A stretch of 64,000 nucleotides of DNA from a virus (IMGVR_UViG_3300025274_001348:1-64000), one strand, 5' to 3'. Counted from the first letter of the stretch, positions 1 through 64,000 are shown. Program-made: numbers and translations. The notes: generated by a model from the sequence alone, not told the origin.

Positions 1-84
1 GACGGAGCCAACGGCTACGAAAACCATCAGGGCGACGGCCCAAGTGGATACGACTACTACAGCGATACGCGGCGTTGGTGTTGA
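1..84 (+). CDS. C-terminal fragment of an acidic, Tyr/Gly-rich small protein
   Basis: Only the last 27 codons are in the window. The visible tail is rich in Gly, Asp and Tyr and ends RRWC. It resembles in style the acidic Tyr-rich tails of the proteins at 1049, 3113 and 5871, so it may be a further family member, but too little is visible to be sure. Its TGA stop (82-84) lies inside the TTGACA -35 box of the next promoter. Confidence 0.5.
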   Translation, partial: DGANGYENHQGDGPSGYDYYSDTRRWC

Positions 85-110
85 CAAACCAGCGACGTAG
101 CTGGTACAAT
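81..110 (+). promoter_or_regulatory. Sigma70-type promoter, TACAAT class
   Basis: TTGACA at 81-86, 18-bp spacer, TACAAT at 105-110 preceded by the class hallmark CTGG. The spacer carries the inverted repeat CCAGC-N6-GCTGG. The -35 contains the stop codon of the preceding gene. It drives the gene at 144. Confidence 0.75.
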
Positions 111-143
111 ACACGCTCACAAGAACAGAACAGAGAGAGACTC

Positions 144-539
144 ATGAAGATCATTGCAACACACACTGCCAGCAACGCCAACAAGACAACCACGACTATG
201 TGGAAGTCCAACGGTGGGCACTCTTGGTACATCGGCGTGCTAGGGACATCAACCAACAAGATCTGGCACGTCGGGAGTGAGCGATACATCCGGGGGATCT
301 GGAACCGCGAGTATAGCATTTTCGGTGGCCAGTGCAGTGTTGACCGTCCCGGTGACGACCCGGTTGAAGACTTCGAACTGTCCGAGATCCCCGAGGACGG
401 GGTGACATCGGTGGATCTGTTCGACAGCAAGGGCCGCAAGCTGTTCAGCTTCTCGGTTTCGACCAATGGCGTGGCCTACCAAGTGTTACAGGCTGGCGAG
501 GACGCTGGCCTGTTTACTACAACTGAAGACGAGGTATAG
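144..539 (+). CDS. Hypothetical early protein, 131 aa
   Basis: Unrecognised. Start chosen at the ATG at 144, about 27 nt after the predicted transcription start and behind the purine-rich GAGAGAGA. The N-terminal third is Thr/Asn-rich with several Trp. The middle has a run of acidic residues (DRPGDDPVEDFEL), and the C-terminus is acidic (TTTEDEV). No signal peptide or membrane segment is seen. It is first gene of a three-gene cassette with the two membrane peptides that follow. Function unknown; soluble early protein inferred from position. Confidence 0.7.
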   Translation: MKIIATHTASNANKTTTTMWKSNGGHSWYIGVLGTSTNKIWHVGSERYIRGIWNREYSIFGGQCSVDRPGDDPVEDFELSEIPEDGVTSVDLFDSKGRKLFSFSVSTNGVAYQVLQAGEDAGLFTTTEDEV

Positions 540-544
540 AGACC

Positions 545-631
545 ATGTGGATCATCTACTCAATTCTGGCACTGGTCTGGCTGTTGACGCTGATGGACAT
601 ATTCGTACCCGGATGGGATAGGGACAGATGA
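545..631 (+). CDS. One-helix membrane peptide, 28 aa
   Basis: Begins MWIIYSILALVWLLTL, a single strongly hydrophobic helix followed by a short polar tail ending DRDR. It starts 5 nt after the stop of the 144 gene, and its TGA overlaps the ATG of the next peptide (ATGA), suggesting coupled translation. It belongs to a recurring set of 19-36 aa membrane peptides closing the early cassettes. Function unknown; toxin, holin-like or membrane-modulating roles are all possible. Confidence 0.55.
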   Translation: MWIIYSILALVWLLTLMDIFVPGWDRDR

Positions 632-738
632 ACATGTTTGGCAAAGTGTGCGACTGGGCGTTTATCACAATGTGGCTGGCGTGGATGCTGGGTGCTTTGG
701 TTGTGATGACATGGGCAGGGATCGGCGCACTGAGATAA
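628..738 (+). CDS. One-helix membrane peptide, 36 aa
   Basis: Overlaps the preceding peptide by the tetranucleotide ATGA. Residues 9-32 form one hydrophobic helix rich in Trp and Met (WAFITMWLAWMLGALVVM). The coupled start and the helix are the only evidence that it is a gene. Function unknown. Confidence 0.5.
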   Translation: MNMFGKVCDWAFITMWLAWMLGALVVMTWAGIGALR

Positions 739-772
739 TCCGAGAAAGTTTCGGAATTCCTCAAGATTGGGC

Positions 773-801
773 TTGACACAGGCAGGCGGTTAAGGTAGAA
801 C
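773..801 (+). promoter_or_regulatory. TTGACA-17-TAGAAC promoter at hairpin module copy 1
   Basis: TTGACA 773-778, 17-bp spacer, TAGAAC 796-801. The same arrangement with TAAAAC occurs at 2613 and 3585, each time running into a hairpin RNA module. Confidence 0.55.
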
Positions 802-866
802 CAGCAGCCTTGTGCGCCTTCGTAGTATCAGGCGTACTAGGCTGCTTGAGGACAACAGGACGAGAG
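794..866 (+). ncRNA. Hairpin RNA module, divergent copy 1
   Basis: Begins GGTAGAAC, then a strong hairpin: AGCAGCCT (803-810) pairs with AGGCTGCT (839-846), with an inner GCGCC/GGCGT helix. It lacks the GCGTCAAGGGTAA tail and U-run of the typical copies (1556, 3606, 5168), so it is a divergent member or just the 5' leader of the peptide at 877. Confidence 0.45.
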
Positions 867-876
867 AAGGGCTACA

Positions 877-945
877 ATGACCATCATCACCATCATCACC
901 ATCGCGCTGGCCGGGCTGCTGGTTCTCGACTTGGTCGATGGCTAG
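877..945 (+). CDS. One-helix membrane peptide, 22 aa
   Basis: Begins with ITIITI repeats and continues into LAGLLVLDLV, a single short hydrophobic helix. Located in the transcript of the promoter at 773 behind the purine stretch GAGAGAAGGG. The repeat-like CATCATCAC coding sequence is low complexity, so the gene call rests mainly on its resemblance in size and placement to the other cassette-closing peptides. Confidence 0.4.
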   Translation: MTIITIITIALAGLLVLDLVDG

Positions 946-948
946 GGC

Positions 949-977
949 TTGACAGCCAGCGAGTCAGCGGGTACAAT
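949..977 (+). promoter_or_regulatory. Sigma70-type promoter, TACAAT class
   Basis: TTGACA 949-954, 17-bp spacer, TACAAT 972-977. It drives the acidic gene at 1049. The leader between (about 985-1048) closely matches the leader before the paralogue at 3113 (shared GCCGACCCAAC and CACTAGCCTTGAAAG). Confidence 0.75.
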
Positions 978-1048
978 ACAGACATACGGGTGACAAGCTC
1001 CCCAAGTTCCGGGGCCGACCCAACACCACTAGCCTTGAAAGAGCGAAC

Positions 1049-1465
1049 ATGATCTTCGATGAAACGCGCGACAACCTGACCGACACCGAGGCCCAGAGCA
1101 TCGAAGCCGATGCCCACGCGGACACCCGCGAAGCCGAGGACACGCGGTGCAGCGAGCGCCGGGTGGCTGACGCTTGGTGGGCGGGCTTCAACCGCGCGAA
1201 GGCGAAGACCGCCGAGCAGGATGCCGCCGAGCAGGATGCCGCCATCGGTGCGGATTGGGCCGCTGCCGGTTACCCCGGCGACGGTGTCGATGACACCGGG
1301 GATGATCCCACCGATCCCGAGCATGACGAGGTCGGTGACGCGGACACCGACTACGACATCGAATTCGATGACGAGGACGACGGTCAGCCCACCGAGTACG
1401 AAGAGTGGCAGGACTACTTCGGTGGGGATGAGTACTACGACCACAGCGAGAACGGGTGTTGGTGA
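1049..1465 (+). CDS. Acidic early protein family member A, 138 aa
   Basis: Very acidic protein with no recognised domain. N-terminus MIFDETRDNLTDTEAQSIEA and C-terminus with DGQPTEYEEWQDYF-GGDEYYDHSENG match the proteins at 3113 and 5871. The C-terminal motif is the best conserved part, suggesting a binding surface, while the middle (Ala/Asp-rich, with the repeated AEQDA) varies in length. Behaves like a DNA-mimic or inhibitor-type small phage protein by charge alone (inference). The leader is duplicated along with the gene. A membrane peptide overlaps its stop codon. Confidence 0.8.
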   Translation: MIFDETRDNLTDTEAQSIEADAHADTREAEDTRCSERRVADAWWAGFNRAKAKTAEQDAAEQDAAIGADWAAAGYPGDGVDDTGDDPTDPEHDEVGDADTDYDIEFDDEDDGQPTEYEEWQDYFGGDEYYDHSENGCW

Positions 1466-1545
1466 TGAAACAGGCAGCGGTCCAAACGCTGAAGATGATC
1501 GGCTGGGGCTTGGCAGTATTCGCCATGCTAGCCGCCACGCTCTAG
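1465..1545 (+). CDS. One-helix membrane peptide, 26 aa
   Basis: ATG overlaps the TGA of the acidic protein (TGATG), so translation is probably coupled. Residues about 10-26 (KMIGWGLAVFAMLAATL) form one hydrophobic helix. The same acidic gene plus membrane peptide order recurs at 3113/3433. Function unknown. Confidence 0.5.
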   Translation: MKQAAVQTLKMIGWGLAVFAMLAATL

Positions 1546-1555
1546 GCGGGGTTCG

Positions 1556-1636
1556 GGTAAAACGCGCCGCGTGGGTGTCTCCCGCCATCCACGCCGCTCC
1601 GCGTCAAGGGTAATCTGGGATTTAGCGTGATTTTTT
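1556..1636 (+). ncRNA. Hairpin RNA module, copy 2
   Basis: GGTAAAACGCG, then a 9-bp hairpin (GCGTGGGTG at 1569-1577 with CATCCACGC at 1586-1594), then GCGTCAAGGGTAATCTGGG and GTGATTTTTT. An outer pairing ACGCG/CGCGT closes the structure. Compared with other copies the hairpin arms change together, so the fold is conserved rather than the sequence. No clear -35 is seen upstream here, so it may be a 3' UTR element or its own RNA. Confidence 0.6.
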
Positions 1637-1640
1637 AGTA

Positions 1641-1659
1641 ATTGAGACTCGATCTCAAT
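1641..1659 (+). promoter_or_regulatory. Inverted repeat ATTGAGA-N5-TCTCAAT, candidate operator
   Basis: Perfect 7-bp inverted repeat with a 5-bp centre, 34 bp upstream of the -35 of the promoter at 1694. The same repeat recurs at 2720, 3691 and 5253 in the same place relative to the promoter. The centre varies while the arms are kept, as expected of a dimer-binding operator; an RNA hairpin is the alternative. Confidence 0.55.
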
Positions 1660-1693
1660 AGGCTAATCTGAGGAGATAGGGTGGACACTGGGC

Positions 1694-1722
1694 TTGATTT
1701 ATGCCGATAAGTATAGTATAAT
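1694..1722 (+). promoter_or_regulatory. GCCGATAA-box promoter 1
   Basis: TTGATT 1694-1699, 17-bp spacer containing GCCGATAA (1703-1710), TATAAT 1717-1722. One of nine promoters carrying this box between -35 and -10. Drives the gene at 1759. Confidence 0.75.
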
Positions 1723-1758
1723 GGGAACATACAACAGAGAACAAACGAAAGAGCAAAC

Positions 1759-1989
1759 ATGAGTTGGACAACTGCAACCAGAATTAGAAACGAAAAAATT
1801 CAACGGGCCGTCGAGTTGGCACAACGGGCCAATATCACCGACGTTGACAAGGCGAGAGCAATCAAGGACAAGTACGTTGCACTGCTCAACGAAGACCCCA
1901 CCAGCGAAAAGAATCAACGACTTTACAACTGGTCACAACAGGTTCTTATCGGGGCGAGAACGTTGGCCGGTGAGAGAATCTGGATTTGA
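1759..1989 (+). CDS. Hypothetical early protein, 76 aa
   Basis: Basic, mostly helical-looking protein beginning MSWTTATRIRNEKIQRAVEL with many Arg, Gln and Ala and a central DVDKARAIKDKY segment. No known motif. A small nucleic-acid-binding or helical adaptor protein would fit, but that is inference from composition. It is a single-gene cassette between a GCCGATAA-box promoter and the promoter of the large RNA at 2028. Confidence 0.7.
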   Translation: MSWTTATRIRNEKIQRAVELAQRANITDVDKARAIKDKYVALLNEDPTSEKNQRLYNWSQQVLIGARTLAGERIWI

Positions 1990-1992
1990 AGC

Positions 1993-2021
1993 TTGACAAG
2001 CCGGGTTCATTCTGGTACAAT
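1993..2021 (+). promoter_or_regulatory. Sigma70-type promoter of large RNA A
   Basis: TTGACA 1993-1998, 17-bp spacer ending CTGG, TACAAT 2016-2021. The next coding sequence is about 780 nt downstream, beyond a terminator at 2541, so the promoter appears to serve a non-coding RNA. Confidence 0.75.
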
Positions 2022-2170
2022 GGACACAACGAACAACGGGGCTACTGGAACTCACAGGCAACGCTGATAAGACGCCGTGAGATAGGGTTAAGAGCCACTG
2101 CAAGCCTAACACACAAAACATACTCTGGAGAAGTTTCGACAACTGATAACCCCTTGCGAGGGTAAGCCCA

Positions 2171-2206
2171 CTAAGAACCGGGGCGCCACTAAAGTTCTCG
2201 GTGACG
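2171..2206 (+). repeat. 36-nt RNA motif shared by RNAs A and B, copy A
   Basis: Starts CTAAGAACCGGGGCGCC and ends CTCGGTGACG. Differs from the copy at 9026-9061 at three positions, all in the loop. ACCG/CGGT can pair, leaving an apical loop with the self-complementary hexamer GGCGCC. Flanks differ in sequence but can still pair (CCC-AC with GT-A-GGG). Confidence 0.7.
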
Positions 2207-2392
2207 TAGGGGAAGCTGGTTAGCTTCTAATCGCAAGTGCAGTTGTTACAGGGCGCAACTCCCTGTCAGAGTGCCACACAATCCTGAGTAGTACCCCACG
2301 CTCGGTTGGCCGTTACAGCGGCAAGGGACTAGTAAGCCTAGTAGAAGCCTGTAAGCTTTGAACGGATGCTAGTACCATGGGGATCTTACAAC

Positions 2393-2458
2393 GGACAGGA
2401 ATGGATTACGGGGTTGACCGACAAACTGGTCGCAGGGTTCAATTACCTGCCCTGTCCT
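2393..2458 (+). ncRNA. tRNA-like domain inside RNA A
   Basis: A perfect 7-bp acceptor-like helix (GGACAGG 2393-2399 with CCTGTCC 2451-2457) followed by a single T. Next to it is a T-arm-like hairpin GCAGG/CCTGC with loop GTTCAATTA, plus one more hairpin (GACC/GGTC). A D-arm is absent and the T-loop is enlarged, so it is not a normal tRNA gene; it may be a structural mimic or chance resemblance. Confidence 0.4.
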
Positions 2459-2540
2459 TTGACACCACCCTAACAGAAGGGGACCGCGAATGAAGCTATA
2501 TTGAAACAGCACTAGCAAGATGGGCGTCTATCGTCCACAA

Positions 2541-2577
2541 GCCCCTGTCGGAAAACCAGCGACGGGGGCTTTTTTTA
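2541..2577 (+). terminator. Intrinsic terminator of RNA A
   Basis: GCCCCTGTCG pairs with CGACGGGGGC (one T-G pair) followed by seven Ts. The 16 nt before it (2518-2533, AGATGGGCGTCTATCG) recur before the terminator at 5081. Confidence 0.85.
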
Positions 2578-2612
2578 TTCCGAGGAAATTCTGGAATTAT
2601 TCAAGATTGGGG

Positions 2613-2641
2613 TTGACAGAGGGGCCGAGATTAGGTAAAAC
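2613..2641 (+). promoter_or_regulatory. TTGACA-17-TAAAAC promoter of hairpin module copy 3
   Basis: TTGACA 2613-2618, 17-bp spacer, TAAAAC 2636-2641. The predicted transcript start (about 2648) lies at the foot of the module hairpin, suggesting that the module can be a separate small RNA. Confidence 0.6.
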
Positions 2642-2717
2642 TCAGCGGCGAGGTGGTCTTCGCCCATCCGAGCCGCTTGGCGTCAAGGGTAATATGGCAG
2701 TTTGTGTGATTTTTTTC
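2634..2717 (+). ncRNA. Hairpin RNA module, copy 3
   Basis: GGTAAAAC, a GC-rich hairpin (GCGGC...GCCGC with an inner AGGTGG/CCATCC helix), GGCGTCAAGGGTAAT, then TGTGATTTTTTT. The arms differ from copies 2, 4 and 5 but remain complementary. It lies between the terminator of RNA A and the promoter at 2774. Confidence 0.6.
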
Positions 2718-2719
2718 TA

Positions 2720-2738
2720 ATTGAGACTGAGTGTCAAT
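2720..2738 (+). promoter_or_regulatory. Inverted repeat, candidate operator (one mismatch)
   Basis: ATTGAGA-CTGAG-TGTCAAT: the same repeat as at 1641 with one mismatched pair, directly after the U-run of the module and 35 bp before the -35 at 2774. Confidence 0.5.
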
Positions 2739-2773
2739 AAGGAAAAGTGAGGAGATAGGGTGGCGATTGGGCT

Positions 2774-2801
2774 TGTATTTTGTCGATAATAGTAGTATAA
2801 T
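2774..2801 (+). promoter_or_regulatory. GCCGATAA-box promoter 2
   Basis: TTGTAT 2774-2779, 16-bp spacer with the variant box GTCGATAA (2782-2789), TATAAT 2796-2801. The predicted start (2808) is one base before the ATG of the next gene, so the mRNA is nearly leaderless. Confidence 0.7.
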
Positions 2802-2808
2802 GGGAGAC

Positions 2809-3009
2809 ATGAAAACGCAACACACATACAAGCCGATGGAATTCGCTCAGTACTTCGATACGCATGGCGTGCATCACGCCGTGACTGTCCTGTCCGTCTT
2901 GCATGACGGGAAGGCTGTGAAGATCCACTACTACACGGACATCGAGTTGACCGACGTGGTGGTCAAGTGGGTTTTGGCGAAATCCCTGATTCCCATGATT
3001 GGGGCTTGA
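2809..3009 (+). CDS. Hypothetical early protein from a leaderless mRNA, 66 aa
   Basis: Start ATG is 8 nt from the -10 box, leaving no room for a ribosome-binding site in the mRNA. The protein is soluble, His/Val-rich (HGVHHAVTVLSVLHDGKAVKI) and unrecognised. Its beta-rich pattern ending in KWVLAKSLIPMIGA could form a small sandwich. The stop codon TGA (3007-3009) lies within the -35 of the following promoter. Confidence 0.7.
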   Translation: MKTQHTYKPMEFAQYFDTHGVHHAVTVLSVLHDGKAVKIHYYTDIELTDVVVKWVLAKSLIPMIGA

Positions 3010-3034
3010 CAACCAACGCCACGCTTGGTACAAT
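3006..3034 (+). promoter_or_regulatory. Sigma70-type promoter overlapping a stop codon
   Basis: TTGACA 3006-3011, 17-bp spacer, TACAAT 3029-3034. The TGA of the gene at 2809 is part of the -35. It drives the acidic gene at 3113 through a leader similar to that at 985-1048. Confidence 0.8.
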
Positions 3035-3112
3035 ACGAGCATACAAACACACGGGTGCAAAGCTCCTCAAGATCCGAGGCCGACCCAACCACTAGCCTTG
3101 AAAGGGCAAAAC

Positions 3113-3430
3113 ATGACGTTTGACGAATCGCGCGACAACCTGCTGGACATCGAAGCGGCTTCCATCGAGGCCGACGCCCACGCGGAAACCCGCGAAGCCG
3201 ACGACAATCGGCCCATGGAACGCCGGGTAGCCGACGCTTGGTGGGCAACCCGCAACGCGGAAGCCGACGCTCCCGATGACGTGGACCATGACGCGGATGA
3301 GAACCACCCGATGGGCGGGGACGACGACGAACCCGAGGAGGATGACGGCCAGCCCAGCGAGTACGAGGAGTGGCAGGATTACATGGGCGGGGATGAGTAC
3401 TACGACCACGGCGAAAACGGGGAGTGGTAG
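3113..3430 (+). CDS. Acidic early protein family member B, 105 aa
   Basis: Paralogue of the 1049 protein: N-terminus MTFDESRDNLLDIEAASIEA, then ADAHAETREADD and RRVADAWWA (the latter shared with ERRVADAWWA in member A). The C-terminus has DGQPSEYEEWQDYM-GGDEYYDHGENG. The central acidic linker is shorter than in A. ATG chosen behind AAGGGCAAA. The leader was duplicated with the gene. Acidity and lack of hydrophobic core suggest an extended binding protein (inference). Confidence 0.8.
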   Translation: MTFDESRDNLLDIEAASIEADAHAETREADDNRPMERRVADAWWATRNAEADAPDDVDHDADENHPMGGDDDEPEEDDGQPSEYEEWQDYMGGDEYYDHGENGEW

Positions 3431-3432
3431 GC

Positions 3433-3504
3433 ATGGGATGGGCTTTCACGATCTTCTGGTTCCTGATGTTCGGCTTGATCTTTCTGGACATCCACGACGG
3501 ATAA
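3433..3504 (+). CDS. One-helix membrane peptide, 23 aa
   Basis: MGWAFTIFWFLMFGLIFLDI followed by a short polar tail. Starts 2 nt after the acidic gene's stop, repeating the arrangement at 1049/1465, and ends before a strong terminator. Function unknown. Confidence 0.5.
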   Translation: MGWAFTIFWFLMFGLIFLDIHDG

Positions 3505-3517
3505 CACGAACCCTTTC

Positions 3518-3564
3518 CACTCCGTCGCGGTGAGTGATGACACCGTGGCGGGGTGTTTTTTTTT
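3518..3564 (+). terminator. Strong intrinsic terminator
   Basis: A 15-bp stem (CACTCCGTCGCGGTG with CACCGTGGCGGGGTG, including G-T pairs) followed by nine Ts. Ends the acidic gene plus membrane peptide cassette. Confidence 0.9.
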
Positions 3565-3584
3565 GAGAAAATTCCAGATTGGGC

Positions 3585-3613
3585 TTGACATGGGGGCCGG
3601 GATCAGGTAAAAC
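3585..3613 (+). promoter_or_regulatory. TTGACA-17-TAAAAC promoter of hairpin module copy 4
   Basis: TTGACA 3585-3590, 17-bp spacer, TAAAAC 3608-3613, followed at once by the module hairpin. Its location directly after a strong terminator argues for independent transcription of the module. Confidence 0.6.
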
Positions 3614-3686
3614 GCGCCGCGCGGATGTCCTGCCCCATCCGCGCTGCTCGGAGTCAAGGGTAATTTGGGATTCAGCGTGATTTTTT
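3606..3686 (+). ncRNA. Hairpin RNA module, copy 4
   Basis: GGTAAAACGCG, perfect hairpin CGCGGATG/CATCCGCG, GAGTCAAGGGTAAT, then GTGATTTTTT. Being preceded by a terminator and its own promoter, this copy is the best evidence that the module is a discrete small RNA of roughly 70-80 nt. Confidence 0.65.
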
Positions 3687-3690
3687 AGGA

Positions 3691-3709
3691 ATTGAGATCC
3701 AGTCTCAAT
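3691..3709 (+). promoter_or_regulatory. Inverted repeat, candidate operator
   Basis: ATTGAGA-TCCAG-TCTCAAT, perfect arms, same position relative to module and promoter as at 1641. Confidence 0.55.
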
Positions 3710-3743
3710 AGTGGAATCTGAGTAGATAAGGTGGCGGTTGGGG

Positions 3744-3772
3744 TTGATTTATGCCGATAAATATAGTATAAT
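3744..3772 (+). promoter_or_regulatory. GCCGATAA-box promoter 3
   Basis: TTGATT 3744-3749, 17-bp spacer with GCCGATAA (3753-3760), TATAAT 3767-3772. The predicted start (3779) is one base before the ATG at 3780. Confidence 0.75.
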
Positions 3773-3779
3773 GGGAGAC

Positions 3780-4022
3780 ATGAAAGACACAACAGCGAAA
3801 CAAGTTTGGACAGGCCGCGACAAAGACGGCAACGCTTTCCGGCTCAACGCCCCGGTGAACGCTGGGAGTGAATGGGTGTTCAGCGAATCGGCTAGGCTGC
3901 TGGCCTTGCTGGGTTGGGCGAAGGTTTCCGTCGTAATGAAGGGCGACCACATTGTCCTGCTCAACTCGGCGGTCAAGGCAGATCCCGTTTCGCCACCGTT
4001 CCTGAATCCCAACAAGGCTTGA
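3780..4022 (+). CDS. Hypothetical early protein from a leaderless mRNA, 80 aa
   Basis: ATG lies 8 nt from the -10, so translation is probably leaderless. Begins MKDTTAKQVWTGRDKDGNAF; the middle has an amphipathic segment (ESARLLALLGWAKVSVVMKG) and the end is Pro-rich (PVSPPFLNPNKA). No known domain. Its TGA (4020-4022) is inside the -35 of the next promoter. Confidence 0.7.
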   Translation: MKDTTAKQVWTGRDKDGNAFRLNAPVNAGSEWVFSESARLLALLGWAKVSVVMKGDHIVLLNSAVKADPVSPPFLNPNKA

Positions 4023-4047
4023 CAACCCTACCACGATCTGGTACAAT
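4019..4047 (+). promoter_or_regulatory. Sigma70-type promoter overlapping a stop codon; leaderless output
   Basis: TTGACA 4019-4024, 17-bp spacer ending CTGG, TACAAT 4042-4047. The predicted +1 is exactly the A of the ATG at 4054. Confidence 0.8.
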
Positions 4048-4053
4048 ACACAC

Positions 4054-4290
4054 ATGCAACACAAACCCAAGACCGGCGATCTGTTTGACAGGGGCAATCA
4101 ACACGACTTCGAGTTGGTCCCGTTGAAAGCTCACAGGAAATGGCAGTACATCACGATTCTGCACGGGATTGACGGCAGACCGGCGGATTGTGGTGTGAGA
4201 GTGGACTACCCGCGTTTGACGGGTGGCGGCTTTGGTTTCAATGGTGAGATCAAGCAACGACGGAAGATCTGGAAAGTGAAAGGGACGTAG
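4054..4290 (+). CDS. Hypothetical early protein from a leaderless mRNA, 78 aa
   Basis: The ATG coincides with the predicted transcription start. Basic protein (MQHKPKTGDLFDRGNQHDFE; C-terminus EIKQRRKIWKVKGT) with Gly-rich turns (TGGGFGFNG), suggesting a small beta fold able to bind nucleic acid (inference). The next gene follows 2 nt after the stop behind GGGACGTAGAG. Confidence 0.7.
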   Translation: MQHKPKTGDLFDRGNQHDFELVPLKAHRKWQYITILHGIDGRPADCGVRVDYPRLTGGGFGFNGEIKQRRKIWKVKGT

Positions 4291-4292
4291 AG

Positions 4293-4490
4293 ATGGAAGA
4301 ACTGTGGAACGCACAAACGGCAGCGGGGGTCAAGTTTCAATTCTGGATGCCGGAAGGCTCCGACCATGATGCTGCGCTGGACGTAGCGTTGGGACTCAAG
4401 GACAAGATCGATCCCGACTTCAATGACTGGTTGGTCATGGTGACGATGGCGGCGTTGACCGGACACAACGGCTCCCCGATTCTGTCTTGA
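4293..4490 (+). CDS. Hypothetical early protein, 65 aa
   Basis: Second gene of the cassette. Acidic, with Trp/Phe-rich N-terminal part (MEELWNAQTAAGVKFQFWM) and a hydrophobic C-terminal stretch (DWLVMVTMAAL) probably buried rather than membrane spanning. The TGA (4488-4490) is in the -35 of the next promoter. No homologue recognised. Confidence 0.7.
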   Translation: MEELWNAQTAAGVKFQFWMPEGSDHDAALDVALGLKDKIDPDFNDWLVMVTMAALTGHNGSPILS

Positions 4491-4515
4491 CAATCGGCGG
4501 CTGGTCTGGTACAAT
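4487..4515 (+). promoter_or_regulatory. Sigma70-type promoter overlapping a stop codon
   Basis: TTGACA 4487-4492, 17-bp spacer ending CTGG, TACAAT 4510-4515. It drives the cassette 4546-5056, which has a normal leader with GAGAGGGCAAGGA. Confidence 0.8.
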
Positions 4516-4545
4516 ATACGAAACGGTAGCGCGAGAGGGCAAGGA

Positions 4546-4737
4546 ATGGAATTGGTTTACAAGCTGGATGGGGTCGAAGTCTGGTACTGTCACGAGTCTG
4601 ACGACTTCGAGGTGTGGGCGATGGTGTCGAATGGCCCTGACGACTTCCAGTGGGACGTGGTGTTGACAACCGACGACAGCGAATGGGCTGTGATCGTCGC
4701 GGATGAAGTTTGGCTCAAGATGGAGACGATGGTATGA
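4546..4737 (+). CDS. Hypothetical early protein, 63 aa
   Basis: Start supported by AGAGGGCAAGGA just upstream. Small acidic protein rich in Trp and Asp (YCHESDDFEVWAMV, WAVIVADEVWLKM), likely a compact beta fold. First gene of a three-gene cassette; its TGA overlaps the ATG of the next gene (ATGA). Function unknown. Confidence 0.7.
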   Translation: MELVYKLDGVEVWYCHESDDFEVWAMVSNGPDDFQWDVVLTTDDSEWAVIVADEVWLKMETMV

Positions 4738-5000
4738 TGACGCGAAAACACTTCAAGATGCTGGCCGCTTCTATTGCGAAGCTGACCCTGTTCGACAAGG
4801 ACGCGGGCTACGACATGGCTTGCGAGGTGGCCGACGCTTGTGCGAAGGACAACCCGCGCTTTGACCGGGTCAAGTTCTTCGAGGCTTGCGGGTTTCCCGG
4901 CGGGATGCACTTGCGTCCATTGCCGGTGCAATACGTGAACTGCGTGGTCGATGCTCAGGGTTTCGTTCCCGCGCGGACTAACAAGAAAGGGGAAACATGA
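4734..5000 (+). CDS. Hypothetical early protein, 88 aa
   Basis: Starts within the preceding stop (ATGATG gives two adjacent candidate starts, 4734 or 4737). Helical N-terminal half (KHFKMLAASIAKLTLFDKD) and a Cys-containing middle (ACEVADACAK, FEACGFPGG). No domain recognised. Its own stop overlaps the membrane peptide at 4997, so the three genes look translationally chained. Confidence 0.7.
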   Translation: MMTRKHFKMLAASIAKLTLFDKDAGYDMACEVADACAKDNPRFDRVKFFEACGFPGGMHLRPLPVQYVNCVVDAQGFVPARTNKKGET

Positions 5001-5056
5001 TCTGGGAAACCGTGATCCAAGTGGCCGTGATCATCCTAGCGATCATCGCTCACTAA
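4997..5056 (+). CDS. One-helix membrane peptide, 19 aa
   Basis: MIWETVIQVAVIILAIIAH: essentially one hydrophobic helix. ATGA overlap with the upstream gene; a terminator follows at 5081. Very short, so the call depends on the repeated pattern of cassette-closing peptides. Confidence 0.45.
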   Translation: MIWETVIQVAVIILAIIAH

Positions 5057-5080
5057 AAAGATGGGCGTCTATCGCCTATA

Positions 5081-5112
5081 AACCTCGCCCCTATATGCGG
5101 CGGGGTTTTTTT
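5081..5112 (+). terminator. Intrinsic terminator
   Basis: AACCTCGCC pairs with GGCGGGGTT (one T-G) followed by a T-run to 5112. Preceded by the repeated 16-mer AGATGGGCGTCTATCG (5059-5074). Confidence 0.85.
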
Positions 5113-5167
5113 ATAACTATATATAACGGCGGCGGCGGGATGTATAAGGGTATATAGTGACGGTTTA

Positions 5168-5248
5168 GGTAAAACGCGCCGGGCAGTGGTCTTGCGCCAA
5201 CTGCCCTGCTTCGCGTCAAGGGTAATCTGGGATTTGGTGTGGTTTTTT
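5168..5248 (+). ncRNA. Hairpin RNA module, copy 5
   Basis: GGTAAAACGCGCC, hairpin GGGCAGTGG/CCAACTGCCC with one bulge, GCGTCAAGGGTAATCTGGG, then GTGGTTTTTT. Outer pairing ACGCG/CGCGT kept. No obvious -35 upstream. Confidence 0.6.
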
Positions 5249-5252
5249 AGAA

Positions 5253-5271
5253 ATTGAGATCATGTCTCAAT
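5253..5271 (+). promoter_or_regulatory. Inverted repeat, candidate operator
   Basis: ATTGAGA-TCATG-TCTCAAT, perfect arms. Fourth and last copy seen in the window. Confidence 0.55.
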
Positions 5272-5305
5272 AGGGGGAATTGCTGAGATATGGTGGAGAC
5301 TGGGC

Positions 5306-5333
5306 TTGCATAATGCCGATAATATGTTATAAT
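5306..5333 (+). promoter_or_regulatory. GCCGATAA-box promoter 4
   Basis: TTGCAT 5306-5311, 16-bp spacer with GCCGATAA (5315-5322), TATAAT 5328-5333. Drives the gene at 5370. Confidence 0.75.
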
Positions 5334-5369
5334 GGGGGACAGACAACAACAAGTGAAAGGGTTTGAAAG

Positions 5370-5666
5370 ATGACGAAGACAGTTCCAATGGTTTCCAGTG
5401 ATTGCGTGATCGCCGTGATGGACAAGGCGATGAGCGTGGACATGATGCAGTTCGGTGCGGAGACGCTTGAGGAGATGATGAAGGATCAGCCTCAACTGCT
5501 CAAGGTGATTTCCTTCCTGCTCACCGAACTCATCGCCAAGGGCAAGGACGAGGAAACCGCCGCGATTGATGCCGTCCAGACGATGGCCGTGATCGGCGTG
5601 GTGTTCAAGGCAATCAAGACCCAGATCGAAGCCGACGAAATGGAAATGTCGGAAGACTGGTCTTGA
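5370..5666 (+). CDS. Helical early protein family, member 1, 98 aa
   Basis: Paralogue of the protein at 8163. Shared features are VIAVMxKA near the N-terminus, DMxxFGxxxLxEM, QPxL, a variable middle and KxIKxQIEAxEM near the C-terminus. Mostly amphipathic helices; no known domain. Both copies follow a similar leader ending GGGTTTGAAA. The TGA (5664-5666) is inside the next -35. A dimeric helical adaptor is plausible (inference). Confidence 0.75.
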   Translation: MTKTVPMVSSDCVIAVMDKAMSVDMMQFGAETLEEMMKDQPQLLKVISFLLTELIAKGKDEETAAIDAVQTMAVIGVVFKAIKTQIEADEMEMSEDWS

Positions 5667-5691
5667 CAATCAACCCCCCGTCTGGTACAAT
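5663..5691 (+). promoter_or_regulatory. Sigma70-type promoter overlapping a stop codon; leaderless output
   Basis: TTGACA 5663-5668, 17-bp spacer ending CTGG, TACAAT 5686-5691. Predicted +1 is the A of the ATG at 5698. Confidence 0.8.
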
Positions 5692-5697
5692 TGACAC

Positions 5698-5874
5698 ATG
5701 AAACACATCGAACTCAGCATCCCCTGTCGGACAACGGCCAGCTTTCGCCAGCCGCAACAGCAGCCCGTCAAGGACACCCCGGAGAAACGGGAAGCCCGGA
5801 TTCGCCTGTACGCTTGGCGAGCCGAAAACAACCTCGACATTTTCACTGGATTTCCGAAAAGGACAACCCCATGA
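5698..5874 (+). CDS. Hypothetical basic early peptide from a leaderless mRNA, 58 aa
   Basis: The ATG coincides with the predicted transcript start and the TGA overlaps the ATG of the acidic gene at 5871 (ATGA), which together support a real gene despite its size. Basic and Gln/Arg-rich (SFRQPQQQPVKDTPEKREAR) with an aromatic C-terminus. It may be a partner of, or translational lead-in to, the acidic protein downstream. Confidence 0.55.
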   Translation: MKHIELSIPCRTTASFRQPQQQPVKDTPEKREARIRLYAWRAENNLDIFTGFPKRTTP

Positions 5875-6098
5875 CGTTTGAAGAAGCCTTCGAGAACGAC
5901 CCCCAAGCCCGCGCCGAATTCGAGGAGTACCTCGACGAGATGGCCGAGGACCACGTCCACGTTGCGGTGAGTCTCCACGACAGGGACGAGGAGTGGGATG
6001 CGGAGAACGACGGCCAGCCCACGGAGTACGAGGAGTGGCAAGACTTCATGGGTGGCGACGACTGGGATCAAGGCCAGTACGACGATCTTGGTTACTAG
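5871..6098 (+). CDS. Acidic early protein family member C, 75 aa
   Basis: Shortest family member. Starts MTFEEAFENDPQARAEFEEY and carries the conserved C-terminal motif (NDGQPTEYEEWQDFM-GGDDWDQGQYDD). The N-terminal half has diverged from members A and B and lacks the RRVADAWWA block. ATG chosen for the ATGA overlap with the upstream peptide and the match of MTFxE to members A and B. tRNA-Asp follows. Confidence 0.75.
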   Translation: MTFEEAFENDPQARAEFEEYLDEMAEDHVHVAVSLHDRDEEWDAENDGQPTEYEEWQDFMGGDDWDQGQYDDLGY

Positions 6099-6184
6099 AA
6101 TACGGGTCGAGGTGGTGTTGGTTGTCTCCGTTCTAGAGCGGACAGTACGCCAACGTAATGCAAACCACACACCCCCGTAGATCC

Positions 6185-6257
6185 GGGGACGTAACTCAAC
6201 AGGCAGAGTGCCGGATTGTCTATCCGGTGGTTGCGGGTTCAAATCCCGCCGTCCTCG
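6185..6257 (+). tRNA. tRNA-Asp (anticodon GUC)
   Basis: Full cloverleaf: acceptor GGGGACG/CGTCCTC, D-arm with ACTC/GAGT, anticodon stem CCGGA/TCCGG with loop TTGTCTA (GTC), T-arm GCGGG-TTCAAAT-CCCGC, discriminator G. No encoded CCA. It may serve the very Asp-rich early proteins. Confidence 0.93.
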
Positions 6258-6347
6258 CTTTATATAGCCGCTGCTTCTCGCCCTGTTTTATATACTTATA
6301 TAACTCATCGGGGCCGGGGGTGGCGGTTGTTTTATAGACCCGGATCA

Positions 6348-6412
6348 GGTGAAACGCGACGGCGCTGTGTCGCTCGACAACCGCGCCGCTGGGCGGCTTG
6401 GGGACTAGCAAG
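6348..6412 (+). ncRNA. Hairpin RNA module, copy 6 (divergent 3' part)
   Basis: GGTGAAACGCG, GGCGC...GCGCC helix with inner TGTC/GACA, then GGGCGG. The GTCAAGGGTAA tail and the U-run are not conserved here. It precedes the promoter at 6467 as the other copies precede theirs. Confidence 0.45.
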
Positions 6413-6466
6413 TGAAAATGAGTCAGGAAAACTTTGGGATTCTCGGAAATAGGATCAAGATTGGGG

Positions 6467-6494
6467 TTGACTTTGGTCGATAATATACTATACT
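6467..6494 (+). promoter_or_regulatory. GCCGATAA-box promoter 5
   Basis: TTGACT 6467-6472, 16-bp spacer with GTCGATAA (6476-6483), TATACT 6489-6494. Drives 6524 onward. Confidence 0.7.
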
Positions 6495-6523
6495 GGAGGA
6501 GTAAGTCAGTGAGAGGGCAAGAC

Positions 6524-6730
6524 ATGAAACGCAAGACGAAGAAGATGAATCGCGGCACAATCGAGTTCGGTGCTAACTGCGTCACGATCACGATTGAGAG
6601 CGAGCCATGGAAGGTTGGCAGGATTCATTCCGTCAACAAGGCTGGCGCTGGCAAGCACAAGGACAGGCGAACCAAGCGGAACCGCACACGAGCAAACCAG
6701 AACCACAACGCAATCAGGGAATCCATGTAA
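6524..6730 (+). CDS. Basic early protein, 68 aa
   Basis: Strongly basic: MKRKTKKMNRGTIEFGANCV at the N-terminus and a C-terminal run of Lys/Arg/His/Asn (KHKDRRTKRNRTRANQNH). No known domain; a nucleic-acid-binding role is inferred from charge. ATG preceded by GAGAGGGCAAG. The membrane peptide at 6732 begins one base after the stop. Confidence 0.7.
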   Translation: MKRKTKKMNRGTIEFGANCVTITIESEPWKVGRIHSVNKAGAGKHKDRRTKRNRTRANQNHNAIRESM

Positions 6731-6731
6731 A

Positions 6732-6830
6732 ATGGTAACTGACCTCTTGACTTGGACGAACATCTGTGGTATAATTGTGGCTGTGGGATTCATTTCGGTT
6801 TTGGCAGACAAACTTGGTTGGTGGGAATAG
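6732..6830 (+). CDS. One-helix membrane peptide, 32 aa
   Basis: Residues 10-25 (NICGIIVAVGFISVLA) form the helix, followed by DKLGWWE. The promoter at 6747 lies inside this coding sequence, so it is transcribed from upstream while the internal promoter serves the next gene. Confidence 0.5.
   Translation: MVTDLLTWTNICGIIVAVGFISVLADKLGWWE
6747..6775 (+). promoter_or_regulatory. Sigma70-type promoter inside a coding sequence
   Basis: TTGACT 6747-6752, 17-bp spacer ending GTGG, TATAAT 6770-6775. Output: the operon 6841-7722. Confidence 0.7.
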
Positions 6831-6840
6831 GGAGATGACG

Positions 6841-7317
6841 ATGAGCGACAAGGCTATGCGGATTACTGACAACAAGGGATTCCAACTGGATCTGCCTAAC
6901 GGCGTGACGGTTTCCGTCCAGTGGGGTCCGGGCAACTACTGCGACAGCGACGTGTCGAATGCCAAGTGGGATGCCCCGAAAAAGGCGATTGACGGTGACG
7001 AGCATTGGGGTTCCAACACCGCCGAGTGTGCCGCCTACGTTACTGGTAGCAATCTGTCGTGGGTTGCCGTGCCGGGATACACTGGGCCTCACGGTTGCGA
7101 CGACGAGGACGTGTTCTACGATGACGTGGTTGGACACCTTGACGTTCAGGGCGTTCTGGACTTCATCAATCTGGCATCGCAGGTTGCTGCGGAACCGAAC
7201 CCGAACAGCATCGGAAACAAGATGCTGGGCTGGCTCGAAAAGGAAGATCCTGTGCCTAGCGATCAGCATCCGTTCCCACTCCCCGGACAGAAGGAGCTTG
7301 ATTTCGATGACGCTTGA
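6841..7317 (+). CDS. Hypothetical early protein, 158 aa
   Basis: Start at 6841 rather than 6835 because GGGAG then sits 6 nt upstream. Acidic soluble protein with a beta-rich N-terminal part (GFQLDLPNGVTVSVQWGPG), a Trp/Gly-rich middle and an acidic segment HGCDDEDVFYDDVV. A helical stretch follows (VQGVLDFINLASQVAAEPN). No family recognised. It leads a four-gene overlapping cassette. Confidence 0.75.
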   Translation: MSDKAMRITDNKGFQLDLPNGVTVSVQWGPGNYCDSDVSNAKWDAPKKAIDGDEHWGSNTAECAAYVTGSNLSWVAVPGYTGPHGCDDEDVFYDDVVGHLDVQGVLDFINLASQVAAEPNPNSIGNKMLGWLEKEDPVPSDQHPFPLPGQKELDFDDA

Positions 7318-7516
7318 CCAATTGTGGAGAATCGCTCTGGAGCATTTTCCAGCGTGTCACATCACGGAAGACATGGACGGGGAAATCGTGATCGCCACCG
7401 GGCTGATAATGGAAGGTCCACCGTTGGGGATGGACGGCTTGACGGTTGCGAACATTCCGGCGAAACAACAACAACACGTTCAACTCAGGGAGATGACTGG
7501 TGAAGACCTTACGTAA
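7307..7516 (+). CDS. Hypothetical early protein, 69 aa
   Basis: Overlaps the upstream gene by 11 nt. Begins MTLDQLWRIALEHFPACHIT; a short acidic helix-strand protein (EDMDGEIVIATGLIME). No motif. Translation probably coupled to the 6841 gene. Confidence 0.65.
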   Translation: MTLDQLWRIALEHFPACHITEDMDGEIVIATGLIMEGPPLGMDGLTVANIPAKQQQHVQLREMTGEDLT

Positions 7517-7655
7517 AGGCGAGAAGTTCAAGCGGCTGAAGAATTCCACCAAGACCGACTTGGGCGTTATCAAGAAACTGGTCAAGGACGGGTGGACGTT
7601 CTGCGACAAGACAACGTGGAGGGCGCTCAGAGATGGCGATGCTGCGAAAGATTAA
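7500..7655 (+). CDS. Small basic protein, 51 aa (GTG start)
   Basis: GTG start behind AGGGAG with 7-nt spacing; overlaps the upstream gene by 17 nt. Lys-rich N-terminus (KTLRKGEKFKRLKNS), then LGVIKKLVKDGWTFCDKTTW. Overlaps the membrane peptide at 7633. Probably real given the coupling and ribosome-binding site; function unknown. Confidence 0.55.
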   Translation: MKTLRKGEKFKRLKNSTKTDLGVIKKLVKDGWTFCDKTTWRALRDGDAAKD

Positions 7656-7722
7656 TCGGGACACTTTGGTGACGTTTGCGTTCATCGGCTTCTGGACCTT
7701 TATCATCGTGGCAACACGGTGA
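7633..7722 (+). CDS. One-helix membrane peptide, 29 aa
   Basis: MAMLRKINRDTLVTFAFIGF leads into WTFIIVATR: a positively charged N-terminus and a single hydrophobic helix, so the N-terminus should stay in the cytoplasm. It closes the cassette just before the hairpin module at 7730. Confidence 0.5.
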   Translation: MAMLRKINRDTLVTFAFIGFWTFIIVATR

Positions 7723-7729
7723 GGGTTCA

Positions 7730-7811
7730 GGTGAAACGCTGCGGCGGGTGTGTCGCTGCACATCCCGCCAGCTTCGGCGCAAGGGTAATCTGGGATTTTG
7801 AGCGATTTTTT
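7730..7811 (+). ncRNA. Hairpin RNA module, copy 7
   Basis: GGTGAAACGC, hairpin GGCGGGTGTG/CACATCCCGCC with one bulge and loop TCGCTG, GGCGCAAGGGTAATCTGGG, then GCGATTTTTT. Arms again covary with those of other copies. Confidence 0.6.
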
Positions 7812-7857
7812 CGAAAGTTTTTTCTGGCAATCTGACGGGATTTACTGGAGTGCGACC

Positions 7858-7885
7858 TTGACTAATGCCGATAATATACTATAAT
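7858..7885 (+). promoter_or_regulatory. GCCGATAA-box promoter 6
   Basis: TTGACT 7858-7863, 16-bp spacer with GCCGATAA (7867-7874), TATAAT 7880-7885. Drives 7914. Confidence 0.75.
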
Positions 7886-7913
7886 GGGGGGAACAATACA
7901 CGAGGGTGAGAGC

Positions 7914-8099
7914 ATGACAGAGAAAGAGTTGGACAGGCTGCTGGCAGAAGACGGATACGGGGTGCGTGAGGTTTGCGGTGAACGGGCAGGCGAAACCGTT
8001 TGGGAGTTGTGGGAGTTGATGGATTCTAGCACTGGCTGGATCGTCGGCTACTTCGACACCGCCGAAGACGTTTGCGATTTTGTCGGGATTTATGCTTGA
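7914..8099 (+). CDS. Hypothetical acidic early protein, 61 aa
   Basis: Begins MTEKELDRLLAEDGYGVREV with a helical N-terminus, then two short strands around WELWELMDSSTGWIVGYFDT. Acidic and soluble. The stop TGA (8097-8099) is inside the next -35. No family recognised. Confidence 0.7.
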   Translation: MTEKELDRLLAEDGYGVREVCGERAGETVWELWELMDSSTGWIVGYFDTAEDVCDFVGIYA

Positions 8100-8123
8100 C
8101 AATGGTTGATAGTCTGCTACAAT
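8096..8123 (+). promoter_or_regulatory. Sigma70-type promoter overlapping a stop codon
   Basis: TTGACA 8096-8101, 16-bp spacer, TACAAT 8118-8123. Drives 8163-8832 and probably RNA B. Confidence 0.75.
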
Positions 8124-8162
8124 GGATAGCAGACAAGGACACAAGAACGAGAGGGTTTGAAA

Positions 8163-8480
8163 ATGGCGACGATGAACGGGATGCCGCGAGTGACGAAGGA
8201 CGCAACGATTGCCGTGATGCACAAGGCAACGACAATCGACATGGCTGAATTCGGGGTTCAAGTCCTCGATGAACTGGACGAGGAGCAACCGGCCTTGTGT
8301 CAGATGCTCACTCACATGATCATGGACCTCGCCTGTCCCGACGAGATGCCCGAGGAATTGAAGCAGTCGAATGCTCTGATCATGACCGTCATCGCCGGAT
8401 GTCTGTTCAAGTCGATCAAGGCACAGATTGAAGCGGAAGAAATGGCAAGTTTGTTTAGTGAAGAGGAGACTGTTGAATGA
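8163..8480 (+). CDS. Helical early protein family, member 2, 105 aa
   Basis: Paralogue of the 5370 protein (TIAVMHKATTIDMAEFG, DEEQPAL, FKSIKAQIEAEEM). Slightly longer, with a Cys in the central helix and an acidic tail (FSEEETVE). ATG chosen over an in-frame TTG two codons earlier. Its stop overlaps the ATG at 8477. Confidence 0.75.
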   Translation: MATMNGMPRVTKDATIAVMHKATTIDMAEFGVQVLDELDEEQPALCQMLTHMIMDLACPDEMPEELKQSNALIMTVIAGCLFKSIKAQIEAEEMASLFSEEETVE

Positions 8481-8653
8481 CACACGTTGGAATTGGTGAT
8501 CGAGTGCTGTTTGACTACCACGGCAAGGCTCGGAGTGGTAGCATCGAGAAGATCGGGAATGGTCCCGCTGGCGTCTACGTCATCATCGCACACGGCGATG
8601 GCTCGCACAAGACGTTCTCACAACCCAAAATCAGTAACCTGCGAAAGGTGTAA
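8477..8653 (+). CDS. Small SH3-like barrel candidate, 58 aa
   Basis: ATGA overlap with the upstream gene. Pattern GIGDRVLFDYHGKARSGSIE then GVYVIIAHGDGSHKTF resembles small KOW/SH3-type barrels that bind nucleic acid or RNA polymerase. This is a fold guess from strand pattern only. Confidence 0.55.
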   Translation: MTHVGIGDRVLFDYHGKARSGSIEKIGNGPAGVYVIIAHGDGSHKTFSQPKISNLRKV

Positions 8654-8655
8654 AC

Positions 8656-8832
8656 ATGAAGACGACGGTTGCGACATTCGAGTTGGAAAAGGAAACCAAG
8701 AACACGATTCGCTACAGCGAAACGCCGGATGAAGGCGTGGCCCCAGTGGTCAACACGATCTACATCCAGAAGCACGTTCTCGGCAAGACCGCTCCACAGA
8801 ACATCAAGGTGACAATGGAGGAATCTAAATAA
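8656..8832 (+). CDS. Small beta-type protein, 58 aa
   Basis: Begins MKTTVATFELEKETKNTIRY and has IYIQKHVLGKTAPQNIKVTM, a pattern common in short phage proteins with a single-sheet fold and in DUF-type single-strand-binding-like proteins. No firm family. Last protein gene before RNA B, with no promoter or terminator between, so both are probably co-transcribed. Confidence 0.6.
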   Translation: MKTTVATFELEKETKNTIRYSETPDEGVAPVVNTIYIQKHVLGKTAPQNIKVTMEESK

Positions 8833-9025
8833 GGCGGGGATTGCAACCCCGTCTAGGGTGGTGACTGAACAATCCCCGGTTATGGGGGGATAAGGTGCGC
8901 GCTGCTGAGTTCCGATAGCCGAATGGTCGAGGAGTTCAGGTAGACGGCAGTCATACAGAACTACCATATCTGTGAGCTTGCGGGCAAAAGTGAATCCCGC
9001 CCACCCGTTATACATACAGCGCTGG

Positions 9026-9061
9026 CTAAGAACCGGGGCGCCACTATAATACTCGGTGACG
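9026..9061 (+). repeat. 36-nt RNA motif shared by RNAs A and B, copy B
   Basis: Same CTAAGAACCGGGGCGCC start and CTCGGTGACG end as 2171-2206. Differences are confined to the A/T-rich loop. Here it is closed by a perfect 9-bp stem of different sequence, so the motif sits as an interchangeable domain in two RNAs. Confidence 0.7.
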
Positions 9062-9112
9062 CCAGCGCTATCAAACAGTGACTTGGAGTTTCGCCCTTTC
9101 CTCAGTCGCTGG

Positions 9113-9147
9113 CCCCCGTTCCGGTTCGCCGGTGCGGGGGTTTTTTT
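9113..9147 (+). terminator. Intrinsic terminator of RNA B
   Basis: CCCCC...CCGG-TTCG-CCGG...GGGGG with a small internal loop, then seven Ts. Confidence 0.85.
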
Positions 9148-9161
9148 ATTGGCGGGGATCG

Positions 9162-9240
9162 GGTGAAACGCGGCGGCGGGTTGTCGCTGGGCAACAACGC
9201 CGCTCGGCGTCAAGAGGAAAGTGGAGGTTTAGGCGATTTT
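9162..9240 (+). ncRNA. Hairpin RNA module, copy 8
   Basis: GGTGAAACGCG, GCGGCG/CGCCGC helix with inner GTTGT/GCAAC, then CGGCGTCAAGAGG. The tail after the hairpin is diverged and the U-run is reduced to TTTT. Confidence 0.5.
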
Positions 9241-9278
9241 GTGGAAAGTTTTTCTAGGGAATATATTCAAGTTGGGGG

Positions 9279-9306
9279 TTGACAATAGCCGATAATACTC
9301 TATAAT
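9279..9306 (+). promoter_or_regulatory. GCCGATAA-box promoter 7
   Basis: TTGACA 9279-9284, 16-bp spacer with GCCGATAA (9288-9295), TATAAT 9301-9306. Drives the 9337 operon. Confidence 0.8.
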
Positions 9307-9336
9307 GGGGGAGTAACACACACACGAGGGCAAGCA

Positions 9337-10119
9337 ATGTTGAAGTGGTCGAAAGCAAACGCGAAAACGGAACGGTTGAACGAGAGTTGTTGGGCAATTG
9401 CCAAGCACCTTGACGATGGGCGGAAGGTCTACAGTCTCGATCTGTTGTCGGGCTACTCGTGTCCGTTTGCAAAGGCGTGTCTCTCGAAAGCGGTTGTCGG
9501 TGAAAATGGCAAGCGGACAATCAAGGACGGTCCCCACAATGAGTTTCGTTGTTTCTCGGCATCGCAAGAGGTGCAGTACACCAACGTGTACAATCTCCGC
9601 AAACACAATTACGACACCTTGAAGGAAAACCAAGACGACTGGCCGTTGATGTATCAGGAACTGTGGAAGTCGATTCCCCCGGATGCCGGGATTGTTCGGA
9701 TTCATGTTGCAGGGGATTTCTTCAACGAGAATTATCTCCGGGCTTGGATTGAACTGGCTCAAACAACTCCCGACGTGTTGTTCTACGCCTACACCAAAAG
9801 CCTGAAGTATTGGGATGCTCTCAAGAGTGAAGTCCCCGAGAATCTGGTGCTGACGGCGTCGTATGGTGGGCGTGACGACTGGATGATTGATCATGGTGGA
9901 TTCCGATTCGCCAAGGTGGTATTCTCAGAAGCGGAAGCGGAAGAACTCGACTTGATTATCGACCACGATGATTCCCACGCTGCTAATCCAACGTGGCGGG
10001 ATGAGAGTTTCGCACTGTTGATTCACGGGACACAACCGGCGGGATCGGAAGCGGCGACGGCTCTGCGAGAATTGAAGGGTAAAGGTTCTTACTCTAGAAA
10101 ACAAAAGGTGACGGGATGA
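9337..10119 (+). CDS. GP88-like phage protein, 260 aa
   Basis: Resembles the phage 'gene product 88' family. The N-terminal segment has Cys-rich SGYSCPFAKACLSKA, followed by FRCFSASQE. Then comes IVRIHVAGDFFNENYLRAWI, typical of the family's RxHxxGDF core, and FYAYTKSLKYW. The Cys cluster suggests metal or Fe-S binding. Biochemical role is not established as far as I know. It is first gene in a four-gene overlapping operon behind a GCCGATAA-box promoter; start supported by CGAGGGCAAGC. Confidence 0.7.
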   Translation: MLKWSKANAKTERLNESCWAIAKHLDDGRKVYSLDLLSGYSCPFAKACLSKAVVGENGKRTIKDGPHNEFRCFSASQEVQYTNVYNLRKHNYDTLKENQDDWPLMYQELWKSIPPDAGIVRIHVAGDFFNENYLRAWIELAQTTPDVLFYAYTKSLKYWDALKSEVPENLVLTASYGGRDDWMIDHGGFRFAKVVFSEAEAEELDLIIDHDDSHAANPTWRDESFALLIHGTQPAGSEAATALRELKGKGSYSRKQKVTG

Positions 10120-10325
10120 TTGAGAGAACGACGATTGTGGCGGTGGATTGCATTCAGTGCAAGGAAACCCAACATATCACAACAAAAACCGAGGATCTCG
10201 ATTCTTGGGAGAATGGCGAACTGATTCAGAACGCCATGCCGTACTTGACGGCTGATGAGCGGGAAGTCCTCATTAGCGGGATTTGCGGGACTTGTTTCGA
10301 CAATATGTTCGCGGGTGACGAATGA
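10116..10325 (+). CDS. Small zinc-ribbon-like protein, 69 aa
   Basis: ATGA overlap with the GP88-like gene. Two cysteine pairs (DCIQCKE near the N-terminus, GICGTCFD near the C-terminus) match a zinc ribbon layout. The central acidic helix (DEREVLISG) and the pairing pattern suggest a protein- or nucleic-acid-binding ribbon. Confidence 0.65.
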   Translation: MIERTTIVAVDCIQCKETQHITTKTEDLDSWENGELIQNAMPYLTADEREVLISGICGTCFDNMFAGDE

Positions 10326-10765
10326 TCGACTATACTAAACGGGTTTACGTCTATTGGAATCTCCACCGGAAACTGTGGAGTGTGAGACAATCCGGGCTTA
10401 TCGTAGACCACGCCCACCTGTTGTCGTTGCGGGATTGTAAGTTCCTCGTCGGCAAGGCTGGACAGGCTAGGGTTCGACGCGAGGGAAAGAAAAACGTCCA
10501 CGCTGGCGTGAGCGGCTACCTGCTGGAAGATCCGTGTAGCGTTGACCGAATGGTGTGGAATGGGTTCTACGATAAACAAGTGTGGGTCATGTACAACCCC
10601 TATAAGCACGACACGTTTGTAGAGCGGACTGGCGTGTGTGACGACCAGTATCCGATCCCAGTATATAGAGCCGACTTCGTTGCAATGTACAAAGACAATG
10701 ACCGGGACGCCCCGACAGTAATGGCTCTAGAGCCGGAAGGTGAGCAATGCGTGACATCTTGCTAG
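10322..10765 (+). CDS. Hypothetical early protein, 147 aa
   Basis: ATGA overlap with the upstream gene. Basic first half (YWNLHRKLWSVRQSGLIVDH; RVRREGKKNVHAGVSGYLLE) and aromatic middle (GFYDKQVWVMYNPYKHD). It resembles small phage proteins of unknown function often found near modified-nucleotide genes, but I do not recognise a family. Its end overlaps the membrane peptide at 10747. Confidence 0.65.
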   Translation: MIDYTKRVYVYWNLHRKLWSVRQSGLIVDHAHLLSLRDCKFLVGKAGQARVRREGKKNVHAGVSGYLLEDPCSVDRMVWNGFYDKQVWVMYNPYKHDTFVERTGVCDDQYPIPVYRADFVAMYKDNDRDAPTVMALEPEGEQCVTSC

Positions 10766-10845
10766 TGGCAGCGGCGTGGGCTTATGTAATTCTTTACGCC
10801 TTCGAATTGTTTATGCGGTACTGCCCATTGACAGACATTGGGTAA
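10747..10845 (+). CDS. One-helix membrane peptide, 32 aa
   Basis: MRDILLVAAAWAYVILYAFE forms the helix, followed by LFMRYCPLTDIG. Overlaps the upstream gene by 19 nt in another frame. It closes the cassette before the degenerate hairpin module at 10841. Confidence 0.5.
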   Translation: MRDILLVAAAWAYVILYAFELFMRYCPLTDIG

Positions 10846-10893
10846 GACAGGGCGTCGTTGTGGCTCACGCAACCCACGCCGCTGGAGGCGATC
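10841..10893 (+). ncRNA. Hairpin RNA module, degenerate copy 9
   Basis: GGTAAGAC followed by GGCGTCGTTG/CGCAACCCACGCC hairpin and GGAGGCG. The GTCAAGGGTAA tail is lost. A TTGACA occurs at 10828 but with far too short a spacer. Confidence 0.35.
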
Positions 10894-10985
10894 TAGGTGT
10901 GCGAGCAAGTAAAAGTCAAGTACAAAATCGGAATCTGGGCGATTTTAAAAAAGATTCTTTTTTGACCAATCGGGGCTAAAGATGC

Positions 10986-11013
10986 TTGACATATTGTGTC
11001 GATAAACTATAAT
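10986..11013 (+). promoter_or_regulatory. GCCGATAA-box promoter 8
   Basis: TTGACA 10986-10991, 16-bp spacer with GTCGATAA (10998-11005), TATAAT 11008-11013. The box is closer to the -10 here. Drives 11084. Confidence 0.75.
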
Positions 11014-11083
11014 GGAGACATACAGTTGAGTTGGTGAGTGTTTCACCGACAATGAGTTTTGACCGCAGACGGAGACAAGAGAC

Positions 11084-11410
11084 ATGAGTGAGAAGAAGCA
11101 AAGAGCAGAGGCGATTTCGGCCACGGCATTCGTGGAAGCATACGTTAAGGTTCACCAGAACGGCGGCACGATTGCCGACGTTGCCGACGAGTTGGGCCGG
11201 TCTGTTGAGCAGACCCGGAGCAAGAAGAATGCTCTGACTCCCGCATTCGCTGAACGCGGGATCAAGCTGCCGAAGTTGGTTCGGCAAGGTCGCAACGGCA
11301 CGTCCTACGACGAGGCGGCTCAGGTCGCTGGTGACTACCTCGCAAGTCTGATGGCGGGGAGTGACGAGGCCGAGTCCGACGAGTCGGAGTCGGAATTCGC
11401 TTCGGAGTAA
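11084..11410 (+). CDS. Small helix-turn-helix-like protein, 108 aa
   Basis: Residues about 10-60 show a helix-turn-helix pattern: helix (ATAFVEAYVKVHQNG), then GTIADVADELGRSVEQTRSK, where the second part could be the recognition helix. The C-terminus is a Ser/Glu/Asp-rich tail (DEAESDESESEFASE). A DNA-binding regulator of the early promoters is possible; this is inference. A terminator follows. Confidence 0.7.
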   Translation: MSEKKQRAEAISATAFVEAYVKVHQNGGTIADVADELGRSVEQTRSKKNALTPAFAERGIKLPKLVRQGRNGTSYDEAAQVAGDYLASLMAGSDEAESDESESEFASE

Positions 11411-11428
11411 TCATCCGTCGCGGAGGTG

Positions 11429-11462
11429 GGGTCGCCCTTTATTAGGGCGGCCCTGCTTTTTT
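11429..11462 (+). terminator. Intrinsic terminator
   Basis: GGGTCGCCCT-TTATT-AGGGCGGCCC (10 bp, one T-G) followed by CTGCTTTTTT. Confidence 0.85.
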
Positions 11463-11463
11463 C

Positions 11464-11492
11464 TTGACTTGTCCTGCTACTTATGTTACTAT
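11464..11492 (+). promoter_or_regulatory. Sigma70-type promoter of the DUF932-like gene
   Basis: TTGACT 11464-11469, 17-bp spacer, TACTAT 11487-11492, directly abutting the terminator before it. Confidence 0.65.
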
Positions 11493-11528
11493 GTAGAAGG
11501 ACAGAAAACTAACTTTTGGAGTGATGAG

Positions 11529-12785
11529 ATGAATGAAAAAATCGAAGCGTATGACGGAGCGAATGAAGAAGGTCAGTGGGTGTTCGACTCACAGGGGGTT
11601 GCCTCTGACGAAGGGTTCGGTCACGTCTCGAAGGACTGGTATCCCAAGACCATCAGCTATGATGAAGGCATGGACCAACTGGAATCGGAGCGAGGTCACC
11701 GGCAGGACTTTCTTGTCCCGATTTCCGATCTGGATTTTGGCATCGAGGACGTGAAGGGGAAACCCCGATTCGTGGTCGTTGTCGAGGACCAGACCTTTGT
11801 TCCTAACAACCATGCTCTCCAACAGATGACAGCAAAGTTGTGCGAGGGCAAGGGAACGGGCTTCACTCGCTGGTTGACCGAGGATCAGGTCAACGCCAAA
11901 GAGGAGTCTCGCTACAAGCGTGACCGGCGGGATGCCGAAGTGATTGATGCCATTATCAGTAATGGCTTCCGTCGCATCCTCGAAGCTAAACCTGATACCA
12001 GTTACAAGATTCGTACCTACGATGATGGTACGATGCGAGCCTTCCTCAGTGAGAAATACGCCGAGGTGGACAATCGCTGGTACTTGGAGCAGATCGAGGA
12101 TATTATCCCGAATGGCCGATTGAGCCACTGGCGGGGTAACGCCGACACCATTTTCGGCAACGTCCTGATTCCCGATACCATCCGTGAGGAAGAAGATTCC
12201 GATTACGGCGGGATGATCTCGATTGGTAACTGCGAGATCGGCAAGAGGAATGTCCTGTCGATGCCAAGCCTGTTCCGTGCAATCTGCATGAACGGTTGCA
12301 TCTGGGGACAAACCAAGGGTACTGAGATTCGTGTTCGCCATATCGGTGATATCGACCTCGAAGATCTTTCCAAGCGGATTCGGAATAACATCGAGACGCA
12401 GATTCCTCTGCTTCCCGCTGGTATCGAGAGACTGCTGGGTGTTCGCCTGATGGAGAACGACGGCGTTCCCATGAAGTCGATCATCGCTGGTGTTGCCGAC
12501 ATGGAGAAGTTGCAGAAGCGTGAAGCGACTGCCGTTCTCGAAGCATGGGTGATGTTTGAATCCAAGACTCCCGGTGAGAACCGGAATCTGTTTGGGGTTG
12601 TGAACAGCGTGACCCGTGCCGGTCAATTCCTTGGGAATGAGAACTGGGTGAAGTTCGATCAGCTTGGTGGAAGGCTGGTCAACTACACGGACAATCAGTG
12701 GGATCGTCTTTGCAACCGCGCAGAGGATTACGACGACACTGATTACAACCGTATCTTCACCAACAAGGCGGTGTTGGCCGCATAA
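11529..12785 (+). CDS. DUF932-like phage/plasmid protein, 418 aa
   Basis: Resembles the DUF932 (YfjQ-type) family found on phages and plasmids. The signs are a conserved N-terminal strand-rich part, the segment YKIRTYDDGTMRAFLSEKYA and a middle with SMPSLFRAICMNGCIWG. The C-terminal WVMFESKTPGENRNLFGVVN and AGQFLGNENW parts include residues typical of the family. Role unknown, usually an early or replication-associated protein. ATG at 11529 follows GGAGTGATGAG. The upstream in-frame extension would read through the terminator and is rejected. A membrane peptide follows. Confidence 0.8.
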   Translation: MNEKIEAYDGANEEGQWVFDSQGVASDEGFGHVSKDWYPKTISYDEGMDQLESERGHRQDFLVPISDLDFGIEDVKGKPRFVVVVEDQTFVPNNHALQQMTAKLCEGKGTGFTRWLTEDQVNAKEESRYKRDRRDAEVIDAIISNGFRRILEAKPDTSYKIRTYDDGTMRAFLSEKYAEVDNRWYLEQIEDIIPNGRLSHWRGNADTIFGNVLIPDTIREEEDSDYGGMISIGNCEIGKRNVLSMPSLFRAICMNGCIWGQTKGTEIRVRHIGDIDLEDLSKRIRNNIETQIPLLPAGIERLLGVRLMENDGVPMKSIIAGVADMEKLQKREATAVLEAWVMFESKTPGENRNLFGVVNSVTRAGQFLGNENWVKFDQLGGRLVNYTDNQWDRLCNRAEDYDDTDYNRIFTNKAVLAA

Positions 12786-12795
12786 GGAGGTCAAC

Positions 12796-12885
12796 ATGGA
12801 ACGGTATGTCGGATACGGTATGTTCGCCTTTGGAGTGCTACTGTTTTGGATAGGTTTCAAGAATAGGTGGCGAGAAGAAGACTAG
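12796..12885 (+). CDS. One-helix membrane peptide, 29 aa
   Basis: MERYVGYGMFAFGVLLFWIG then FKNRWREED. Excellent ribosome-binding site (AAGGAGG) 7 nt before the ATG, the best of any of these peptides, which supports translation. Confidence 0.6.
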   Translation: MERYVGYGMFAFGVLLFWIGFKNRWREED

Positions 12886-12909
12886 AACCTACTAACTAGC
12901 AACGCGCGA

Positions 12910-12943
12910 CCCGCTCCGGTGCAAGCCGGGGCGGGTTTTTTTT
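12910..12943 (+). terminator. Intrinsic terminator at the end of the GC-rich section
   Basis: CCCGCTCCGG pairs with CCGGGGCGGG (10 bp) followed by eight Ts. Confidence 0.9.
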
Positions 12944-12977
12944 GTGAAAAAATCGGGGATTGGACTTGACAAGATCG

Positions 12978-13030
12978 GGTAAAACGGGAGGGCAACGGTG
13001 TAGCACGCTAACCGGGCCGCTGCGCCCAAG
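12978..13030 (+). ncRNA. Hairpin RNA module, degenerate copy 10
   Basis: GGTAAAACGGG, ACGGT/ACCG-type helix, GGGCCGCTGCGCCC. TTGACA at 12966 is only 8 bp from TAAAAC, so this copy looks damaged. It is the last recognisable copy and marks the end of the cassette region. Confidence 0.35.
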
Positions 13031-13078
13031 TAGTGAGATCAGGACTGCAACCGAGTAAAATTTTATGTATGCGTGTAT

Positions 13079-13117
13079 AAAAAAAGACCCAACCCGAAAT
13101 GAATCGAGAAGGGCCTA
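13079..13117 (-). terminator. Probable minus-strand terminator
   Basis: Read on the minus strand, a hairpin (CTCGA/TCGGG with an outer GGGC/CCC helix) runs into a T-tract (plus-strand A-run 13079-13085). It lies downstream of the minus-strand gene ending at 13176. Confidence 0.45.
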
Positions 13118-13175
13118 TAGTTTTAGGTAGGACGAGTCGGCGTGACTAACCACCCACCGACGTGACCGAGTAAAT

Positions 13176-13523
13176 TTACCTACATAGTCTACGCATAGAG
13201 AATATAGAATACCTAGTCCAACGTGGTCTTTGGTATATACGATATGTACTATGACTCCAGTGGTTACACCTACAATGACAGAAGGGCGGTGCTATATTAT
13301 GTAGAAGCAAGTCAGAGCCGTTTAAGACCCCATACGTTGTCTTCTGTAATACACAGGGGATGTCCACTGTATACCAATATACATGTCCCTTATTGTAGGT
13401 ATTGATGCAGGTGCGGCAGTTCTTGTTTACATAAGTGGGGGGATCTACCAAAACCCACTCACCAGCACCAGCAAGGGCGGGGGAACATAATACAATAGCC
13501 CCCAAAATCAGATTCCTCAACAT
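13176..13523 (-). CDS. Secreted Cys-rich protein, 115 aa (minus strand)
   Basis: Clear signal peptide: MLRNLILGAIVLCSPALAGA, with likely cleavage after Ala-Gly-Ala, then GEWVLVDPPTY. About eight Cys in the mature part suggest a disulfide-bonded exported protein, including CRTC and CHCRC. The last 25 residues are basic and look less natural, so a frameshift or extension is possible. Ribosome-binding site AAGGAG is well placed. Second gene of the minus-strand island. Confidence 0.65.
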   Translation of the reverse strand: MLRNLILGAIVLCSPALAGAGEWVLVDPPTYVNKNCRTCINTYNKGHVYWYTVDIPCVLQKTTYGVLNGSDLLLHNIAPPFCHCRCNHWSHSTYRIYQRPRWTRYSIFSMRRLCR

Positions 13524-13533
13524 AGTATTCTCC

Positions 13534-13704
13534 TTAAAAAGAAACCTTCTGACATATCACGTTAATTATATCGATCCCATACACCGCAGACATGTAATTT
13601 GCTCTCCTGTAGGCTTCTTCTTCAGCAATTTCTCCATCTGAGCAGTTTATCTTACCTGCATTACGTATATTACCATTCGTGTCCACTAACCATAATTTGT
13701 ACAT
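13534..13704 (-). CDS. Hypothetical protein, 56 aa (minus strand)
   Basis: On the minus strand the ATG at 13704 follows GGAGGT and a good promoter. Begins MYKLWLVDTNGNIRNAGKIN, then EEEAYRRANYMSAVYG. Small soluble alpha/beta protein of unknown function. It ends 10 nt before the start of the secreted protein, so both form one operon. Confidence 0.6.
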   Translation of the reverse strand: MYKLWLVDTNGNIRNAGKINCSDGEIAEEEAYRRANYMSAVYGIDIINVICQKVSF

Positions 13705-13724
13705 GAGCGCTGACCTCCATTGTT

Positions 13725-13753
13725 ATATTAGAGAGTAATGAAACCCCGGTCAA
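13725..13753 (-). promoter_or_regulatory. Minus-strand promoter
   Basis: On the minus strand TTGACC (13753-13748), 17-bp spacer, TAATAT (13730-13725), start about 13718, just before the ribosome-binding site of the gene at 13704. Confidence 0.6.
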
Positions 13754-13908
13754 GAAGAAATCGTTTATTTCCCCCCTGAATTGTCTTTTTCTTACATCTT
13801 ACACCACCATCCCCCTAGTATACCTGCGGATATCTCTATGTCAACCCTTAAAGTTGATTGTGCAGCAATTTTTTCCAAAAAATCCCGCGCGATCCAGACA
13901 AAAACTCA

Positions 13909-13937
13909 TTGACAAGGGACTGAAATGCCGATATAAT
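13909..13937 (+). promoter_or_regulatory. GCCGATAA-box promoter 9 (start of the AT-rich section)
   Basis: TTGACA 13909-13914, 17-bp spacer, TATAAT 13932-13937, with GCCGATA running into the -10. It links regulation of the AT-rich operon to the GC-rich cassette region. Confidence 0.75.
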
Positions 13938-14111
13938 GTATGTATGGACCGAGTTAGCATTTGACCTAAACCCCTATTGGGTATAAAACCCACAATGAAA
14001 CAGCAATATAACACGCTTCTGGGCGCATATTACACTTATTGTGTGAGAACGTGGTATAATATGGTGTAAACTATATTGTCCGACCTGTTTCATGTTCTAT
14101 ATGGTGTTATT

Positions 14112-14273
14112 ATGAATGATAAAGAGAAAAAAGACAATCCTCCTATGACTAATCTGGAGAAAAATACAGAAAAACTAGAGAAAGCAGAGGAGATGATTAT
14201 ATCCGAGGAATTAATCAGATGGATGACTGAAGGCACTAACCCTTACTTATCACCACGTTCAGATTGTGGATAA
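14112..14273 (+). CDS. Hypothetical small protein, 53 aa
   Basis: Begins MNDKEKKDNPPMTNLEKNTE, charged and helical. The start is uncertain: no ribosome-binding site is visible, and an earlier in-frame TTG at 14076 exists. First gene of the AT-rich chain; overlaps the next gene by 8 nt. Confidence 0.5.
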   Translation: MNDKEKKDNPPMTNLEKNTEKLEKAEEMIISEELIRWMTEGTNPYLSPRSDCG

Positions 14274-14769
14274 AACAATGCCAGTACCACCTACAGCAGA
14301 CAATCCTCATGGTTGGGGATACATTGAGAAACGAAAAGTGTTGGAACATTACCAACTCAGTCCTAGAATTCAGATCGTAGTTGGAGATGTTATTAAGGTA
14401 AGCAAGGGTTCATACTGGGTTAACAAAGATGGTGTGAAGGTCAGTATGGATACCATGAAGGGGGAGTGGAAGGTTAACGGTATATTTGAAGGGGTGGATG
14501 GATTAGAGATGGATATAGTCCATTGTTGGCCGGGAGGTTTATTTGGGTCAACTTCCACTATTAGAATTACTGGGGATGAATACCCTAGCCCAATTGTAGA
14601 TGTCATAATAAGACGACCATACAAGATCAGACTGGCTGCTCCTAAGTTCAAGAGAAGGAGGAGGAAAAATAAGTTTGATAAACCCGCACCTAGGAAGGTT
14701 GAAAAGATAGAAGAAGATATTGACTGGGACGCTATTAAAAACATTGTGGGAGATATTGAAGATGAGTGA
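14266..14769 (+). CDS. Hypothetical protein, 167 aa
   Basis: GTG start at 14266 overlaps the previous stop; ATG at 14278 is the alternative. The middle has KVSKGSYWVNKDGVKVSMDT and ends in a basic stretch KFKRRRRKNKFDKPAPRK followed by an acidic tail ending GDIEDE. The strand-rich core suggests an SH3/KOW-like fold with a basic tail for nucleic acid (inference). It ends in the conserved IEDE-stop junction. Confidence 0.6.
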   Translation: MDKTMPVPPTADNPHGWGYIEKRKVLEHYQLSPRIQIVVGDVIKVSKGSYWVNKDGVKVSMDTMKGEWKVNGIFEGVDGLEMDIVHCWPGGLFGSTSTIRITGDEYPSPIVDVIIRRPYKIRLAAPKFKRRRRKNKFDKPAPRKVEKIEEDIDWDAIKNIVGDIEDE

Positions 14770-14959
14770 TGAACTTACAAGCGAACAGGTGGAAGCTATT
14801 ACTTACGCCTACATGGATGTTAAGGCGGCTAACAAGCTGATGGATGAGGAAGAAAATTGGGGCAACCGCATTCAAGCGGAAGCTGAACTCTATGAGGCTA
14901 CCCTGCAAACCAAGGTTGACTTAGAGAAAGCGTTTCCCTTTTTGATTGAGGAGGTTTAA
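14762..14959 (+). CDS. Hypothetical helical protein, 65 aa
   Basis: Starts within the upstream GAAGATGAGTGA junction. Acidic helical protein (MSDELTSEQVEAITYAYMDV, ELYEATLQTKVDLEKAF). No domain recognised; coiled-coil or four-helix assembly possible. Confidence 0.65.
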   Translation: MSDELTSEQVEAITYAYMDVKAANKLMDEEENWGNRIQAEAELYEATLQTKVDLEKAFPFLIEEV

Positions 14960-14960
14960 G

Positions 14961-15143
14961 ATGAGTAACGCTCCAATGTGTGCATGGTGTGGAGATACGG
15001 GACATAGTTTATCCGACTGTCCAATAGCACCTGAACTCGCAGACACGATTGATGCTAACATTGTTGAAGGGTTAAAGATGGTAAAGAGATTTAATAAGAT
15101 GGCAAATGGTGATTTTTGTAGAGAGGACATTGAAGATGAGTAA
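14961..15143 (+). CDS. CCHC zinc-knuckle protein 1, 60 aa
   Basis: Residues 7-20 read CAWCGDTGHSLSDC, a perfect C-x2-C-x4-H-x4-C zinc knuckle, the retroviral nucleocapsid type that binds single-stranded nucleic acid. The rest is helical (EGLKMVKRFNKMANG), ending in DIEDE. Paralogue at 17579. Ribosome-binding site GAGGTTTAAG. Zinc knuckles are uncommon in bacterial and phage proteins. Confidence 0.8.
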   Translation: MSNAPMCAWCGDTGHSLSDCPIAPELADTIDANIVEGLKMVKRFNKMANGDFCREDIEDE

Positions 15144-15285
15144 AACGATGTTGCAAATTGACGGTAAAGACTATATGGTTGTACCTATTGTTGGCGTCGA
15201 GACATTGGTGTACGAAGTGCAGAAGCGTCTGGATGAAGCAGGGTTAAATGTATTGGTAGGCACAAGGAGAATTGAAGATGAGTGA
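15136..15285 (+). CDS. Hypothetical small protein, 49 aa
   Basis: Starts in the ATTGAAGATGAGTAA junction and ends in ATTGAAGATGAGTGA (RRIEDE), so it is a complete unit between two copies of the junction. Begins MSKTMLQIDGKDYMVVPIVG; a beta-beta-alpha pattern. Function unknown. Confidence 0.6.
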   Translation: MSKTMLQIDGKDYMVVPIVGVETLVYEVQKRLDEAGLNVLVGTRRIEDE

Positions 15286-15586
15286 AACACTTAACTATGA
15301 AGTAATGACAGTTGATCCCCCATTGGCCGATCAAGTAAAGAGATGGTGTAAGGCATCACCTGAGCATGACGAAAATGATCCGATTTTATTTGAGGAGGAA
15401 GTTCACTTTCTTGATAAGCACTTTATGGTAGTGCAAGTAGTTTCTGCTGAGTCGTCAGCTTGGACTCATGGCATTCTGTTTGATGAACAAGGACGCTCTT
15501 GTGGGAGTACCCCAAGGACAGGAGAATTCCTTGGTACATATCAGGTAGGCAACTATTGTGTAACCGTGGAGAAGGAAGATGGCTGA
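15278..15586 (+). CDS. Hypothetical protein, 102 aa
   Basis: Starts in the junction at 15271-15285. Acidic alpha/beta protein (MSETLNYEVMTVDPPLADQV; LFEEEVHFLDKHFMVVQVVS) with one CGSTPRTGEFLGTYQVG segment. No family recognised. Confidence 0.65.
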   Translation: MSETLNYEVMTVDPPLADQVKRWCKASPEHDENDPILFEEEVHFLDKHFMVVQVVSAESSAWTHGILFDEQGRSCGSTPRTGEFLGTYQVGNYCVTVEKEDG

Positions 15587-15758
15587 TTTTTGTAAGGAGT
15601 GTAGTGAGAAACATTTTGATGAAGATTTCCGTGACTTTGCCTACATCGTGTCAAAAGAACAATACTTGAGAGGTATGGCAGCTAATGTCTTATGCGAAGG
15701 ATGCGGCTGGATAACAGTTGATAATAATGGTAAAAGATTGGAGATTGAAGATGAGTAA
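15579..15758 (+). CDS. Zinc-ribbon-like protein, 59 aa
   Basis: Two CxxC pairs (FCKECSE at residues 4-10 and LCEGCGW near 38-44) match a small zinc ribbon. Ends LEIEDE in the conserved junction. Overlaps its neighbours on both sides. Confidence 0.65.
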   Translation: MADFCKECSEKHFDEDFRDFAYIVSKEQYLRGMAANVLCEGCGWITVDNNGKRLEIEDE

Positions 15759-15957
15759 CCTACATAACCTACAATGGTATGAGATTCCCTGTAGTTGGGA
15801 AGTTTATGGAACTATTGAGGTTGCGGCTAGTAGCCTCGATGCTGCGATTGAAAAGGTGGAGGATGAGGGATTTCCTTTGCCTAGCAGGAGTAGCTATGTT
15901 GATGGTAGTTTTCAAGTTGACCGCGAAATTGCAGAGGATATAAACAATGAGGCTTAA
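15751..15957 (+). CDS. Hypothetical protein, 68 aa
   Basis: Starts in the junction at 15744-15758 (MSNLHNLQWYEIPCSWEVYG). A beta-alpha-beta pattern (TIEVAASSLDAAIEKVEDEG) resembles the small phage proteins with the motif 'W-x-V-x-A-S-S-x-E-E-A'. Unknown function. Confidence 0.6.
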   Translation: MSNLHNLQWYEIPCSWEVYGTIEVAASSLDAAIEKVEDEGFPLPSRSSYVDGSFQVDREIAEDINNEA

Positions 15958-16132
15958 GGACGTACAGGAATTTGGTAAGAAATTCAACGTAGTAGTTGAA
16001 AAGCAGGATTACCGGGATGGGGATGTAAGGTATAGCTATAGTTTATATAGCAACAACCTGTTTGTTGAAGCCCCGGCTAGAAACTTGAACGAATGTATGC
16101 AAATTATTACGGAGGAGTTTTCTAATGGCTAA
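15947..16132 (+). CDS. Hypothetical protein, 61 aa
   Basis: Overlaps the upstream gene by 11 nt. Basic, strand-rich (KFNVVVEKQDYRDGDVRYSY) with a final helix (NLNECMQIITEEF). Function unknown; overlap with both neighbours supports co-translation. Confidence 0.6.
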   Translation: MRLKDVQEFGKKFNVVVEKQDYRDGDVRYSYSLYSNNLFVEAPARNLNECMQIITEEFSNG

Positions 16133-16349
16133 GTCTAATGTTGATAGGTACGTTAAGGTTGTTCGTAGGTTTGACAGTAACGGAAAATACTACTTCACAA
16201 CGGTACTCCATAGTGAGAACCCTGATGATAACCCGAAGCTCAGGACTCATAAGCAGTTCAACCTGAGCTATGAAACTGGTGACAGGGCGCAAGCCGAGCT
16301 TTATGCATATAAGCTCGCTAAGTGTCTGGAGTGTAGAGTGGTAGCATGA
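16125..16349 (+). CDS. Hypothetical basic protein, 74 aa
   Basis: ATG preceded by GGAGG. Pattern MAKSNVDRYVKVVRRFDSNG then YYFTTVLHSENP and a helix with AQAELYAYKLAKCLECR. Looks like a small alpha/beta nucleic-acid-binding fold; unproven. Confidence 0.6.
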   Translation: MAKSNVDRYVKVVRRFDSNGKYYFTTVLHSENPDDNPKLRTHKQFNLSYETGDRAQAELYAYKLAKCLECRVVA

Positions 16350-16516
16350 TAATATATCTCGACCAAGACCCACGATTTTATCACGGTGGCTATCCTGAAT
16401 CTGGAACTACTGGTTATGATGGACCGGGATGGTACATCTGGGATCATAAGGGAGTGGTCGGGCCTTTTGACAGTGAGGAAGAAGCAAACAGGAGATTTGA
16501 AGATGGAACCGATTGA
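16346..16516 (+). CDS. Hypothetical Gly/Tyr-rich protein, 56 aa
   Basis: ATGA overlap with the upstream gene. MIIYLDQDPRFYHGGYPESG then GYDGPGWYIWDHKGVVGPFD with an acidic tail. Ends near a degenerate copy of the TTGAAGATG junction. Unrecognised. Confidence 0.55.
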   Translation: MIIYLDQDPRFYHGGYPESGTTGYDGPGWYIWDHKGVVGPFDSEEEANRRFEDGTD

Positions 16517-16640
16517 TTACAATGATGATGTTAACCAAGAAGACCCTGTTGATTTAACTTCGGAAGAATGGTCCGAGTTTTACCATAAGTTGGATGATTA
16601 TGAGGACTACCTTGACCACGATATGTCAATGAACTACTAG
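16503..16640 (+). CDS. Hypothetical very acidic protein, 45 aa
   Basis: Starts at the ATG of TTTGAAGATGG. MEPIDYNDDVNQEDPVDLTS and DDYEDYLDHDMSMNY: strongly acidic with Tyr, echoing the acidic early family in style though not in motif. Function unknown. Confidence 0.5.
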   Translation: MEPIDYNDDVNQEDPVDLTSEEWSEFYHKLDDYEDYLDHDMSMNY

Positions 16641-16649
16641 GAGATAATA

Positions 16650-16913
16650 ATGGCTGAATATAGTAACGAAAAGATGGTGGAGTTGGCTGAGTATGTTGTT
16701 GAGTCTATGGATCAGGATCAGTTAGTGGAAATGGCTTATCAGTATATCATAGAAGGATACGAGGTAAACGAAGAAGGGTTCCATGAAGACTGGCACACTT
16801 ACTTCGGTCTTATGGGTTATAATGAAGAAGATATTAAACCTGATACTAAGAGTCACCCTGACTTGAGGTTGTTTAGGCATGAAGATGGGTACAAGGAGAT
16901 GAACAATGAGTAA
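16650..16913 (+). CDS. Hypothetical acidic protein, 87 aa
   Basis: MAEYSNEKMVELAEYVVESM then DQDQLVEMAYQYIIEGYEVN: a helical pattern. The word order YEVNEEGFHEDWHTYFG and an acidic tail resemble small phage proteins of unknown function. Ribosome-binding site AGGAGATAATA. Confidence 0.65.
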   Translation: MAEYSNEKMVELAEYVVESMDQDQLVEMAYQYIIEGYEVNEEGFHEDWHTYFGLMGYNEEDIKPDTKSHPDLRLFRHEDGYKEMNNE

Positions 16914-17199
16914 TGAAGAACAACAAAAAGATATGCTTAATGGACTCTCTATTTTATACGGGCAGTTTGCTAGGCTTATTCACGAAGCAGATAAGCTAGA
17001 TATGTGGAATGTTGAATCTGAAAATTTCAAATCAATATGTAAGTCCATCGGGGCCTCTACTTGGGATGTTATAAGAGTGATTCAAGACGCAGATCATGTT
17101 GTCCACGCTTACACTAGTGCTGAAATGACAGATGCTTTGCAGATTAATCAAGATCAAAATGAGTGTGCTAATCAGGAGTCCAAGGATGCACAAGAATGA
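16906..17199 (+). CDS. Hypothetical helical protein, 97 aa
   Basis: Overlaps the upstream gene by 8 nt. MSNEEQQKDMLNGLSILYGQ; mostly helices with an aromatic patch (STWDVIRVIQDADHVVHAYT). No domain recognised. Confidence 0.6.
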   Translation: MSNEEQQKDMLNGLSILYGQFARLIHEADKLDMWNVESENFKSICKSIGASTWDVIRVIQDADHVVHAYTSAEMTDALQINQDQNECANQESKDAQE

Positions 17200-17416
17200 A
17201 GACTGGAAGCACGACGCTAATAAGTTAGCCGAGGAGCTACTTGAACTCGCCGTTGAGTTAGTTAAGCAGTCTAATAAGCCACATAAAGACTATCATGATA
17301 AGATACAGGATGAGCTTGCTGATGTGTCATACAGGCTCAACAACATGATAGAGTGGTATGACACAAAAGCTATCGCACAACGAATGGTCGATAAGTGGGG
17401 AGATAAGGATGGGTAA
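17186..17416 (+). CDS. MazG-like nucleotide pyrophosphohydrolase, 76 aa
   Basis: Has the MazG-type helices: AEELLELAVELVKQS with the EExxE-type metal-binding pattern, then DKIQDELADVSYRLNNMIEW with the ExxD motif. Such proteins hydrolyse (d)NTPs to monophosphates; phage versions may sanitise nucleotides or lower alarmones. Shorter than full MazG and lacking a second domain, like other phage MazG-like proteins. Start at 17186 chosen so the N-terminus is MHKNEDWKHDAN; overlaps the previous gene by 14 nt. Confidence 0.7.
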   Translation: MHKNEDWKHDANKLAEELLELAVELVKQSNKPHKDYHDKIQDELADVSYRLNNMIEWYDTKAIAQRMVDKWGDKDG

Positions 17417-17576
17417 ACTATACAAGAATTGGTTTGTGCATAATATGTTCGCACATCCATTGAGTGAAGTAGTCTATTGGATTACAAGACCTCTTGGAAG
17501 GAAGGAGTCTGAGGATATTTCTGGATGGATTCATGATGTTACTATTCCTAGTGATAGTGATGTTGGGAGGGGTTGA
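17409..17576 (+). CDS. Hypothetical protein, 55 aa
   Basis: Overlaps the MazG-like gene by 8 nt. MGKLYKNWFVHNMFAHPLSE and ending with WIHDVTIPSDSDVGRG. The HNMFAHPLSEVVYW segment resembles short phage proteins with the 'HNxxAHPLxxxL' pattern, of unknown function. Confidence 0.6.
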   Translation: MGKLYKNWFVHNMFAHPLSEVVYWITRPLGRKESEDISGWIHDVTIPSDSDVGRG

Positions 17577-17578
17577 AG

Positions 17579-17755
17579 ATGAGTGACACTCCAATGTGTA
17601 CATGGTGTGCAAGTACGGAACATACTTTAGTTGACTGTCCGATAGCACCTAAACCGGGGATAGATTTTGTTTTTGATGATGCTGCACATGCTGAAGGGTT
17701 GAATTTGGTAAATAGATTTAGGGAGATGGAAAAGGAGATTGAAGATGAGCGTTGA
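17579..17755 (+). CDS. CCHC zinc-knuckle protein 2, 58 aa
   Basis: Paralogue of the 14961 protein: CTWCASTEHTLVDC keeps the C-x2-C-x4-H-x4-C spacing, and PIAP plus EGLNLVNRFREM match the rest. Starts in a TTGAAGATGAGTGA junction and ends in GAGATTGAAGATGAGCG, so the same cassette boundaries flank both copies. Confidence 0.8.
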   Translation: MSDTPMCTWCASTEHTLVDCPIAPKPGIDFVFDDAAHAEGLNLVNRFREMEKEIEDER

Positions 17756-18020
17756 TGCTTATGATACCAAGATTACGCTGAAGTCTATTGACAAACTAAT
17801 CTGTGAGGCTCTGCAAGAAATTGCACCTAATGAAAGCACCACAGTAGAAGCATACGAAAAAGCTACTACGCCTACAAGGAAGGCTGTTGTAGCTCTTAAG
17901 GACGCTCTAGTTTTTGTCAAGCAGATTCGAGAAAAGTATGCTCATGTTGAATGTCCACGGATAGGATTCTCAGATGAAGATTATAATGAAATGCAAGGCG
18001 CTGATGATAACCGTCCATAA
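17745..18020 (+). CDS. Hypothetical helical protein, 91 aa
   Basis: Begins MSVDAYDTKITLKSIDKLIC within the junction at 17738-17755. Long helix (TPTRKAVVALKDALVFVKQI) and an acidic tail. Unrecognised; last soluble member of the small-gene chain. Confidence 0.6.
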   Translation: MSVDAYDTKITLKSIDKLICEALQEIAPNESTTVEAYEKATTPTRKAVVALKDALVFVKQIREKYAHVECPRIGFSDEDYNEMQGADDNRP

Positions 18021-18033
18021 AGGAAGAAGGCTA

Positions 18034-18141
18034 ATGCTACAAGAACTTATAGACCTGCCTAACTGGATGATAGCAGCGATAGTAGTAGTGGGTATCTTTT
18101 CACTAACTGCCGATTGGCAGGACTGGTTTATGGGAGATTAA
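18034..18141 (+). CDS. One-helix membrane peptide, 35 aa
   Basis: MLQELIDLPNWMIAAIVVVG then IFSLTADWQDWFMGD. AAGGAAGAAGGCTA precedes the ATG. It shows that the short membrane-peptide theme continues into the AT-rich section, placed right before the metabolic block. Confidence 0.5.
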   Translation: MLQELIDLPNWMIAAIVVVGIFSLTADWQDWFMGD

Positions 18142-18142
18142 C

Positions 18143-19111
18143 ATGATGATGCTTAATGGTAATGTGTTAGAGAACTTTAAGTCGTACACCCATAAAGGAA
18201 TCTACCACATCATCTTCGACCATATGAAAAGACCCTACAACTTTATCGACACTCAAACTCTCGAAGAATTAGGGACGCTAATTAGTGTGGTCGAAAAAGG
18301 AAATTACAAGGGTGTTGTATTCAGTAGCAACAAGTCAACATTTATAGTGGGCGCAAACATCAAAATTTTTGTCACGGCACATGATGCACCTGATGAAACA
18401 ATAAACGGATTCTTAAAAGATGGGCAAGATTTATTCAACAGGATTGAAGACTTACCTATACCTACCTGCTCGATAATCAAGGGGACGACGATGGGTGGTG
18501 GGTTAGAACTAGCTTTAGCCTGTACGACTAGACTTTTAGTCAAAGATCCTATTCCCGAAGACCCAGAGTATACCACCATGCAACTTACCAAGCTGGCACT
18601 ACCAGAGGTTAAGCTAGGTATACTGCCATCATGGGGTGGAACTACCAGATTACCTCGAATGATCTACCCTACAAAGGCCATTGAACTTATTTGTACGGGC
18701 AGGAATGTAAAACAAAAAGAGGCATTGAAAATTGGTCTGGTCGATGGTATAGTAGAGTATCCCAAGGCGTTGGATGCGGCCTATGAACTTATCTACGATC
18801 TCAGTGATAAAGATATGTTGAAGTGGGCTACTATCAGGAACAAGAAGGTTGGTCCTACTAGAATGAGCAAACTTAGAGCCAGTGTGACTTATCCAATAGT
18901 TAAGCGTACCATTGGCAATAAGCAGAAGAAGATGTTTGGTGATCCTAACAAGTACCCCTCTCCATACAAAGCCTTGGAGGTATTAAATAAAACTAGGACT
19001 ATGAATAGGGATGAATCGTTGGAAATGGAGCGTAAGGCTTTTATCCCACTGGTTAGGAGCGATGAATGCAGGGAATTAGTGCAGAAGTTTCTTAATGGAG
19101 AAAGAGGATGA
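18143..19111 (+). CDS. Enoyl-CoA hydratase (FadB N-terminal half type), 322 aa
   Basis: Crotonase fold hydrating trans-2-enoyl-CoA in fatty-acid beta-oxidation. Oxyanion-hole segment FIVGANIKIF (about 67-76), MGGGLELALA with Glu near 122 and LPEVKLGILPSWGG with Glu near 155, matching the two catalytic glutamates. The C-terminal stretch (YPSPYKALEVLNKTRTMNRD) matches the linker that joins hydratase and dehydrogenase parts in FadB/FadJ, so this is the N-terminal half of a split multifunctional enzyme. The matching half is at 26652. An insertion (PEDPEYTTMQL) lies between the catalytic residues. Confidence 0.88.
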   Translation: MMMLNGNVLENFKSYTHKGIYHIIFDHMKRPYNFIDTQTLEELGTLISVVEKGNYKGVVFSSNKSTFIVGANIKIFVTAHDAPDETINGFLKDGQDLFNRIEDLPIPTCSIIKGTTMGGGLELALACTTRLLVKDPIPEDPEYTTMQLTKLALPEVKLGILPSWGGTTRLPRMIYPTKAIELICTGRNVKQKEALKIGLVDGIVEYPKALDAAYELIYDLSDKDMLKWATIRNKKVGPTRMSKLRASVTYPIVKRTIGNKQKKMFGDPNKYPSPYKALEVLNKTRTMNRDESLEMERKAFIPLVRSDECRELVQKFLNGERG

Positions 19112-19296
19112 AGCAACTTAAAGAAGAACACATGGTTGGTTACTTTAGGTCTATCGCCCTCACTAATAACTTCATCCGTGACAGGATGAAAGAAGTAAAG
19201 AAAGGTAGACCTCTGTGCGGGTGCGGAGCGTGTCACGAATGTTACTATGTTTACTTGTTAGACAAGTTAACACCTATGAAGAGCTTGAAGGAGTAA
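19108..19296 (+). CDS. Small Cys-rich protein, 62 aa
   Basis: ATGA overlap with the hydratase gene. CGCGACHEC near residues 38-46 clusters four Cys and a His, likely a metal site. The N-terminal part is a basic helix (NNFIRDRMKEVKKG). Function unknown; position ties it to the hydratase operon. Confidence 0.6.
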   Translation: MKQLKEEHMVGYFRSIALTNNFIRDRMKEVKKGRPLCGCGACHECYYVYLLDKLTPMKSLKE

Positions 19297-19299
19297 GAG

Positions 19300-19920
19300 A
19301 TGCATAAACTGATCTTAGACAGACTAGACAAAGAATTAATCAAGGAAGTGCAGCCATCGTTTAACGATCTACCGCACACGGGTCATGCGGATAGTGAATT
19401 TAGACTCAGGCGTTATTCAGTAATTGATTTTCTTGGTACGCCAGTGGGTGAGTCCACATTTGTTCAATCATCCGACTACAATAAGTATCAAGGCGATGTG
19501 CTTAGAGATTTTGAGCCAATTGAAGATTCAGTAGTAAATAGTACATGCTTTAGAAAGATGTTGGGGCTATTCAGACACGCTGGCGAACTAAGTCTAGAAG
19601 AAATAGATGTTCATCAGATGAGAGTCACTGTGCCTAAAAGTATGCCTGCTGCTGAACTATCTCCAGAGGGTCCACATCAAGACGGTTTTGATTGCATTGG
19701 AATCTTCTCCATTGACAGGCGTAATATATGTGGTGGTGAATTACTGGTTCTTAACGATAAAGACAGTCACCCATTCTGGTCTTTTGTAATGAAGCCCGGT
19801 CAGGTTGTTGTTATAGATGATAGAGAACTATGGCACGACGGCAATCGTATTGCAAGAGATGTCGAGGGGATCGAAGAAAATTACATGGATGTTTTTGTGC
19901 TAACAGCCAATAGAGATTAG
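19300..19920 (+). CDS. 2-oxoglutarate/Fe(II) dioxygenase, amino-acid hydroxylase-like, 206 aa
   Basis: Resembles the family of L-isoleucine 4-hydroxylase (2OG-Fe dioxygenase, PF10014 type). Metal-binding HQDGFD near 126-131, IDRRNICGGELLVL, and the distal His in RELWHDGNRI, with a nearby Arg for 2-oxoglutarate. Length matches the family. Likely hydroxylates a free amino acid or small molecule; substrate not readable. Soluble, cytoplasmic. Confidence 0.75.
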   Translation: MHKLILDRLDKELIKEVQPSFNDLPHTGHADSEFRLRRYSVIDFLGTPVGESTFVQSSDYNKYQGDVLRDFEPIEDSVVNSTCFRKMLGLFRHAGELSLEEIDVHQMRVTVPKSMPAAELSPEGPHQDGFDCIGIFSIDRRNICGGELLVLNDKDSHPFWSFVMKPGQVVVIDDRELWHDGNRIARDVEGIEENYMDVFVLTANRD

Positions 19921-19921
19921 C

Positions 19922-20383
19922 ATGACGGAAGCTCTACAACATATTTATAACGACGCTGGACGTAAATATATCCAGCCCAATGAAAGAAATGATTGTACCG
20001 TAAGGGCTTTAGCCATCTCTACTGATAGAGGTTATAATGTAGCTCACAATTTCCTTAAGGGTCGTGGTCGTAAGTGTAGAAAATCGTTTTTCTTTCCCAA
20101 GAAACGCTCTGATGATTGTGCGTTGGGACATGAGTTTATTTGGCGATCCTTTTCCCTCGTTAAAGGACAAAAAAGAATGAGTCCTGAGCGGTTTGCTATT
20201 AAGTTTCCAAAAGGGGTTTATATCTGTAAAACAGTGAAGCATGTTTATGCCGTAGTGAATGGAGTCATAAATGATGCCTACAAGATTGATTGGTATGATG
20301 GTCGATGCGTTTATGGCTGCTGGCAAGTAACAAATCTAAATCCCGACGTAGACGACGGGTGGGAAAACGAGGGAGGACAATGA
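19922..20383 (+). CDS. Papain-like cysteine peptidase-fold candidate, 153 aa
   Basis: NERNDCTVRALAISTDRGYN places a Cys before a helix, and later KTVKHVYAVVNGVINDAYK supplies a His on a strand and an Asp, the order of a papain-type triad. Phages carry such small proteins of unknown substrate. Positive N-terminal half (RKCRKSFFFPKKR). Triad assignment is inference. It overlaps the acyl-CoA dehydrogenase start by 4 nt. Confidence 0.55.
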   Translation: MTEALQHIYNDAGRKYIQPNERNDCTVRALAISTDRGYNVAHNFLKGRGRKCRKSFFFPKKRSDDCALGHEFIWRSFSLVKGQKRMSPERFAIKFPKGVYICKTVKHVYAVVNGVINDAYKIDWYDGRCVYGCWQVTNLNPDVDDGWENEGGQ

Positions 20384-22227
20384 GTAAGTCTTTTGCTGAA
20401 ACTGCTATGGAGTTAAGCGGCAAGACCGCAGCAGAGTCTACCAGTATAGGAAAGGTAGACATGGCAGACGATCAGGTAGAGGAACTGTTTGATGATAAGC
20501 ACCAAACCAAGAACAGTCCAGCATATAAAGCTGTATGGGACCGGGAGTTCCCCACCAGAGACTTCTTTGAGTTTGATTTCTACAGACCTAATTCTGTTAT
20601 GCTGGATAACTGTCTTGATATTGTAAAAAAGTTCAAGGCAGACGATATGCTGTATACATGCGAAGACAAGTTAAGCAGAGAGGTGATTCAAGCATTGGCT
20701 AACAGTGGCTATTACGGCTTACTGGTTCCATTACCAGATAAGCCAGCCCTGTCTTTCTCTGAGTTTTCATCGTTCCTGACGAAGATGGCAAGTATTGAAC
20801 CCAGTATTGCTGGCATGTGTTCAATTCATGGTTGTATAGGTTCTGTAGATCCCATTAGAACATTTGGAAATGAGTATCAAAAGGAGAAGTATTTACCGGG
20901 ACTATCTGACGGAACCTTTTTGTCTGCTTTTGCTCTGACCGAGCCTTGTGCCGGATCGGACTTGACAGCGTTGAAGACGTGTGCTAAAATAGATGGCGAC
21001 GATTATGTTTTGAATGGCACTAAACTGTTCATTACAAATGTTCATTACGGTGGACTTGTTTCTGTTGTATGTCTCATAGAGAATAAGCCTCAAGTATTAC
21101 TAGTAGAGGTTCCTAGTGGAGATACCGATACATTCAAGATTGGTCACTATAAAATCCACGCATTGACTAGGTTAAATAATAACTCTTTAATCTTCACGAA
21201 CCATCGTGTACCAAAGGAAAACCTAATCCGGTTGCACAAAGGAGACGGGCTAACCGTAGCCTATCATGGGCTAAACTTAGGCAGGATTTCCCTATGTGCA
21301 AATGCGTCTGGTTGTATGAAGACAATGCTGGCCTCTATGATTCCTTGGGGTCAGTATCGACAAACATATGGTCAACCAATTATGCACAGAGAACTGGTAC
21401 AAGAGCGTATTGGTAGGCTGGCTGGCTATATTCTTTCATCAGATGCTCTGGTAGCTTGGTGTTCAGGATTGATTGATAAGGGCTACAGGGGTGAGCTAGA
21501 ATGCATAATAGCAAAGACTTTTGGTTCTGAATGTCAGAAGGAGGCTGCAATTGATCTATGTATGAAAACTCATGGGGGGAGGTCGTTCTTGGGTGGACAT
21601 ATAATCGGTGATAATATTCATGATCTCTTGGCTCCACTTATCTATGAGGGCGAAGGGGATATGTTGAACATGGCTTTCTTCAAGAGCCTAGTTAAAGAAC
21701 ACGGCAAAACCTTTTTTGAACCTGTCGGACAACTGATGTCTAATCTTGGAAAGAAAAGTCCATCCCCTATGGATGTAATCAGAAATCACAAGACTTTTAC
21801 TCCATACCTCAACTGGATGATAAGGGAAGTGTTCCTACCCAAGAGTGGTATTAGACCTATAGGATTTAATGAAGATCTAGTTAAGCACGCGAACTTTGCA
21901 ATCAATGGGTTGCAAAAGTCTGGTCGGGAGATTAGTGCATTAATGCGAAAGCATCAACTACGATTAGCTGATAGACAATGCAGGATGTCTATATTGTCCA
22001 GAAAGATTCAGAATCTTACGACCATGATGGCAACGGTGTGTTATGCTTTTGCTAAGGCTAACCTGCTAACTGCACGAATAGCAGATGTGTCTTGTGAGAA
22101 TTTAAGATGTAAGATTACGGGAAGGCATCCAACTGACTTACAGATTAGAAAAAGCGTATCTCTCGGTGAAAAATTGTGTTGCGATCAAGTAAGTCAAAAG
22201 TCTATCCTTATGAAATACGAAATATGA
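20380..22227 (+). CDS. Acyl-CoA dehydrogenase, 615 aa
   Basis: FAD enzyme for the first step of beta-oxidation. Visible hallmarks are SAFALTEPCAGSDLTALKT (FAD and substrate contact) and ITNVHYGGLVSVVCL. HGGRSFLGGHIIGDNIHDLL is followed by IYEGEGDMLNM, where the Glu in YEGEG is the likely catalytic base. Longer than the usual 380-400 aa, with an N-terminal extension (about 1-70) and a C-terminal helical domain of about 170 aa, the size of VLCAD-type enzymes. ATGA overlap with the upstream gene. Confidence 0.88.
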   Translation: MSKSFAETAMELSGKTAAESTSIGKVDMADDQVEELFDDKHQTKNSPAYKAVWDREFPTRDFFEFDFYRPNSVMLDNCLDIVKKFKADDMLYTCEDKLSREVIQALANSGYYGLLVPLPDKPALSFSEFSSFLTKMASIEPSIAGMCSIHGCIGSVDPIRTFGNEYQKEKYLPGLSDGTFLSAFALTEPCAGSDLTALKTCAKIDGDDYVLNGTKLFITNVHYGGLVSVVCLIENKPQVLLVEVPSGDTDTFKIGHYKIHALTRLNNNSLIFTNHRVPKENLIRLHKGDGLTVAYHGLNLGRISLCANASGCMKTMLASMIPWGQYRQTYGQPIMHRELVQERIGRLAGYILSSDALVAWCSGLIDKGYRGELECIIAKTFGSECQKEAAIDLCMKTHGGRSFLGGHIIGDNIHDLLAPLIYEGEGDMLNMAFFKSLVKEHGKTFFEPVGQLMSNLGKKSPSPMDVIRNHKTFTPYLNWMIREVFLPKSGIRPIGFNEDLVKHANFAINGLQKSGREISALMRKHQLRLADRQCRMSILSRKIQNLTTMMATVCYAFAKANLLTARIADVSCENLRCKITGRHPTDLQIRKSVSLGEKLCCDQVSQKSILMKYEI

Positions 22228-22245
22228 GAATAAAGGAGATTAGTT

Positions 22246-22410
22246 ATGACGTTTGAGGTTTTTTGTAGATTTTGCAATGGCTGGGTTGATACTGAAGATA
22301 TTGAGGTTAAAGATGTGTCAGCAAACGTTCATGAAGAGGACGTAATTATATTTTCACATTTAGACTGTAACCCAGCAGAACAACAGTCTGTTGTTAGAGG
22401 TTCTAAGTGA
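22246..22410 (+). CDS. Small zinc-binding protein, 54 aa
   Basis: CRFC at residues 7-10 and HLDC at 38-41 give a C2HC zinc site in a compact beta fold. Good ribosome-binding site AAAGGAGAT. Function unknown. Confidence 0.6.
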   Translation: MTFEVFCRFCNGWVDTEDIEVKDVSANVHEEDVIIFSHLDCNPAEQQSVVRGSK

Positions 22411-22476
22411 TATAAAACTGTCTTTTCTACACTAACCCGGTTTGGTTTCACTTTTCTATTGACCGAGGAAATTATC

Positions 22477-23037
22477 ATGACGAAAAATAAAACTTTGGAT
22501 GACTATTGGTACGAGGCTAGGAGGGTAATTGGAAAATGGGGACAAATGCATTGGCAAAACGACGATGAATGTATCGCATTTGTGTCCTACTGGATGATGA
22601 GAGCAGATTGGAAATATGATCCAACAAAGGGAGCAAAAAGGTCAACCTACAGAGTGAACGCTGGAAGATGGGCGTTAGTGTCTTGGGCTAACAAGCTCAA
22701 AAAACAAGCTGATAAGAAAATTACATCTTTGAGCGTGCCAACTAAAATAAGCGGGGAGTATGTTGATTTATCTGAAACTATCCCATCAAAAGAGAATCAG
22801 TTTGGAAACGGTAGTGACGAATTTTCAGAATATATTGTAAGTCACAAATGTAACTCAGTAAAGCTACAGGGTTACTTGAGAAAATATTATATTCAGGGTT
22901 ATAATTGTTCAGAAATTGCAAAAATGCAAGGTGTAAGTAAACAGGCAGTTAATGAAGGTATAAGAAGGGCTATACTTAAGCTCAGAGAGCAAAAATCGCT
23001 AAAAAACTTCTTTACCGGCGACGAAATCGTGGTATAA
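22477..23037 (+). CDS. Phage sigma factor 1 (sigma70-family), 186 aa
   Basis: Region 2-like part DDECIAFVSYWMMRADWKYD followed by KGAKRSTYRVNAGRWALVSW. The C-terminal region 4 helix-turn-helix is YYIQGYNCSEIAKMQGVSKQAVNEGIRRAILKLRE. There is no region 1.1 or 3, as in ECF-like and phage sigma factors. Likely directs RNA polymerase to middle or late phage promoters. ATG at 22477 follows GAGGAAATTATC. The second factor is at 50194. Confidence 0.8.
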   Translation: MTKNKTLDDYWYEARRVIGKWGQMHWQNDDECIAFVSYWMMRADWKYDPTKGAKRSTYRVNAGRWALVSWANKLKKQADKKITSLSVPTKISGEYVDLSETIPSKENQFGNGSDEFSEYIVSHKCNSVKLQGYLRKYYIQGYNCSEIAKMQGVSKQAVNEGIRRAILKLREQKSLKNFFTGDEIVV

Positions 23038-23085
23038 TTATAGGGAGAGCATACGTAGCCGACCATAAAGTTTCGAGGATTTTTG

Positions 23086-23316
23086 ATGCTTATATACGAA
23101 TTAAAAGAGAAAGAGGGTGAATTGGACATAGAAACCCTAGCCTATCTAGGTAGCGAAAAAGGAGCCAATTTAGTCTTGACTCAAGGTGTATACCGTGGAC
23201 CGACAGTGGTCGCCCATAGTTCTATTACTCTAAAACCAATGGAGTGCGCAAAAATTGTGACCGTGCTTTCACAAATTGAAATAGGAAAATTTTTGAAGGA
23301 CTACAAAGCTAAATAA
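23086..23316 (+). CDS. Hypothetical protein, 76 aa
   Basis: MLIYELKEKEGELDIETLAY then GVYRGPTVVAHSSITLKPME; a small beta protein. TATAAT at 23031 upstream suggests its own promoter, though no clear -35 is seen. Unknown function. Confidence 0.6.
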   Translation: MLIYELKEKEGELDIETLAYLGSEKGANLVLTQGVYRGPTVVAHSSITLKPMECAKIVTVLSQIEIGKFLKDYKAK

Positions 23317-23326
23317 GGAAATAACC

Positions 23327-23644
23327 ATGATGGGTTTAGAAAAACGTCCAGTAAAACAAAAACAACCAATGCATCAAAAGGTCGATCCTATGGGTCCACC
23401 ATCAGAAGAATTAAAAGAAGCTATCGAGCATAAGGTCTTAAAAAGACTGGGAAAGCCACCGGGCTTTCACAATATTGTAGCAAGACATCTATGGGATAAC
23501 AAATGGCGAGTTAACATCTGGGTTAAATTTTACAACAGCACTGATAAGGTGGTTCCCGGTTTCTCTATAACAGATTCGTTCTTTGTTGAAGTGTCTAAGA
23601 CCAACAGGGTTTCTACCAGTCCGAAAATTGTGAAAAAATATTGA
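23327..23644 (+). CDS. Hypothetical protein, 105 aa
   Basis: N-terminal basic, disordered-looking stretch (KRPVKQKQPMHQKVDPMGPP), then a helix and a beta-rich half (NKWRVNIWVKFYNSTDKVVP, SITDSFFVEVSK). No family recognised. A similar basic linker plus beta domain occurs in many virion-associated or nucleic-acid-binding phage proteins. Confidence 0.6.
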   Translation: MMGLEKRPVKQKQPMHQKVDPMGPPSEELKEAIEHKVLKRLGKPPGFHNIVARHLWDNKWRVNIWVKFYNSTDKVVPGFSITDSFFVEVSKTNRVSTSPKIVKKY

Positions 23645-23689
23645 GTTATTCCTATAATATCTCGGCCCGACCACTATAAGGAGAAGAAC

Positions 23690-23833
23690 ATGCCAACAAA
23701 AGAGGAGATGGCAAAGGCTTATGTCGAACAGATTAAGGTGAAAGTTACCGACCTGAATAAACAATTAGAGATGCTGCGTAGGCATCTCGAAGAATGTGAG
23801 GAAGAGTTTAACGAGAAGGAGAGTTCGGAATGA
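23690..23833 (+). CDS. Small coiled-coil protein, 47 aa
   Basis: MPTKEEMAKAYVEQIKVKVT and heptad-like LNKQLEMLRRHLEECEEEF. AAGGAGAAGAAC precedes the ATG, and the stop overlaps the next ATG (ATGA). Confidence 0.6.
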   Translation: MPTKEEMAKAYVEQIKVKVTDLNKQLEMLRRHLEECEEEFNEKESSE

Positions 23834-24147
23834 CAGAGACACAGTTTTTGATTGCGCTTTCACAGACAACAGGTGCGTACAAGTGGGGTCTGGAAGGTAA
23901 GACTATTGTTGGTACTGCTAGGAATGGTAAGACTCGCGGTAAGAAGTTTGACCCGATGACTGCTGTTTGTCGCTCAACTGGTAAGGGAACGTATGCTTCC
24001 ACCTGTAGGGGAAAGAAGCAAGCCGCTACCAAGTTGGGTCTGACGAGTACCTTTACGACAAATGTGTCAAGTGCTACTCAAGCAAAGTCTAACCGTGGAA
24101 ACTATCAGGTTCTTCGCGGTAAGATTCGCCAAGTTCTTGACGTTTAA
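23830..24147 (+). CDS. Hypothetical basic protein, 105 aa
   Basis: Rich in Thr, Gly, Lys and Ser (GTARNGKTRGKKFDPMTAV; STGKGTYASTCRGKKQAATK). Positive charge and low hydrophobicity suggest DNA binding or a virion-packaged protein. Unrecognised; followed by a possible attenuator. Confidence 0.6.
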   Translation: MTETQFLIALSQTTGAYKWGLEGKTIVGTARNGKTRGKKFDPMTAVCRSTGKGTYASTCRGKKQAATKLGLTSTFTTNVSSATQAKSNRGNYQVLRGKIRQVLDV

Positions 24148-24179
24148 TTTAACAGCACCGAAGATGGTGTAGGTGTTAC

Positions 24180-24260
24180 ACAGGTGCGTGAGGGAGGAAC
24201 CATCAAACCTCCACGATTAAAGTGGTAGTGAAACATACACCCGCCTGTTTTTTTATTTTT
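24180..24260 (+). promoter_or_regulatory. Possible attenuator or riboswitch-like leader before guaC
   Basis: An 11-bp stem (ACAGGTGCGTG with CACCCGCCTGT, one mismatch) encloses a 47-nt region with hairpins GGAGG/CCTCC and CCAC/GTGG and is followed by seven Ts. It can act as an intrinsic terminator ending just before the ribosome-binding site (GAGGTG) of the GMP reductase gene. A plain terminator with a large loop is the simpler reading; ligand control is speculation. Confidence 0.5.
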
Positions 24261-24272
24261 GAGGTGGATCAG

Positions 24273-25361
24273 TTGAAGTTTGAAGACGGAATTAAACTGG
24301 ATTTTGACGATGTTCTTATCAGACCGAAAAGATCCACCCTTAGTAGTCGGTCTGGGGTTGATATACAGAAGGTGTATGATTATCTTCACGCTCCAGTTAA
24401 AGAGGCTGTTGTTCCTATTGTAGCCGCTAACATGGACACGGTAGGGACTATGGCTATGTCTGAACAGTTGAGTCCGAATGGGATGCTAACCTGTTTACAT
24501 AAATACTACAGCGTAGACGAGCTAGTAAACTTCTTTGCTGAAGCACCCAGATTGGATACTTTTTATACACTGGGCATTAAACAGGAAGATGTCGAAAAAT
24601 TAATAGATGTTAACGATGAGCTTCCTCGTTTAGACGAGGGTGGTCTAGGAATACATAAGATATGTATTGATGTGGCAAACGGTTATCAAAAGGTGTTTGT
24701 TGACCATGTTAAACGCATAAGAAATATGTTTCCTGACACTATCATCATGGCAGGTAATGTGTGTACGCCAGAGATGGTGAGTGAGTTGCTTATCAGTGGT
24801 AAGGCCGATATAGTCAAAATAGGAATAGGACCGGGAAGCGTATGCACAACAAGAATGGTAACGGGTTGCGGTTATCCTCAGTTGTCGGCCATAATAGAGT
24901 GTGCGGATGCTGCGCATGGTTTAGGAGGACATATTTGCGCAGACGGAGGATGCAGAACTTCGGGAGATGTTGTCAAGGCATTCGCTGCCGGGGCCGATTT
25001 CGTTATGCTGGGGGGCATGTTGGCAGGGACAGACGAGTGTGAGGGAAAATGGGAAGAAGAATCTGAAATTCTTAAGAATGACAAAGGTGGATACACTGTA
25101 AGTGGTAAAAGAGTGAAGAAATCTTTACGCTTTTATGGGATGTCTAGCGAGGAGGCTATGGATGCTCATAATGGTGGAGTTGGAACCTACAGAACTTCGG
25201 AAGGTAAATCTGAATCAGTAGTCTATAAAGGTCCGGTCATGGGTGTCATTCAGGAGGTTACGGGGGGCCTAAGAAGTGCTTGTGCCTATGTAGGAGCAAA
25301 CTCTCTCAAAGACTTCCCAAGGTGTGCAACTTTCGTCAGAACAAATAGGGTTCACTACTAA
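24273..25361 (+). CDS. guaC: GMP reductase, 362 aa (TTG start)
   Basis: Converts GMP to IMP with NADPH. Matches GuaC along its length: KLDFDDVLIRPKRSTLSSRS, VPIVAANMDTVGTMAM and KICIDVANGYQ. The catalytic loop DIVKIGIGPGSVCTTR holds the active Cys; GGHICADGGCRTSGDVVKAF and ADFVMLGGMLAGTDECEG follow. Unlike IMP dehydrogenase it lacks a CBS pair. TTG start chosen because GAGGTG is 6 nt upstream and the protein then begins KFEDGIKLDFDDV as in GuaC. About 20 aa longer than E. coli GuaC through an insertion near 270. Overlaps the aldolase by one base. Confidence 0.9.
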   Translation: MKFEDGIKLDFDDVLIRPKRSTLSSRSGVDIQKVYDYLHAPVKEAVVPIVAANMDTVGTMAMSEQLSPNGMLTCLHKYYSVDELVNFFAEAPRLDTFYTLGIKQEDVEKLIDVNDELPRLDEGGLGIHKICIDVANGYQKVFVDHVKRIRNMFPDTIIMAGNVCTPEMVSELLISGKADIVKIGIGPGSVCTTRMVTGCGYPQLSAIIECADAAHGLGGHICADGGCRTSGDVVKAFAAGADFVMLGGMLAGTDECEGKWEEESEILKNDKGGYTVSGKRVKKSLRFYGMSSEEAMDAHNGGVGTYRTSEGKSESVVYKGPVMGVIQEVTGGLRSACAYVGANSLKDFPRCATFVRTNRVHY

Positions 25362-26335
25362 TGCAAAACACTATAGACAAACTGGCCGAATACGGTAAGG
25401 GTATTTTGGCAGCAGATGAAAGCATCCCAACGATTGAAAAAAGGTTAAGCTCGGTTGGGATAGATTCTACACCGAGTACGAGACACAACTACAGGCACAC
25501 GTTATTTTCCACTGACGGATTAGAAGACTACATCAGTGGTGTTATCCTGTATGACGAAACCCTGCGAAGCGCCGTTGATGGTGAGCCTACTGTCGCCCCT
25601 CTTAGAGAAAAGGGGATAGCTTTAGGTATCAAGGTGGACAAGGGAGCGAAACCCTATACGGATGGCGGGTTCTTAACGGAGGGGTTAGATGGACTCACAG
25701 AAAGACTCAGAGACTATAAAGACTTGGGGGCCGAATTCGCTAAGTGGCGTGCTGTTATTAATATTGGTGATAGCGGTTCTTGCATCCTTGCAAACGCTTG
25801 GCATCTTGCGAGATATGCTAAAAAGTGCCAACTTGAAAACATGGTTCCCATTGTAGAACCAGAAGTTATTATGGATGGCACACACACAATATATGATTCT
25901 ATCAGAATAACTGAAAGAGTTTTACATCATGTGTTCGATGCTATGTTCTACGAGAAGGTTGAACTGGAGTATATGATTCTAAAGCCAAATATGATTTTAC
26001 ATGGATATAAGTATGCTAGCAGCATTAGCAGTGATGAAGTAGCTGAACTAACAGTTAGCTCTCTTAGACGAGCAGTTCCAGCAGCAGTACCCATGATTGC
26101 TTTTTTAAGTGGTGGTCAAATTGACGGAATGGCTGTGGAAAATCTTAATGCTATAAATGGATGTATTTCTCTTCCTTGGTACACATCATTTTCATTTGGC
26201 AGAGAATTACAACAAAACTCTTTAAGACTTTGGGCCGAAGGGAAAAGGGAAGATGCACAGAACGCTTTGTTGGAAAGAGCTAATCAATGCAGTCTAGCAA
26301 CACAAGGCGAGCTTCATGGGACGGTTAATATATAA
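25361..26335 (+). CDS. Class I fructose-bisphosphate aldolase, 324 aa
   Basis: Splits fructose 1,6-bisphosphate into two triose phosphates. Begins near GKGILAADESIPTIEKRL, then KWRAVINIG, PIVEPEVIMDG and YMILKPNMILHG, where the Lys is the Schiff-base residue; LSGGQIDGMAVENLNAIN follows. Slightly shorter than animal-type enzymes (about 360 aa) because the C-terminal Tyr tail is absent. Start codon shares a base with the guaC stop. Sits between nucleotide and beta-oxidation genes, so it may pull carbon toward pentose or nucleotide synthesis. Confidence 0.88.
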   Translation: MQNTIDKLAEYGKGILAADESIPTIEKRLSSVGIDSTPSTRHNYRHTLFSTDGLEDYISGVILYDETLRSAVDGEPTVAPLREKGIALGIKVDKGAKPYTDGGFLTEGLDGLTERLRDYKDLGAEFAKWRAVINIGDSGSCILANAWHLARYAKKCQLENMVPIVEPEVIMDGTHTIYDSIRITERVLHHVFDAMFYEKVELEYMILKPNMILHGYKYASSISSDEVAELTVSSLRRAVPAAVPMIAFLSGGQIDGMAVENLNAINGCISLPWYTSFSFGRELQQNSLRLWAEGKREDAQNALLERANQCSLATQGELHGTVNI

Positions 26336-26513
26336 GTGTGATGAAGGCATGGGCAGTTTCCATTGGGAGACAAAGGCTTTTATCTCTGAAGGAAATAAAG
26401 AAGTGTCTTTTGTTCAGACATGGTTTGACGATACGAAAGTTATAAGCAAACAGAGTGTAATAATGACAACCGATGAGCTACGGAACATAATACGTCGAAT
26501 AGAAAAGGCGTAA
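26316..26513 (+). CDS. Hypothetical protein, 65 aa
   Basis: Overlaps the aldolase end by 20 nt. MGRLIYKCDEGMGSFHWETK then EVSFVQTWFDDTKVISKQSV; beta-rich with a C-terminal helix. Unrecognised. tRNA-Ile follows 5 nt after the stop. Confidence 0.55.
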   Translation: MGRLIYKCDEGMGSFHWETKAFISEGNKEVSFVQTWFDDTKVISKQSVIMTTDELRNIIRRIEKA

Positions 26514-26518
26514 TAAAT

Positions 26519-26590
26519 GCCCCCGTAGTTCAATGGTTAGAACGCCGTTCTTATAAAGCGGTAACGATAGTTCGACTCTATCCGGGGGTA
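26519..26590 (+). tRNA. tRNA-Ile (anticodon UAU)
   Basis: Cloverleaf with acceptor GCCCCCG/CGGGGGT, anticodon stem CCGTT/AGCGG and loop CTTATAA (anticodon TAT), T-arm GATAG-TTCGACT-CTATC, discriminator A, no encoded CCA. Reads ATA, a codon common in the AT-rich genes here and normally rare in GC-rich hosts. No lysidine needed because U34 reads A directly. Confidence 0.9.
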
Positions 26591-26651
26591 CTTAATCTGT
26601 TGGAAAGATGTCTCAGTAAAAACACCACGATTAAGATTAGCAGGATTTAAA

Positions 26652-27689
26652 ATGTCAAAGAACAATAGCGAATTTTATTCAAGCCTTATATCCAAGGCGA
26701 CAATGCGGTCAGCCAATACGGATACCCCAAAAACTGTTGCTGTTCTTGGAGCAGGTGCTATGGGAATGGGTATTGCTTTTGCTTTGGCTAACAAAGCATC
26801 CATTAACGTCAACCTATATGATATAGATGTCGGCCAATTTAAGTTGGCTAAAGATATTCCATTAATCAGAACCACAACCGATCTGTCAGAGGCGATTGAA
26901 TCTTCCGATCTCGTTATAGAGGCAGTTCCAGAGGTTCTCTCATTAAAGAGAGAAGTTGTCTCCAAGTGTGTAGATCAGTTCGTTGCTACAAACACTTCAA
27001 CATTTAAAGTAGAAGACATATCATCCAGAAGCAATTTTGGAGGAATGCACTTCTTTAATCCTGTCTCTAAAATGCCTCTCGTTGAGGTAGTTTCAGGACC
27101 ATCTACCTCAGAAGAAACTATAGCTATTCTATGTAAGACATCCTTAGCCATGGGAAAAATACCACTGATTTGCAATGACTGTAGTGGATTTGTAGTCAAT
27201 CGTATGTTGATGCCATATTTGATTGAGTTTGATAAGATGGTCTCAGAAGGCCATGACTATTCTCATATAGATACGGTTATGAGAAATCATGGATGGCCTA
27301 TGGGTCCAGCAGAACTCTGTGATCTTGTTGGCCTTGATGTTATCTACCACGGGTCTCAAAGCATAGCAGAAGCATACGATCATATAACTGTTTCTGATAA
27401 TAGCGTATGCCATCAACTATACAAAAATAAAGACTTCGGAAGAAAGTCGCATAGAGGATTTTATAGCTACGATGTCATATCAGGTAAAAAAGCTGGTAGA
27501 TTCTCTGTGCCGGGAGAGACTAGGGAATCATCTCATGTAATTGCAGACAGGCTTGTCTCTCCCATGCTTAATGAGGCCAGAATGCTCCTTGACGAGAATA
27601 TAGTTGATAGTGTCGAAGAGATAGATGTGGCATTAGCTTTAGGGGCGGGACTTCCGCCGTTTATTACAACTGTGGCGGAAATGACATAA
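26652..27689 (+). CDS. 3-hydroxyacyl-CoA dehydrogenase, 345 aa
   Basis: NAD enzyme of beta-oxidation. Rossmann motif VAVLGAGAMGMGIA near 29-42, DLVIEAVPEVLSLK, then GMHFFNPVSKMPLVEVV with the catalytic His near 133, CNDCSGFVVNRML with the conserved Asn, and the C-terminal domain GWPMGPAELCDLVGLDVIYH. An N-terminal stretch before the Rossmann fold (SSLISKATMRSANTDTPK) resembles the linker entering the dehydrogenase part of FadB, so this is the other half of the split enzyme at 18143. Confidence 0.9.
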   Translation: MSKNNSEFYSSLISKATMRSANTDTPKTVAVLGAGAMGMGIAFALANKASINVNLYDIDVGQFKLAKDIPLIRTTTDLSEAIESSDLVIEAVPEVLSLKREVVSKCVDQFVATNTSTFKVEDISSRSNFGGMHFFNPVSKMPLVEVVSGPSTSEETIAILCKTSLAMGKIPLICNDCSGFVVNRMLMPYLIEFDKMVSEGHDYSHIDTVMRNHGWPMGPAELCDLVGLDVIYHGSQSIAEAYDHITVSDNSVCHQLYKNKDFGRKSHRGFYSYDVISGKKAGRFSVPGETRESSHVIADRLVSPMLNEARMLLDENIVDSVEEIDVALALGAGLPPFITTVAEMT

Positions 27690-27703
27690 GTGTTTAACAA
27701 TAA

Positions 27704-28038
27704 GGGGGCGATTGGCTTCGACTGGTAGTGGAGATAATAGTTGCATGGAGTGGTTGGTCAGTTGGCCACTATAAAAGCTGACCAAAAAGTAATTGCCGAA
27801 AAGCAATTCGCGTTGGCTGCCTAGAGTAGTCAGGGGTTGCACAAACCTTTTTATCCAATTGTGCTGACTCCGATAATCGGATAGGGATGGCTAACCCAAA
27901 AATAACGCCTGATGACCATAATGGTCTGATGATGGTCAATCCATCTAGTTTTGTCTGCTGTGCGATAACAACAGACTAACCATGTAGAAGTTATTGTTTA
28001 AGCTATACAGGACGCGGGTTCGATTCCCGCCGCCTCCA
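27704..28038 (+). ncRNA. ssrA: Transfer-messenger RNA
   Basis: 5' GGGGGCGATTGGCTTCGAC and 3' T-arm GCGGG-TTCGATT-CCCGC with acceptor CGCCTCC pair as a tRNA-like domain; the A after it would be position 73. A tag frame ends GCG TTG GCT GCC TAG (ALAA-stop). The resume codon is probably the GCT of AAAGCTGACC, giving the tag ADQKVIAEKQFALAA. One-piece form, 335 nt. Encoded in a phage block, it would rescue ribosomes stalled on phage or damaged mRNAs. Confidence 0.92.
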
Positions 28039-28057
28039 TTTTACATTGGGAGAAAGT

Positions 28058-28543
28058 ATGAATAAAACTATAGCGATTAGTGGCGGGTTTGATCCCGTAC
28101 ACATCGGTCATTTGAATATGATTAAAGGCGCTGCACAAGAAGGCAGTGTTATTGTTATTCTGAACAGTGACGCATGGCTACAACAAAAAAAGGGATATGT
28201 GTTTATGCCCTTTGAAGAAAGAAAGGCAATCTTAGAGGCATTTAGTGACGTTCACCATGTTATTGAGGTTGATGACTCTGACGGTACTGTATGTGAGGCT
28301 TTAGACCAACTACGCCCATGCTACTTCGGAAACGGGGGAGATAGAGTCTCTGATAATGTTCCAGAAGTAAAGTTCTGTAAAAGATATGGCATCGGGCTGA
28401 GATGGAATCTTGGTGGGAATAAAATACAGAGCAGCAGCGAATTAGTTACACATGCTAGGGATTATGACCACAAAGACAGAGAGTTAAAACAGCATAATGA
28501 TCCAAGTGATCCGTTTGAATTAGAGTTGGGAGGTTCAGGTTGA
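28058..28543 (+). CDS. Cytidylyltransferase-like nucleotidyltransferase, 161 aa
   Basis: HxGH-type nucleotidyltransferase: GGFDPVHIGHLNMIKGA at residues 9-25 binds the nucleotide triphosphate. FMPFEERKAILEAFSDV and GNGGDRV resemble the ADP-heptose/RfaE2 and glycerol-3-phosphate cytidylyltransferase group; no ISSTxxR motif is seen. The last 20 residues are an acidic, Pro-rich tail. Start at 28058 after GGGAGAAAGT, directly following the tmRNA. Likely makes a sugar- or glycerol-nucleotide for the glycan genes. Confidence 0.75.
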   Translation: MNKTIAISGGFDPVHIGHLNMIKGAAQEGSVIVILNSDAWLQQKKGYVFMPFEERKAILEAFSDVHHVIEVDDSDGTVCEALDQLRPCYFGNGGDRVSDNVPEVKFCKRYGIGLRWNLGGNKIQSSSELVTHARDYDHKDRELKQHNDPSDPFELELGGSG

Positions 28544-28737
28544 TGTCTAAGGAACGAAAGAAGCTACAGAAAAAAAAGAAGCGAGAAACGAGAGCTAAAG
28601 AGAAAGTCGTAAGAAAAAGAGGTGAGCTAAGAGAATCAAAAAGAATAGAGAAAGAGATTGAGAAAATTCAGTGGGAGGCTAGAGAAAGACTAACCCCCTA
28701 TAGGAATCCTAAAAATGATAAATCAGAAGAACATTGA
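28540..28737 (+). CDS. Small very basic coiled-coil protein, 65 aa
   Basis: Lys/Arg/Glu-rich throughout (KERKKLQKKKKRETRAKEKV), overlapping both neighbours. A similar Lys-rich peptide is at 61404. Nucleic-acid compaction or ribosome binding is possible but unproven. Confidence 0.55.
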   Translation: MMSKERKKLQKKKKRETRAKEKVVRKRGELRESKRIEKEIEKIQWEARERLTPYRNPKNDKSEEH

Positions 28738-29143
28738 TAAGTCTGTCCAAATAGCCTGTCAACTTTTTCCTGAGCGATATGAGAATACACAAAGCTGTAA
28801 GGCTTTTCATTTTGCTTTTCTGTGGAAAAAGAACAGGCTTATTTCTATTGGCCAGAACTATGCAGATAAGCCGTGCGCTAAAGCATTATACTTTGCGAAA
28901 AGATTTAATACAAAACGCCGCATTAAATATCCCTACATTCACGCTGAGATCAATGCGGTACAAAAGGTGTGGGGAAAATCCCAGATAGATAATTCGTTCA
29001 GCTTGGTTTCTCTCAGAGTGTCTAGAGATTGTGTTTTAAGAAACGCCAAGCCTTGTAAAGATTGTCAAACCGTATTGTCTGCTATCGGAGTAGGTGACAT
29101 TTGGTGGTCGAATAAAATTGGAGAGGTTGTATGTGTGGAATAA
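28715..29143 (+). CDS. Cytidine/deoxycytidylate deaminase-like protein, 142 aa
   Basis: Zinc-dependent deaminase fold: HAEINAVQKVWG gives the His and catalytic Glu, NAKPCKDCQTVLSAIG the Cys pair. The N-terminal half is more basic than in dCMP deaminases (FAKRFNTKRRIKYPY), so the substrate may be a nucleoside, tRNA base or modified base. A second, more typical dCMP deaminase is at 61483. It overlaps glmS by 13 nt. Confidence 0.75.
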   Translation: MINQKNIDKSVQIACQLFPERYENTQSCKAFHFAFLWKKNRLISIGQNYADKPCAKALYFAKRFNTKRRIKYPYIHAEINAVQKVWGKSQIDNSFSLVSLRVSRDCVLRNAKPCKDCQTVLSAIGVGDIWWSNKIGEVVCVE

Positions 29144-30915
29144 TAGGATGTATTGGAACAGATACTATAGACACAGTAATCACAGGCATGAGGCGAATGG
29201 AATACCGTGGCTATGATAGCTATGGATTCTGTGCCTTCAAAAATGATTCCAAATTTCTCTACAAAGATGTTGGGCTGGTATCTAGAAATACAAATCTCAA
29301 TGGCTATTCCCATGCACTAAGGGGCTATACTTCTGCAATAGGTCATACCAGATGGGCAACTCATGGCGAGGTCACAAAAGAAAATGCTCATCCACAGTAT
29401 GACGAACAAGAAACTATATTTGTTGTTCACAATGGTACGGTAGATAATTCTCCATCTGATATGTTGGATACGCAGTATATAGTTCAGCAATTAAAACTAC
29501 GCCTTACCAAACACTGGATGACCGTCAAAAGCCCAGACCGTTTTACAGAACCCCTGCGAGAACAAGTCCCACTAACACCAGAAGACTATCTTCTCACGGT
29601 CAATGCAGTAACACAAAAACTAGAAGGTGATAATGCATTCCTAGTGTCCTTCTCAAGCCTGCCAGATTATATTTTCTGTGCCACCAAAGGCTCTAAGTCA
29701 CTGTTAGTTACAGATAATGGACACGTTAGCAGCGATTCGTATGCGATATCGGGCAAGGCGAAAGAGGCTCGAAGAATTAAGAACTCTGTGGTGTGCTTAT
29801 CTTCCAAGGGGATAATATCTAGTGTGAAACCGTTTAGCTCATCTGCGAAGATAGAAACAGTGCCAGAGCAACAGGAACATAAATTATCTGAGCCTCACTT
29901 CATGCTGCAAGAGATTAAAGAACAATACTCTCTTATGGAGGATATGGGTAATTATCCTATGTACCATCCTCCGTTTCGGCCAGAGAGATTAAACCTGATT
30001 GGGTGTGGAAGTAGCTACTATGCAGCTATGTGGGCAAAGGTTTGGTTTGAGACGATTGCAAGGATTCCCACTACCGTAACTTATGGAAGTGAAGCCTTCA
30101 ATCTCACTCTTAAAGACCCAAACGCAACCGACATCTACATAAGCCAAAGCGGAGAAACTAAAGATATTATTCGTGCATCCCGTGATGCTAAGTCAGACAG
30201 CGTTTTTGTAGTTACAAACAATATTAATTCCCACCTAGGAAATTCTTTCTTTCACACAATTGATATTGGCGCAAACATTGAACGAGGAGTTGCCGCTACT
30301 AAAACCTTTACTCTAACCTGTTATGCGCTATGGGAGCTTGCTTGGCACTGGTCATCTGAATCTGAAGAAAACGAACTTAAAGTGTTAGACTACCAAGACG
30401 CCCTAGCCGAAGGAATTAAGCATGTGCTTGATCGTGAACAAACCGTAGCGACTATTGCAAAGATGATAGCCCAGTATGACAACGCTCTATTCTTAGGTAG
30501 ACATTGGGACTACCCAATAGCCTTAGAGGGCGCACTTAAGTTAAAGGAAGTTAGTTACATTCACGCAGAGGGTATGCCAGCAGCAGAAATGAAGCATGGA
30601 CCCATCGCCTTGGTGGATGAAAAGACTCCAAGCATATTTACTGTTACCGGCTCTTTCGACATAGACACAATTATTTCTAACATGAGAGAGGTTAAATCCA
30701 GAAACGGAAAAGTGTTTGCTGTTGTTAGTCCTGTAAACTATGACAGAGTAAAAGAAGTTGCAGACTGGACTTTCCGAACATGCGATATTCACGGTGTGGC
30801 AATGCAGCCACTTGTAGCAAATGTTGTCCTACAGTTACTTGCGTATCACGTAGCTGTTGAAAAAGGACTTAACCCTGACCGCCCCCGTAACCTAGCCAAG
30901 AGTGTAACCGTATAA
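29131..30915 (+). CDS. glmS: Glutamine-fructose-6-phosphate aminotransferase, 594 aa
   Basis: Makes glucosamine 6-phosphate, the first step to UDP-GlcNAc. N-terminal glutaminase: MCGIIGCIGTDTIDTV with Cys2 as nucleophile, RRMEYRGYDS and HTRWATHGEVTKENAHP. Two SIS isomerase domains carry YGSEAFNL, SQSGETKDIIRA, GANIERGVAATKTFT and KEVSYIHAEGMPAAEMKHGP; the C-terminus ends PRNLAKSVTV as in the family. Near full length (E. coli 609 aa). Together with the GNA1-like enzyme at 59857 it would give GlcNAc-6-phosphate. Confidence 0.93.
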   Translation: MCGIIGCIGTDTIDTVITGMRRMEYRGYDSYGFCAFKNDSKFLYKDVGLVSRNTNLNGYSHALRGYTSAIGHTRWATHGEVTKENAHPQYDEQETIFVVHNGTVDNSPSDMLDTQYIVQQLKLRLTKHWMTVKSPDRFTEPLREQVPLTPEDYLLTVNAVTQKLEGDNAFLVSFSSLPDYIFCATKGSKSLLVTDNGHVSSDSYAISGKAKEARRIKNSVVCLSSKGIISSVKPFSSSAKIETVPEQQEHKLSEPHFMLQEIKEQYSLMEDMGNYPMYHPPFRPERLNLIGCGSSYYAAMWAKVWFETIARIPTTVTYGSEAFNLTLKDPNATDIYISQSGETKDIIRASRDAKSDSVFVVTNNINSHLGNSFFHTIDIGANIERGVAATKTFTLTCYALWELAWHWSSESEENELKVLDYQDALAEGIKHVLDREQTVATIAKMIAQYDNALFLGRHWDYPIALEGALKLKEVSYIHAEGMPAAEMKHGPIALVDEKTPSIFTVTGSFDIDTIISNMREVKSRNGKVFAVVSPVNYDRVKEVADWTFRTCDIHGVAMQPLVANVVLQLLAYHVAVEKGLNPDRPRNLAKSVTV

Positions 30916-31172
30916 TGCCTAAATACTATGTAGAGACCGGAACCCTGCAAGAAATAGTGGAATCTAATACTCCTTTTGATGCCTGCGTGAGGGCTGTACG
31001 CAGGGCTACTAATGAATATCTGGAGGGTGGAGAGAATGTTACCTTGGGGGAATCGTTTATTGTTAACCAAAAGGGTTTCCCCTCCAATCGTGAACCCTTC
31101 GCTCTTGATACTGCAAATGACACTATGGTGTCTACGAGTCGTATTATAGAGGCTCTTGAAGATGGATCTTAA
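30915..31172 (+). CDS. Hypothetical protein, 85 aa
   Basis: Start shares a base with the glmS stop. MPKYYVETGTLQEIVESNTP and AVRRATNEYLEGGENVTLGE; a strand-helix-strand fold. The end overlaps the membrane peptide by 11 nt. No family recognised. Confidence 0.6.
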   Translation: MPKYYVETGTLQEIVESNTPFDACVRAVRRATNEYLEGGENVTLGESFIVNQKGFPSNREPFALDTANDTMVSTSRIIEALEDGS

Positions 31173-31308
31173 CGGCAAAAGAGGCAAATTTGAAAGATGG
31201 CTAGATCTTCATAATCATAAGATGGAATTGATGAGAACATCGTTTTCATTTGTTGCAGCAATCACTGGTATATTGGTATTATTAAAGGTGTTCGGATTTA
31301 TGGACTAA
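31162..31308 (+). CDS. One-helix membrane protein, 48 aa
   Basis: Basic amphipathic N-terminus (KRGKFERWLDLHNHKMEL) and one C-terminal helix (SFVAAITGILVLLKVFGF). It is a tail-anchored type. The tRNA-like RNA starts 2 nt after the stop. Confidence 0.5.
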   Translation: MDLNGKRGKFERWLDLHNHKMELMRTSFSFVAAITGILVLLKVFGFMD

Positions 31309-31309
31309 A

Positions 31310-31395
31310 GCCCTGTTGCAGCCGACATGAGCCTTCTAAGCTCATCCCCTGAATGTGTCGGATGGAGGGGTAGGGTTCGATTCCCCAGCGGGGTA
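31310..31395 (+). tRNA. Atypical tRNA-like RNA, anticodon-loop UCU (Arg)
   Basis: Acceptor-like GCCCTGT/GCGGGGT (with three G-T pairs), discriminator A, T-arm TAGGG-TTCGATT-CCCCA with one mismatch, and anticodon arm TGAGC-CTTCTAA-GCTCA (TCT). In place of a D-arm there are only nine bases. A 26-nt variable region holds CCCCT/AGGGG, and CCGACA of the D region can pair with TGTCGG of the variable loop. It is either a strongly altered tRNA-Arg(UCU) or a tRNA mimic. Confidence 0.4.
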
Positions 31396-31415
31396 CTCAT
31401 ATAAGGAGAGTTAAT

Positions 31416-31832
31416 ATGACAATGGGTGGAAGCGAAAAGAGATTAATAGTAGACTGCGACGGAGTTATAGCCGATAAAGACCACGGTGGTATATATGCGA
31501 ATGCTGGCCCCTTACAGCACGGTATCGACCAAGTAAATAAACTGTATGACATGGGATATGAAATCGTACTATATACAGCGAGATATGGAGATCGAGAAAA
31601 GGGTAACATAAATAGACAATATGAACGTGGATATGTAGAATGGGTGAAGTGGCTGAAGGATCACGGTGTTAAATATCACCACGCATTTATGGGCAAGATT
31701 GCTGGAGTTCTCTATATAGACGATAAGGCTGCTAGAGTCAACAGTGATAGTGAAGACGGGTGGGAAGACGTGTGGAAGGAAATAGATGACCTTACAGACA
31801 GAGATAGATACGGGAGGAAAATCGTGTCATGA
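31416..31832 (+). CDS. HAD-like phosphatase, 138 aa
   Basis: Haloacid-dehalogenase motif I IVDCDGVIADKDHGG near 11-25 has the two Asp. YEIVLYTARYGDREKGN supplies the Thr of motif II, and GVLYIDDKAAR the acidic motif IV. Small cap-less type, similar to capsule-biosynthesis and phage HAD proteins. Start 31416 has AGGAGAGTTAAT upstream. Substrate unknown; a sugar phosphate is plausible given neighbours. Confidence 0.75.
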   Translation: MTMGGSEKRLIVDCDGVIADKDHGGIYANAGPLQHGIDQVNKLYDMGYEIVLYTARYGDREKGNINRQYERGYVEWVKWLKDHGVKYHHAFMGKIAGVLYIDDKAARVNSDSEDGWEDVWKEIDDLTDRDRYGRKIVS

Positions 31833-32329
31833 AACTAGATCATATTGCCTACAGGGTAAAAGGTAGACATGAGGCAGCAGAGTTCTTTTATTCGATGTTC
31901 GGTTACGAGTTTGGAACCGAATTTGATGTAGAATTTGATGATGGCTCCAAGGCCGAATGTTATGTCCTCCTTCCACCAATAAATCCATCTATTTTAGTTC
32001 GTGAAGGACCGGAGATATTTATATCTGACGGAAGTCCCGGCTCAATTGTCGGGGATTGGGTTGAGGCTAGGGGTGGTATTGGTGGTATACATCATATAGC
32101 TTATAAGGTAAGAGATATAGACGCTGTTGTTGATGAATGGAAGAAACAAGGCATTGTCGAGTTTCTTACAGACGATGTAATCGAATGTCCAGACGACGAC
32201 CTTCGGCAAATTTTTACTAAACCCTTGGAATACGTAGGTGGAATAATTATCGAACTGATTGAAAGAGGATCTAAAGGATTCTGTGAAAAGTCAGTTAAGG
32301 ACTTAATGAATAGCACGAAAGGATTATAA
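31829..32329 (+). CDS. VOC-fold protein like the C-terminal part of HPPD, 166 aa
   Basis: Vicinal-oxygen-chelate fold with metal-ligand pattern LDHIAYRV, GGIHHIAYKV and IIIELIERG. The segment LRQIFTKPLEYVGG up to GFCEKSVKDLMNS resembles the end of 4-hydroxyphenylpyruvate dioxygenase. At 166 aa it is about half the HPPD length, so it may be a dimeric glyoxalase/epimerase-type enzyme instead. Overlaps both neighbours; placed before the lysine genes, hence a role in amino-acid breakdown is inferred. Confidence 0.7.
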   Translation: MKLDHIAYRVKGRHEAAEFFYSMFGYEFGTEFDVEFDDGSKAECYVLLPPINPSILVREGPEIFISDGSPGSIVGDWVEARGGIGGIHHIAYKVRDIDAVVDEWKKQGIVEFLTDDVIECPDDDLRQIFTKPLEYVGGIIIELIERGSKGFCEKSVKDLMNSTKGL

Positions 32330-33813
32330 TGGGAACTTATACGATTACTCAAGGATTACACTATGTCAATGGTCAATGGACCGGAGGAAGCCAACAGGCG
32401 GCGTTTGACAGCAAGAATCCAGCAACAAAAGAAATTATAGGATCTTTTCCTCAAGCCACTCAGTCAGAAGTTGACTCCACATACCATTTTGCAAGAGATT
32501 CTTTTTACGGGTGGAGGGAGTATGGCAGGGTGCGACGAGCCGAATATTTCCTCAAGCTAGCTAGCCTGATCGAAAAAAGAAAAGATGAAATTGCAAAAAT
32601 GATCAGCATCGAAACGGGTAAGGTATACAACGAGTCTGTTGCAGAAGTGAACGAAGCTCTACACATGGCACAATATGCATTTAGTACAGGGAGGATGCCT
32701 TATGGTGAAGCAATCGCGTCAGAACTACCTGAAAAAGATGCTTACATGCTTCGCAAACCAAAGGGTGTGGTCGCAATTGTCGCTCCTTTTAACTTTCCTT
32801 TTGCTATTGGTGGTTTTTGGTGTGCCGCACCTGCTTTGGTTGAGGGAAATACTGTCATACTAAAACCAAGTGAAGATACCCCTTTAGTGGGACAATTAAC
32901 GGCAGAACTATATCACGAAGCTGGATTTCCACCGGGAGTATTCAATCTACTTCACGGTGACGGCGAAGTTGGAGATATGTTGATTCATCAGGATGTAGAC
33001 CATGTATGTTTTACGGGAAGCGCCGATGTGGGCATGCACGTCAGAAAAGTTTGCGCTGAAAGTTGGCACAAGTCTTGTTCGTGTGAGATGGGTAGTAAGT
33101 CTGCTGTAATCATCCACGAAGATGCCAACTATGATATGGCTATGGCTGCTTGTCTTGCTAGTGCATATAAACTTTCTGGACAAAGATGTGTGTCTGCCGG
33201 TAGGCTAATTGTTCATAGATCTTTATATCACCAGTTTGCAGAAGAATTTGCTGCTAGAAGTGCAATGCTAAAGACTGGCGATCCGTTTAATGAAAACACT
33301 TTCTACGGTCCACTGATAAATCGACAGGGGTTGGACAAGGTTATGCACTTCAATAGCATTGTATTTAACGACAAGGACGTAGACGTGCTGCTTGCCGGGG
33401 TTAGAATTGTTGAAGACGGATTATTTATGACTCCTACGGTTTATAAAACCGAATGGAAAGATGCTCCGTACCTAAAGAATGAAGTGTTTGGGCCTCATGT
33501 ATCTATTATCCCCTATGATAGAGTTTCAGAAGCTATTAATATTTATAACGATACTGATTACGGATTAGCTCTTGGAGTAGTAACCGAAAACTTTAAAGTT
33601 GCCAGAAGGGTTCGTAATGAATGTGATTTTGGTCTTGGTTATTGGAATGGTGGTAGTATTGCGGCTGAGTCTCATCTTGGATTCGGAGGAGTAAAGAAAT
33701 CTGGAAATGGGCAACCTAGCGCTGCTCGTACTTTTAGATCTGTTACTCACGAAGTTGCTTGGACCGTCAATCATGGAGATACTCTTAACTTTCCTCAAGG
33801 CATGAACTCTTGA
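32329..33813 (+). CDS. Aldehyde dehydrogenase, 494 aa
   Basis: NAD(P)-dependent ALDH of full family length. Oxyanion Asn in APFNFPFAIGG (near 152-162), KPSEDTP (near 179), FTGSADVG, catalytic Glu near 253 in CEMGSKSAVII (usually LELGGK, so GG is changed to GS), catalytic Cys near 287 in SGQRCVSAGR, and FGPHVSIIPYD. Followed by lysine 6-aminotransferase two genes later, so oxidation of 2-aminoadipate semialdehyde (the piperidine-6-carboxylate reaction) is the likely job; succinate- or glutamate-semialdehyde are alternatives. Confidence 0.88.
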   Translation: MGTYTITQGLHYVNGQWTGGSQQAAFDSKNPATKEIIGSFPQATQSEVDSTYHFARDSFYGWREYGRVRRAEYFLKLASLIEKRKDEIAKMISIETGKVYNESVAEVNEALHMAQYAFSTGRMPYGEAIASELPEKDAYMLRKPKGVVAIVAPFNFPFAIGGFWCAAPALVEGNTVILKPSEDTPLVGQLTAELYHEAGFPPGVFNLLHGDGEVGDMLIHQDVDHVCFTGSADVGMHVRKVCAESWHKSCSCEMGSKSAVIIHEDANYDMAMAACLASAYKLSGQRCVSAGRLIVHRSLYHQFAEEFAARSAMLKTGDPFNENTFYGPLINRQGLDKVMHFNSIVFNDKDVDVLLAGVRIVEDGLFMTPTVYKTEWKDAPYLKNEVFGPHVSIIPYDRVSEAINIYNDTDYGLALGVVTENFKVARRVRNECDFGLGYWNGGSIAAESHLGFGGVKKSGNGQPSAARTFRSVTHEVAWTVNHGDTLNFPQGMNS

Positions 33814-33814
33814 A

Positions 33815-34618
33815 ATGAATAATATTCTTGTATGTCCACCCACCTTTTATGGCGTTAACTATGAAATTAACGCTTGGATGGATGCAAGTATGGATGTTGA
33901 TTACAAGAAAGCAGATTTACAATGGCTGAAGATGTGCGACAGGCTTATAAGGTCCGGGGGGTATCTCAAATATATAGATCCTCATTCAGATTATCCAGAC
34001 ATGGTCTTTACTGCTAACGCAGGTTTTGTGCATGGTAAAACTGTGATATTGTCTAACAATAGACATAAAGAGCGTCAAGGAGAAAGCCCGTTATTTAAGC
34101 AATGGTTTCTAGATCACGGGTATAGGGTCATAGAGCTTCCTAAACACATCTTTTTTGAAGGAGCAGCCGACGCCATATTTATAAACGATGTTTTGTTTAT
34201 GGGATATGGTTTTAGAACAAGCAAAGAGGCTCATTCAATAATTGCAAACGTATTTAATGTCGAATATGTTTCCTGTGAATTAGTTGATCCACATTTTTAT
34301 CATTTAGACACCTGTTTTTTCCATATGAAGGATAGGGTCATTTATTACAGAGAAGCCTTCTCTCATAAATCAATTGAAGGAGCCATAGAAAAATTGATAG
34401 AAACATGTCTATTTACGCAGGTGCCATTAGACATACTAAACGTGGCTGAATCTCAAGCTAAACAATTTATATGTAACAGTATAGAAATTGATAATAACAT
34501 CGTCACTCCTTCTGTTGATTGTGACGATACGTTTGGTAACCATAGTGTATTCATGTGTGATATGTCAGAATTTATGAAGGCTGGAGGAGCAACAAAATGT
34601 CTAACTCTCAAGCTATAA
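33815..34618 (+). CDS. Dimethylarginine hydrolase/arginine deiminase-like enzyme, 267 aa
   Basis: Pentein fold of the guanidine-modifying superfamily. The visible motifs are YPDMVFTANAGFVHGKTVIL, FEGAADAIF, DPHFYHLDTCFFHM with the catalytic His, and the C-terminal GGATKCLTL carrying the nucleophilic Cys. Length fits DDAH (about 255-285 aa) rather than arginine deiminase (about 400). Likely hydrolyses a methylated arginine, arginine or a related guanidine. Overlaps the aminotransferase by 22 nt. Confidence 0.82.
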   Translation: MNNILVCPPTFYGVNYEINAWMDASMDVDYKKADLQWLKMCDRLIRSGGYLKYIDPHSDYPDMVFTANAGFVHGKTVILSNNRHKERQGESPLFKQWFLDHGYRVIELPKHIFFEGAADAIFINDVLFMGYGFRTSKEAHSIIANVFNVEYVSCELVDPHFYHLDTCFFHMKDRVIYYREAFSHKSIEGAIEKLIETCLFTQVPLDILNVAESQAKQFICNSIEIDNNIVTPSVDCDDTFGNHSVFMCDMSEFMKAGGATKCLTLKL

Positions 34619-35826
34619 ATACCTTGTCTCAGTACATTCTGACCGATGGTTTTCATGTTGTTGTTGACCTAGATAAAAGTCAAGGTTCTTGGATAGTAGA
34701 TGCTGAAAATGGAAAGAAGTATTTAGACTGTTATTCCCAATTTGCTAGTCAACCTCTAGGCTGGAATCATCCCGCTCTAATCAACGCCCAAGAGGAACTA
34801 GGGCGCGTAGCTATGCACAAGTTGGCAAATAGTGACATGTATTCAAAGCCCTATGTTGAATTCGTAGAAAAATTTGCGGACATCACAAGAGATTTTAGAC
34901 ACTACTTTTTTGTTGATGGTGGGACACTAGCGGTAGAAAATGCATTAAAAGCTGCTTTTGATTGGAAGGCGCAAAAACTAGGATATACAATAGACATGAG
35001 TCCCAGCCTAAATGAAGCTCTTGCCAATAAACTTGATGTTATACATTTTAGCAATGCTTTTCACGGAAGAAGCGGATATTCAATGTCTATTACAAATACA
35101 GATCCTAATAAAACCAGATGGTTTCCATCCTTTAATTGGACCCCTGTTAATGACCCGTCTGATATAGAGCATAAAATGCACGGTGATGTAGCGGCAATAA
35201 TTATAGAGCCGATACAAGGTGAAGGAGGAGATATACACTTTAACAGAGCGGCGTTCCGGCACCTTAGAAAAATGGCATATAAGTATGACGCAATGTTAAT
35301 ATTTGACGAAGTTCAAACCGGGTTAGGACTTACAGGAAAAATGTGGGGGTACAAACATTTTAGTGGCGTAATGCCTGATATGATTTGTTTTGGTAAGAAG
35401 ACTCAGGTGTGTGGCTTTTGTTGCACAAATAGAATCAATGAAGTTCCCGACAACGTATTCACCGTCTCCTCCAGAATTAACTCTACATGGGGAGGAAATA
35501 TTGTGGACATGGTTAGATTCTGCCATATCATAGATGCAATAGAAGAAAATAATCTTGTAGAGAATGCAAAAACTATAGGTGAATACCTCCTCGGAAAGTT
35601 GGTTATTGTAGATGGCATTTCAAACGTCAGAGGCAGAGGCTTAATGATAGCCTTTGATTTGTCTAACGAATCAGAACGAGACAAAATGATGGAATTGCTA
35701 TCCGAAAATATGTTGGTTCTAAAATGTGGCAAGAAATCTATAAGACTAAGACCTCATCTTACATTCTCAAAAGAGGATGCTGATTTTGCCCATTCCTACA
35801 TAGAGAAAGCGGCGGGGGAACTATGA
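34597..35826 (+). CDS. lat: L-lysine 6-aminotransferase, 409 aa
   Basis: Class III PLP aminotransferase matching lysine epsilon-aminotransferase in segments specific to that group: LANSDMYSK, FFVDGGTLAVENALKAAFDW, NAFHGRSGYSMSITNT and EPIQGEGGDIHF. IFDEVQTGLGLTG (Asp237) and FGKKTQVCG (PLP Lys near 267) complete the active site, followed by SRINSTWGGNIVDM and VRGRGLMIAFDL. Transfers the epsilon-amino group of lysine to 2-oxoglutarate, giving allysine/piperideine-6-carboxylate and glutamate. Overlaps both neighbours, suggesting one operon with the ALDH. Confidence 0.9.
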   Translation: MSNSQAINTLSQYILTDGFHVVVDLDKSQGSWIVDAENGKKYLDCYSQFASQPLGWNHPALINAQEELGRVAMHKLANSDMYSKPYVEFVEKFADITRDFRHYFFVDGGTLAVENALKAAFDWKAQKLGYTIDMSPSLNEALANKLDVIHFSNAFHGRSGYSMSITNTDPNKTRWFPSFNWTPVNDPSDIEHKMHGDVAAIIIEPIQGEGGDIHFNRAAFRHLRKMAYKYDAMLIFDEVQTGLGLTGKMWGYKHFSGVMPDMICFGKKTQVCGFCCTNRINEVPDNVFTVSSRINSTWGGNIVDMVRFCHIIDAIEENNLVENAKTIGEYLLGKLVIVDGISNVRGRGLMIAFDLSNESERDKMMELLSENMLVLKCGKKSIRLRPHLTFSKEDADFAHSYIEKAAGEL

Positions 35827-36665
35827 ACATTCAAACCGTGGGAATCATTGGTCAGGGATTTGTAGGAAGCGCATTGGGTTGCGCCTTTGCTCAACATTAT
35901 AAGGTGTATACTTACGATAAAATGCTTACAGATCTATCCACACATAAAAGCGTGCATGGGCTGTCCAGAGATTGCGATTTGCTTTTTGTCTGTGTCCCAA
36001 CCCCAATGAGGGAAGATGGGTCTTGCGATATCTCAATAGTCAAAGAAGTTGTTCAAGAAGCCTGTAGCACCGGAAGAAGAAACATAATTGCCATTAAATC
36101 CACGGTCCCTCCTAATACTACTAAGACGTTACAAGAGCTATGTCAAGATTCTCAAATAGTTTTTAACCCGGAGTTTCTACTTGAAAGAAACGCTGAAGAA
36201 GATTTTCGCAACACTAGTCGAGTCATTTTAGGTGGCCCTAGACCAGCAACAACTAGGCTGAAACAATTCTATTCAAAAATCTTTCCTAATGCCCATATCA
36301 TAAAAACCGACTCCACTATAGCAGAGATGGTTAAGTATCTTACTAATTCATTTCTTGCGGTTAAAGTTTCATTCGCTAATGAAATGTACGCCATCTGCAA
36401 AAATCTAGATATAGACTACGACAAGGTAGCTGAATATGCCTTGCACGATGACCGTCTAGGAAATACACACTGGGCCGTTCCCGGTCCCGATGGTCACTAT
36501 GGATTTGGAGGAAGCTGTTTTCCAAAAGATATAAATGCGTTAATGCATCTCGCACAAACTCTGTGTATAAAAGCCAACACAATAGAAGGAGCTTGGAACA
36601 CTAATCTCATGGCTAGGCCAGAGAAGGACTGGGAAACTCTCAAAGGTAGGGCAGTAATCGAGTAA
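35823..36665 (+). CDS. UDP-glucose/GDP-mannose dehydrogenase, short form, 280 aa
   Basis: NAD-binding GIIGQGFVGSALGCAFAQ, then VCVPTPMREDGS, STVPPNT, NPEFLLERNAEEDF and the catalytic Cys loop GHYGFGGSCFPKDINALM. The usual C-terminal UDP-binding domain (about 130-160 aa) is missing: the protein stops about 35 residues after the helix following the active Cys. Either the phage enzyme is a minimal form or it acts on another substrate. ATGA overlap with lat. Confidence 0.8.
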   Translation: MNIQTVGIIGQGFVGSALGCAFAQHYKVYTYDKMLTDLSTHKSVHGLSRDCDLLFVCVPTPMREDGSCDISIVKEVVQEACSTGRRNIIAIKSTVPPNTTKTLQELCQDSQIVFNPEFLLERNAEEDFRNTSRVILGGPRPATTRLKQFYSKIFPNAHIIKTDSTIAEMVKYLTNSFLAVKVSFANEMYAICKNLDIDYDKVAEYALHDDRLGNTHWAVPGPDGHYGFGGSCFPKDINALMHLAQTLCIKANTIEGAWNTNLMARPEKDWETLKGRAVIE

Positions 36666-36695
36666 CGTGAAGCAAAAAGGTAGAAAGGTTTACAA

Positions 36696-37187
36696 ATGCC
36701 TACAAGCGTCGAAGAAGCCAACAGTATTATGGAAATAATGGATGATTTTCTGGATGCAGATGACGCCAGAGAATTAACAGCAAGACTTGAGCATGAAATT
36801 GGTCAAAGTACTGATAATGATTCACTAAAAACTAGTCTTGAAATGCTGAAGGAGCTTTACAAGGATAGAACCGGAAGTAGAAAAAAAGACCTTTATAAGA
36901 AGACGTGTCTTTATTCGTTAGTAGCTTTCCATTCCTTTGTTATCACGGTAAATATTATTGCCTTTTTTGTTTTACCGTTCCTGTATCCGTTGTTAGTATG
37001 GATGCCTCTCAACAGTTTTATCCTTACAGTTACATTCACTAGGGAGATATGTCCGTTAACCAGATTAGAGAACTATATCAGAACCTCTCTTGATATGCCA
37101 AGAATAGGTGGGTTTCTTGGTCACTATGGAGTTAGGCCGGTGAAAAACTTTTTAAAAAATAGGCCAAACGGGCCAAAGAGTTCTTGA
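36696..37187 (+). CDS. Membrane protein with DUF2784-like motif, 163 aa
   Basis: N-terminal acidic helix region (1-60), then two hydrophobic segments (LVAFHSFVITVNIIAFFVLP and LYPLLVWMPLNSFILTVTF), then CPLTRLENYIRTSLD, similar to the CPLTxLEN motif of DUF2784 membrane proteins. The TGA (37185-37187) is inside the -35 of the rIIA promoter, the same arrangement as in the GC-rich cassettes. Confidence 0.65.
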   Translation: MPTSVEEANSIMEIMDDFLDADDARELTARLEHEIGQSTDNDSLKTSLEMLKELYKDRTGSRKKDLYKKTCLYSLVAFHSFVITVNIIAFFVLPFLYPLLVWMPLNSFILTVTFTREICPLTRLENYIRTSLDMPRIGGFLGHYGVRPVKNFLKNRPNGPKSS

Positions 37188-37212
37188 CTTTCCCACAAAC
37201 CTGTGCTAAAAT
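37184..37212 (+). promoter_or_regulatory. Sigma70-type promoter of the rII genes, overlapping a stop codon
   Basis: TTGACT 37184-37189, 17-bp spacer, TAAAAT 37207-37212. The stop codon of the preceding gene lies in the -35. Confidence 0.75.
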
Positions 37213-37261
37213 TGATTAGAGAGTTTGAAAAAATCGTTTTCTTTGGTTGAGGGTTGATGAA

Positions 37262-39463
37262 ATGAAACTGCAAAAGAACGCTAACCTAATTGAAAGGTCG
37301 CAGAAGTTCGAGGAAACGAACTACACGATTGAGGCTACAGCAAAAGCCTTCTCCATTCTCTCGGATGGACTGTACGCGAACAAGATAAGGGCAGTAGTTC
37401 GTGAGCTTAGCACAAACGCTTACGACTCACACATCGACGCTGGCAAGCCTGATGTCCCCTTCGAGGTTCACTTGCCTAATTCAATGGAACCCCATTTTAG
37501 CATTCGGGATTTTGGTACAGGTCTTTCGCATGACGATTGCATGAACCTGTATACCACCTACTTTCGGTCCAACCGGACTGACAGTAATAAGGCTGTTGGA
37601 TGTATGGGTCTTGGTAGTAAGTCTCCATTCGCTTATAACGATAGCTTTACCGTTGAATCTTTCTTTAATGGCAAGCATCGTACCTACAGTGCTTATAAGA
37701 ATGAGCAAGAGGAGCCAGTATTTGCTTTGCTCCATGAAAAGGATACCAGCGAACCTAACGGTTTGAGGGTTAGCTTCCCTGTCCAGTCTCATGCTTATGA
37801 TAATGACTTTGACAGGTTTAAAGATGAGGCTGGAGAACTTTACGCCTACTTCAAAGTCCAGCCCAAGGTCACTGGCCAAAGTATCGAAGTTGAACCAGTT
37901 AACTATATCCTTGAAGGTGATGGTTGGGCTGTTCATGACGGTAGTGGTCCCAATTACCACTGTAGTGCTATCATGGGACAAGTCTGTTACGAGATTGACC
38001 AAGATGCTATGGGTGATTACCCTCAAGAGATCAAGCCAGTATTGATGTCAAAGATGGATCTGTTCTTCGATATTGGTGAAATTAATATCACTCCTTCCCG
38101 TGAATCTCTTAGCTATAATGAATTCACCCAGAAGGCTATCATCAAAAAGTGTCAAGAGGTTCTGGAACAGGCTGCTGGTATTGTTGAGGAGTCAATTAAG
38201 AACGCTGAAACACTCTGGGATGCTAGGAAGATGTTTGTTGATATTGTTGATTCCGATCAAAAGTTTGGTAGAATCGGTCAAAGTATCAATAAGGAAAATG
38301 CTGAATGGCAAGGTCAGAAGCTATTTTCTGAGAGTACCACATGGGGATATCATATTCCCACTGGAGGTATTGATGGCCTAACTGTAGTTATGTATTACAG
38401 AGATGGGTGGAAAGAGGCAGTTCAGCGAGACAGCAAAACTGGCATCGCTCCTAGAGGCAATTATGTTATCTATGTGGATGATCTTAAACGAGGGGCTATT
38501 GGCAGAACCAAGCAACTCGTTAAGGATAATACTACCCACAACAGGTGGGGAAGTTCTGACAACTCCTTTAGGGTCTACCTGATTAAAGGTAGCGACGAAG
38601 CTATCCAACGGGTTAAGGATAAGTTGGGATGTAAAGATAGCGATATTCTTCTTGCATCTGATCTACCTAGACCGGATACTAGTGGTTCTTACTCTGATAC
38701 AGAGGCTAGGACTAAGATTGCTGTTTGGAATGGTGGTACTTATGGCTGGAGAGATGCTAACAACTGGGATGATGTAACTATAGACCTCAAGGAAGGTGGT
38801 TACTTTGTAGAGATCAATAGGTACAAGTTCAAAAACCCGAAACGACCATACGGTTCTTTCTCCTCAAGGACTGGTACTTTTCAGACCATCATTAATAAGT
38901 GTGACAAACTTGGCATCGACATTGATAAAATCTATGGTGTTAAGTCAGCAGTCATGAAGACCAAGAAGTTTCGTGATCTAGAGAAAGCAGGTGTTTGGGT
39001 TAACATCTTTGACAAAGTTGAAGAAATTGTTGAAGATCATCTTGACCATAAAGGCTACCGCACTATAATTGGAATGAGAGAAGGTCGCTCTGACCTGTTC
39101 CGTTATGGTAATCACAATCTGGATTACGATGAGGTCTTGGCATTCGCTAAGTTGACCGAGACAGATAATGATCTCAAGAACTTCATGAAGCTCTATGAGG
39201 AAGAACAAGTAGAAGAGAGTGAAGAATATAGAGCAGTTCTAACCTTGTTGAACTGTGCGGAAATGAAAGTAGAGAAAATCAGTAACGGTATTAAGAAGGA
39301 GGATTTTGACAAAGCGGAGAAGGCATTATGGGAGAAGTATCCCCTTGTCAAAGCCGTGTGCCATAACTTTGCTTCAAATCATTTCGATAAGCCGAGTGAA
39401 GCTATCAAAGAGTTGGTACGATACGTAGACTTGAAGGAGAAGGAAGCCAATGAAGCGAATTAA
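37262..39463 (+). CDS. rIIA: rIIA-like GHKL ATPase, 733 aa
   Basis: N-terminal GHKL ATPase domain. RAVVRELSTNAYDSHIDAGK gives the Asn-box (Glu and Asn), FSIRDFGTGLSHDDCMNLYT the DxGxG motif, and NKAVGCMGLGSKSPFAYNDS the GxxGxG lid, as in phage rIIA proteins. In T4, rIIA acts at the membrane and protects against RexAB exclusion. The long C-terminal part has no recognised domain. ATG at 37262 chosen over an in-frame TTG at 37247. rIIB follows after two small genes. Confidence 0.88.
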   Translation: MKLQKNANLIERSQKFEETNYTIEATAKAFSILSDGLYANKIRAVVRELSTNAYDSHIDAGKPDVPFEVHLPNSMEPHFSIRDFGTGLSHDDCMNLYTTYFRSNRTDSNKAVGCMGLGSKSPFAYNDSFTVESFFNGKHRTYSAYKNEQEEPVFALLHEKDTSEPNGLRVSFPVQSHAYDNDFDRFKDEAGELYAYFKVQPKVTGQSIEVEPVNYILEGDGWAVHDGSGPNYHCSAIMGQVCYEIDQDAMGDYPQEIKPVLMSKMDLFFDIGEINITPSRESLSYNEFTQKAIIKKCQEVLEQAAGIVEESIKNAETLWDARKMFVDIVDSDQKFGRIGQSINKENAEWQGQKLFSESTTWGYHIPTGGIDGLTVVMYYRDGWKEAVQRDSKTGIAPRGNYVIYVDDLKRGAIGRTKQLVKDNTTHNRWGSSDNSFRVYLIKGSDEAIQRVKDKLGCKDSDILLASDLPRPDTSGSYSDTEARTKIAVWNGGTYGWRDANNWDDVTIDLKEGGYFVEINRYKFKNPKRPYGSFSSRTGTFQTIINKCDKLGIDIDKIYGVKSAVMKTKKFRDLEKAGVWVNIFDKVEEIVEDHLDHKGYRTIIGMREGRSDLFRYGNHNLDYDEVLAFAKLTETDNDLKNFMKLYEEEQVEESEEYRAVLTLLNCAEMKVEKISNGIKKEDFDKAEKALWEKYPLVKAVCHNFASNHFDKPSEAIKELVRYVDLKEKEANEAN

Positions 39464-39743
39464 CGGACATATCAGTATAATTTATGCAGCGGGTCTTGTA
39501 GGCTGCGTTTACCTTGGATATCTTATTGGAGGAATCAGTGCGACTGAAGTTGAAGTAGGAAAACAAGAGGCTCCTGTAAACAGTTTTCACAACAGGAAAT
39601 TAATCAGGGAGATTGTGGCACAGAACAAGGTCATTATTAAGCATCAAGAAAAGGTGGAAAAGATCGTGGAGTATCTATTCAAGTATGAGCTTGGCACTCC
39701 CGTTCCAAGGTTTGAAGAAGAAGGAAAAGAAGATGAGAATTAG
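39450..39743 (+). CDS. Membrane-anchored coiled-coil protein, 97 aa
   Basis: Overlaps the rIIA stop by 14 nt. Residues 7-30 (HISIIYAAGLVGCVYLGYLI) form a helix; the rest is a charged helix (NKVIIKHQEKVEKIVEYLFK) with an acidic tail. Looks like a membrane partner for rIIA/rIIB, which in T4 act at the inner membrane (inference). Confidence 0.65.
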   Translation: MKRINGHISIIYAAGLVGCVYLGYLIGGISATEVEVGKQEAPVNSFHNRKLIREIVAQNKVIIKHQEKVEKIVEYLFKYELGTPVPRFEEEGKEDEN

Positions 39744-39954
39744 TGGAAAGAGTTTTGGTGAATTGAAGGACGTTTTGAGTACGGCTTTGAACAGTGACAT
39801 TGAGTTCACTTACAACGATAAGCCCCGTCACGGTGAGTTGGTTGACTTTGGTGTTGGTCCGCATGGTGCGTTCTTCACTATCGAGAATGATGTAGATACT
39901 AAGTCGTTTAGCGTCAACAAGGTTAGCGGTCTTAAGATTAGCCAGTCTGCGTAA
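39733..39954 (+). CDS. Hypothetical protein between rIIA and rIIB, 73 aa
   Basis: Starts within the previous gene behind GAAGAAGGAAAAGAAG. MRISGKSFGELKDVLSTALN then IEFTYNDKPRHGELVDFGVG and KSFSVNKVSGLKISQSA: a small beta-rich fold. Unrecognised. Confidence 0.6.
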   Translation: MRISGKSFGELKDVLSTALNSDIEFTYNDKPRHGELVDFGVGPHGAFFTIENDVDTKSFSVNKVSGLKISQSA

Positions 39955-39972
39955 CTTAAAAAGGTATTGAAA

Positions 39973-40839
39973 ATGAATTACATTGTAAGCGGTAACGGAA
40001 CTATGACAATCGTTGTGAACAACGAGAGTCACACAGTTGGACATGACCATCCTAATTACATGGCAATTAAGGAATGCCTTGGTAACAACGATGAAGCTAC
40101 TTTGATCCCGTTGCTCGACATCCCTAAGTCAATCCTCAATTACACTGAGGGAAAGGTTGATATCAAGGACGGTATCCTTCAGTATGATGATGAGGAGATT
40201 CATAACGCGCTAACGGATCGTGTTATGCAAATGATGAGGGATGGATTCCCGTTTAAGCCGATGCTTAATTTCTTGGCTAATGTGCTTGAGAATCCCAGCA
40301 ACCGTGCTGTGGAGGAATTGTATACATTCCTTGAGCATAAGAATTTGCCCATTACGGAAGATGGGTGTTTTCTGGCATACAAGGCTGTTACTCATGACTA
40401 CAAGGACAAGTGGACTGGCGACATTGATAACAGTGTTGGTCAGCAAGTAGGCATGAAGCGCCGTAAGGTGAATGACAACTGCGACGTTGGTTGCAGCGAG
40501 GGTCTCCACTGTGGCGCAATCGAGTATGTCGAAGGCTACAGTCGTATTACTGGTGATCCAAACACTGATGATAAAGTGGTCATCGTTAAGGTGAACCCCA
40601 AGGACGTTGTTTCTGTGCCTCTCGATTCTGAGTGCCAGAAGGTTCGTACTTGTGCATACGAAGTGGTTGCTGATTACGATGGGCCGCTTCAGCAAGTTGT
40701 TCATCATTCTGATAGCAAAGAATGGAGTCAGGATGACTTCGCTAACTTCATGGCTACTCTCATGGGTAGTAACGAAGACGTTGAGGAATGTGATGAGCAG
40801 GACTGGACCGATCATGGGTATGATCCTGACCTCAACTGA
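39973..40839 (+). CDS. rIIB: rIIB-like protein, 288 aa
   Basis: Matches T4 rIIB along its central and C-terminal parts. Aligned blocks are VNNESHTVGHDHPNYMAI, EGKVDIKDGILQYDDEEIHN, LENPSNRAVEELYTFLEHKN, LPITEDGCFLAYKAV, VKVNPKDVVSVPLDSE and KVRTCAYEVV. The N-terminal helix-turn-helix of T4 rIIB is absent, so it is about 25 residues shorter. It has an acidic C-terminal tail instead. rIIB works with rIIA in lysis and exclusion control. Confidence 0.88.
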   Translation: MNYIVSGNGTMTIVVNNESHTVGHDHPNYMAIKECLGNNDEATLIPLLDIPKSILNYTEGKVDIKDGILQYDDEEIHNALTDRVMQMMRDGFPFKPMLNFLANVLENPSNRAVEELYTFLEHKNLPITEDGCFLAYKAVTHDYKDKWTGDIDNSVGQQVGMKRRKVNDNCDVGCSEGLHCGAIEYVEGYSRITGDPNTDDKVVIVKVNPKDVVSVPLDSECQKVRTCAYEVVADYDGPLQQVVHHSDSKEWSQDDFANFMATLMGSNEDVEECDEQDWTDHGYDPDLN

Positions 40840-40851
40840 GAGGAGGGACAT

Positions 40852-41310
40852 ATGCAGGATATGCCCCATGTTGTTGGTATAGATGGGTTTCTCGGTTTTG
40901 TCTATGTCATGATAGCCATTATCGGTTTTTGGTATGGTGTTTGCCAAGGATTTCGCTCTATGAAAGAACCCTTATATATCACCCTGACAGAAGAAGAAAA
41001 GGATCACACACCTTTCTGTAATGACGATTGGGACACGATTTGTCGATCAGCTATTGAAGGAGCAAAAGATGGCAATCATCGTGACAGACAATGGGTTATG
41101 GAAAACGTCATCAGTACCCATGAGGTAGATAAGGAGGAACCGGAAGACGAGAAGCCCAAGACGAGTGAGCAAGTAATTAATGATACTATTGCAACACTCA
41201 GATCTATGGGTCATAAAGCTGCCGAAGCTAAGAAGCTCGTTATGGATCTTGCTTCTAAGAAGGTTTACCACAGTGCCGAAGAGTTGTTAGTAGATGTATA
41301 TAAAAGGTAA
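40852..41310 (+). CDS. Membrane-anchored protein with RuvA-C-like domain, 152 aa
   Basis: One N-terminal helix (GFLGFVYVMIAIIGFWYGVC), then an acidic linker (DKEEPEDEKPKTSEQ), then NDTIATLRSMGHKAAEAKKL which resembles the three-helix domain III of RuvA (DALVALGYKPxEA). A membrane protein with such a domain is unusual. Strong ribosome-binding site GAGGAGG. Confidence 0.6.
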   Translation: MQDMPHVVGIDGFLGFVYVMIAIIGFWYGVCQGFRSMKEPLYITLTEEEKDHTPFCNDDWDTICRSAIEGAKDGNHRDRQWVMENVISTHEVDKEEPEDEKPKTSEQVINDTIATLRSMGHKAAEAKKLVMDLASKKVYHSAEELLVDVYKR

Positions 41311-41327
41311 ACCTCAACCAGCAGGTT

Positions 41328-41357
41328 CGCCCCCGTAAGGGGGCGTTCCTGTTTTTT
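41328..41357 (+). terminator. Intrinsic terminator after the rII operon
   Basis: CGCCCCC-GTAA-GGGGGCG followed by TTCCTGTTTTTT. Confidence 0.88.
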
Positions 41358-41375
41358 GTTTTACTGGAGTAAGAA

Positions 41376-41942
41376 ATGAATAGATTAAAAGGTATGACTT
41401 GTTATCTATGCGGCGCGATGGATCGCGTGTCTGATGGGGGCGAAGGATGGCGAGAATGGATCACTCCTCATCTTTACGATCTTGGGGTAGGCGTGTATAA
41501 TCCTTGTAACAAGCCTAGTGATTTCGCACCAGAAGACGAGAACACTAGGAACGCCATTAATTATTACAAGGAGATGGGCAACCATGAGAAGGTTGCTGAA
41601 ATAATGAAACCTATTTGCGCAGTTGATCTACGCATGGTAGACATCGCGCACTTTCTAGTAATGAGCCTAGATTTAGATGTGCATATGTGTGGATCATATC
41701 ATGAAGCATTCATGGCGGTGTTTCAAAAGAAGCCCGTACTCATCATGTGTGAGCAGGGTAAGAACGCTCTTCCTAATTGGCTGTATGGAGTCATGCCAAA
41801 CGAAACCATGTTTTCTAGCTGGGAAGACTTACTTAATTACCTAGAACACATTAACAGTGCAGAAGAAGTAGACCATCTAGATAGATGGAGGTTTTTCGAT
41901 TTCGAGAAAGTATATGGAGTAGCTGATGGTACGACAACTTAG
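41376..41942 (+). CDS. Nucleoside deoxyribosyltransferase-like protein, 188 aa
   Basis: Phage-type Rossmann-like fold with MTCYLCGAMDRVSDGGEGWR at the N-terminus, then IMKPICAVDLRMVDIAHFLV and the catalytic-type Asp/Glu region DVHMCGSYHEAFMAVFQKK. These proteins transfer or hydrolyse deoxyribosyl groups on nucleosides; many phage versions may act on modified nucleotides or NAD. The C-terminal half is more acidic. Behind a terminator with a separate start region; own promoter not seen. Confidence 0.75.
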   Translation: MNRLKGMTCYLCGAMDRVSDGGEGWREWITPHLYDLGVGVYNPCNKPSDFAPEDENTRNAINYYKEMGNHEKVAEIMKPICAVDLRMVDIAHFLVMSLDLDVHMCGSYHEAFMAVFQKKPVLIMCEQGKNALPNWLYGVMPNETMFSSWEDLLNYLEHINSAEEVDHLDRWRFFDFEKVYGVADGTTT

Positions 41943-42183
41943 GCAGAAAAGGATTATCAAACCGCCAGAGCCTTATAAATATCCTACGAGGTATGGCAGT
42001 CATCTATCAATGGTCGATGAAGAAAAGACCGGCGAACTGAACAAGGAAAATAAAGTTGTGATTGAGGATGAACATGGTTACTATATAACGGATGAGAGTA
42101 GACTCGACAATGGACTAGCAGACCCGAAAAGATATAATTCCAACCGTTTAAAATGGTATGAAAAGGAGACACCTAATGTTTGA
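41926..42183 (+). CDS. Hypothetical charged protein, 85 aa
   Basis: Overlaps the upstream gene by 17 nt. RQLRQKRIIKPPEPYKYPTR then acidic DEEKTGELNKENKVVIEDEH and a basic C-terminus. Probably disordered. Overlaps DUF1501 by 8 nt. Confidence 0.55.
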   Translation: MVRQLRQKRIIKPPEPYKYPTRYGSHLSMVDEEKTGELNKENKVVIEDEHGYYITDESRLDNGLADPKRYNSNRLKWYEKETPNV

Positions 42184-43414
42184 CATTCAATTCAACCGGC
42201 GAGACTTTATGAAGGTGGGGGGCATTAGTACTGGTCTTGCCTCTCTAGGATTGTCAGATGACAACGTAGAGAATCTTCCCAACAATGAAAAGTCGGTAGT
42301 CTGGTTATGGCTAGGCGGTGGAGCAACTCATGTTGAGACATTTGATCCTAAACCAATGGCTCCAGTGGAGGTAAGATCCACTACTGGTTCGGTTATGACT
42401 AACGGAGACTTTCTCCTTGGCGGCAACTTCCTTAAGATGGCCACTAGGGGCGATAAGATCGCTGTAGTTAGATCGTTTGCCCACAGCAACTCTAGTCATA
42501 GAACTGGTACTCATTGGGTAATGACTGGACATAACTCGACTGACAATACTCCACAGTCAATGCAGCAAGAGCCGTCCTATGGTTCTATCATGTCATCGGT
42601 GTATGGAGCTAATCATCCGACAACCGGAATGCCTTCCTACGTCAAGGTTAATGGTATTTCTTTTGACGGTCCAGCTTGGTTAGGTGGTCAGTATAAGCCT
42701 TACGGAGCAAGCGGTGAGGGCGTTGAAAACCTTAAGTCAAGAGTGGAGAACAATCGTTTTCTTCAACGTCGTGATTTAGTTGGTGGACTGGATAAGCTCA
42801 AGATTGAAAACGCTCTTGAAATCTGGCCTGACTTGCGTAAGCAATCTTTTGGTCTTATTCTAGGAAAGGCTAGTGAAGCCTTCGACCTTAAGAAAGAACC
42901 AGAACCCAGCCGCAAGAAGTACGGCGGTGGTCTTGGTGAACAAATGCTTCTAGCCCGTAGGTTAGTTGAAAATGGCACTAGGTTCGTAACCATCCATTAC
43001 GGTGGATGGGATATGCATAGCAACATTGCTAAGTCCCTTAATGGTAGGATGCCTCCACTTGACCATGCTCTGTCTACTTTTATTGATGATTTGTATGATA
43101 GAGGTATGAGCAAGAATGTCTTGCTTGTAGTCACTGGTGAATTTGGTCGTACCTATCGTGTCAATAAGAATGCTGGTAGAGATCACTGGGCGCAACTTAG
43201 CCCACTGATGTTTAGCGGTGGAGATTTTGAAATGGGTAGAGTAATCGGAGAATCTACGGCTAAGGCAGAAACTCCCAAGAGTGAACCCTTTGGGCCAAAA
43301 GATGTTACCGCTACTATGTTTGCTCACTTCGGTATTGATCCTCAATTGCAGAAGATTGATTTCGCTGGTCGTCCAAGATATTTCGTGGAAAGTGATGCAA
43401 AGGTAATCCTGTGA
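42176..43414 (+). CDS. DUF1501 protein (planctomycete-type), 412 aa
   Basis: Clear DUF1501 member, an alkaline-phosphatase-like superfamily hugely expanded in Planctomycetes. N-terminal twin-arginine motif FNRRDFMKVGGI followed by a hydrophobic stretch (STGLASLGL) is a Tat export signal. VVWLWLGGGATHVETFDPKP, FAHSNSSHRTGTHWVMTGHN, GGWDMHSNI, VVTGEFGRTYRVN and GRDHWAQLSPL contain the His/Asp metal ligands. A full-length copy in a phage is a signature of gene exchange with planctomycetes. AAGGAGA precedes the ATG. Confidence 0.88.
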   Translation: MFDIQFNRRDFMKVGGISTGLASLGLSDDNVENLPNNEKSVVWLWLGGGATHVETFDPKPMAPVEVRSTTGSVMTNGDFLLGGNFLKMATRGDKIAVVRSFAHSNSSHRTGTHWVMTGHNSTDNTPQSMQQEPSYGSIMSSVYGANHPTTGMPSYVKVNGISFDGPAWLGGQYKPYGASGEGVENLKSRVENNRFLQRRDLVGGLDKLKIENALEIWPDLRKQSFGLILGKASEAFDLKKEPEPSRKKYGGGLGEQMLLARRLVENGTRFVTIHYGGWDMHSNIAKSLNGRMPPLDHALSTFIDDLYDRGMSKNVLLVVTGEFGRTYRVNKNAGRDHWAQLSPLMFSGGDFEMGRVIGESTAKAETPKSEPFGPKDVTATMFAHFGIDPQLQKIDFAGRPRYFVESDAKVIL

Positions 43415-43746
43415 TAACCCTGACAGAGAAAGCAATCAAAGAGGTCAGGAAAGTGATGCAAGACCTTCCCGAAGCAACCAACAGGCTGCTACGGGTTGGT
43501 GTTGCTGGTGGTGGATGCTCTGGGTTTGAATACAAACTGGGGTTTGTAGAACAGTCAGAGTATTCAGAAAAAACCCATAACAAGTATGAGCAGGATGGGT
43601 TGACCATGATAGTCGAAAAGAAAGCTGAACTGTTTATTGACGGTACTACTATCGACTGGATAGAGGACTTATCTAAACGTGGATTTGCTTTTAACAACCC
43701 TAATGCCGCAAGTAGCTGTGGTTGTGGGGAGAGTTTTAGTGTCTAG
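43411..43746 (+). CDS. IscA/ErpA/HesB-type iron-sulfur assembly protein, 111 aa
   Basis: A-type carrier with the three ligand Cys: GVAGGGCSGFEYKLGF near 31-46 and the C-terminal AASSCGCGESFSV. ATGA overlap with DUF1501. It would deliver Fe-S clusters to target proteins; phage versions are known from cyanophages (HesB-type). Possible clients here are the nearby oxidoreductases. Confidence 0.88.
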   Translation: MITLTEKAIKEVRKVMQDLPEATNRLLRVGVAGGGCSGFEYKLGFVEQSEYSEKTHNKYEQDGLTMIVEKKAELFIDGTTIDWIEDLSKRGFAFNNPNAASSCGCGESFSV

Positions 43747-43918
43747 ACTTGACTTAGGCTTCAATTTTAATTGTCGGTTTTTTGCCTCGGTATTTACGTG
43801 GTCGGCGCTTGTCTCAATGATTATGAATGAGTTTGTACCATCTTATTCAACTGAGATACTACTATGGTGCTGTGTTAACTGCTATATATGGGAAGGAAGA
43901 ACGCCTACTATAAAATGA
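43739..43918 (+). CDS. Small membrane protein, 59 aa (GTG start)
   Basis: GTG start behind GGGGAG with good spacing, overlapping the IscA-like gene by 8 nt. Hydrophobic core (FFASVFTWSALVSMIMNEFV and STEILLWCCVNCYIW), probably two helices, with a Cys pair in the second. Unknown function. Confidence 0.5.
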   Translation: MSRLDLGFNFNCRFFASVFTWSALVSMIMNEFVPSYSTEILLWCCVNCYIWEGRTPTIK

Positions 43919-44118
43919 AAGAGTATCCCAATAGAGCTACACATATAATTTGCGATTACATTGAGAATGTGGGGTTGAATGGGCCATTTGAGTCTATTCA
44001 ACCCCATATTCGTATGTTGTGCAAAGAAGCTAAAAAGGCACACCCCTTTTTAGGAATGTGCGCAAAAAATATCTACAACAATGCGGAATGGAATTTCATC
44101 AAACAATACTTCAAGTAA
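43888..44118 (+). CDS. Hypothetical protein, 76 aa
   Basis: Start unclear: 43888 or the ATG at 43915 (MKEYPNRATHIICDYIENVG), neither with a good ribosome-binding site. Helical, with RMLCKEAKKAHPFLGMCAKN. A terminator follows at 44121. Confidence 0.5.
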   Translation: MGRKNAYYKMKEYPNRATHIICDYIENVGLNGPFESIQPHIRMLCKEAKKAHPFLGMCAKNIYNNAEWNFIKQYFK

Positions 44119-44120
44119 AA

Positions 44121-44148
44121 GCGGCATCTTTTGCCGCTGTTTCTTTTT
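44121..44148 (+). terminator. Intrinsic terminator
   Basis: GCGGCA-N5-TGCCGC followed by TGTTTCTTTTT. Separates the IscA region from the glycan genes. Confidence 0.8.
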
Positions 44149-44201
44149 GTTCCTGCCCAGCCTTCCCGATGGTTACGAACCCCTTACGAGTCAGTAAAAT
44201 C

Positions 44202-45164
44202 ATGAACGAGTTTTTAAAAGAAGATATCATTAACGTAAAGTCTTGGTTTGACTTAGGTGATTGTAATTACGAACACGATCATAAAGACGACTCAATACCA
44301 GATTCTGGTGTTGTGTATTGCAATATAGAACACATACACAAATTTTTCAAGAAATGTGAATCTACTGTAAATAATTATGTTGTAGTTAGTGGGTTTAGCG
44401 ACTATGGTGTTGCATACCAACAACAACACCCAGTTGGAGTTGACATGCTAAAATGGATTCCGTTTGTAGAACATATGATACCTGAACTTGGATACAACCC
44501 ATTAGTTATACCACCAAGATGTGATACAGATAATTGTGATTTAAACGACACTTATTCCGTGAAGTGTTATTCCCACACAATGTCAACTTTTAAAGGCATA
44601 CCTTCAAATGTTACAAAATGGTTTTTAGTTAATTCTATGCTCTCTCAGGATAGGATTCAAGGAATACCTCTTGGTATAGGTAAAGATGCTACAGATGATA
44701 TACTCGCAACCAACCAATACGAATTGTCAGAGACAGATAACTGGGTTTACGTTAACTGGCAAAACTACACTTTAGAAAGAAAGTACCTGAAATCATTCTT
44801 CCTAAGTAATGGTTTTGACTGGGTTACATACGTTGAAGAACCAAAAGAATTTAAAGAATACTTGGATGAACTTTCCCGACATGTTTACGCTATATGCCCT
44901 CCGGGTAATGGTTTGGACTGTTATAGAATTCTAGAATGCATTTACGTTGGAACCATACCTATAGTGTTCAATAGTCCATGTATGGACTACCTTAAAGATT
45001 TACCAATACTAATTATTGACAATTTTGATGAATTAAATATTGAAAATCTAAAATCACAGTACGAATCAATATCTCAAAAGATGCAGGATTCCGGTGTGGA
45101 CAAAGCTAAATTTTCGTACTGGAAGAATGAAATTTCCCAAGCTGCAAGAGCTTTAAATGAGTGA
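44202..45164 (+). CDS. Exostosin-like (GT47-type) glycosyltransferase, 320 aa
   Basis: C-terminal half reads YAICPPGNGLDCYRILECIY then VGTIPIVFNSPCMDYLKDLP, the nucleotide-sugar binding segment of exostosin/GT47-like proteins common in planctomycetes and large viruses. The N-terminal half is divergent. Start taken at the ATG at 44202; 44169 is an in-frame alternative. Probably adds sugar to a glycan of phage or host surface. Confidence 0.78.
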   Translation: MNEFLKEDIINVKSWFDLGDCNYEHDHKDDSIPDSGVVYCNIEHIHKFFKKCESTVNNYVVVSGFSDYGVAYQQQHPVGVDMLKWIPFVEHMIPELGYNPLVIPPRCDTDNCDLNDTYSVKCYSHTMSTFKGIPSNVTKWFLVNSMLSQDRIQGIPLGIGKDATDDILATNQYELSETDNWVYVNWQNYTLERKYLKSFFLSNGFDWVTYVEEPKEFKEYLDELSRHVYAICPPGNGLDCYRILECIYVGTIPIVFNSPCMDYLKDLPILIIDNFDELNIENLKSQYESISQKMQDSGVDKAKFSYWKNEISQAARALNE

Positions 45165-46230
45165 TGCTATAAATATAATAAGCCCTATCAATCAACTAGG
45201 GTACGGTATAGCTGGATTGAACATTGTAAACACCCTGCACAAAGACGGTTATGAGGTGGGTCTCTCAATAATTGGTCAAGGAGAAGCCCCTCCTGAATAT
45301 CATCCAATGATAAAGGAGTGTGTAGATAACGCAAAGATGCCAAATTTCAACGCTCCATGTATTAGAATATGGCATCAGTTTGATATGAGTCAGTTTATCG
45401 GCAGGGGCGAAAGAATAGGGTTTCCTATTTTTGAACTTGACACTTTTACCGAACAGGAAAAACATCACCTTTCCAGTTTGGACAAAATTTTTGTTTGTAG
45501 CCAGTGGGCGAAAAACGTTGTAAAAGAAAACAATATCAAAGTTGATACTTGCGTAATCCCCCTTGGAGTAAACAGAGATATCTTTTTAAGATCTGACGCC
45601 CCGCGTAAAAATACAATCTTCTTCAACTGTGGAAAATGGGAAAAAAGAAAGGGTCACGATACCCTACCGGAAATTTTTTCCAAAGCTTTTACGTCGGAAG
45701 ACGACGTGGAATTATGGATGATGTGCGAGAACCCATTTTGTGGCCCAGAAGAAAATCATGCTTGGGCAGATTCTTATAAGAGGTCTGGATTGGGTGATAA
45801 GATAAGACTTATTCCACGCCAGCAGAGCCAAGAAGAGGTGTATAATATTATGAAGCAAACCGACTGCGGAGTGTTTCCATCCAGAGCAGAAGGCTGGAAT
45901 TTAGAGTTATTGGAGATGATGTCCTGTGGCAAACATGTGATCGCTACCAACTATTCCGCACATACAGAATTTTGCAATAAGGACAATTGTCATCTCGTAG
46001 AAATAAACAGCCTAGAGGAAGCTAAAGACGACAAATGGTTTTTTGGGGGAGGTAATTGGGGATCTATTAAAGAGCTAGAAATAGACCAAATTGTTTCTCA
46101 TATGCAGGAAATCCACAAACTCAAACAAGAACAAAATCTGAAAATTAATAGCGCCGGAATTGAAACAGCGGAAAAGTTTTCTTGGAATAATACCGTGAAG
46201 GAAATTATATGTGGAATGTCCCAGATATAA
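45157..46230 (+). CDS. GT4-family glycosyltransferase, 357 aa
   Basis: GT-B fold: donor-site motifs FNCGKWEKRKGHDTLPEIF, DCGVFPSRAEGWNLELLEMM and SCGKHVIATNYSAHTEFC, including the EGxxxxxLE pattern for the nucleotide-sugar ribose. Overlaps the previous gene by 8 nt and the next by 22 nt. Retaining mechanism by family; acceptor not readable. Confidence 0.85.
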   Translation: MSDAINIISPINQLGYGIAGLNIVNTLHKDGYEVGLSIIGQGEAPPEYHPMIKECVDNAKMPNFNAPCIRIWHQFDMSQFIGRGERIGFPIFELDTFTEQEKHHLSSLDKIFVCSQWAKNVVKENNIKVDTCVIPLGVNRDIFLRSDAPRKNTIFFNCGKWEKRKGHDTLPEIFSKAFTSEDDVELWMMCENPFCGPEENHAWADSYKRSGLGDKIRLIPRQQSQEEVYNIMKQTDCGVFPSRAEGWNLELLEMMSCGKHVIATNYSAHTEFCNKDNCHLVEINSLEEAKDDKWFFGGGNWGSIKELEIDQIVSHMQEIHKLKQEQNLKINSAGIETAEKFSWNNTVKEIICGMSQI

Positions 46231-47117
46231 ACGCGATTAAATATTTTTCGATTGTTGATGAAGCACTAACTAATGATGAATTATTCAAAATCTTTAAACG
46301 GAATCATGACTACTATTCAATAGTAGGGATGTCATGTCAATCAGAGGCGGAATGGATGATAGGCAAACTGAAAGATAACGATGATATAAGCCTGAACATA
46401 GAAAAATTCAAGAGAAATGATACGATAGGTGATCCCGAATTATTTGAATCAAAAGAGTACGGTTTAATTTCTGCCAACACTGTAAGATATATTAACTCGT
46501 TACAAAATATACAAAAACATATAGGAAGTCTTCACGGGAAAGACATCGTTGAGATTGGAGTGGGGTATGGTGGCCTCTGTTACATCCTGTCCACTTTTTA
46601 CAACATTAAATCGTACAGACTAGTAGACGTGCCTAACGTGGCTTTGCTTGCGGTAAAATATTTGAGAGCTTTGGGATTGAATACAAGTCTTGTAACAGAA
46701 AGAAGCATAGAAGTCAATTTTGACCACAAAACCTCAGTGATTCCCAAACACTTTGATACCCATCTTACTCCTAGTATTGTTGATACAATATCCGAAAATG
46801 GTAGAGAACCTAGAGTTGATTTTGTCAACCCCTCTGTGTCCAACACCCTGAACCGCTCTCCAGATCTATTTATAAGCGAGTATTGTATTTCGGAAATGAA
46901 CGACGATGGTATAGATCATTTTTACGAGAACTACATTCAGCGCTCTAAAAACATTTATATCTTTTCAAACCTGTGGGATAAAAAAAGGAAAGAACAATTC
47001 TTATCTAAACTAGGTGAAAAATTCAACCTAACCGTGTTTGATGATCCTCTACCTCACGAAACAAAAATTTGTCCCGAGAAAACGAACTACATAATAATGG
47101 GAAAAAGGAGACTATAA
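46209..47117 (+). CDS. Sugar O-methyltransferase-like protein, 302 aa
   Basis: SAM-binding motif HGKDIVEIGVGYGGLCYILS, then YNIKSYRLVDVPNVALLAVK, as in putative sugar O-methyltransferases associated with surface-polysaccharide loci; SEYCISEMNDDGIDHFYENY follows. Length fits the family. Translationally coupled to the GT4 gene, so it probably caps a glycan chain. Confidence 0.75.
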   Translation: MWNVPDINAIKYFSIVDEALTNDELFKIFKRNHDYYSIVGMSCQSEAEWMIGKLKDNDDISLNIEKFKRNDTIGDPELFESKEYGLISANTVRYINSLQNIQKHIGSLHGKDIVEIGVGYGGLCYILSTFYNIKSYRLVDVPNVALLAVKYLRALGLNTSLVTERSIEVNFDHKTSVIPKHFDTHLTPSIVDTISENGREPRVDFVNPSVSNTLNRSPDLFISEYCISEMNDDGIDHFYENYIQRSKNIYIFSNLWDKKRKEQFLSKLGEKFNLTVFDDPLPHETKICPEKTNYIIMGKRRL

Positions 47118-47357
47118 ATGGCCTCTATTTTTATCTACGAAGATCAAAAAACCGGAGAACTTTTTCATTACAAAAGAAGGGGTTCGCACAGAAAAAATGG
47201 CAGAAGGTTAGTTTTTATTAAGAAGTCAAGGGCGGAAACCTCATCAAATCATATTTTAAACAGAATAGAAGAATCCTACAGCGACGAAAAGGCTGGATAT
47301 CCACCTAATTGCAACAAGGGATACGTAGAAAAAAATGGCAAGTGTGTACCAGAATAG
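47118..47357 (+). CDS. Hypothetical basic protein with Cys pair, 79 aa
   Basis: Adjacent to the methyltransferase stop. MASIFIYEDQKTGELFHYKR then a C-terminal CNKGYVEKNGKCVPE, a motif seen in small exported or phage proteins of unknown role. No signal peptide. Confidence 0.55.
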   Translation: MASIFIYEDQKTGELFHYKRRGSHRKNGRRLVFIKKSRAETSSNHILNRIEESYSDEKAGYPPNCNKGYVEKNGKCVPE

Positions 47358-47368
47358 GGGAAGGACTG

Positions 47369-47560
47369 ATGAGAACTCTTAAGAATACTCACAAGTGGCT
47401 CGGTAGCATAAATCAAGAAAGAAAACAACTTCTGAAGAACTTATCTAGGATAAATAAAAAGCTGGACGATCTTCAGCACAAAGAGGACAGGTTAGTCAGG
47501 GACTTAGAAGCTCACGTAAAACTGGATACTTCTGACTTGCCGCCTTCTAGGACTAAATGA
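47369..47560 (+). CDS. Small coiled-coil protein, 63 aa
   Basis: Basic heptad-patterned helix (QERKQLLKNLSRINKKLDDL) with HKEDRLVRDLEAHVK. ATG behind GGGGAAGGACTG. Role unknown. Confidence 0.55.
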   Translation: MRTLKNTHKWLGSINQERKQLLKNLSRINKKLDDLQHKEDRLVRDLEAHVKLDTSDLPPSRTK

Positions 47561-47570
47561 GGAACTGATC

Positions 47571-48452
47571 GTGATATCCACTATTGTCTTTTCAAAAGAC
47601 AGAGCTTGTCAGTTAGATTTCTTGTTGACAAGTTTAATTCAAAATGACAACGGGTTATTCGACATCAATGTTTTGTATAGACATTCAAACGATGAATTTA
47701 AAACTGGCTATGAAAAATTGATAAAGAAATACCCGTTTTTAAATTGGATTCAGGAGACTGATTTTCAAAAAGATACAACCGACCTTGTAAAAAAAGGAGG
47801 TGATCTAGTCTGTTTTTTTGTGGACGATAACATCCTATATCGTAAAATAGAAGTTGATGAAGATATCATAACAAAACTTTTTGACAATAGGGATGTTTTT
47901 TGCTTGTCTTTAAGGCTCGGAACCAATACTATTGTTCAGAATGAATACACGATGCAGGACTGTGTTCTTCCTATAAGAGGAGAGATAGCTGAAGATACGT
48001 TTTTTATATGGAACTGGATCTCTCAATGCGAGCATTGCAGAGCACCTTTAACGGGTAATTATGCGTATCCTTTTTCGGTTGATGGTCATATTTTTAAGAA
48101 AAGTTTAGTGGAGAAGTTCATAGGAAATGAAGACGATTTTGTTAAAATCAAATTTTCAACACCCAACGCTTTTGAAGGAGGCATATGGGATAAGGGGTGG
48201 GAAGTGGATGATTTTCCTAAAAGTATGTCTTCCTTCAAAGAAAGCTTAGTCGTAAATACACCATTGAACTTAGTAGGCTCTTCAGAAAACATGTCTGGTC
48301 AAAAATTTGGAGTTTCCCTAGAGGAACTCAATAAAAAGTATTTAGAGGGACACGATCCAGACTTGGACAATATGGATTTTTCAAACATTCAAGGATGTCA
48401 TCAAGAAATTCAACTTAAATTTAAGGAGGTTGCTAATGTTAGATCTATTTAA
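47571..48452 (+). CDS. Glycosyltransferase-like protein, paralogue 1, 293 aa (GTG start)
   Basis: Begins MISTIVFSKDRACQLDFLLT, with VCFFVDDNILYRK as a DxD-like acidic motif and later LRLGTNTIVQNEYT, FSVDGHIFKKSLVEKF and GVSLEELNKKYLEG. The same blocks recur in the protein at 59004, so the two are paralogues. GT2-like by the N-terminal pattern, though weak. GTG start with GGAACTGATC upstream. Likely part of glycan synthesis. Confidence 0.65.
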   Translation: MISTIVFSKDRACQLDFLLTSLIQNDNGLFDINVLYRHSNDEFKTGYEKLIKKYPFLNWIQETDFQKDTTDLVKKGGDLVCFFVDDNILYRKIEVDEDIITKLFDNRDVFCLSLRLGTNTIVQNEYTMQDCVLPIRGEIAEDTFFIWNWISQCEHCRAPLTGNYAYPFSVDGHIFKKSLVEKFIGNEDDFVKIKFSTPNAFEGGIWDKGWEVDDFPKSMSSFKESLVVNTPLNLVGSSENMSGQKFGVSLEELNKKYLEGHDPDLDNMDFSNIQGCHQEIQLKFKEVANVRSI

Positions 48453-48633
48453 GAAGCACTGGCTTTGTCTTTTATTGGGAGTCGGACTGGGTTACTCACT
48501 TCACTGGTGTCCATTGCTTGGACATAGTCACGTATGCCCTCACGCCGCAGCAAATGCATGCGCCTGTGATGATTGCGAATGTGGCGCAGACTGTGCTTGT
48601 CTAATCGGGGAAGTATGTGGATGTAAGGGCTGA
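48436..48633 (+). CDS. Membrane-anchored Cys-rich protein, 65 aa
   Basis: One N-terminal helix (WLCLLLGVGLGYSLHWC) followed by a Cys-rich tail (CACDDCECGADCACLIGEVC) with about a dozen Cys plus His and Asp. Looks like a metallothionein-type metal binder at the membrane. Excellent ribosome-binding site AAGGAGG. Unusual for a phage; metal protection or a redox role is possible. Confidence 0.65.
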   Translation: MLDLFKKHWLCLLLGVGLGYSLHWCPLLGHSHVCPHAAANACACDDCECGADCACLIGEVCGCKG

Positions 48634-48648
48634 GTAGTAAAATAATTT

Positions 48649-48675
48649 AACACCAGTTGGTGTTTTTATTTTCTC
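48649..48675 (+). terminator. Intrinsic terminator
   Basis: AACACC-AGTT-GGTGTT followed by a T-rich tract to about 48674. Confidence 0.8.
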
Positions 48676-48703
48676 GTTTTTTTACTTCAGTGGAGAGCTA
48701 GCA

Positions 48704-48877
48704 ATGATTAGTAAAGTTCAAGGTCTTTTTGGCTCGCGTAGATTCTGGGTCGCCGTTGGCGGCGTGGTTTTTGTTATCTTTGACGGTGTGGGCCTCGGTA
48801 TATCCGCAGATCAAGTAAACCATTTGGTTCTGTTGGGCGGCGCTTGGATCGTTGGTGACAGTCTTCGATCAGCTTAA
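48704..48877 (+). CDS. Small membrane protein, holin-like, 57 aa
   Basis: Two hydrophobic stretches (FWVAVGGVVFVIFDGVGLG and VNHLVLLGGAWIVGDSL) with a short polar turn containing SADQ. The N-terminus is basic (MISKVQGLFGSRR). Size and topology fit a class II-like holin or a small phage membrane protein; no lysin lies directly next to it. Good ribosome-binding site GTGGAGAGC. Confidence 0.55.
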   Translation: MISKVQGLFGSRRFWVAVGGVVFVIFDGVGLGISADQVNHLVLLGGAWIVGDSLRSA

Positions 48878-48902
48878 TTGCTAGACACAAAGGAAGGATT
48901 AA

Positions 48903-49091
48903 ATGGACGTATCCAAAGCTGTAAATGCTCATTTCGAAGCTAAGAAGGCAGAAGCCCTTGTTAGATATCTCCTGTACACCAATAATGCCGTAGGAATTGG
49001 AGATCATTCTAATATCGTAGAAGAAGCTATAAAAGCTATCGAAGATTATGAGCATGCTGAAAGCTGTCTAAAAGCTTTATCGAAAGTTTAG
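48903..49091 (+). CDS. Hypothetical helical protein, 62 aa
   Basis: MDVSKAVNAHFEAKKAEALV then a helix IVEEAIKAIEDYEHAESCLK. Reads as a small antiparallel helical hairpin with one Cys. GGAAGGATTAA precedes the ATG. Function unknown. Confidence 0.6.
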   Translation: MDVSKAVNAHFEAKKAEALVRYLLYTNNAVGIGDHSNIVEEAIKAIEDYEHAESCLKALSKV

Positions 49092-49094
49092 TTA

Positions 49095-49499
49095 ATGAAA
49101 CTTATAGCGGCTATTAAAAAGTTTTTTTCTCGAAAAGAGAAAGAAAAAGAGAAAGCGTTAGCTTCTTTAAAATTTGAAGTTGATTCTGCCGGGGATATAT
49201 GGATAGATTGCTCTTGGCAGGATCAACCTGCCGCTAATATAATCTTTGCTGACCTCATGTACAAGGTCATGGACGGCGAGCTTTTTGCAGAAACCCTTTC
49301 TTTCATAAAAGAGGAGTGTGAAAAACGAAACAAACTGGATAACTTCATTGAGATATGGGCATATCTACACACCATGGAACAGGAGCTTAATGAAGAAGAA
49401 GCTTCAGAAGCTTCAGAAGATTCTACTGTAGTTAGTCCAACCAAGATGCTAGATATCTATAAACCAAAGATTATCCCCGATGATGAACACCTGATATAA
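49095..49499 (+). CDS. Hypothetical acidic protein, 134 aa
   Basis: N-terminal basic helix (KFFSRKEKEKEKALASLKFE), a DxxGDxW segment (SAGDIWIDCSWQD), then a long helical part and an acidic Ser/Glu/Ala-rich stretch (EEEASEASEDSTVV). Unrecognised. A weak AT-rich terminator-like hairpin follows (49498-49516). Confidence 0.6.
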   Translation: MKLIAAIKKFFSRKEKEKEKALASLKFEVDSAGDIWIDCSWQDQPAANIIFADLMYKVMDGELFAETLSFIKEECEKRNKLDNFIEIWAYLHTMEQELNEEEASEASEDSTVVSPTKMLDIYKPKIIPDDEHLI

Positions 49500-49551
49500 A
49501 AGATATTTTATCTTTTAGACTGGTGTAATTATCCCACAAAAAGGTGCTAGA

Positions 49552-50178
49552 ATGAAACCAAATAGAAAAATAGCGTGGGAAAAATGGGATGATGACCTTC
49601 TTGAGGAAGAAATAGCAGAAAAAATACGGGTAGATGACGACGACGAAGAGCTAACAGAAGATGCTCTGGAGCTTATGTCCAAGATCCCCAAGCTCGTTTC
49701 CACCCCTTTGGGGGTGTTTCAACTTTACGATAAGATGAATCCTATGCGGCAATACGAATGCTGGATGGGTCATACCAATTTTGATATAACACACCAAATA
49801 CAAAAACAGGTTGAAAAAATAGAGGGAATAGAGCTTCTTTTTATTATCAGTAGGTATAGGTTTTTTCTAGGCGTTGCTAAAATGTTTAATTTTAGGGATG
49901 TCAGAATAGATATCGAGTCCCTTCTTAACTGTAATCAATCTGAGTCTAACTCAGGTACGGAAGATGACAGCACTACCACCGAAGAAACTGTTCAAATAAT
50001 CAAAGAAATAATTTCCAACGACAAGCACTGGGCAATATTCGTAGACCCCGAGGGAAGGGTCGATTATGCGAGCACTAACATAGATCACGACATCTCTTTC
50101 CTAGAGAAGTTGAGATTGTACAAAAAACTATTCAACCGAAAGGGTGGAAGGATATTACATCCCGATAGTGAAGAATAG
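49552..50178 (+). CDS. Hypothetical acidic protein, 208 aa
   Basis: Acidic N-terminus (EKWDDDLLEEEIAEKIRVDD), a helical middle with QKQVEKIEGIELLFIISRYR and a polar Ser/Thr-rich linker before the C-terminal VDPEGRVDYASTNID. It lies directly before a sigma factor, so a partner or regulator of the sigma factor is conceivable. Not recognised. Confidence 0.6.
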   Translation: MKPNRKIAWEKWDDDLLEEEIAEKIRVDDDDEELTEDALELMSKIPKLVSTPLGVFQLYDKMNPMRQYECWMGHTNFDITHQIQKQVEKIEGIELLFIISRYRFFLGVAKMFNFRDVRIDIESLLNCNQSESNSGTEDDSTTTEETVQIIKEIISNDKHWAIFVDPEGRVDYASTNIDHDISFLEKLRLYKKLFNRKGGRILHPDSEE

Positions 50179-50193
50179 ATAACCGGAGGAACG

Positions 50194-50679
50194 ATGAAGG
50201 AAACAAAGCCTATAGGGGATGAGGAATTTGAAGAAGCTCGAAAAGATATTAACAACATAAAAATATTGAACAAGGTTTGCTCAAAATATTTTAAGGTAAT
50301 ACCTCAAGACGAGCTTGATAGGTGCAAATTAGTCGCTCTCTGGGAAGCGATGAAAGCGTATGACTCCGAGAAGGGCCAGAAATTCACGTCTTTTCTCTAT
50401 AACAGAATAGATTGGGAATGCAAAAAGCAATTGTACGATTTTAACAAAAGAAAGAGGCAAAAATACTATAACGAGGCTCTCCATTTTGAAAATGATTCAA
50501 ACGATGTAGAAATCTTTGACGTGATACAAAAATTACACCCAAGACTAAGGCTTGTTGTACATCAAAGATTTTTTGAGCGGTTAACAATGGAGGAAATAGC
50601 GGAAAGAAACAGTTATAGTAGAGAAACAGCGAGAAGATATATACTTCAAGCCTTAAAAAAGCTAAGAGAGATCTACTAG
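50194..50679 (+). CDS. Phage sigma factor 2 (sigma70-family), 161 aa
   Basis: Region 2-like MKAYDSEKGQKFTSFLYNRI followed by DWECKKQLYDFNKRKRQKYY, then region 4 with LHPRLRLVVHQRFFERLTME and the helix-turn-helix EEIAERNSYSRETARRYILQ. Shorter and more ECF-like than the factor at 22477. A second sigma factor suggests a temporal switch: one for middle and one for late promoters. Ribosome-binding site CCGGAGGAACG. Confidence 0.8.
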   Translation: MKETKPIGDEEFEEARKDINNIKILNKVCSKYFKVIPQDELDRCKLVALWEAMKAYDSEKGQKFTSFLYNRIDWECKKQLYDFNKRKRQKYYNEALHFENDSNDVEIFDVIQKLHPRLRLVVHQRFFERLTMEEIAERNSYSRETARRYILQALKKLREIY

Positions 50680-50759
50680 AAATGGTGTATAATACTAATG
50701 GACCGGATCGTTATTTATTAGGAAAAACAGGAATAATACCTAGATAACTGGAGGTCGTT

Positions 50760-51809
50760 ATGACTGTTAGTACACACACGAGAACGCTAGGCATTACAGG
50801 AGCAGAAGCCACTGCAACAGTAACAGTTACTGACTATGTGGAACTTAATACAGGCGACAAAGTTAATTTAATCGCTACTGATGGAACTAACTATGATTTT
50901 ACAAACGGAGACCAAAGCTCGGTAGCTGGCACTTGGGAGTCCACCGCAAGCAACGATCAAACTGCTACAAATTTAATGAACGTTATCAACACAGGCAGTG
51001 GACCCGCTGGAACCAGATTTTCTGCATCGGTAGATGGAGCGGTTGTTACCATTACACAGAGTTCCAGCAGCGAGGCCAGCCTCGAAGACGGAAACACAGC
51101 GATCACCCTCACGGACACTGCCCCCGCCGGTTTGACTAAAACAGACTTTACTGGTGGAAGCTCATCGGCAGTAGTTAATGATCGCGGCGTAGTTATGCAA
51201 GGCGGAAACATTGCCGGTTCAAAATATACAAACAAGAGTATTTTGGATATCGTCAAAGGCGCAGATGAGTACGGTTCAAAGCTTGGTCTAGTTACAGGTA
51301 CGGCACACAAGGTCGGTCTTGTTGTTGCTCGTAGCGTAGGAAGTCCCGCGTTTGCCTTCTTCCCGAAGAAGACAGATCGTACTGCTGCTAACTGCACCTT
51401 CTTGGCTAGAGGTCTTCAGACGCTGGTCGCTGGTGCTGCCTCAACAGAAAATATCATGGGAGTCCTCGGTCAGGACCAAGGCGCTCGCGGTATTCATCTT
51501 CATACTGACGATCACTACCAGAGGGGAAGCTGGGCTACGTTGGCATTCAACTTGTTCCGCAATCCTACTGCCGGGGATAACTCCGAAACTACCGGTCTCG
51601 TGCAAAGTGATGGAACGGTTAAAACTGGCGCTACCAACTATGGCAGTGCTGCTATCTTCCGTAACTTGGCTGACCAAGATAATGCTAGACCAGTCACGAA
51701 TGTTCCCACACGGGCCATTCCGGGTGAGCTAGTCTTCTTGGTTGACTTTGCTGATCGTTCAACCAGTGGTGGTAACTTTAAGGATTATTCAGCCATTACA
51801 GGCGGGTAA
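50760..51809 (+). CDS. Probable virion protein, copy 1 with extra domain, 349 aa
   Basis: C-terminal 210 aa matches the next gene almost residue by residue (GVLGQDQGARGIHLHTDDHY; QRGSWATLAFNLFRNPTAG; DQDNARPVTNVPTRAIPGEL). The N-terminal 140 aa is an extra beta domain rich in Thr, Asn and Gly (TGDKVNLIATDGTNYDFTNG; AITLTDTAPAGLTKTDFTGG), a pattern seen in environmental phage virion proteins. High expression is suggested by excellent codon regularity and the strong terminator after copy 2. Head, tail or fibre identity unknown. Confidence 0.7.
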   Translation: MTVSTHTRTLGITGAEATATVTVTDYVELNTGDKVNLIATDGTNYDFTNGDQSSVAGTWESTASNDQTATNLMNVINTGSGPAGTRFSASVDGAVVTITQSSSSEASLEDGNTAITLTDTAPAGLTKTDFTGGSSSAVVNDRGVVMQGGNIAGSKYTNKSILDIVKGADEYGSKLGLVTGTAHKVGLVVARSVGSPAFAFFPKKTDRTAANCTFLARGLQTLVAGAASTENIMGVLGQDQGARGIHLHTDDHYQRGSWATLAFNLFRNPTAGDNSETTGLVQSDGTVKTGATNYGSAAIFRNLADQDNARPVTNVPTRAIPGELVFLVDFADRSTSGGNFKDYSAITGG

Positions 51810-51833
51810 TCTTACTTATAAGGAGATTGTATT

Positions 51834-52514
51834 ATGACTATTAGTACTCATGTTGGCACAGCAACTGGCTCTGGCGGCGCAGACAATGACGGTGGCGTCA
51901 TCGCAGGCGCTGGCAATGTCGGTAGTTCAAGATGGACAAGCAAAAGCAGCTTGGATCTTGTCAAAGGCGCAGAAGATTATGGCTCAAAGCTTGGTGTATC
52001 TACAGGCACAAAATACGTTGTCGGCCTTGCCGTTGCACGTAGCTTAAATAGTCCCAAGTTTGGCTTTACTCCTAAGAGGTCAGATCGTTCTGCCACCAAC
52101 TCCACCTTTATGATTAAGGGAGCTTCAACAAAGGTAGCTAACATTACTTCCTCGGAAAGCATTCTGGGGCTTCTTGGAAGCGACCATAGTGTTCGAAGCC
52201 TTCATCTTCATACTGATGATCATTACCAAAGAGGCTCTTGGGCTACCTTGGCCTTTAACCTCTTTAAAAACCCGACTGCTGGCTCTACCAGCAATCACGG
52301 TCTTGTCCAAAGCGATCTTACGGATAAGAGCGGTGCTACCAATTATGGTACTGCTGCGATCTTCCGCAATATTGCCGATCAGGACAATGCCAGACCGGTT
52401 ACAAATGTTCCCTCAAGAGCGATTCCGGGTGAATTGGTATTCTTGATTGATTTCGTCACTCGCACAACGAGTGGTGGAAACTTCCAAGATTATAGTGCCA
52501 TCACAGGCGGTTAA
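51834..52514 (+). CDS. Probable virion protein, copy 2, 226 aa
   Basis: Tandem paralogue of 50760 without the N-terminal domain; begins MTISTHVGTATGSGGADNDG and shares the core through to the C-terminal DYSAITGG. AAGGAGATTG before the ATG. The two together may form a major and minor subunit of one structure. Followed by a strong terminator. Confidence 0.7.
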   Translation: MTISTHVGTATGSGGADNDGGVIAGAGNVGSSRWTSKSSLDLVKGAEDYGSKLGVSTGTKYVVGLAVARSLNSPKFGFTPKRSDRSATNSTFMIKGASTKVANITSSESILGLLGSDHSVRSLHLHTDDHYQRGSWATLAFNLFKNPTAGSTSNHGLVQSDLTDKSGATNYGTAAIFRNIADQDNARPVTNVPSRAIPGELVFLIDFVTRTTSGGNFQDYSAITGG

Positions 52515-52531
52515 TCATTGTTGCAGTCACA

Positions 52532-52567
52532 GGGAGGGGACTGCTTTTGCAGTCCCTTCCTTTTTTT
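52532..52567 (+). terminator. Strong intrinsic terminator after the virion genes
   Basis: GGGACTGC-TTTT-GCAGTCCC extended by GGA/TCC, then seven Ts. Confidence 0.9.
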
Positions 52568-52588
52568 CTTTGAAGAAAGAGATAACAA

Positions 52589-52909
52589 ATGGAATCAGAC
52601 ATTCTCTCAATTCCTGTATTAGCCGCAATCGTTGCTATAGTAATAGGATTAGGAAAGGTTATTGAGGTTCTCATTTTAAAAGCGGTTCCTTCAAAGTCAG
52701 TTTTGATGGATGATGAAAGAGGCTGGATGCAACATACTTACAAGATAATCTCTCGTCAGGATTCCGATGGAACGCCGTTAGTTTACGTTCCTAGGAGTTG
52801 GGCAGAAACTCAAAAAGATATGCAACAAGTGATGATACAAATCGTTAATGATCAACGAAGAATCGCTGATATTCTAGACAGAATAGATAAAAAGCTAGAG
52901 GATAAATAA
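52589..52909 (+). CDS. Membrane-anchored coiled-coil protein, 106 aa
   Basis: Residues 7-26 (SIPVLAAIVAIVIGLGKVIE) form a helix; a polar middle and a C-terminal helix (MQQVMIQIVNDQRRIADILD) follow. It precedes a peptidase-like gene by 2 nt, an arrangement reminiscent of spanin or lysis-accessory genes, but that is weak evidence. Confidence 0.6.
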   Translation: MESDILSIPVLAAIVAIVIGLGKVIEVLILKAVPSKSVLMDDERGWMQHTYKIISRQDSDGTPLVYVPRSWAETQKDMQQVMIQIVNDQRRIADILDRIDKKLEDK

Positions 52910-52911
52910 TA

Positions 52912-53592
52912 ATGATCTTAGTCCCTTACCATGAAGCTAAGCAACACATCCGAGAAGCAGACGTACTCTTGTTTCGTGGTAAGGGACTATCTAGCTGGTT
53001 AATCAAACGGTATGGTAGCGGGGTTCATAGTCATGCTGGCGTAGCTCACTGGGACGGCGAAAGACTGGCAAATGGGGAGATGGCTGGAGACGGCGGTCAT
53101 TTACAGTGTGTGGAATTCAGAGAGTTTAAAGGTGGCAGGGCTGTTTCTATGAAAAGTCAGGTAGAAACTCACCCAGACAATATAGACGTTTTTAGAGCCG
53201 CCTCTCCCGTTGGATACTCTAATTTTTCTGCTTGGCCTGAAAACAAAGAGAAGAGATCAATAAAAATTGATTATAGCGAAGAAAAGATACAAAACCCTTT
53301 TACGCCAAGAGATATTACCGATGTCATGATAAATCTAACAGGATTACCATACGGATGGAAAAATATATGGAAATTAGCAAGACACTATCTGCCATTTTGT
53401 AGGCTAGCGCCACAAAACATCAAGGATGATGATCCCATGAATGTTTTTGTATGCAGTACGGCAGTAGCTTATGCTTATCGACAAGCATACATAGATCCTG
53501 TACCATATTTGGCAGACTCGGCTGTTATGCCCGCTGATTTGGCTAGGTCGGCACTCTTTAAATATCAATTCACCATAAGTAAGGACTGGTAG
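52912..53592 (+). CDS. Permuted papain-like (YiiX/YebB-type) hydrolase, 226 aa
   Basis: Circularly permuted NlpC/P60-like fold. READVLLFRGKGLSSWLIKR with SHAGVAHW supplies the His near residue 43, and MNVFVCSTAVAYAYRQAY the Cys near 182. Such enzymes cut peptide or amide bonds, often in cell walls or lipids. Together with the coiled-coil membrane protein before it and the proteases after, it may help entry or exit. Confidence 0.72.
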   Translation: MILVPYHEAKQHIREADVLLFRGKGLSSWLIKRYGSGVHSHAGVAHWDGERLANGEMAGDGGHLQCVEFREFKGGRAVSMKSQVETHPDNIDVFRAASPVGYSNFSAWPENKEKRSIKIDYSEEKIQNPFTPRDITDVMINLTGLPYGWKNIWKLARHYLPFCRLAPQNIKDDDPMNVFVCSTAVAYAYRQAYIDPVPYLADSAVMPADLARSALFKYQFTISKDW

Positions 53593-53594
53593 CC

Positions 53595-55643
53595 ATGAAA
53601 AAACTAATGCAAGCTTTAGTTTTGGGGCTGGTTTTATACTTCCCATCTTTGGGATTTGCTCAGCCGCTTACGATGGACGAGGCTTTGGAAGGAGTATGCA
53701 GGGTTACTACTAGAGGTTCCGCAGGCAGCGGGACCGTATTTCAGGAAGACGAGGATAAATATTATGTTCTGACTAACGGACATGTGGTTGGTAGATCTAA
53801 AAGAGGTCATTTAGAATTCTTTCAAGACGGCTACAAATCTGCCATGATCCCATTCAGAACAGAATATTCTGAATATAAAGAAGGCACCGCTCTAGACTTA
53901 GCAATTGTGTCTGTTAAAAAGAAGTATTTTGGTAGATTCCCTCCTAGAGTAATACCTCTTGCTCCGAAAGGGACAGAGATAAAAGCTAACGATTTAGTTA
54001 TAGCTGGAGGGTGTCCTTCTGCTCAGTGGGCTACCGCATGGAAGGGTAGAGTCCTTAGAAACGCAGGGGCTACCGTAAGCTTTAATGCTGCGCCCCTTGG
54101 TGGTCAGTCTGGAAGCGGCGTTCTTGTCCTTGTCAAAGATGACAAAGGAGAGAGTCATACTAGACTAGGTATCCTTCTAGCTTGGAGAATAGGAGACGGC
54201 GCATGGACAGATGATGGGCCAAACGACTATGGTGCTGGCTTATCTCTAAGACAGATCTACGAAATAATGGAGGGAAATGGTCAAGGCCATCCCATAGAAG
54301 CTTCTTATAGCATTGTTGCCGATAAAGAGGTCAAGTCCAGTAAGCCAGAGCGCCTTAACAAGCTCTGTCCACAATGTGGACGTAAAATTGAAGACCATGT
54401 CGTCATTCCCTATAAAGGGGGTCTTAGAAAGACCACTAAGGGTGAGTTTATGTTTTGCCCCGAGCTTAAGTTTCCAGATGGCGGCATCGCAGATACTGCT
54501 AAATACTATGGGGGTATAAGAGTTGGCGAACTATACGATAGTAATGGCTTATTCCCTTGGTGTCCTTGGGGTAATAGCCCTCCAAATCCAAACCCTCCCC
54601 CTAACCCACCAGACGGCGGCGGAAACGGTGATGGGTGGAATGGTTGGCCCGGTAGACCAGACCCCGGTGGCCCCGTAGATCCTCCTACAGATTTTGAAAA
54701 GGAGCGTCAGGAATACCTTGATAAGATTTCAGGACTACAGGAAAAACTGACCAACCTCGAAAATATGTCTGATAGCGTTCAAGCTGAATTACAAACAAAA
54801 CTAAATAGTTTGGAATCTTTATCTGAAGGTCTTAAAGCGGAACTTGGTGGAACAAACAGCAATCTTTTAGAGGCGCAAAACGCGGTTAACGGTTTGAGAG
54901 ATCTCTTAGGGGCTGTCGAGGGACAAAAGGATTCTCTAAAATCTAAAATAGGCGTCCTAGTGGGAACAATTGACGCAAGAGATGCACAGATATCAGATTT
55001 AGAGGCTAACAGTGGCCACTACATGGACGATTATACCGGCGGTAATGGCAATAGCGTAGAAAATGTCAGCTTTACGCTTGGTGGTATGAGTCTAGGCATG
55101 CTGGCTCTTAAATACGGAGTTCCTTTCCTTCTAAACAGGAGACGACGAAAAAAGAAAAACGGAAAAAACATTGACAAAGATGATGAAGAGGGGTATGATA
55201 ATGATACAAGACCATCTACACCGCAGTCTGCCGTAGATGACGACTGCAATAACTGTGATGGTTCTCATACACACGTCCATGAACATATTCATAAGCACCG
55301 GCACGAGAACGAATACGTTATGCCGCTAGATGAATTGCCAGAAGCTCCGAGAGCTACAGAAGATATTGATGATAGAACTGGTAAACATGGACTAAATCCG
55401 GGGTTTGTTCCTTATGGATTTCCTGTGAGCGAACCTTATCATCAACAACCAGTTGCTATGCAAGGATTGCCACCGCAATTTTTGAATGTACCGTTCAGCA
55501 CACGGAAACAAGCTACTGCTGAACAGATCATGACGGTATTTGGAGAATTAGTAAATGAATACCAAAACGATCAAACGATGACAATGAGACAAGTTGACAC
55601 ATTGATACGTCATAGACTTAAACAGAAATTTAACATAGAATAA
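53595..55643 (+). CDS. Secreted membrane-anchored trypsin-like protease, 682 aa
   Basis: Signal peptide MKKLMQALVLGLVLYFPSLG ending before QPLTMDEA. Trypsin triad: NGHVVG (His63), ALDLAIVSV (Asp101), GGQSGSGVLV (Ser172). Then a Cys-containing ribbon (CPQCGRK ... MFCPELKF), a Pro/Gly linker (about 330-365), a coiled coil (about 370-480), one membrane helix (VSFTLGGMSLGMLALKYGVP, about 490-520) with basic stop-transfer RRRRKKKNGKN, a His-rich stretch (THVHEHIHKHRHENE) and a cytoplasmic tail. The protease should face the periplasm with its tail inside. Confidence 0.8.
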   Translation: MKKLMQALVLGLVLYFPSLGFAQPLTMDEALEGVCRVTTRGSAGSGTVFQEDEDKYYVLTNGHVVGRSKRGHLEFFQDGYKSAMIPFRTEYSEYKEGTALDLAIVSVKKKYFGRFPPRVIPLAPKGTEIKANDLVIAGGCPSAQWATAWKGRVLRNAGATVSFNAAPLGGQSGSGVLVLVKDDKGESHTRLGILLAWRIGDGAWTDDGPNDYGAGLSLRQIYEIMEGNGQGHPIEASYSIVADKEVKSSKPERLNKLCPQCGRKIEDHVVIPYKGGLRKTTKGEFMFCPELKFPDGGIADTAKYYGGIRVGELYDSNGLFPWCPWGNSPPNPNPPPNPPDGGGNGDGWNGWPGRPDPGGPVDPPTDFEKERQEYLDKISGLQEKLTNLENMSDSVQAELQTKLNSLESLSEGLKAELGGTNSNLLEAQNAVNGLRDLLGAVEGQKDSLKSKIGVLVGTIDARDAQISDLEANSGHYMDDYTGGNGNSVENVSFTLGGMSLGMLALKYGVPFLLNRRRRKKKNGKNIDKDDEEGYDNDTRPSTPQSAVDDDCNNCDGSHTHVHEHIHKHRHENEYVMPLDELPEAPRATEDIDDRTGKHGLNPGFVPYGFPVSEPYHQQPVAMQGLPPQFLNVPFSTRKQATAEQIMTVFGELVNEYQNDQTMTMRQVDTLIRHRLKQKFNIE

Positions 55644-55655
55644 GTGGAGGCAAAA

Positions 55656-56456
55656 ATGCCAGAAGTAAATGAAAACTTAGTTATCCCTACTCACGATGCA
55701 ATTCTTCCTTACATGTTTGAGGGAGTAAAGTGGGCTATTCCTAATGTTGGCGACAACAAGGAAACCCACAACATGGCAATTGCTCGCCTGTTTGAAAAGA
55801 TTGGTGAGCATCTACAAGCATTTTCAGTGCGTACTGATTGCTTTGTCCCCGGTCCTCCTACACTGTCTGCTGTCAAGCATCATCACAACATGTTTGTCCG
55901 TTTGTGCAACTTAATTGACACAAATACAAAGCCAGATAACATGGAAAGACTTGAAGCTCATCATATCACACATGAGCGTAGAGCTTTCAAGATTTATCCG
56001 ATTCGTTATTTCGATGTCAAGAATGACTACTGCCGTCGATGGATCGAGCTTTGTCTTCAGGGCTTGAGTGATATGGCTCAGCTTTCTGAGAATACTTGGG
56101 CCAATGACTGGAGTGTCCAGACTGGCAAAGAGATGAAAAAGCTTTTCCGTGAAGCTTACCGTCTTATGGCTGTTGAGTTGTTTAGGGTTCCCGTCATTGA
56201 AGCTCACTCAGTGTTTGATGAAGAAAACTCCTTCTATCTGACAAAAGAGCATTTCGATGGTTATGATGTCAGTCATATTCCAACAATCGAGTGGATTAAG
56301 CATCCTGCTCTCGGTAGCGAATTCACAGAAGACGAACTTCGTCCAATTTCAACTCCTAACGTTCCGGTGGCACCCGGTGTTGCAGAGAACGAAGGCAATA
56401 CGCCCCAGCGTGAGCTAGAGCGTAGAATGCAAGGTGGCGGCGAAGTAGTCAACTAG
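55656..56456 (+). CDS. Hypothetical protein, 266 aa
   Basis: ATG follows GTGGAGGCAAAA. Mostly helical with segments MFEGVKWAIPNVGDNKETHN and RRWIELCLQGLSDMAQLSEN, and a Pro-rich C-terminus. It lies between the two proteases and before a terminator. Resembles structural or scaffold-type phage proteins in composition; not recognised. Confidence 0.6.
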   Translation: MPEVNENLVIPTHDAILPYMFEGVKWAIPNVGDNKETHNMAIARLFEKIGEHLQAFSVRTDCFVPGPPTLSAVKHHHNMFVRLCNLIDTNTKPDNMERLEAHHITHERRAFKIYPIRYFDVKNDYCRRWIELCLQGLSDMAQLSENTWANDWSVQTGKEMKKLFREAYRLMAVELFRVPVIEAHSVFDEENSFYLTKEHFDGYDVSHIPTIEWIKHPALGSEFTEDELRPISTPNVPVAPGVAENEGNTPQRELERRMQGGGEVVN

Positions 56457-56474
56457 CGTGTCAATTATCCAGCT

Positions 56475-56514
56475 AGGGGGTCTGGGGTAGATAAAACAAA
56501 ACCCCCTTTTTATT
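56475..56514 (+). terminator. Intrinsic terminator
   Basis: AGGGGGT pairs with ACCCCCT (7 bp) across a 19-nt loop, followed by TTTTTATTCTTTT. Confidence 0.75.
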
Positions 56515-56542
56515 CTTTTACAAGACATTAAGGAAGGAATCG

Positions 56543-57484
56543 ATGAAAAAAGCAATCTTGAGTTCTATTCTACTTCTTCTTATATTCTCCGCTCCCTTGC
56601 TAGGGAATGACAAACAGCTTTACCAACACCTACAAGATGTATCTGTTACGGTAAAGTCTGGCTTCGGAGAAGGTTCTGGAGTAATTTTTACTCGAACCAT
56701 TCCCATTACTAAAATTCAACCACCCGAACTAGGTAAACCTCTTACGGTAAAGGTAAACTTCGTGTGGACAGCGGCTCATGTTGTAGATGGTCTCCGTTCC
56801 GTTAGGACAACAATCAAGGATGGGCGATCAGTAAAGATTGTTGAATTTAAAGATGCTCAAATCGTCCAAGAATTAGTCGAAGATGGCCGTCGTGTTGGTG
56901 AGTTCAAGATGGAAGCCAAGGTTATCAAATATAGCGATTCCGAAAACGGGGAAGACTTGGCCCTTCTAATGATTAGGAAGAAGGGTTTTATTGACAAGTC
57001 AGTCACCTTCTTTAAGGCTGAAGGTAAACCTGTGCCTATTGGTACTGAATTATATCATGTAGGCTCATTATTAGGACAAACTGGCTCAAATTCGATGACG
57101 CGAGGAATTTGTTCTCAAGTTGGAAGAGTTCTTGACTTGGGGGCGGGTGGTGGTGTAATATTTGACCAGACAACCGTTACGGCTTTCCCCGGATCAAGCG
57201 GGGGTGGAGTTTTTCTCAGCGAGAGGTCTGGCAAAGATGCGGGTCAGTACGTTGGAATGCTTGTCAGAGGCGCTGGAGAAACATTCAACCTAATTGTTCC
57301 AATTCGTAGGATGCGAGCTTATGCTGAAAAAGAAGGCATCTTGTGGGCTATCGATTCAGATCATCCCGTCCCTGCCCTAAAAGAAATTACGGAGTTGTCA
57401 ATTGAAGGTGGATCATCAAAGAACAAAACCGGAAAGAGTATCTTGACCAAAGATAGTGTCAAGTTTCCCACGCTACTTAAATAA
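56543..57484 (+). CDS. Secreted trypsin-like serine protease 2, 313 aa
   Basis: Signal peptide MKKAILSSILLLLIFSAPLL then NDKQ. Triad: VWTAAHVVDG (His79), GEDLALLMI (Asp138), FPGSSGGGVF (Ser219). No membrane anchor, so it is probably periplasmic. Related in type but not closely alike to the protease at 53595. DegP/HtrA-like without PDZ domains. The target could be a host surface or virion protein. Confidence 0.8.
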   Translation: MKKAILSSILLLLIFSAPLLGNDKQLYQHLQDVSVTVKSGFGEGSGVIFTRTIPITKIQPPELGKPLTVKVNFVWTAAHVVDGLRSVRTTIKDGRSVKIVEFKDAQIVQELVEDGRRVGEFKMEAKVIKYSDSENGEDLALLMIRKKGFIDKSVTFFKAEGKPVPIGTELYHVGSLLGQTGSNSMTRGICSQVGRVLDLGAGGGVIFDQTTVTAFPGSSGGGVFLSERSGKDAGQYVGMLVRGAGETFNLIVPIRRMRAYAEKEGILWAIDSDHPVPALKEITELSIEGGSSKNKTGKSILTKDSVKFPTLLK

Positions 57485-57493
57485 AGGATAGCA

Positions 57494-57721
57494 ATGTTTA
57501 AGAAGATTTTTGATTGGTACATGGAACAAAAAATGAGTTACATACTGTTATCTATCTACCTTGTGGCGGCTATTACGGCGACCCTCGGTATACCGGGGCG
57601 TGAAGGATTGGTTCTTTGGGCTTGGGGCACTGGAGCAACTTTAATACTCGGTCCTTGGATGTGGTCCCTTAATAGGATTAACAAACAAACGACAGGAAAG
57701 AATCTCTGGGACAATGGATAA
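57494..57721 (+). CDS. Small membrane protein, 75 aa
   Basis: Hydrophobic segments MSYILLSIYLVAAITATLG and LVLWAWGTGATLILGPWMWS, two helices with a GxG-rich turn. Overlaps the thioredoxin gene by 8 nt. Confidence 0.55.
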   Translation: MFKKIFDWYMEQKMSYILLSIYLVAAITATLGIPGREGLVLWAWGTGATLILGPWMWSLNRINKQTTGKNLWDNG

Positions 57722-58025
57722 AAAAGATCTTCAGGTAGTAGTTTTTGTAACTAGCTGGTGTCCTCATTGCAAGAACATGAAAGATTCTGTGTGGACTGAC
57801 CAGACCGTTCTTGAGTCGGTTAAGCCATATTTCGAAGGCATACCAGCTATTGTCCCGGTTGATAAACCCGGAAATGAATACTTATCTCAGCAGTTTAATA
57901 TTGAAGTGTTTCCAACCGTAGTCATTATGGACGAATCTCGTAAGGTACTTAGACGTGCAAAAAACATGACTAAAGAAGAAACCATAAAGTTTTTGGAAGA
58001 AACTGATAACGATGACAATCAGTAA
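57714..58025 (+). CDS. Thioredoxin-like protein, 103 aa
   Basis: Trx fold with active site TSWCPHCKNM (CPHC, DsbA/glutaredoxin-like rather than thioredoxin CGPC) at about 13-22 and the cis-Pro in IEVFPTVVIMD. No signal peptide, so cytoplasmic; a reductant for the ribonucleotide reductase at 62430 is a sensible inference. Overlaps the next gene by 14 nt. Confidence 0.82.
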   Translation: MDKKDLQVVVFVTSWCPHCKNMKDSVWTDQTVLESVKPYFEGIPAIVPVDKPGNEYLSQQFNIEVFPTVVIMDESRKVLRRAKNMTKEETIKFLEETDNDDNQ

Positions 58026-59004
58026 ACACGATAGCGTGCTAATTACCGGCGGAAAGGGCTTTTTGGGCCGAAGGCTTTACAGATCGCTAAATGAGGCTGG
58101 CTACAGTCGCCTCACAGCGGTAGGGGGCACTCAAGATGGTATTGATCTAGGCGAAGATGCTCACATAGGTTGGATGTTTGATATGTACCGTCCTGATGTA
58201 GTAATCCATCTTGCCGCTAGAGTGGGTGGAATCGGAGCCAACATGAAATACCCCGGAGGTTTTCTGTATGAAAATCTTAACATGGGTATCAAGATGATCG
58301 AAGAAGCTCGCCAGTGGGAATGCAAAAAATTCATCATGACAGGAACGGTATGCTCTTATCCTAAATACTGCCCTGTCCCTTTTAAAGAAGAAGACATATG
58401 GAATGGATATCCAGAAGAAACTAATGCTCCTTATGGCATAGCAAAGAAAACGCTAATGGAAATGCTACAGGCGTACCATAGCCAGTTTGGAATGAACACT
58501 GTTAATTTAATACCTACCAACATGTATGGACCGGGAGATAATTACGATCCTAGAGCCAGTCATGTCATACCAGCCATTATGTCTCGCGTGGCTCATGCTA
58601 AGAAAAACAACGATCCTGAGTTAGAGGTATGGGGTTCTGGTGAAGCCAGTAGAGAATTTCTATTTGTTGAAGACTGCGCAAAAGCTATCCAGCTTGCTAT
58701 GGAAAATCACGATGACGATCCCTCGCCAGTCAATATAGGAACCGGTGAAGAAACTAAGATCAAAGACATGATCGAAACAATGTGTGAAATAATGGAATAT
58801 GACGGAGAGCTTGTGTGGAACGATAGAAAACCTGACGGTCAGCCAAGAAGATGTCTAGACGTTACAAAAGCAAAAGAAAAATTTGGGTTCACAGCCTCTA
58901 CTTCTCTCAGAAAAGGTCTAGAAATAACTGTCGAGTGGTTTAACCGGCATATGTCCCCGTACAAGAAGACGCTAAGAGAGCTTCCCCCTACGGAAATCTA
59001 CTGA
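58012..59004 (+). CDS. fcl: GDP-L-fucose synthase, 330 aa
   Basis: SDR epimerase/reductase: Rossmann GGKGFLGRRLYRSL, then VVIHLAARVGGIGANMKYPG, GTVCSYPKYCPVPFKEEDIW, the YxxxK pair in NAPYGIAKKTLMEM, NMYGPGDNYDPRASHVIPAI and WGSGEASREFLFVEDCAKAI. Converts GDP-4-keto-6-deoxymannose to GDP-L-fucose. A GDP-mannose dehydratase is not in the window; host enzyme may supply substrate. Suggests fucose-containing glycan on phage or host. Confidence 0.87.
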   Translation: MTISKHDSVLITGGKGFLGRRLYRSLNEAGYSRLTAVGGTQDGIDLGEDAHIGWMFDMYRPDVVIHLAARVGGIGANMKYPGGFLYENLNMGIKMIEEARQWECKKFIMTGTVCSYPKYCPVPFKEEDIWNGYPEETNAPYGIAKKTLMEMLQAYHSQFGMNTVNLIPTNMYGPGDNYDPRASHVIPAIMSRVAHAKKNNDPELEVWGSGEASREFLFVEDCAKAIQLAMENHDDDPSPVNIGTGEETKIKDMIETMCEIMEYDGELVWNDRKPDGQPRRCLDVTKAKEKFGFTASTSLRKGLEITVEWFNRHMSPYKKTLRELPPTEIY

Positions 59005-59867
59005 TGATTACCACCCTAATTCTTTCTGAAAACAACGCTGTTAGACTTCACCTACTCTTAGAGAGTCTCCATTTAAACGGCGGTAACTTATTTGACATAA
59101 CCGTTTTATACAGAGCCTCTTCCGAAAAATTTTTTGCAGGATACGAGAAAGCGTCTACCTACTTTAACCTTAAAAATCAATACGAGCATATCTTTCCAAC
59201 CAGATGGATAGAAATGAGCGACCTTCCTGTCGCAAAAAATATGATATCATGCCTCAAGGAAGCAAGAGAATTAGTATGCATTTTTAATGATGAGAATATT
59301 TTATTCAAAAACCCACCATCTTATGATTCTATAAAAACCCTTTTTGATGAACACAATCCTCTAACCTTGTCTTTACGGTTGGGTAACAATACTATTATCC
59401 AAAATCCTTATAGTCGAGATAGATATTTTGCCGAAATCCCTTCAGAGGGTGACTTCGTTTTGGATCAGTTCTTAGTATGGGATGCCGCTGAGATAACACC
59501 GTATACAAATTTTGGTATACCATTTTCAATTAACGGACATGTTTACAAAAACGAACACTTGGCAAAGATTTTAGATCAATCGACCTCTTCCAATTTGGAA
59601 GAATTAGAATCAGAAGTCCAGCCACTTTTTTATCAAGGGTCATCTTCTGGTTTACCTACTAAAATGTCTTGTCTCGAATATAGTGCCGTGATACATAACT
59701 CTTCGCAAAAAATTTCAGACGAAAGCGGTAGCAACTTAGGGATTAGCTTGGAAGATCTTAATGAAAGATACCTTCAGTCACAAACCATAGACTTAGACTA
59801 CATTCCTTTTGAGCATATTTCTATGCCCTTTGAACACTTTGTTCTAAGGTTCCACAATGCAAATTAG
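59004..59867 (+). CDS. Glycosyltransferase-like protein, paralogue 2, 287 aa
   Basis: Paralogue of 47571 (NGGNLFDITVLYRAS; LSLRLGNNTIIQNPYS; FSINGHVYKNEHLAK; GISLEDLNERYLQS), with the DxD-like CIFNDENILFKN. Start shares a base with the fcl stop. Two diverged copies suggest different donors or acceptors. Confidence 0.65.
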   Translation: MITTLILSENNAVRLHLLLESLHLNGGNLFDITVLYRASSEKFFAGYEKASTYFNLKNQYEHIFPTRWIEMSDLPVAKNMISCLKEARELVCIFNDENILFKNPPSYDSIKTLFDEHNPLTLSLRLGNNTIIQNPYSRDRYFAEIPSEGDFVLDQFLVWDAAEITPYTNFGIPFSINGHVYKNEHLAKILDQSTSSNLEELESEVQPLFYQGSSSGLPTKMSCLEYSAVIHNSSQKISDESGSNLGISLEDLNERYLQSQTIDLDYIPFEHISMPFEHFVLRFHNAN

Positions 59868-60303
59868 AAGAATAGAAAGAGATGATTTAGACGAGCACTA
59901 TTTAAATCTGAGAAGCCAACTAAGCCCTCTTCCACACGATTCCTGTAATGCCAATTTTGACAAAATATGGTCAACTTTTGTTAACGATAGTAATCACCAT
60001 GTTATAGTCGCAGTACAAAAAATCTATGACTCTCCGAAATACGCTAATCTCGTTGTGGGGACGGGATCGTTGTTAATTGAACGGAAATTAACTGGCACAA
60101 TTGCGGGTCGCATCGAAGATGTAGTAATTTTACAGGAATACAGAAAGTGTGGCATGGGGACCGCCATAATCGATGGGCTTATCGATATAGCGACACAGGA
60201 AAAATGCTACAAAATCATTTTACACTGTTCCGACAAAAATATACCGTTCTACAACAGGCTTGGTTTTCTTAAAGTAGACAACGGAATGAAGCTAGTACTA
60301 TGA
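59857..60303 (+). CDS. GNA1-like glucosamine-6-phosphate N-acetyltransferase, 148 aa
   Basis: GNAT fold with VVGTGSLLIERKLTGTIAGR then IEDVVILQEYRKCGMGTAII (acetyl-CoA motif RKCGMGT), LIDIATQEKCYKIILHCSDK and IPFYNRLGF. This order is characteristic of eukaryotic GNA1, not the bacterial GlmU route. With GlmS (29131) it would give GlcNAc-6-phosphate. Overlaps both neighbours. Confidence 0.75.
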   Translation: MQIRRIERDDLDEHYLNLRSQLSPLPHDSCNANFDKIWSTFVNDSNHHVIVAVQKIYDSPKYANLVVGTGSLLIERKLTGTIAGRIEDVVILQEYRKCGMGTAIIDGLIDIATQEKCYKIILHCSDKNIPFYNRLGFLKVDNGMKLVL

Positions 60304-61214
60304 AAATCATTTGCACCACGGTTGTCAGAGCAGCCTCTCAGGGCGATGTCCACGGTGGATTGTATGTTATCGATATGGATTCTGAAGAGGTTGTACATCA
60401 TTTTCCTTATGCAGAAGATTTTATCAATGACAATGAACGTGGGGGAGAACGAGGGTTAAGGGGCCTAGCCGTTCTAGACGATAGGATTATTGTTGCAGAT
60501 TCTTCCGGGCTAATGGAATTAGACAGAGACAATTTTAAAATTACCAACAGGATTCAGGATGATAACATATTTAAATCAATACATGAGATATGTTTTTTCG
60601 ATGGGAATCTGTGGATAACTTCGACAGCATACGATAAGATCGTTGCAATGGATCTTAATTTTAAACTGCGCGGTATTTGGGAGGTAATAGGAGAAGACGG
60701 AGAAGACCGTAAAATTTTAACCGACTTAAAGCCCAGCAATCCCACGCCGCCTAAAACCGAAGACAAATATCACATTAACTCTATTTCCAGTAACAATGGT
60801 AGAGTAGTTTTTTCTGGATTGATTACGCATTTACACTCTGCCACAAACATGGATGTTGTTGCTTCTATGCCCGTCATAGACAACGAAAAAAGTTTTCAGC
60901 ACAACTTTTATGAATACGAAGATTTATGCCTTGTCAACCTTACAACTTTTGGATACGTGGGAATTATCAAAAAAGACTCCCCAAAGATCAACTACGTCGC
61001 AATCCCCAAGTCCAAAAAGGTGAAATACTCTGCTGACCAGATAGCCGCTAATAACTGGAATCGTGGATTGGCTCGCAAAGACAACTATATTCTCATCGGT
61101 ACTTCACCAGCCAGAATACTTTTATATAACATGGATACCGTCAGGATAGAAAAAGAAATACAGCTTGAGGAAGATGTAAGACACTGTATTCACGGATTAG
61201 AGATATTGGAGTAA
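60300..61214 (+). CDS. Beta-propeller-like protein, 304 aa
   Basis: Repeated strands with GxxxxDDRIIVADSSGLMEL, FDGNLWITSTAYDKIVAMDL and LARKDNYILIGTSPARILLY, typical of six-bladed propellers (SMP-30/NHL or DUF4915-like). No signal peptide. Enzymatic role unclear; similar proteins in glycan loci may bind or modify sugars. Confidence 0.65.
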   Translation: MKIICTTVVRAASQGDVHGGLYVIDMDSEEVVHHFPYAEDFINDNERGGERGLRGLAVLDDRIIVADSSGLMELDRDNFKITNRIQDDNIFKSIHEICFFDGNLWITSTAYDKIVAMDLNFKLRGIWEVIGEDGEDRKILTDLKPSNPTPPKTEDKYHINSISSNNGRVVFSGLITHLHSATNMDVVASMPVIDNEKSFQHNFYEYEDLCLVNLTTFGYVGIIKKDSPKINYVAIPKSKKVKYSADQIAANNWNRGLARKDNYILIGTSPARILLYNMDTVRIEKEIQLEEDVRHCIHGLEILE

Positions 61215-61216
61215 AG

Positions 61217-61432
61217 ATGAAACTAGATGAAAAAAAGGTAAGTAGGAGCAAGGCCGAGTTATTGAAAATTGACGACAAAACTACAGCGCTGGTTTTGCCG
61301 GAAAATTTTGACGGTCTCGAAAACGGAAACGGGTTTCGCAAAATGATTGCATATGCGATTCATTCAAAATATATTTGGGTTCATTCAGACTTTAGGTTAA
61401 AGCATGGGAAAAACAGTAAGAAAAAAAAGTAA
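61217..61432 (+). CDS. Hypothetical protein with Lys-rich tail, 71 aa
   Basis: MKLDEKKVSRSKAELLKIDD, a middle with GNGFRKMIAYAIHSKYIWVH and a C-terminus HGKNSKKKK. Overlaps the Lys-rich peptide at 61404. Confidence 0.5.
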   Translation: MKLDEKKVSRSKAELLKIDDKTTALVLPENFDGLENGNGFRKMIAYAIHSKYIWVHSDFRLKHGKNSKKKK

Positions 61433-61508
61433 GCGAGACAAGAAGAAGCTAAAGAAGGAGCGTCGTTCAAGGAAAGAAAAACGTGAAAACGCATATAACA
61501 TGGGATGA
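61404..61508 (+). CDS. Lys/Arg-rich peptide, 34 aa
   Basis: MGKTVRKKSKRDKKKLKKER then RSRKEKRENAYNMG. Overlaps genes on both sides. Similar in character to the 28540 protein. Possibly a real small basic protein, or low-complexity coding of no function. Confidence 0.4.
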   Translation: MGKTVRKKSKRDKKKLKKERRSRKEKRENAYNMG

Positions 61509-61968
61509 TTACTTCATGGGTCTGGCCTATTATGCCTCTATTAGAAGCCATGACGATCAAACCAAGGTTGGTTGTGTGATCGTTAGCGACAAGAGAGTAA
61601 TTAGTATGGGCTACAATGGTTTCTGTAAAGGTGTCGATGACAGCGACCTTCCCACCGTAAGACCCAATAAATATCCGTTTATGGTTCACGCGGAGGAAAA
61701 CGCTGTTAGCAACATGCTGATCAATCCTCCGTCACTAAAGCAAGTATATGTTACACACATGCCCTGCAATAGATGCGCTAAACTTCTATGGCAAAACGAT
61801 ATCCACGACTGGCATATCCCCGAGGGCTGCAAGGCTCACGGATATTCAAAAGAAGACGAAATTGTTTACCGACATCTGATAGACAACGGGCTTCAAATAT
61901 CCTATGTCAACCCAGACCTGTCTTACTTGAACAGACTGACGGATAAGGGAAAACCTTTGAGTCATTAG
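61483..61968 (+). CDS. dCMP deaminase, 161 aa (GTG start)
   Basis: Zinc-dependent: SHDDQTKVGCVIVSDKRVIS, GVDDSDLPTVRPNKYPFMVH then HAEENAVSNM (His and catalytic Glu) and HMPCNRCAKLLW (Cys pair). Makes dUMP for thymidylate synthesis, a common phage function. GTG start chosen for the N-terminus MKTHITWDDYFMGLA as in the family. Next to the nuclease and ribonucleotide reductase, forming a nucleotide module. Confidence 0.88.
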   Translation: MKTHITWDDYFMGLAYYASIRSHDDQTKVGCVIVSDKRVISMGYNGFCKGVDDSDLPTVRPNKYPFMVHAEENAVSNMLINPPSLKQVYVTHMPCNRCAKLLWQNDIHDWHIPEGCKAHGYSKEDEIVYRHLIDNGLQISYVNPDLSYLNRLTDKGKPLSH

Positions 61969-62059
61969 CTCATATTTAGTGTATAATACTACATGTCGAC
62001 AAGAGTTATTCACAACGGCCCACCCCCTCTGGGTGAAGAAGAAAAGAGAGTCAACGAAG

Positions 62060-62422
62060 ATGAAGCAGCCACCGATAGGAATTACAACCAAAGGATCTGT
62101 CGTCAATGTTGTTGACGGCGATACGTTGGACGTAGAAGTAACAAGAACTATCAGAGTGAGACTTAAAGATTGTTGGTGTCCTGAAACAAGAACCAGAGAT
62201 TTAGAAGAAAAGAAAAAGGGGCTAGCGGCCAAGGCTCATTTAAATGGGCTTTTAGAAGACAGCAAAGATGTAGTTTTATTTATCCCGGCAGATTCAGACG
62301 GTGACATAAAAGACGTGTTCACTCTGAATCGAGTGCTGGGATATATTTTTATAGATTCCGAAAATGTCTCGTCCAGAATGGTCACAGATGGACATGCAAC
62401 CATAAGAAAAGAAAAAAAGTAG
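62060..62422 (+). CDS. Staphylococcal-nuclease-like (SNase) protein, 120 aa
   Basis: SNase/OB-fold hallmarks: VVNVVDGDTLDVEV (Asp pair for Ca), VRLKDCWCPETRTRDLEEKK where the Arg and Glu belong to the catalytic set, GLAAKAHLNGLLE and VLGYIFIDSENVSSRMV. Slightly smaller than SNase (about 150 aa). No signal peptide is seen with this start; an in-frame GTG at 62033 would add a basic N-terminus. It may degrade host DNA or scavenge nucleotides. Confidence 0.78.
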   Translation: MKQPPIGITTKGSVVNVVDGDTLDVEVTRTIRVRLKDCWCPETRTRDLEEKKKGLAAKAHLNGLLEDSKDVVLFIPADSDGDIKDVFTLNRVLGYIFIDSENVSSRMVTDGHATIRKEKK

Positions 62423-62429
62423 GAAGAAA

Positions 62430-64000
62430 ATGTCATTGAACGAATTGCAAAATTACACGTTTGTTAGTAAGTACGCGAGATGGATTCCAGAAAAGAAAAG
62501 AAGAGAAACTTGGAAAGAGTCAGTTGATAGAGTAAAAAATATGATGTATGCTAAATATCCCGAAGTGAACGGGGAAATAGAATGGGCATACGATCTAATG
62601 CACAAGAAACGTGTGCTAGGCTCTCAAAGAGCTTTACAGTTTGGAGGAAAGCCAATCTTTAAGCACCATGCTAGAGTCTACAACTGCATTGCTTCTTATG
62701 TAGACAGGCCAAGATTCTTTCAAGAATGTATGTATCTTTTACTATGCGGGTGTGGCGTAGGATTTTCGGTTCAAAAACACCACGTAAAGAAGCTACCAAA
62801 TATTATTATCAAAAAGAACGGTACAAAAAAATATACAATACCCGATACTATTGAGGGGTGGTCTGACGCAATTGGCGTTTTGGTTAGTAGCTACTTTGTT
62901 GATGACAAACTGTTTCCTGAATACGAAGGAAAGAACGTAAACTTTGATTTTTCTGAAATCAGACCCGCTGGATCTTATCTTAGTTCCAGTTCGGGAAAAG
63001 CTCCCGGCCCAGAGCCACTTAAAAAAGCACTCACTAATATTAAGAAGGTTTTAGACAGGGCTATAAAAGAATCGGAATTCGGCATAAAGAAATTGGAGCC
63101 AATACATGTCTACGACATTGTTATGCACGCTGCTGATGCTGTTATCTCTGGTGGTGTACGCAGAAGTGCTACGATCTGTGTTTTTTCTCCAGATGACCAA
63201 GACATGGCGATGGCGAAGACTGGTAACTGGTTTCACGATAATCCTCAACGTGGCCGTTCTAACAATTCTGCTTTACTCCTACGTGATAAAACCACTCCTA
63301 AACAGTTCTCCGGGTTGATGCAGTCAGTAAAGGAGTTTGGAGAGCCGGGTTTTGTGTGGTCAGATTCCACAGAGTTAATTGTGAACCCGTGTGTGGAGAT
63401 TGGGTTGTATCCTGTTGATGAAGAAACAGGTAAGACAGGATGGCAAGCATGTAATCTCAGTACCATTAATTGTGCAAAAGTTAACACCAAGAAAGAATTT
63501 TTTGAATCTTGTCGCGCTGCTGCAATTATTGGAACGCTTCAGGCCGGTTTTACTGATTTACCATATTTAGGAGAGATCAGCGAGAGAATTTTCCGACGAG
63601 AAGCCCTATTGGGCGTTTCCATGACCGGGATTATGGAACAGCACGAGCTTTGTCTCGATCCTGAAATCCAAAAAGAAGGCGCTAGGGTTATCAAAAAAAC
63701 AAACAAGGAATTTGCTGCTAAGATCGGAATCAATCCGGCGGCTAGAACTACTTGTGTCAAACCTGAAGGCACTGCCAGTTGCATCCTTGGTACTAGTAGC
63801 GGCATACATCCCCATCATGCTAAGCGTTATATACGACGTGTACAAGCTAACAAGATGGAGAATATTTATCAGCACTTCAGGAAAACAAACGAAAGAGCTT
63901 GTGAAGAATCAGTTTGGTCAACTAATGGCACAGACGACGTAATCTCTTTCTGTATAGAAGTACCAGATGGGTCAAAGCTGAAGAATAAAATTGGAGCCAT
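62430..64000 (+). CDS. nrdJ: Class II (adenosylcobalamin) ribonucleotide reductase, partial
   Basis: Open to the window end (523 codons seen). Matches monomeric class II enzymes such as Lactobacillus RTPR. The motifs are HKKRVLGSQRALQFGGKPIF, the N-terminal redox Cys in RVYNCIASYVDRP, CGCGVGFSVQKHHVKK and GVRRSATICVFSPDDQDM. SDSTELIVNPCVEIGLYPVD holds the thiyl-radical Cys, and ACNLSTINC, MTGIMEQ and TCVKPEGTASCILGTSSGIH follow. Reduces ribonucleotides without oxygen and needs vitamin B12. Start has GTAGGAAGAAA upstream. Length suggests about 200 residues remain beyond the window. Confidence 0.92.
   Translation, partial: MSLNELQNYTFVSKYARWIPEKKRRETWKESVDRVKNMMYAKYPEVNGEIEWAYDLMHKKRVLGSQRALQFGGKPIFKHHARVYNCIASYVDRPRFFQECMYLLLCGCGVGFSVQKHHVKKLPNIIIKKNGTKKYTIPDTIEGWSDAIGVLVSSYFVDDKLFPEYEGKNVNFDFSEIRPAGSYLSSSSGKAPGPEPLKKALTNIKKVLDRAIKESEFGIKKLEPIHVYDIVMHAADAVISGGVRRSATICVFSPDDQDMAMAKTGNWFHDNPQRGRSNNSALLLRDKTTPKQFSGLMQSVKEFGEPGFVWSDSTELIVNPCVEIGLYPVDEETGKTGWQACNLSTINCAKVNTKKEFFESCRAAAIIGTLQAGFTDLPYLGEISERIFRREALLGVSMTGIMEQHELCLDPEIQKEGARVIKKTNKEFAAKIGINPAARTTCVKPEGTASCILGTSSGIHPHHAKRYIRRVQANKMENIYQHFRKTNERACEESVWSTNGTDDVISFCIEVPDGSKLKNKIGA

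What the first reader, a model, noticed from the sequence alone, without database searches (positions are those of the whole stretch)
1556..13030. Dispersed, covarying hairpin RNA module in about ten copies
A unit GGTRAAACGC, hairpin, GCGTCAAGGGTAATCTGGG, GTGATTTTTT occurs near 1556, 2634, 3606, 5168 and 7730 in nearly complete form. Weaker versions are near 794, 6348, 9162, 10841 and 12978. The hairpin arms differ in sequence but stay complementary (GCGTGGGTG/CATCCACGC, CGCGGATG/CATCCGCG, GGGCAGTGG/CCAACTGCCC), so the fold is under selection. Three copies sit just after a TTGACA-17-TAAAAC promoter, one of them directly behind a strong terminator, so at least those look like independent small RNAs placed between cassettes. 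I know of no named family like this.
Basis: seen in the sequence. Interest (0 to 1): 0.85.

Follow-up and report, generated by a model that had tools for sequence, protein, structure and literature searches.

The report
Promoter-linked hairpin modules in phage
A marine phage carries about nine copies of a short hairpin module, each at a near-fixed distance in front of a strong early-type promoter; comparison with related phages suggests it is an interchangeable promoter control element spread with gene cassettes, rather than a set of free small RNAs.

Summary
The repeat is real. A model built from eight copies finds nine, all on the + strand between 1.55 and 13.1 kb and nowhere else in the 84.5-kb record; the copy proposed at 794 is not one. 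The hairpin arms covary (own versus swapped arms, p about 0.001). The small-RNA reading is not supported. All eight early-type promoters with CGATA in the spacer have a module 117-145 bp upstream; none of nine other promoters does. Only two accepted copies have TTGACA-17-TAAAAC, and that -10 lacks its final T. In 45 related marine viral loci the same slot is often filled by unrelated modules, commonly two imperfect palindromes 52-53 bp (five helical turns) apart. These lie in 10.5-bp steps from the -35 box (Rayleigh R = 0.78, n = 101), so position on the DNA helix matters. The window modules shift in similar steps, and four carry a palindrome shared with other phages at the matching phase. Orthologous small genes are shuffled among phages. 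Best reading: composite stem-loop, operator and promoter cassettes resembling the PeSLs of T4-type phages, with private, helically phased operators. The binding protein, direction of control and host are not established. A new variant of a known kind.

The parts
1553..1641 (+). module copy 1 (GGTAAAACGC - GC hairpin - GCGTCAAGGGTAATCTGGGATTT - GTGATTTTTT)
   Evidence: CM 102.9 bits
2631..2720 (+). module copy 2
   Evidence: CM 86.7 bits
3603..3691 (+). module copy 3
   Evidence: CM 95.6 bits
5165..5253 (+). module copy 4
   Evidence: CM 91.2 bits
6345..6432 (+). module copy 5, right part degenerate
   Evidence: CM 66.6 bits
7727..7816 (+). module copy 6
   Evidence: CM 92.4 bits
9159..9247 (+). 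module copy 7
   Evidence: CM 88.6 bits
10838..10953 (+). module copy 8, with about 27 bp inserted after the hairpin
   Evidence: CM 61.4 bits; alignment
12975..13085 (+). module copy 9, degenerate, at the end of the array, no CGATA promoter close behind
   Evidence: CM 26.4 bits, E 3.5e-4, not in the seed
1641..1659 (.). F palindrome ATTGAGACTCGATCTCAAT, centre 43.5 bp upstream of the -35
2720..2738 (.). F palindrome, one mismatch
3691..3709 (.). F palindrome
5253..5271 (.). F palindrome
1694..1722 (+). early-type promoter TTGATT-17-TATAAT with CGATA in the spacer
2773..2801 (+). early-type promoter TTGTAT-17-TATAAT with CGATA
3744..3772 (+). early-type promoter with CGATA
5306..5333 (+). early-type promoter TTGCAT-16-TATAAT with CGATA
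6467..6494 (+). early-type promoter with CGATA
7858..7885 (+). early-type promoter with CGATA
9279..9306 (+). early-type promoter with CGATA, perfect hexamers
10986..11013 (+). early-type promoter with CGATA, perfect hexamers
11084..11410 (+). small protein with a probable helix-turn-helix; candidate binding protein of the modules (speculative)
   Evidence: family found in related phages; three-helix region in a low-confidence model; fold matches to LysR DNA-binding domains not significant

Best explanation
Each module is the upstream control part of a composite early-gene cassette: stem-loop, operator-like DNA and sigma-70-type promoter, followed by one or a few small genes. Cassettes multiply and shuffle by recombination between their repeated regulatory parts, so each phage lineage carries its own near-uniform module in front of its early-type promoters. 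A DNA-binding protein, not identified, is proposed to bind these sites on a constant face of the helix relative to RNA polymerase and so switch the promoters together. The hairpin would act as an insulator or partial terminator of upstream transcription, or as a recombination-prone structure. Shown: repetition, hairpin, association with promoters, slot-sharing by unrelated modules, helical phasing in relatives, gene shuffling. Inferred: protein binding, joint switching, role of the hairpin, early timing.
For: All 8 CGATA promoters have a module 117-145 bp upstream, 0 of 9 other promoters do. The module is part of a 182-nt repeat that includes the promoter. Module-to--35 distances in the window step by about one turn: 138-139 (four copies), 128, 117-119. 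Among 45 related loci, arrays of CGATA promoters are common. R palindromes in many of them lie 52-53 bp apart (46 of 52 neighbouring pairs) and 20, 31, 41-42, 51-52 or 94 bp from the -35; Rayleigh R 0.78 at 10.5 bp (n 101), and distances outside the commonest turn keep its phase (mean offset 1.19 against 2.62 expected). F palindromes, including those of the window, sit with centres 43.5 or 53.5 bp from the -35, the phase of the R centres. Shuffled gene order. In L024 the slot often holds short A-GC-T palindromes that look like intrinsic terminators.
Against: No binding protein is identified. Window phasing rests on few independent copies; one copy (10841, 145 bp) fits only if measured from its right half. 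Arm covariation is not what a sequence-specific operator predicts and asks for a structural role. The GC-rich spacers of R modules do not fold better than shuffles, so the hairpin is not general. No sequence relative of the window module was found: model search of the related loci negative, and pattern scans of viral contigs gave none, or two single matches in 4.2-kb contigs that were not examined.
Confidence: 0.6

Rival explanations
1. Stem-loop terminators alone: the hairpin ends upstream transcripts before each new promoter and has no further role (plain PeSL).
For: Position between the upstream unit and the next promoter; covarying arms; L024 and L035 carry A-GC-T terminator-like palindromes in that slot.
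Against: No T-run follows the hairpin directly, and the scan scores none of the modules as a + strand terminator; several copies follow another terminator already (scored at 3518-3555 and 12908-12937; seen by eye before 2634, 5168 and 9162); phasing to the promoter is unexplained.
Confidence: 0.2
2. Operator or stoperator-like repressor sites of an immunity or timing system, the hairpin being incidental to two half-similar sites (GGTRAAAC and GGTAATCT) about 52 bp apart.
For: Single orientation, intergenic, lineage-specific, as in stoperators (PMC3029335); in several related phages R brackets the start site of a CGATA promoter, an operator-like layout; genes related to mycobacteriophage L5 gp82 and gp88 lie in the array.
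Against: No repressor, integrase or lysogeny gene was identified; the arms covary; the 52-bp half-similarity was read by eye and not tested statistically.
Confidence: 0.25
3. Independent small RNAs made from the modules.
For: Covarying hairpin; TTGACA-17-TAAAAC before two accepted copies; small noncoding cassettes seem to exist in related phages (seen).
Against: Seven of nine copies lack the promoter; the -10 lacks its last T; no terminator after the module; phasing to the downstream promoter; no Rfam match to a module.
Confidence: 0.1
4. Recombination or mobile-element sites (attC-like or integrase sites) whose structure matters for cassette exchange.
For: Within-genome uniformity and between-genome difference, shuffled cassettes; R-like palindromes lie next to tRNA genes in some bacterial contigs (read by eye).
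Against: Phasing to promoters is not needed for recombination; no recombinase was identified among the proteins scanned; integron core sites were not searched for systematically.
Confidence: 0.15

Closest known systems
PeSLs (promoter early stem-loops) of T4-type phages (Arbiol 2010, Comeau 2014; cited in PMC4503421)
   Same: Small repeated cassettes of strong sigma-70-like early promoter plus stem-loop between variable small genes, with gene shuffling
   Different: The stem-loop is not a recognisable intrinsic terminator and lies 117-145 bp upstream of the promoter; helically phased paired palindromes and lineage-specific modules are added; membership in the T4 group was not tested
Stoperators of cluster A mycobacteriophages (PMC3029335)
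   Same: Dispersed, oriented, intergenic sites that differ between heteroimmune phages
   Different: 13-bp asymmetric sites proposed to block elongation; here long composite elements phased to promoters, repressor not found
Class I activator sites upstream of sigma-70 promoters (own knowledge, e.g. CRP)
   Same: Positions allowed in steps of one helical turn upstream of the -35
   Different: Binding protein unknown; sites paired five turns apart around a GC-rich spacer

Membership tests
PeSL | early sigma-70-like promoter in the unit | tested here: met
   eight TATAAT-type promoters with CGATA spacer behind modules; early timing itself not tested
PeSL | stem-loop in the same repeated unit | tested here: met
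   182-nt repeat holding hairpin and promoter; hairpin support
PeSL | stem-loop is an effective transcription terminator | tested here: inconclusive
   not scored as a + strand intrinsic terminator; activity cannot be tested here
PeSL | cassette shuffling between related phages | tested here: met
   same genes in different order in L006, L007, L028
PeSL | host phage is T4-type | tested here: inconclusive
   an rIIA-like protein matches phrog_612, but rIIA-like proteins occur in many phages; no T4 core gene tested
stoperator | dispersed, one orientation, intergenic | tested here: met
   nine + strand copies, none significant on the - strand
stoperator | bound by a phage repressor that silences transcription | not testable with these tools
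   only a candidate HTH protein
independent small RNA | own promoter and terminator for each copy | tested here: not met
   two of nine copies with a TTGACA-17-TAAAAC; no terminator after modules
known Rfam RNA | match to a family | tested here: not met
   no match to a module at gathering cut-offs or at E up to 1 over 1500-9400

The most novel reading that the evidence does not exclude
A large group of marine phages labels its early promoters with a private, exchangeable address: paired palindromes about five helical turns apart, on one face of the helix relative to the promoter, read by a co-evolving small phage HTH protein. Related phages would share genes and promoters but not the address, as in immunity systems; the window phage would use a hairpin-containing version.
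Probability: 0.3. Interest if true: 0.7.

Novelty: new variant of a known kind. Interest (0 to 1): 0.5.

Why it matters
It links a repeated hairpin to promoter control and cassette shuffling in a widespread group of marine phages with no close record in the reference phage collection, and shows that unrelated sequences fill one regulatory slot under a common helical constraint. That makes the evolution of phage early regulation, possibly of immunity, directly testable by reporter assays.

Tried and rejected
Module at 794: not found by the model; a promoter-like sequence with an unrelated hairpin. Whole-unit RNA fold: not better than shuffles. Automatic consensus fold gave only 4 pairs, so the arm-swap test was used. 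Long-range pairing AAAACGC/GCGTGATTTT: p 0.16. Minus-strand terminator reading: the T-run is only 3-4 long. TTGACA near hairpins in relatives: in part this is a class-2 promoter whose -35 contains the stop codon of the upstream gene (open frames of 74-99 codons at six sites), and a gene end appears joined to a different continuation in L028. GC-rich spacers of R modules as hairpins: rejected. Finding the window module elsewhere: patterns negative or chance-level; model search of related loci negative. Query with the 98-aa protein at 5370: no match. Host from R palindromes: matches in Planctomycetota, Treponema and other bins, not decisive.

Full report
Where it lies. The window is the first 64 kb of an 84.5-kb IMG/VR virus record without end repeats. 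The first 13 kb has about 54% GC and a dense array of small genes; the rest has about 41% GC. No near match of 1-25 kb exists in the phage collection.

The observation. Repeat search shows a 182-nt family at 1545, 2624, 3595 and 5157 and shorter matches at 6348, 7730, 9162 and 10841. A covariance model from eight copies recovers all eight and adds 12978 at E 3.5e-4; in the whole record there are nine + strand copies and no other significant match. 794 is not among them. The model has only 4 pairs and is mainly a sequence model.

The hairpin. The full 85-nt unit does not fold better than shuffles, but the 42-nt hairpin does over the copies (Stouffer z -4.7), and own arms beat swapped arms (p 0.0012). 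Column-wise counts are weaker because copies differ by one-base register shifts. Covarying arms are therefore supported, not proven.

Link to promoters. Eight promoters in the array carry CGATA in the spacer (for example TTGACTAATGCCGATAATATACTATAATGG). Each has a module 117-145 bp upstream. Nine other promoters (mostly TTGACA-17-TACAAT) have none; six of the nine have a -35 containing a TGA that closes an open frame of 74-99 codons. Distances of module start to -35 are 138, 139, 138, 138, 119, 128, 117 and 145 in map order; the last copy has about 27 bp inserted, and its right half lies like that of the 117-119 class. The steps are close to one helical turn, but independent values are few.

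Relatives. A search with the GP88-like protein gave 45 marine viral loci, most with arrays of promoters with CGATA in the spacer. The window module is absent from them. Instead the slot upstream of many of these promoters holds other modules. In about half of the loci it is the R element, TAAnnCCTTRnnnnRTAACGACTTA, often in pairs around a GC-rich spacer (82% GC): clearly more hits than the reversed control, and mostly near promoters. Spacing between neighbouring R ends is 52-53 bp in 46 of 52 pairs; the last R end to the -35 peaks at 31, 41-42 and 51-52 bp. At 10.5 bp the Rayleigh R is 0.78 (n 101); collapsing repeats within a locus gives 0.72 (n 74). Distances to the first ATG or to an arbitrary triplet show much less or none (0.33, 0.08). 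Loci are related and were all drawn with one protein, so the nominal p values overstate independence, but several separate distance classes share one phase.

A second palindrome, F (CTTAwTGAGAnnnnnTCTCAwTAAG), occurs in four window copies and in other loci, mostly at 52 or 62 bp from the -35; 38 matches against none for the reversed control, overlapping matches to both halves of one palindrome counted. Its centres, 43.5 and 53.5 bp, coincide with R centres. Other loci have other palindromes in the slot, some like intrinsic terminators (L024).

Shuffling. Orthologues of window genes occur in L006, L007 and L028 in different orders, counting same-strand matches. This fits the modular shuffling attributed to PeSLs of T4-like phages (PMC4503421; the original PeSL papers were not held).

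A candidate reader. The gene at 11084 encodes a 108-aa protein with a probable helix-turn-helix; relatives occur in other loci, and their presumed recognition helices broadly follow the module type, L006 being an exception. The model is of low confidence (pLDDT 62.6) and fold matches to LysR DNA-binding domains are not significant. This is a lead only.

Conclusion. The evidence favours DNA-level promoter control elements inside shuffled cassettes. The hairpin of the window version is an unexplained addition: its covariation points to a structural role, perhaps as insulator. Free small RNAs are unlikely but not excluded. Host, binding protein and direction of control remain open.

Noticed in passing
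window 8832-9010 +: Sub-threshold match to manA RNA (RF01745, 47.0 bits, gathering 55.2, E 7.8e-10), just upstream of a shared element and a terminator-like sequence.
   Followed up: no
window 2173-2210 and 9028-9065: Two noncoding stretches share GCTAAGAACCGGGGCGCCACTAwArTwCTCGGTGACG; the first lies in a roughly 480-nt noncoding stretch with its own promoter (1993). Motifs such as GAGCCACTGAAAGCC and GTGAAAGCCTAAC recur in related phages.
   Followed up: partly
L053, L063, L064, L071, L074, L078: R-like palindromes TAAGTCSTTRnnnnRTAASGACTTAC lie directly beside tRNA genes (read by eye) in bacterial contigs.
   Followed up: partly
L008 3018, L019 13022, L023 14476, L026 12987, L028 16188, L037 14515: A promoter bracketed by R palindromes, one just behind the -10, precedes a leader of about 270 nt with repeats like ATAGTCTATAGCACGCGAGTTTTT in several of the loci, and in most of them a conserved protein of about 100 aa; a possible homologue is at window 23327.
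   Followed up: partly
window 18143-43414: Many metabolic genes for a phage: acyl-CoA dehydrogenase, 3-hydroxyacyl-CoA dehydrogenase, IMP dehydrogenase, SIS-domain aminotransferase-like protein, aldehyde dehydrogenase, class I aldolase, DUF1501, plus a tmRNA at 27704.
   Followed up: no
window 22459-23037: Protein with a sigma-70 region 4-like match just below the Pfam cut-off; possible phage sigma factor.
   Followed up: no
L030 1483, L043 5610, L045 3555, L046 2506, L014 1804: Conserved element AGGTAAGACA...GAACCACC near the start of promoter arrays in related phages.
   Followed up: no
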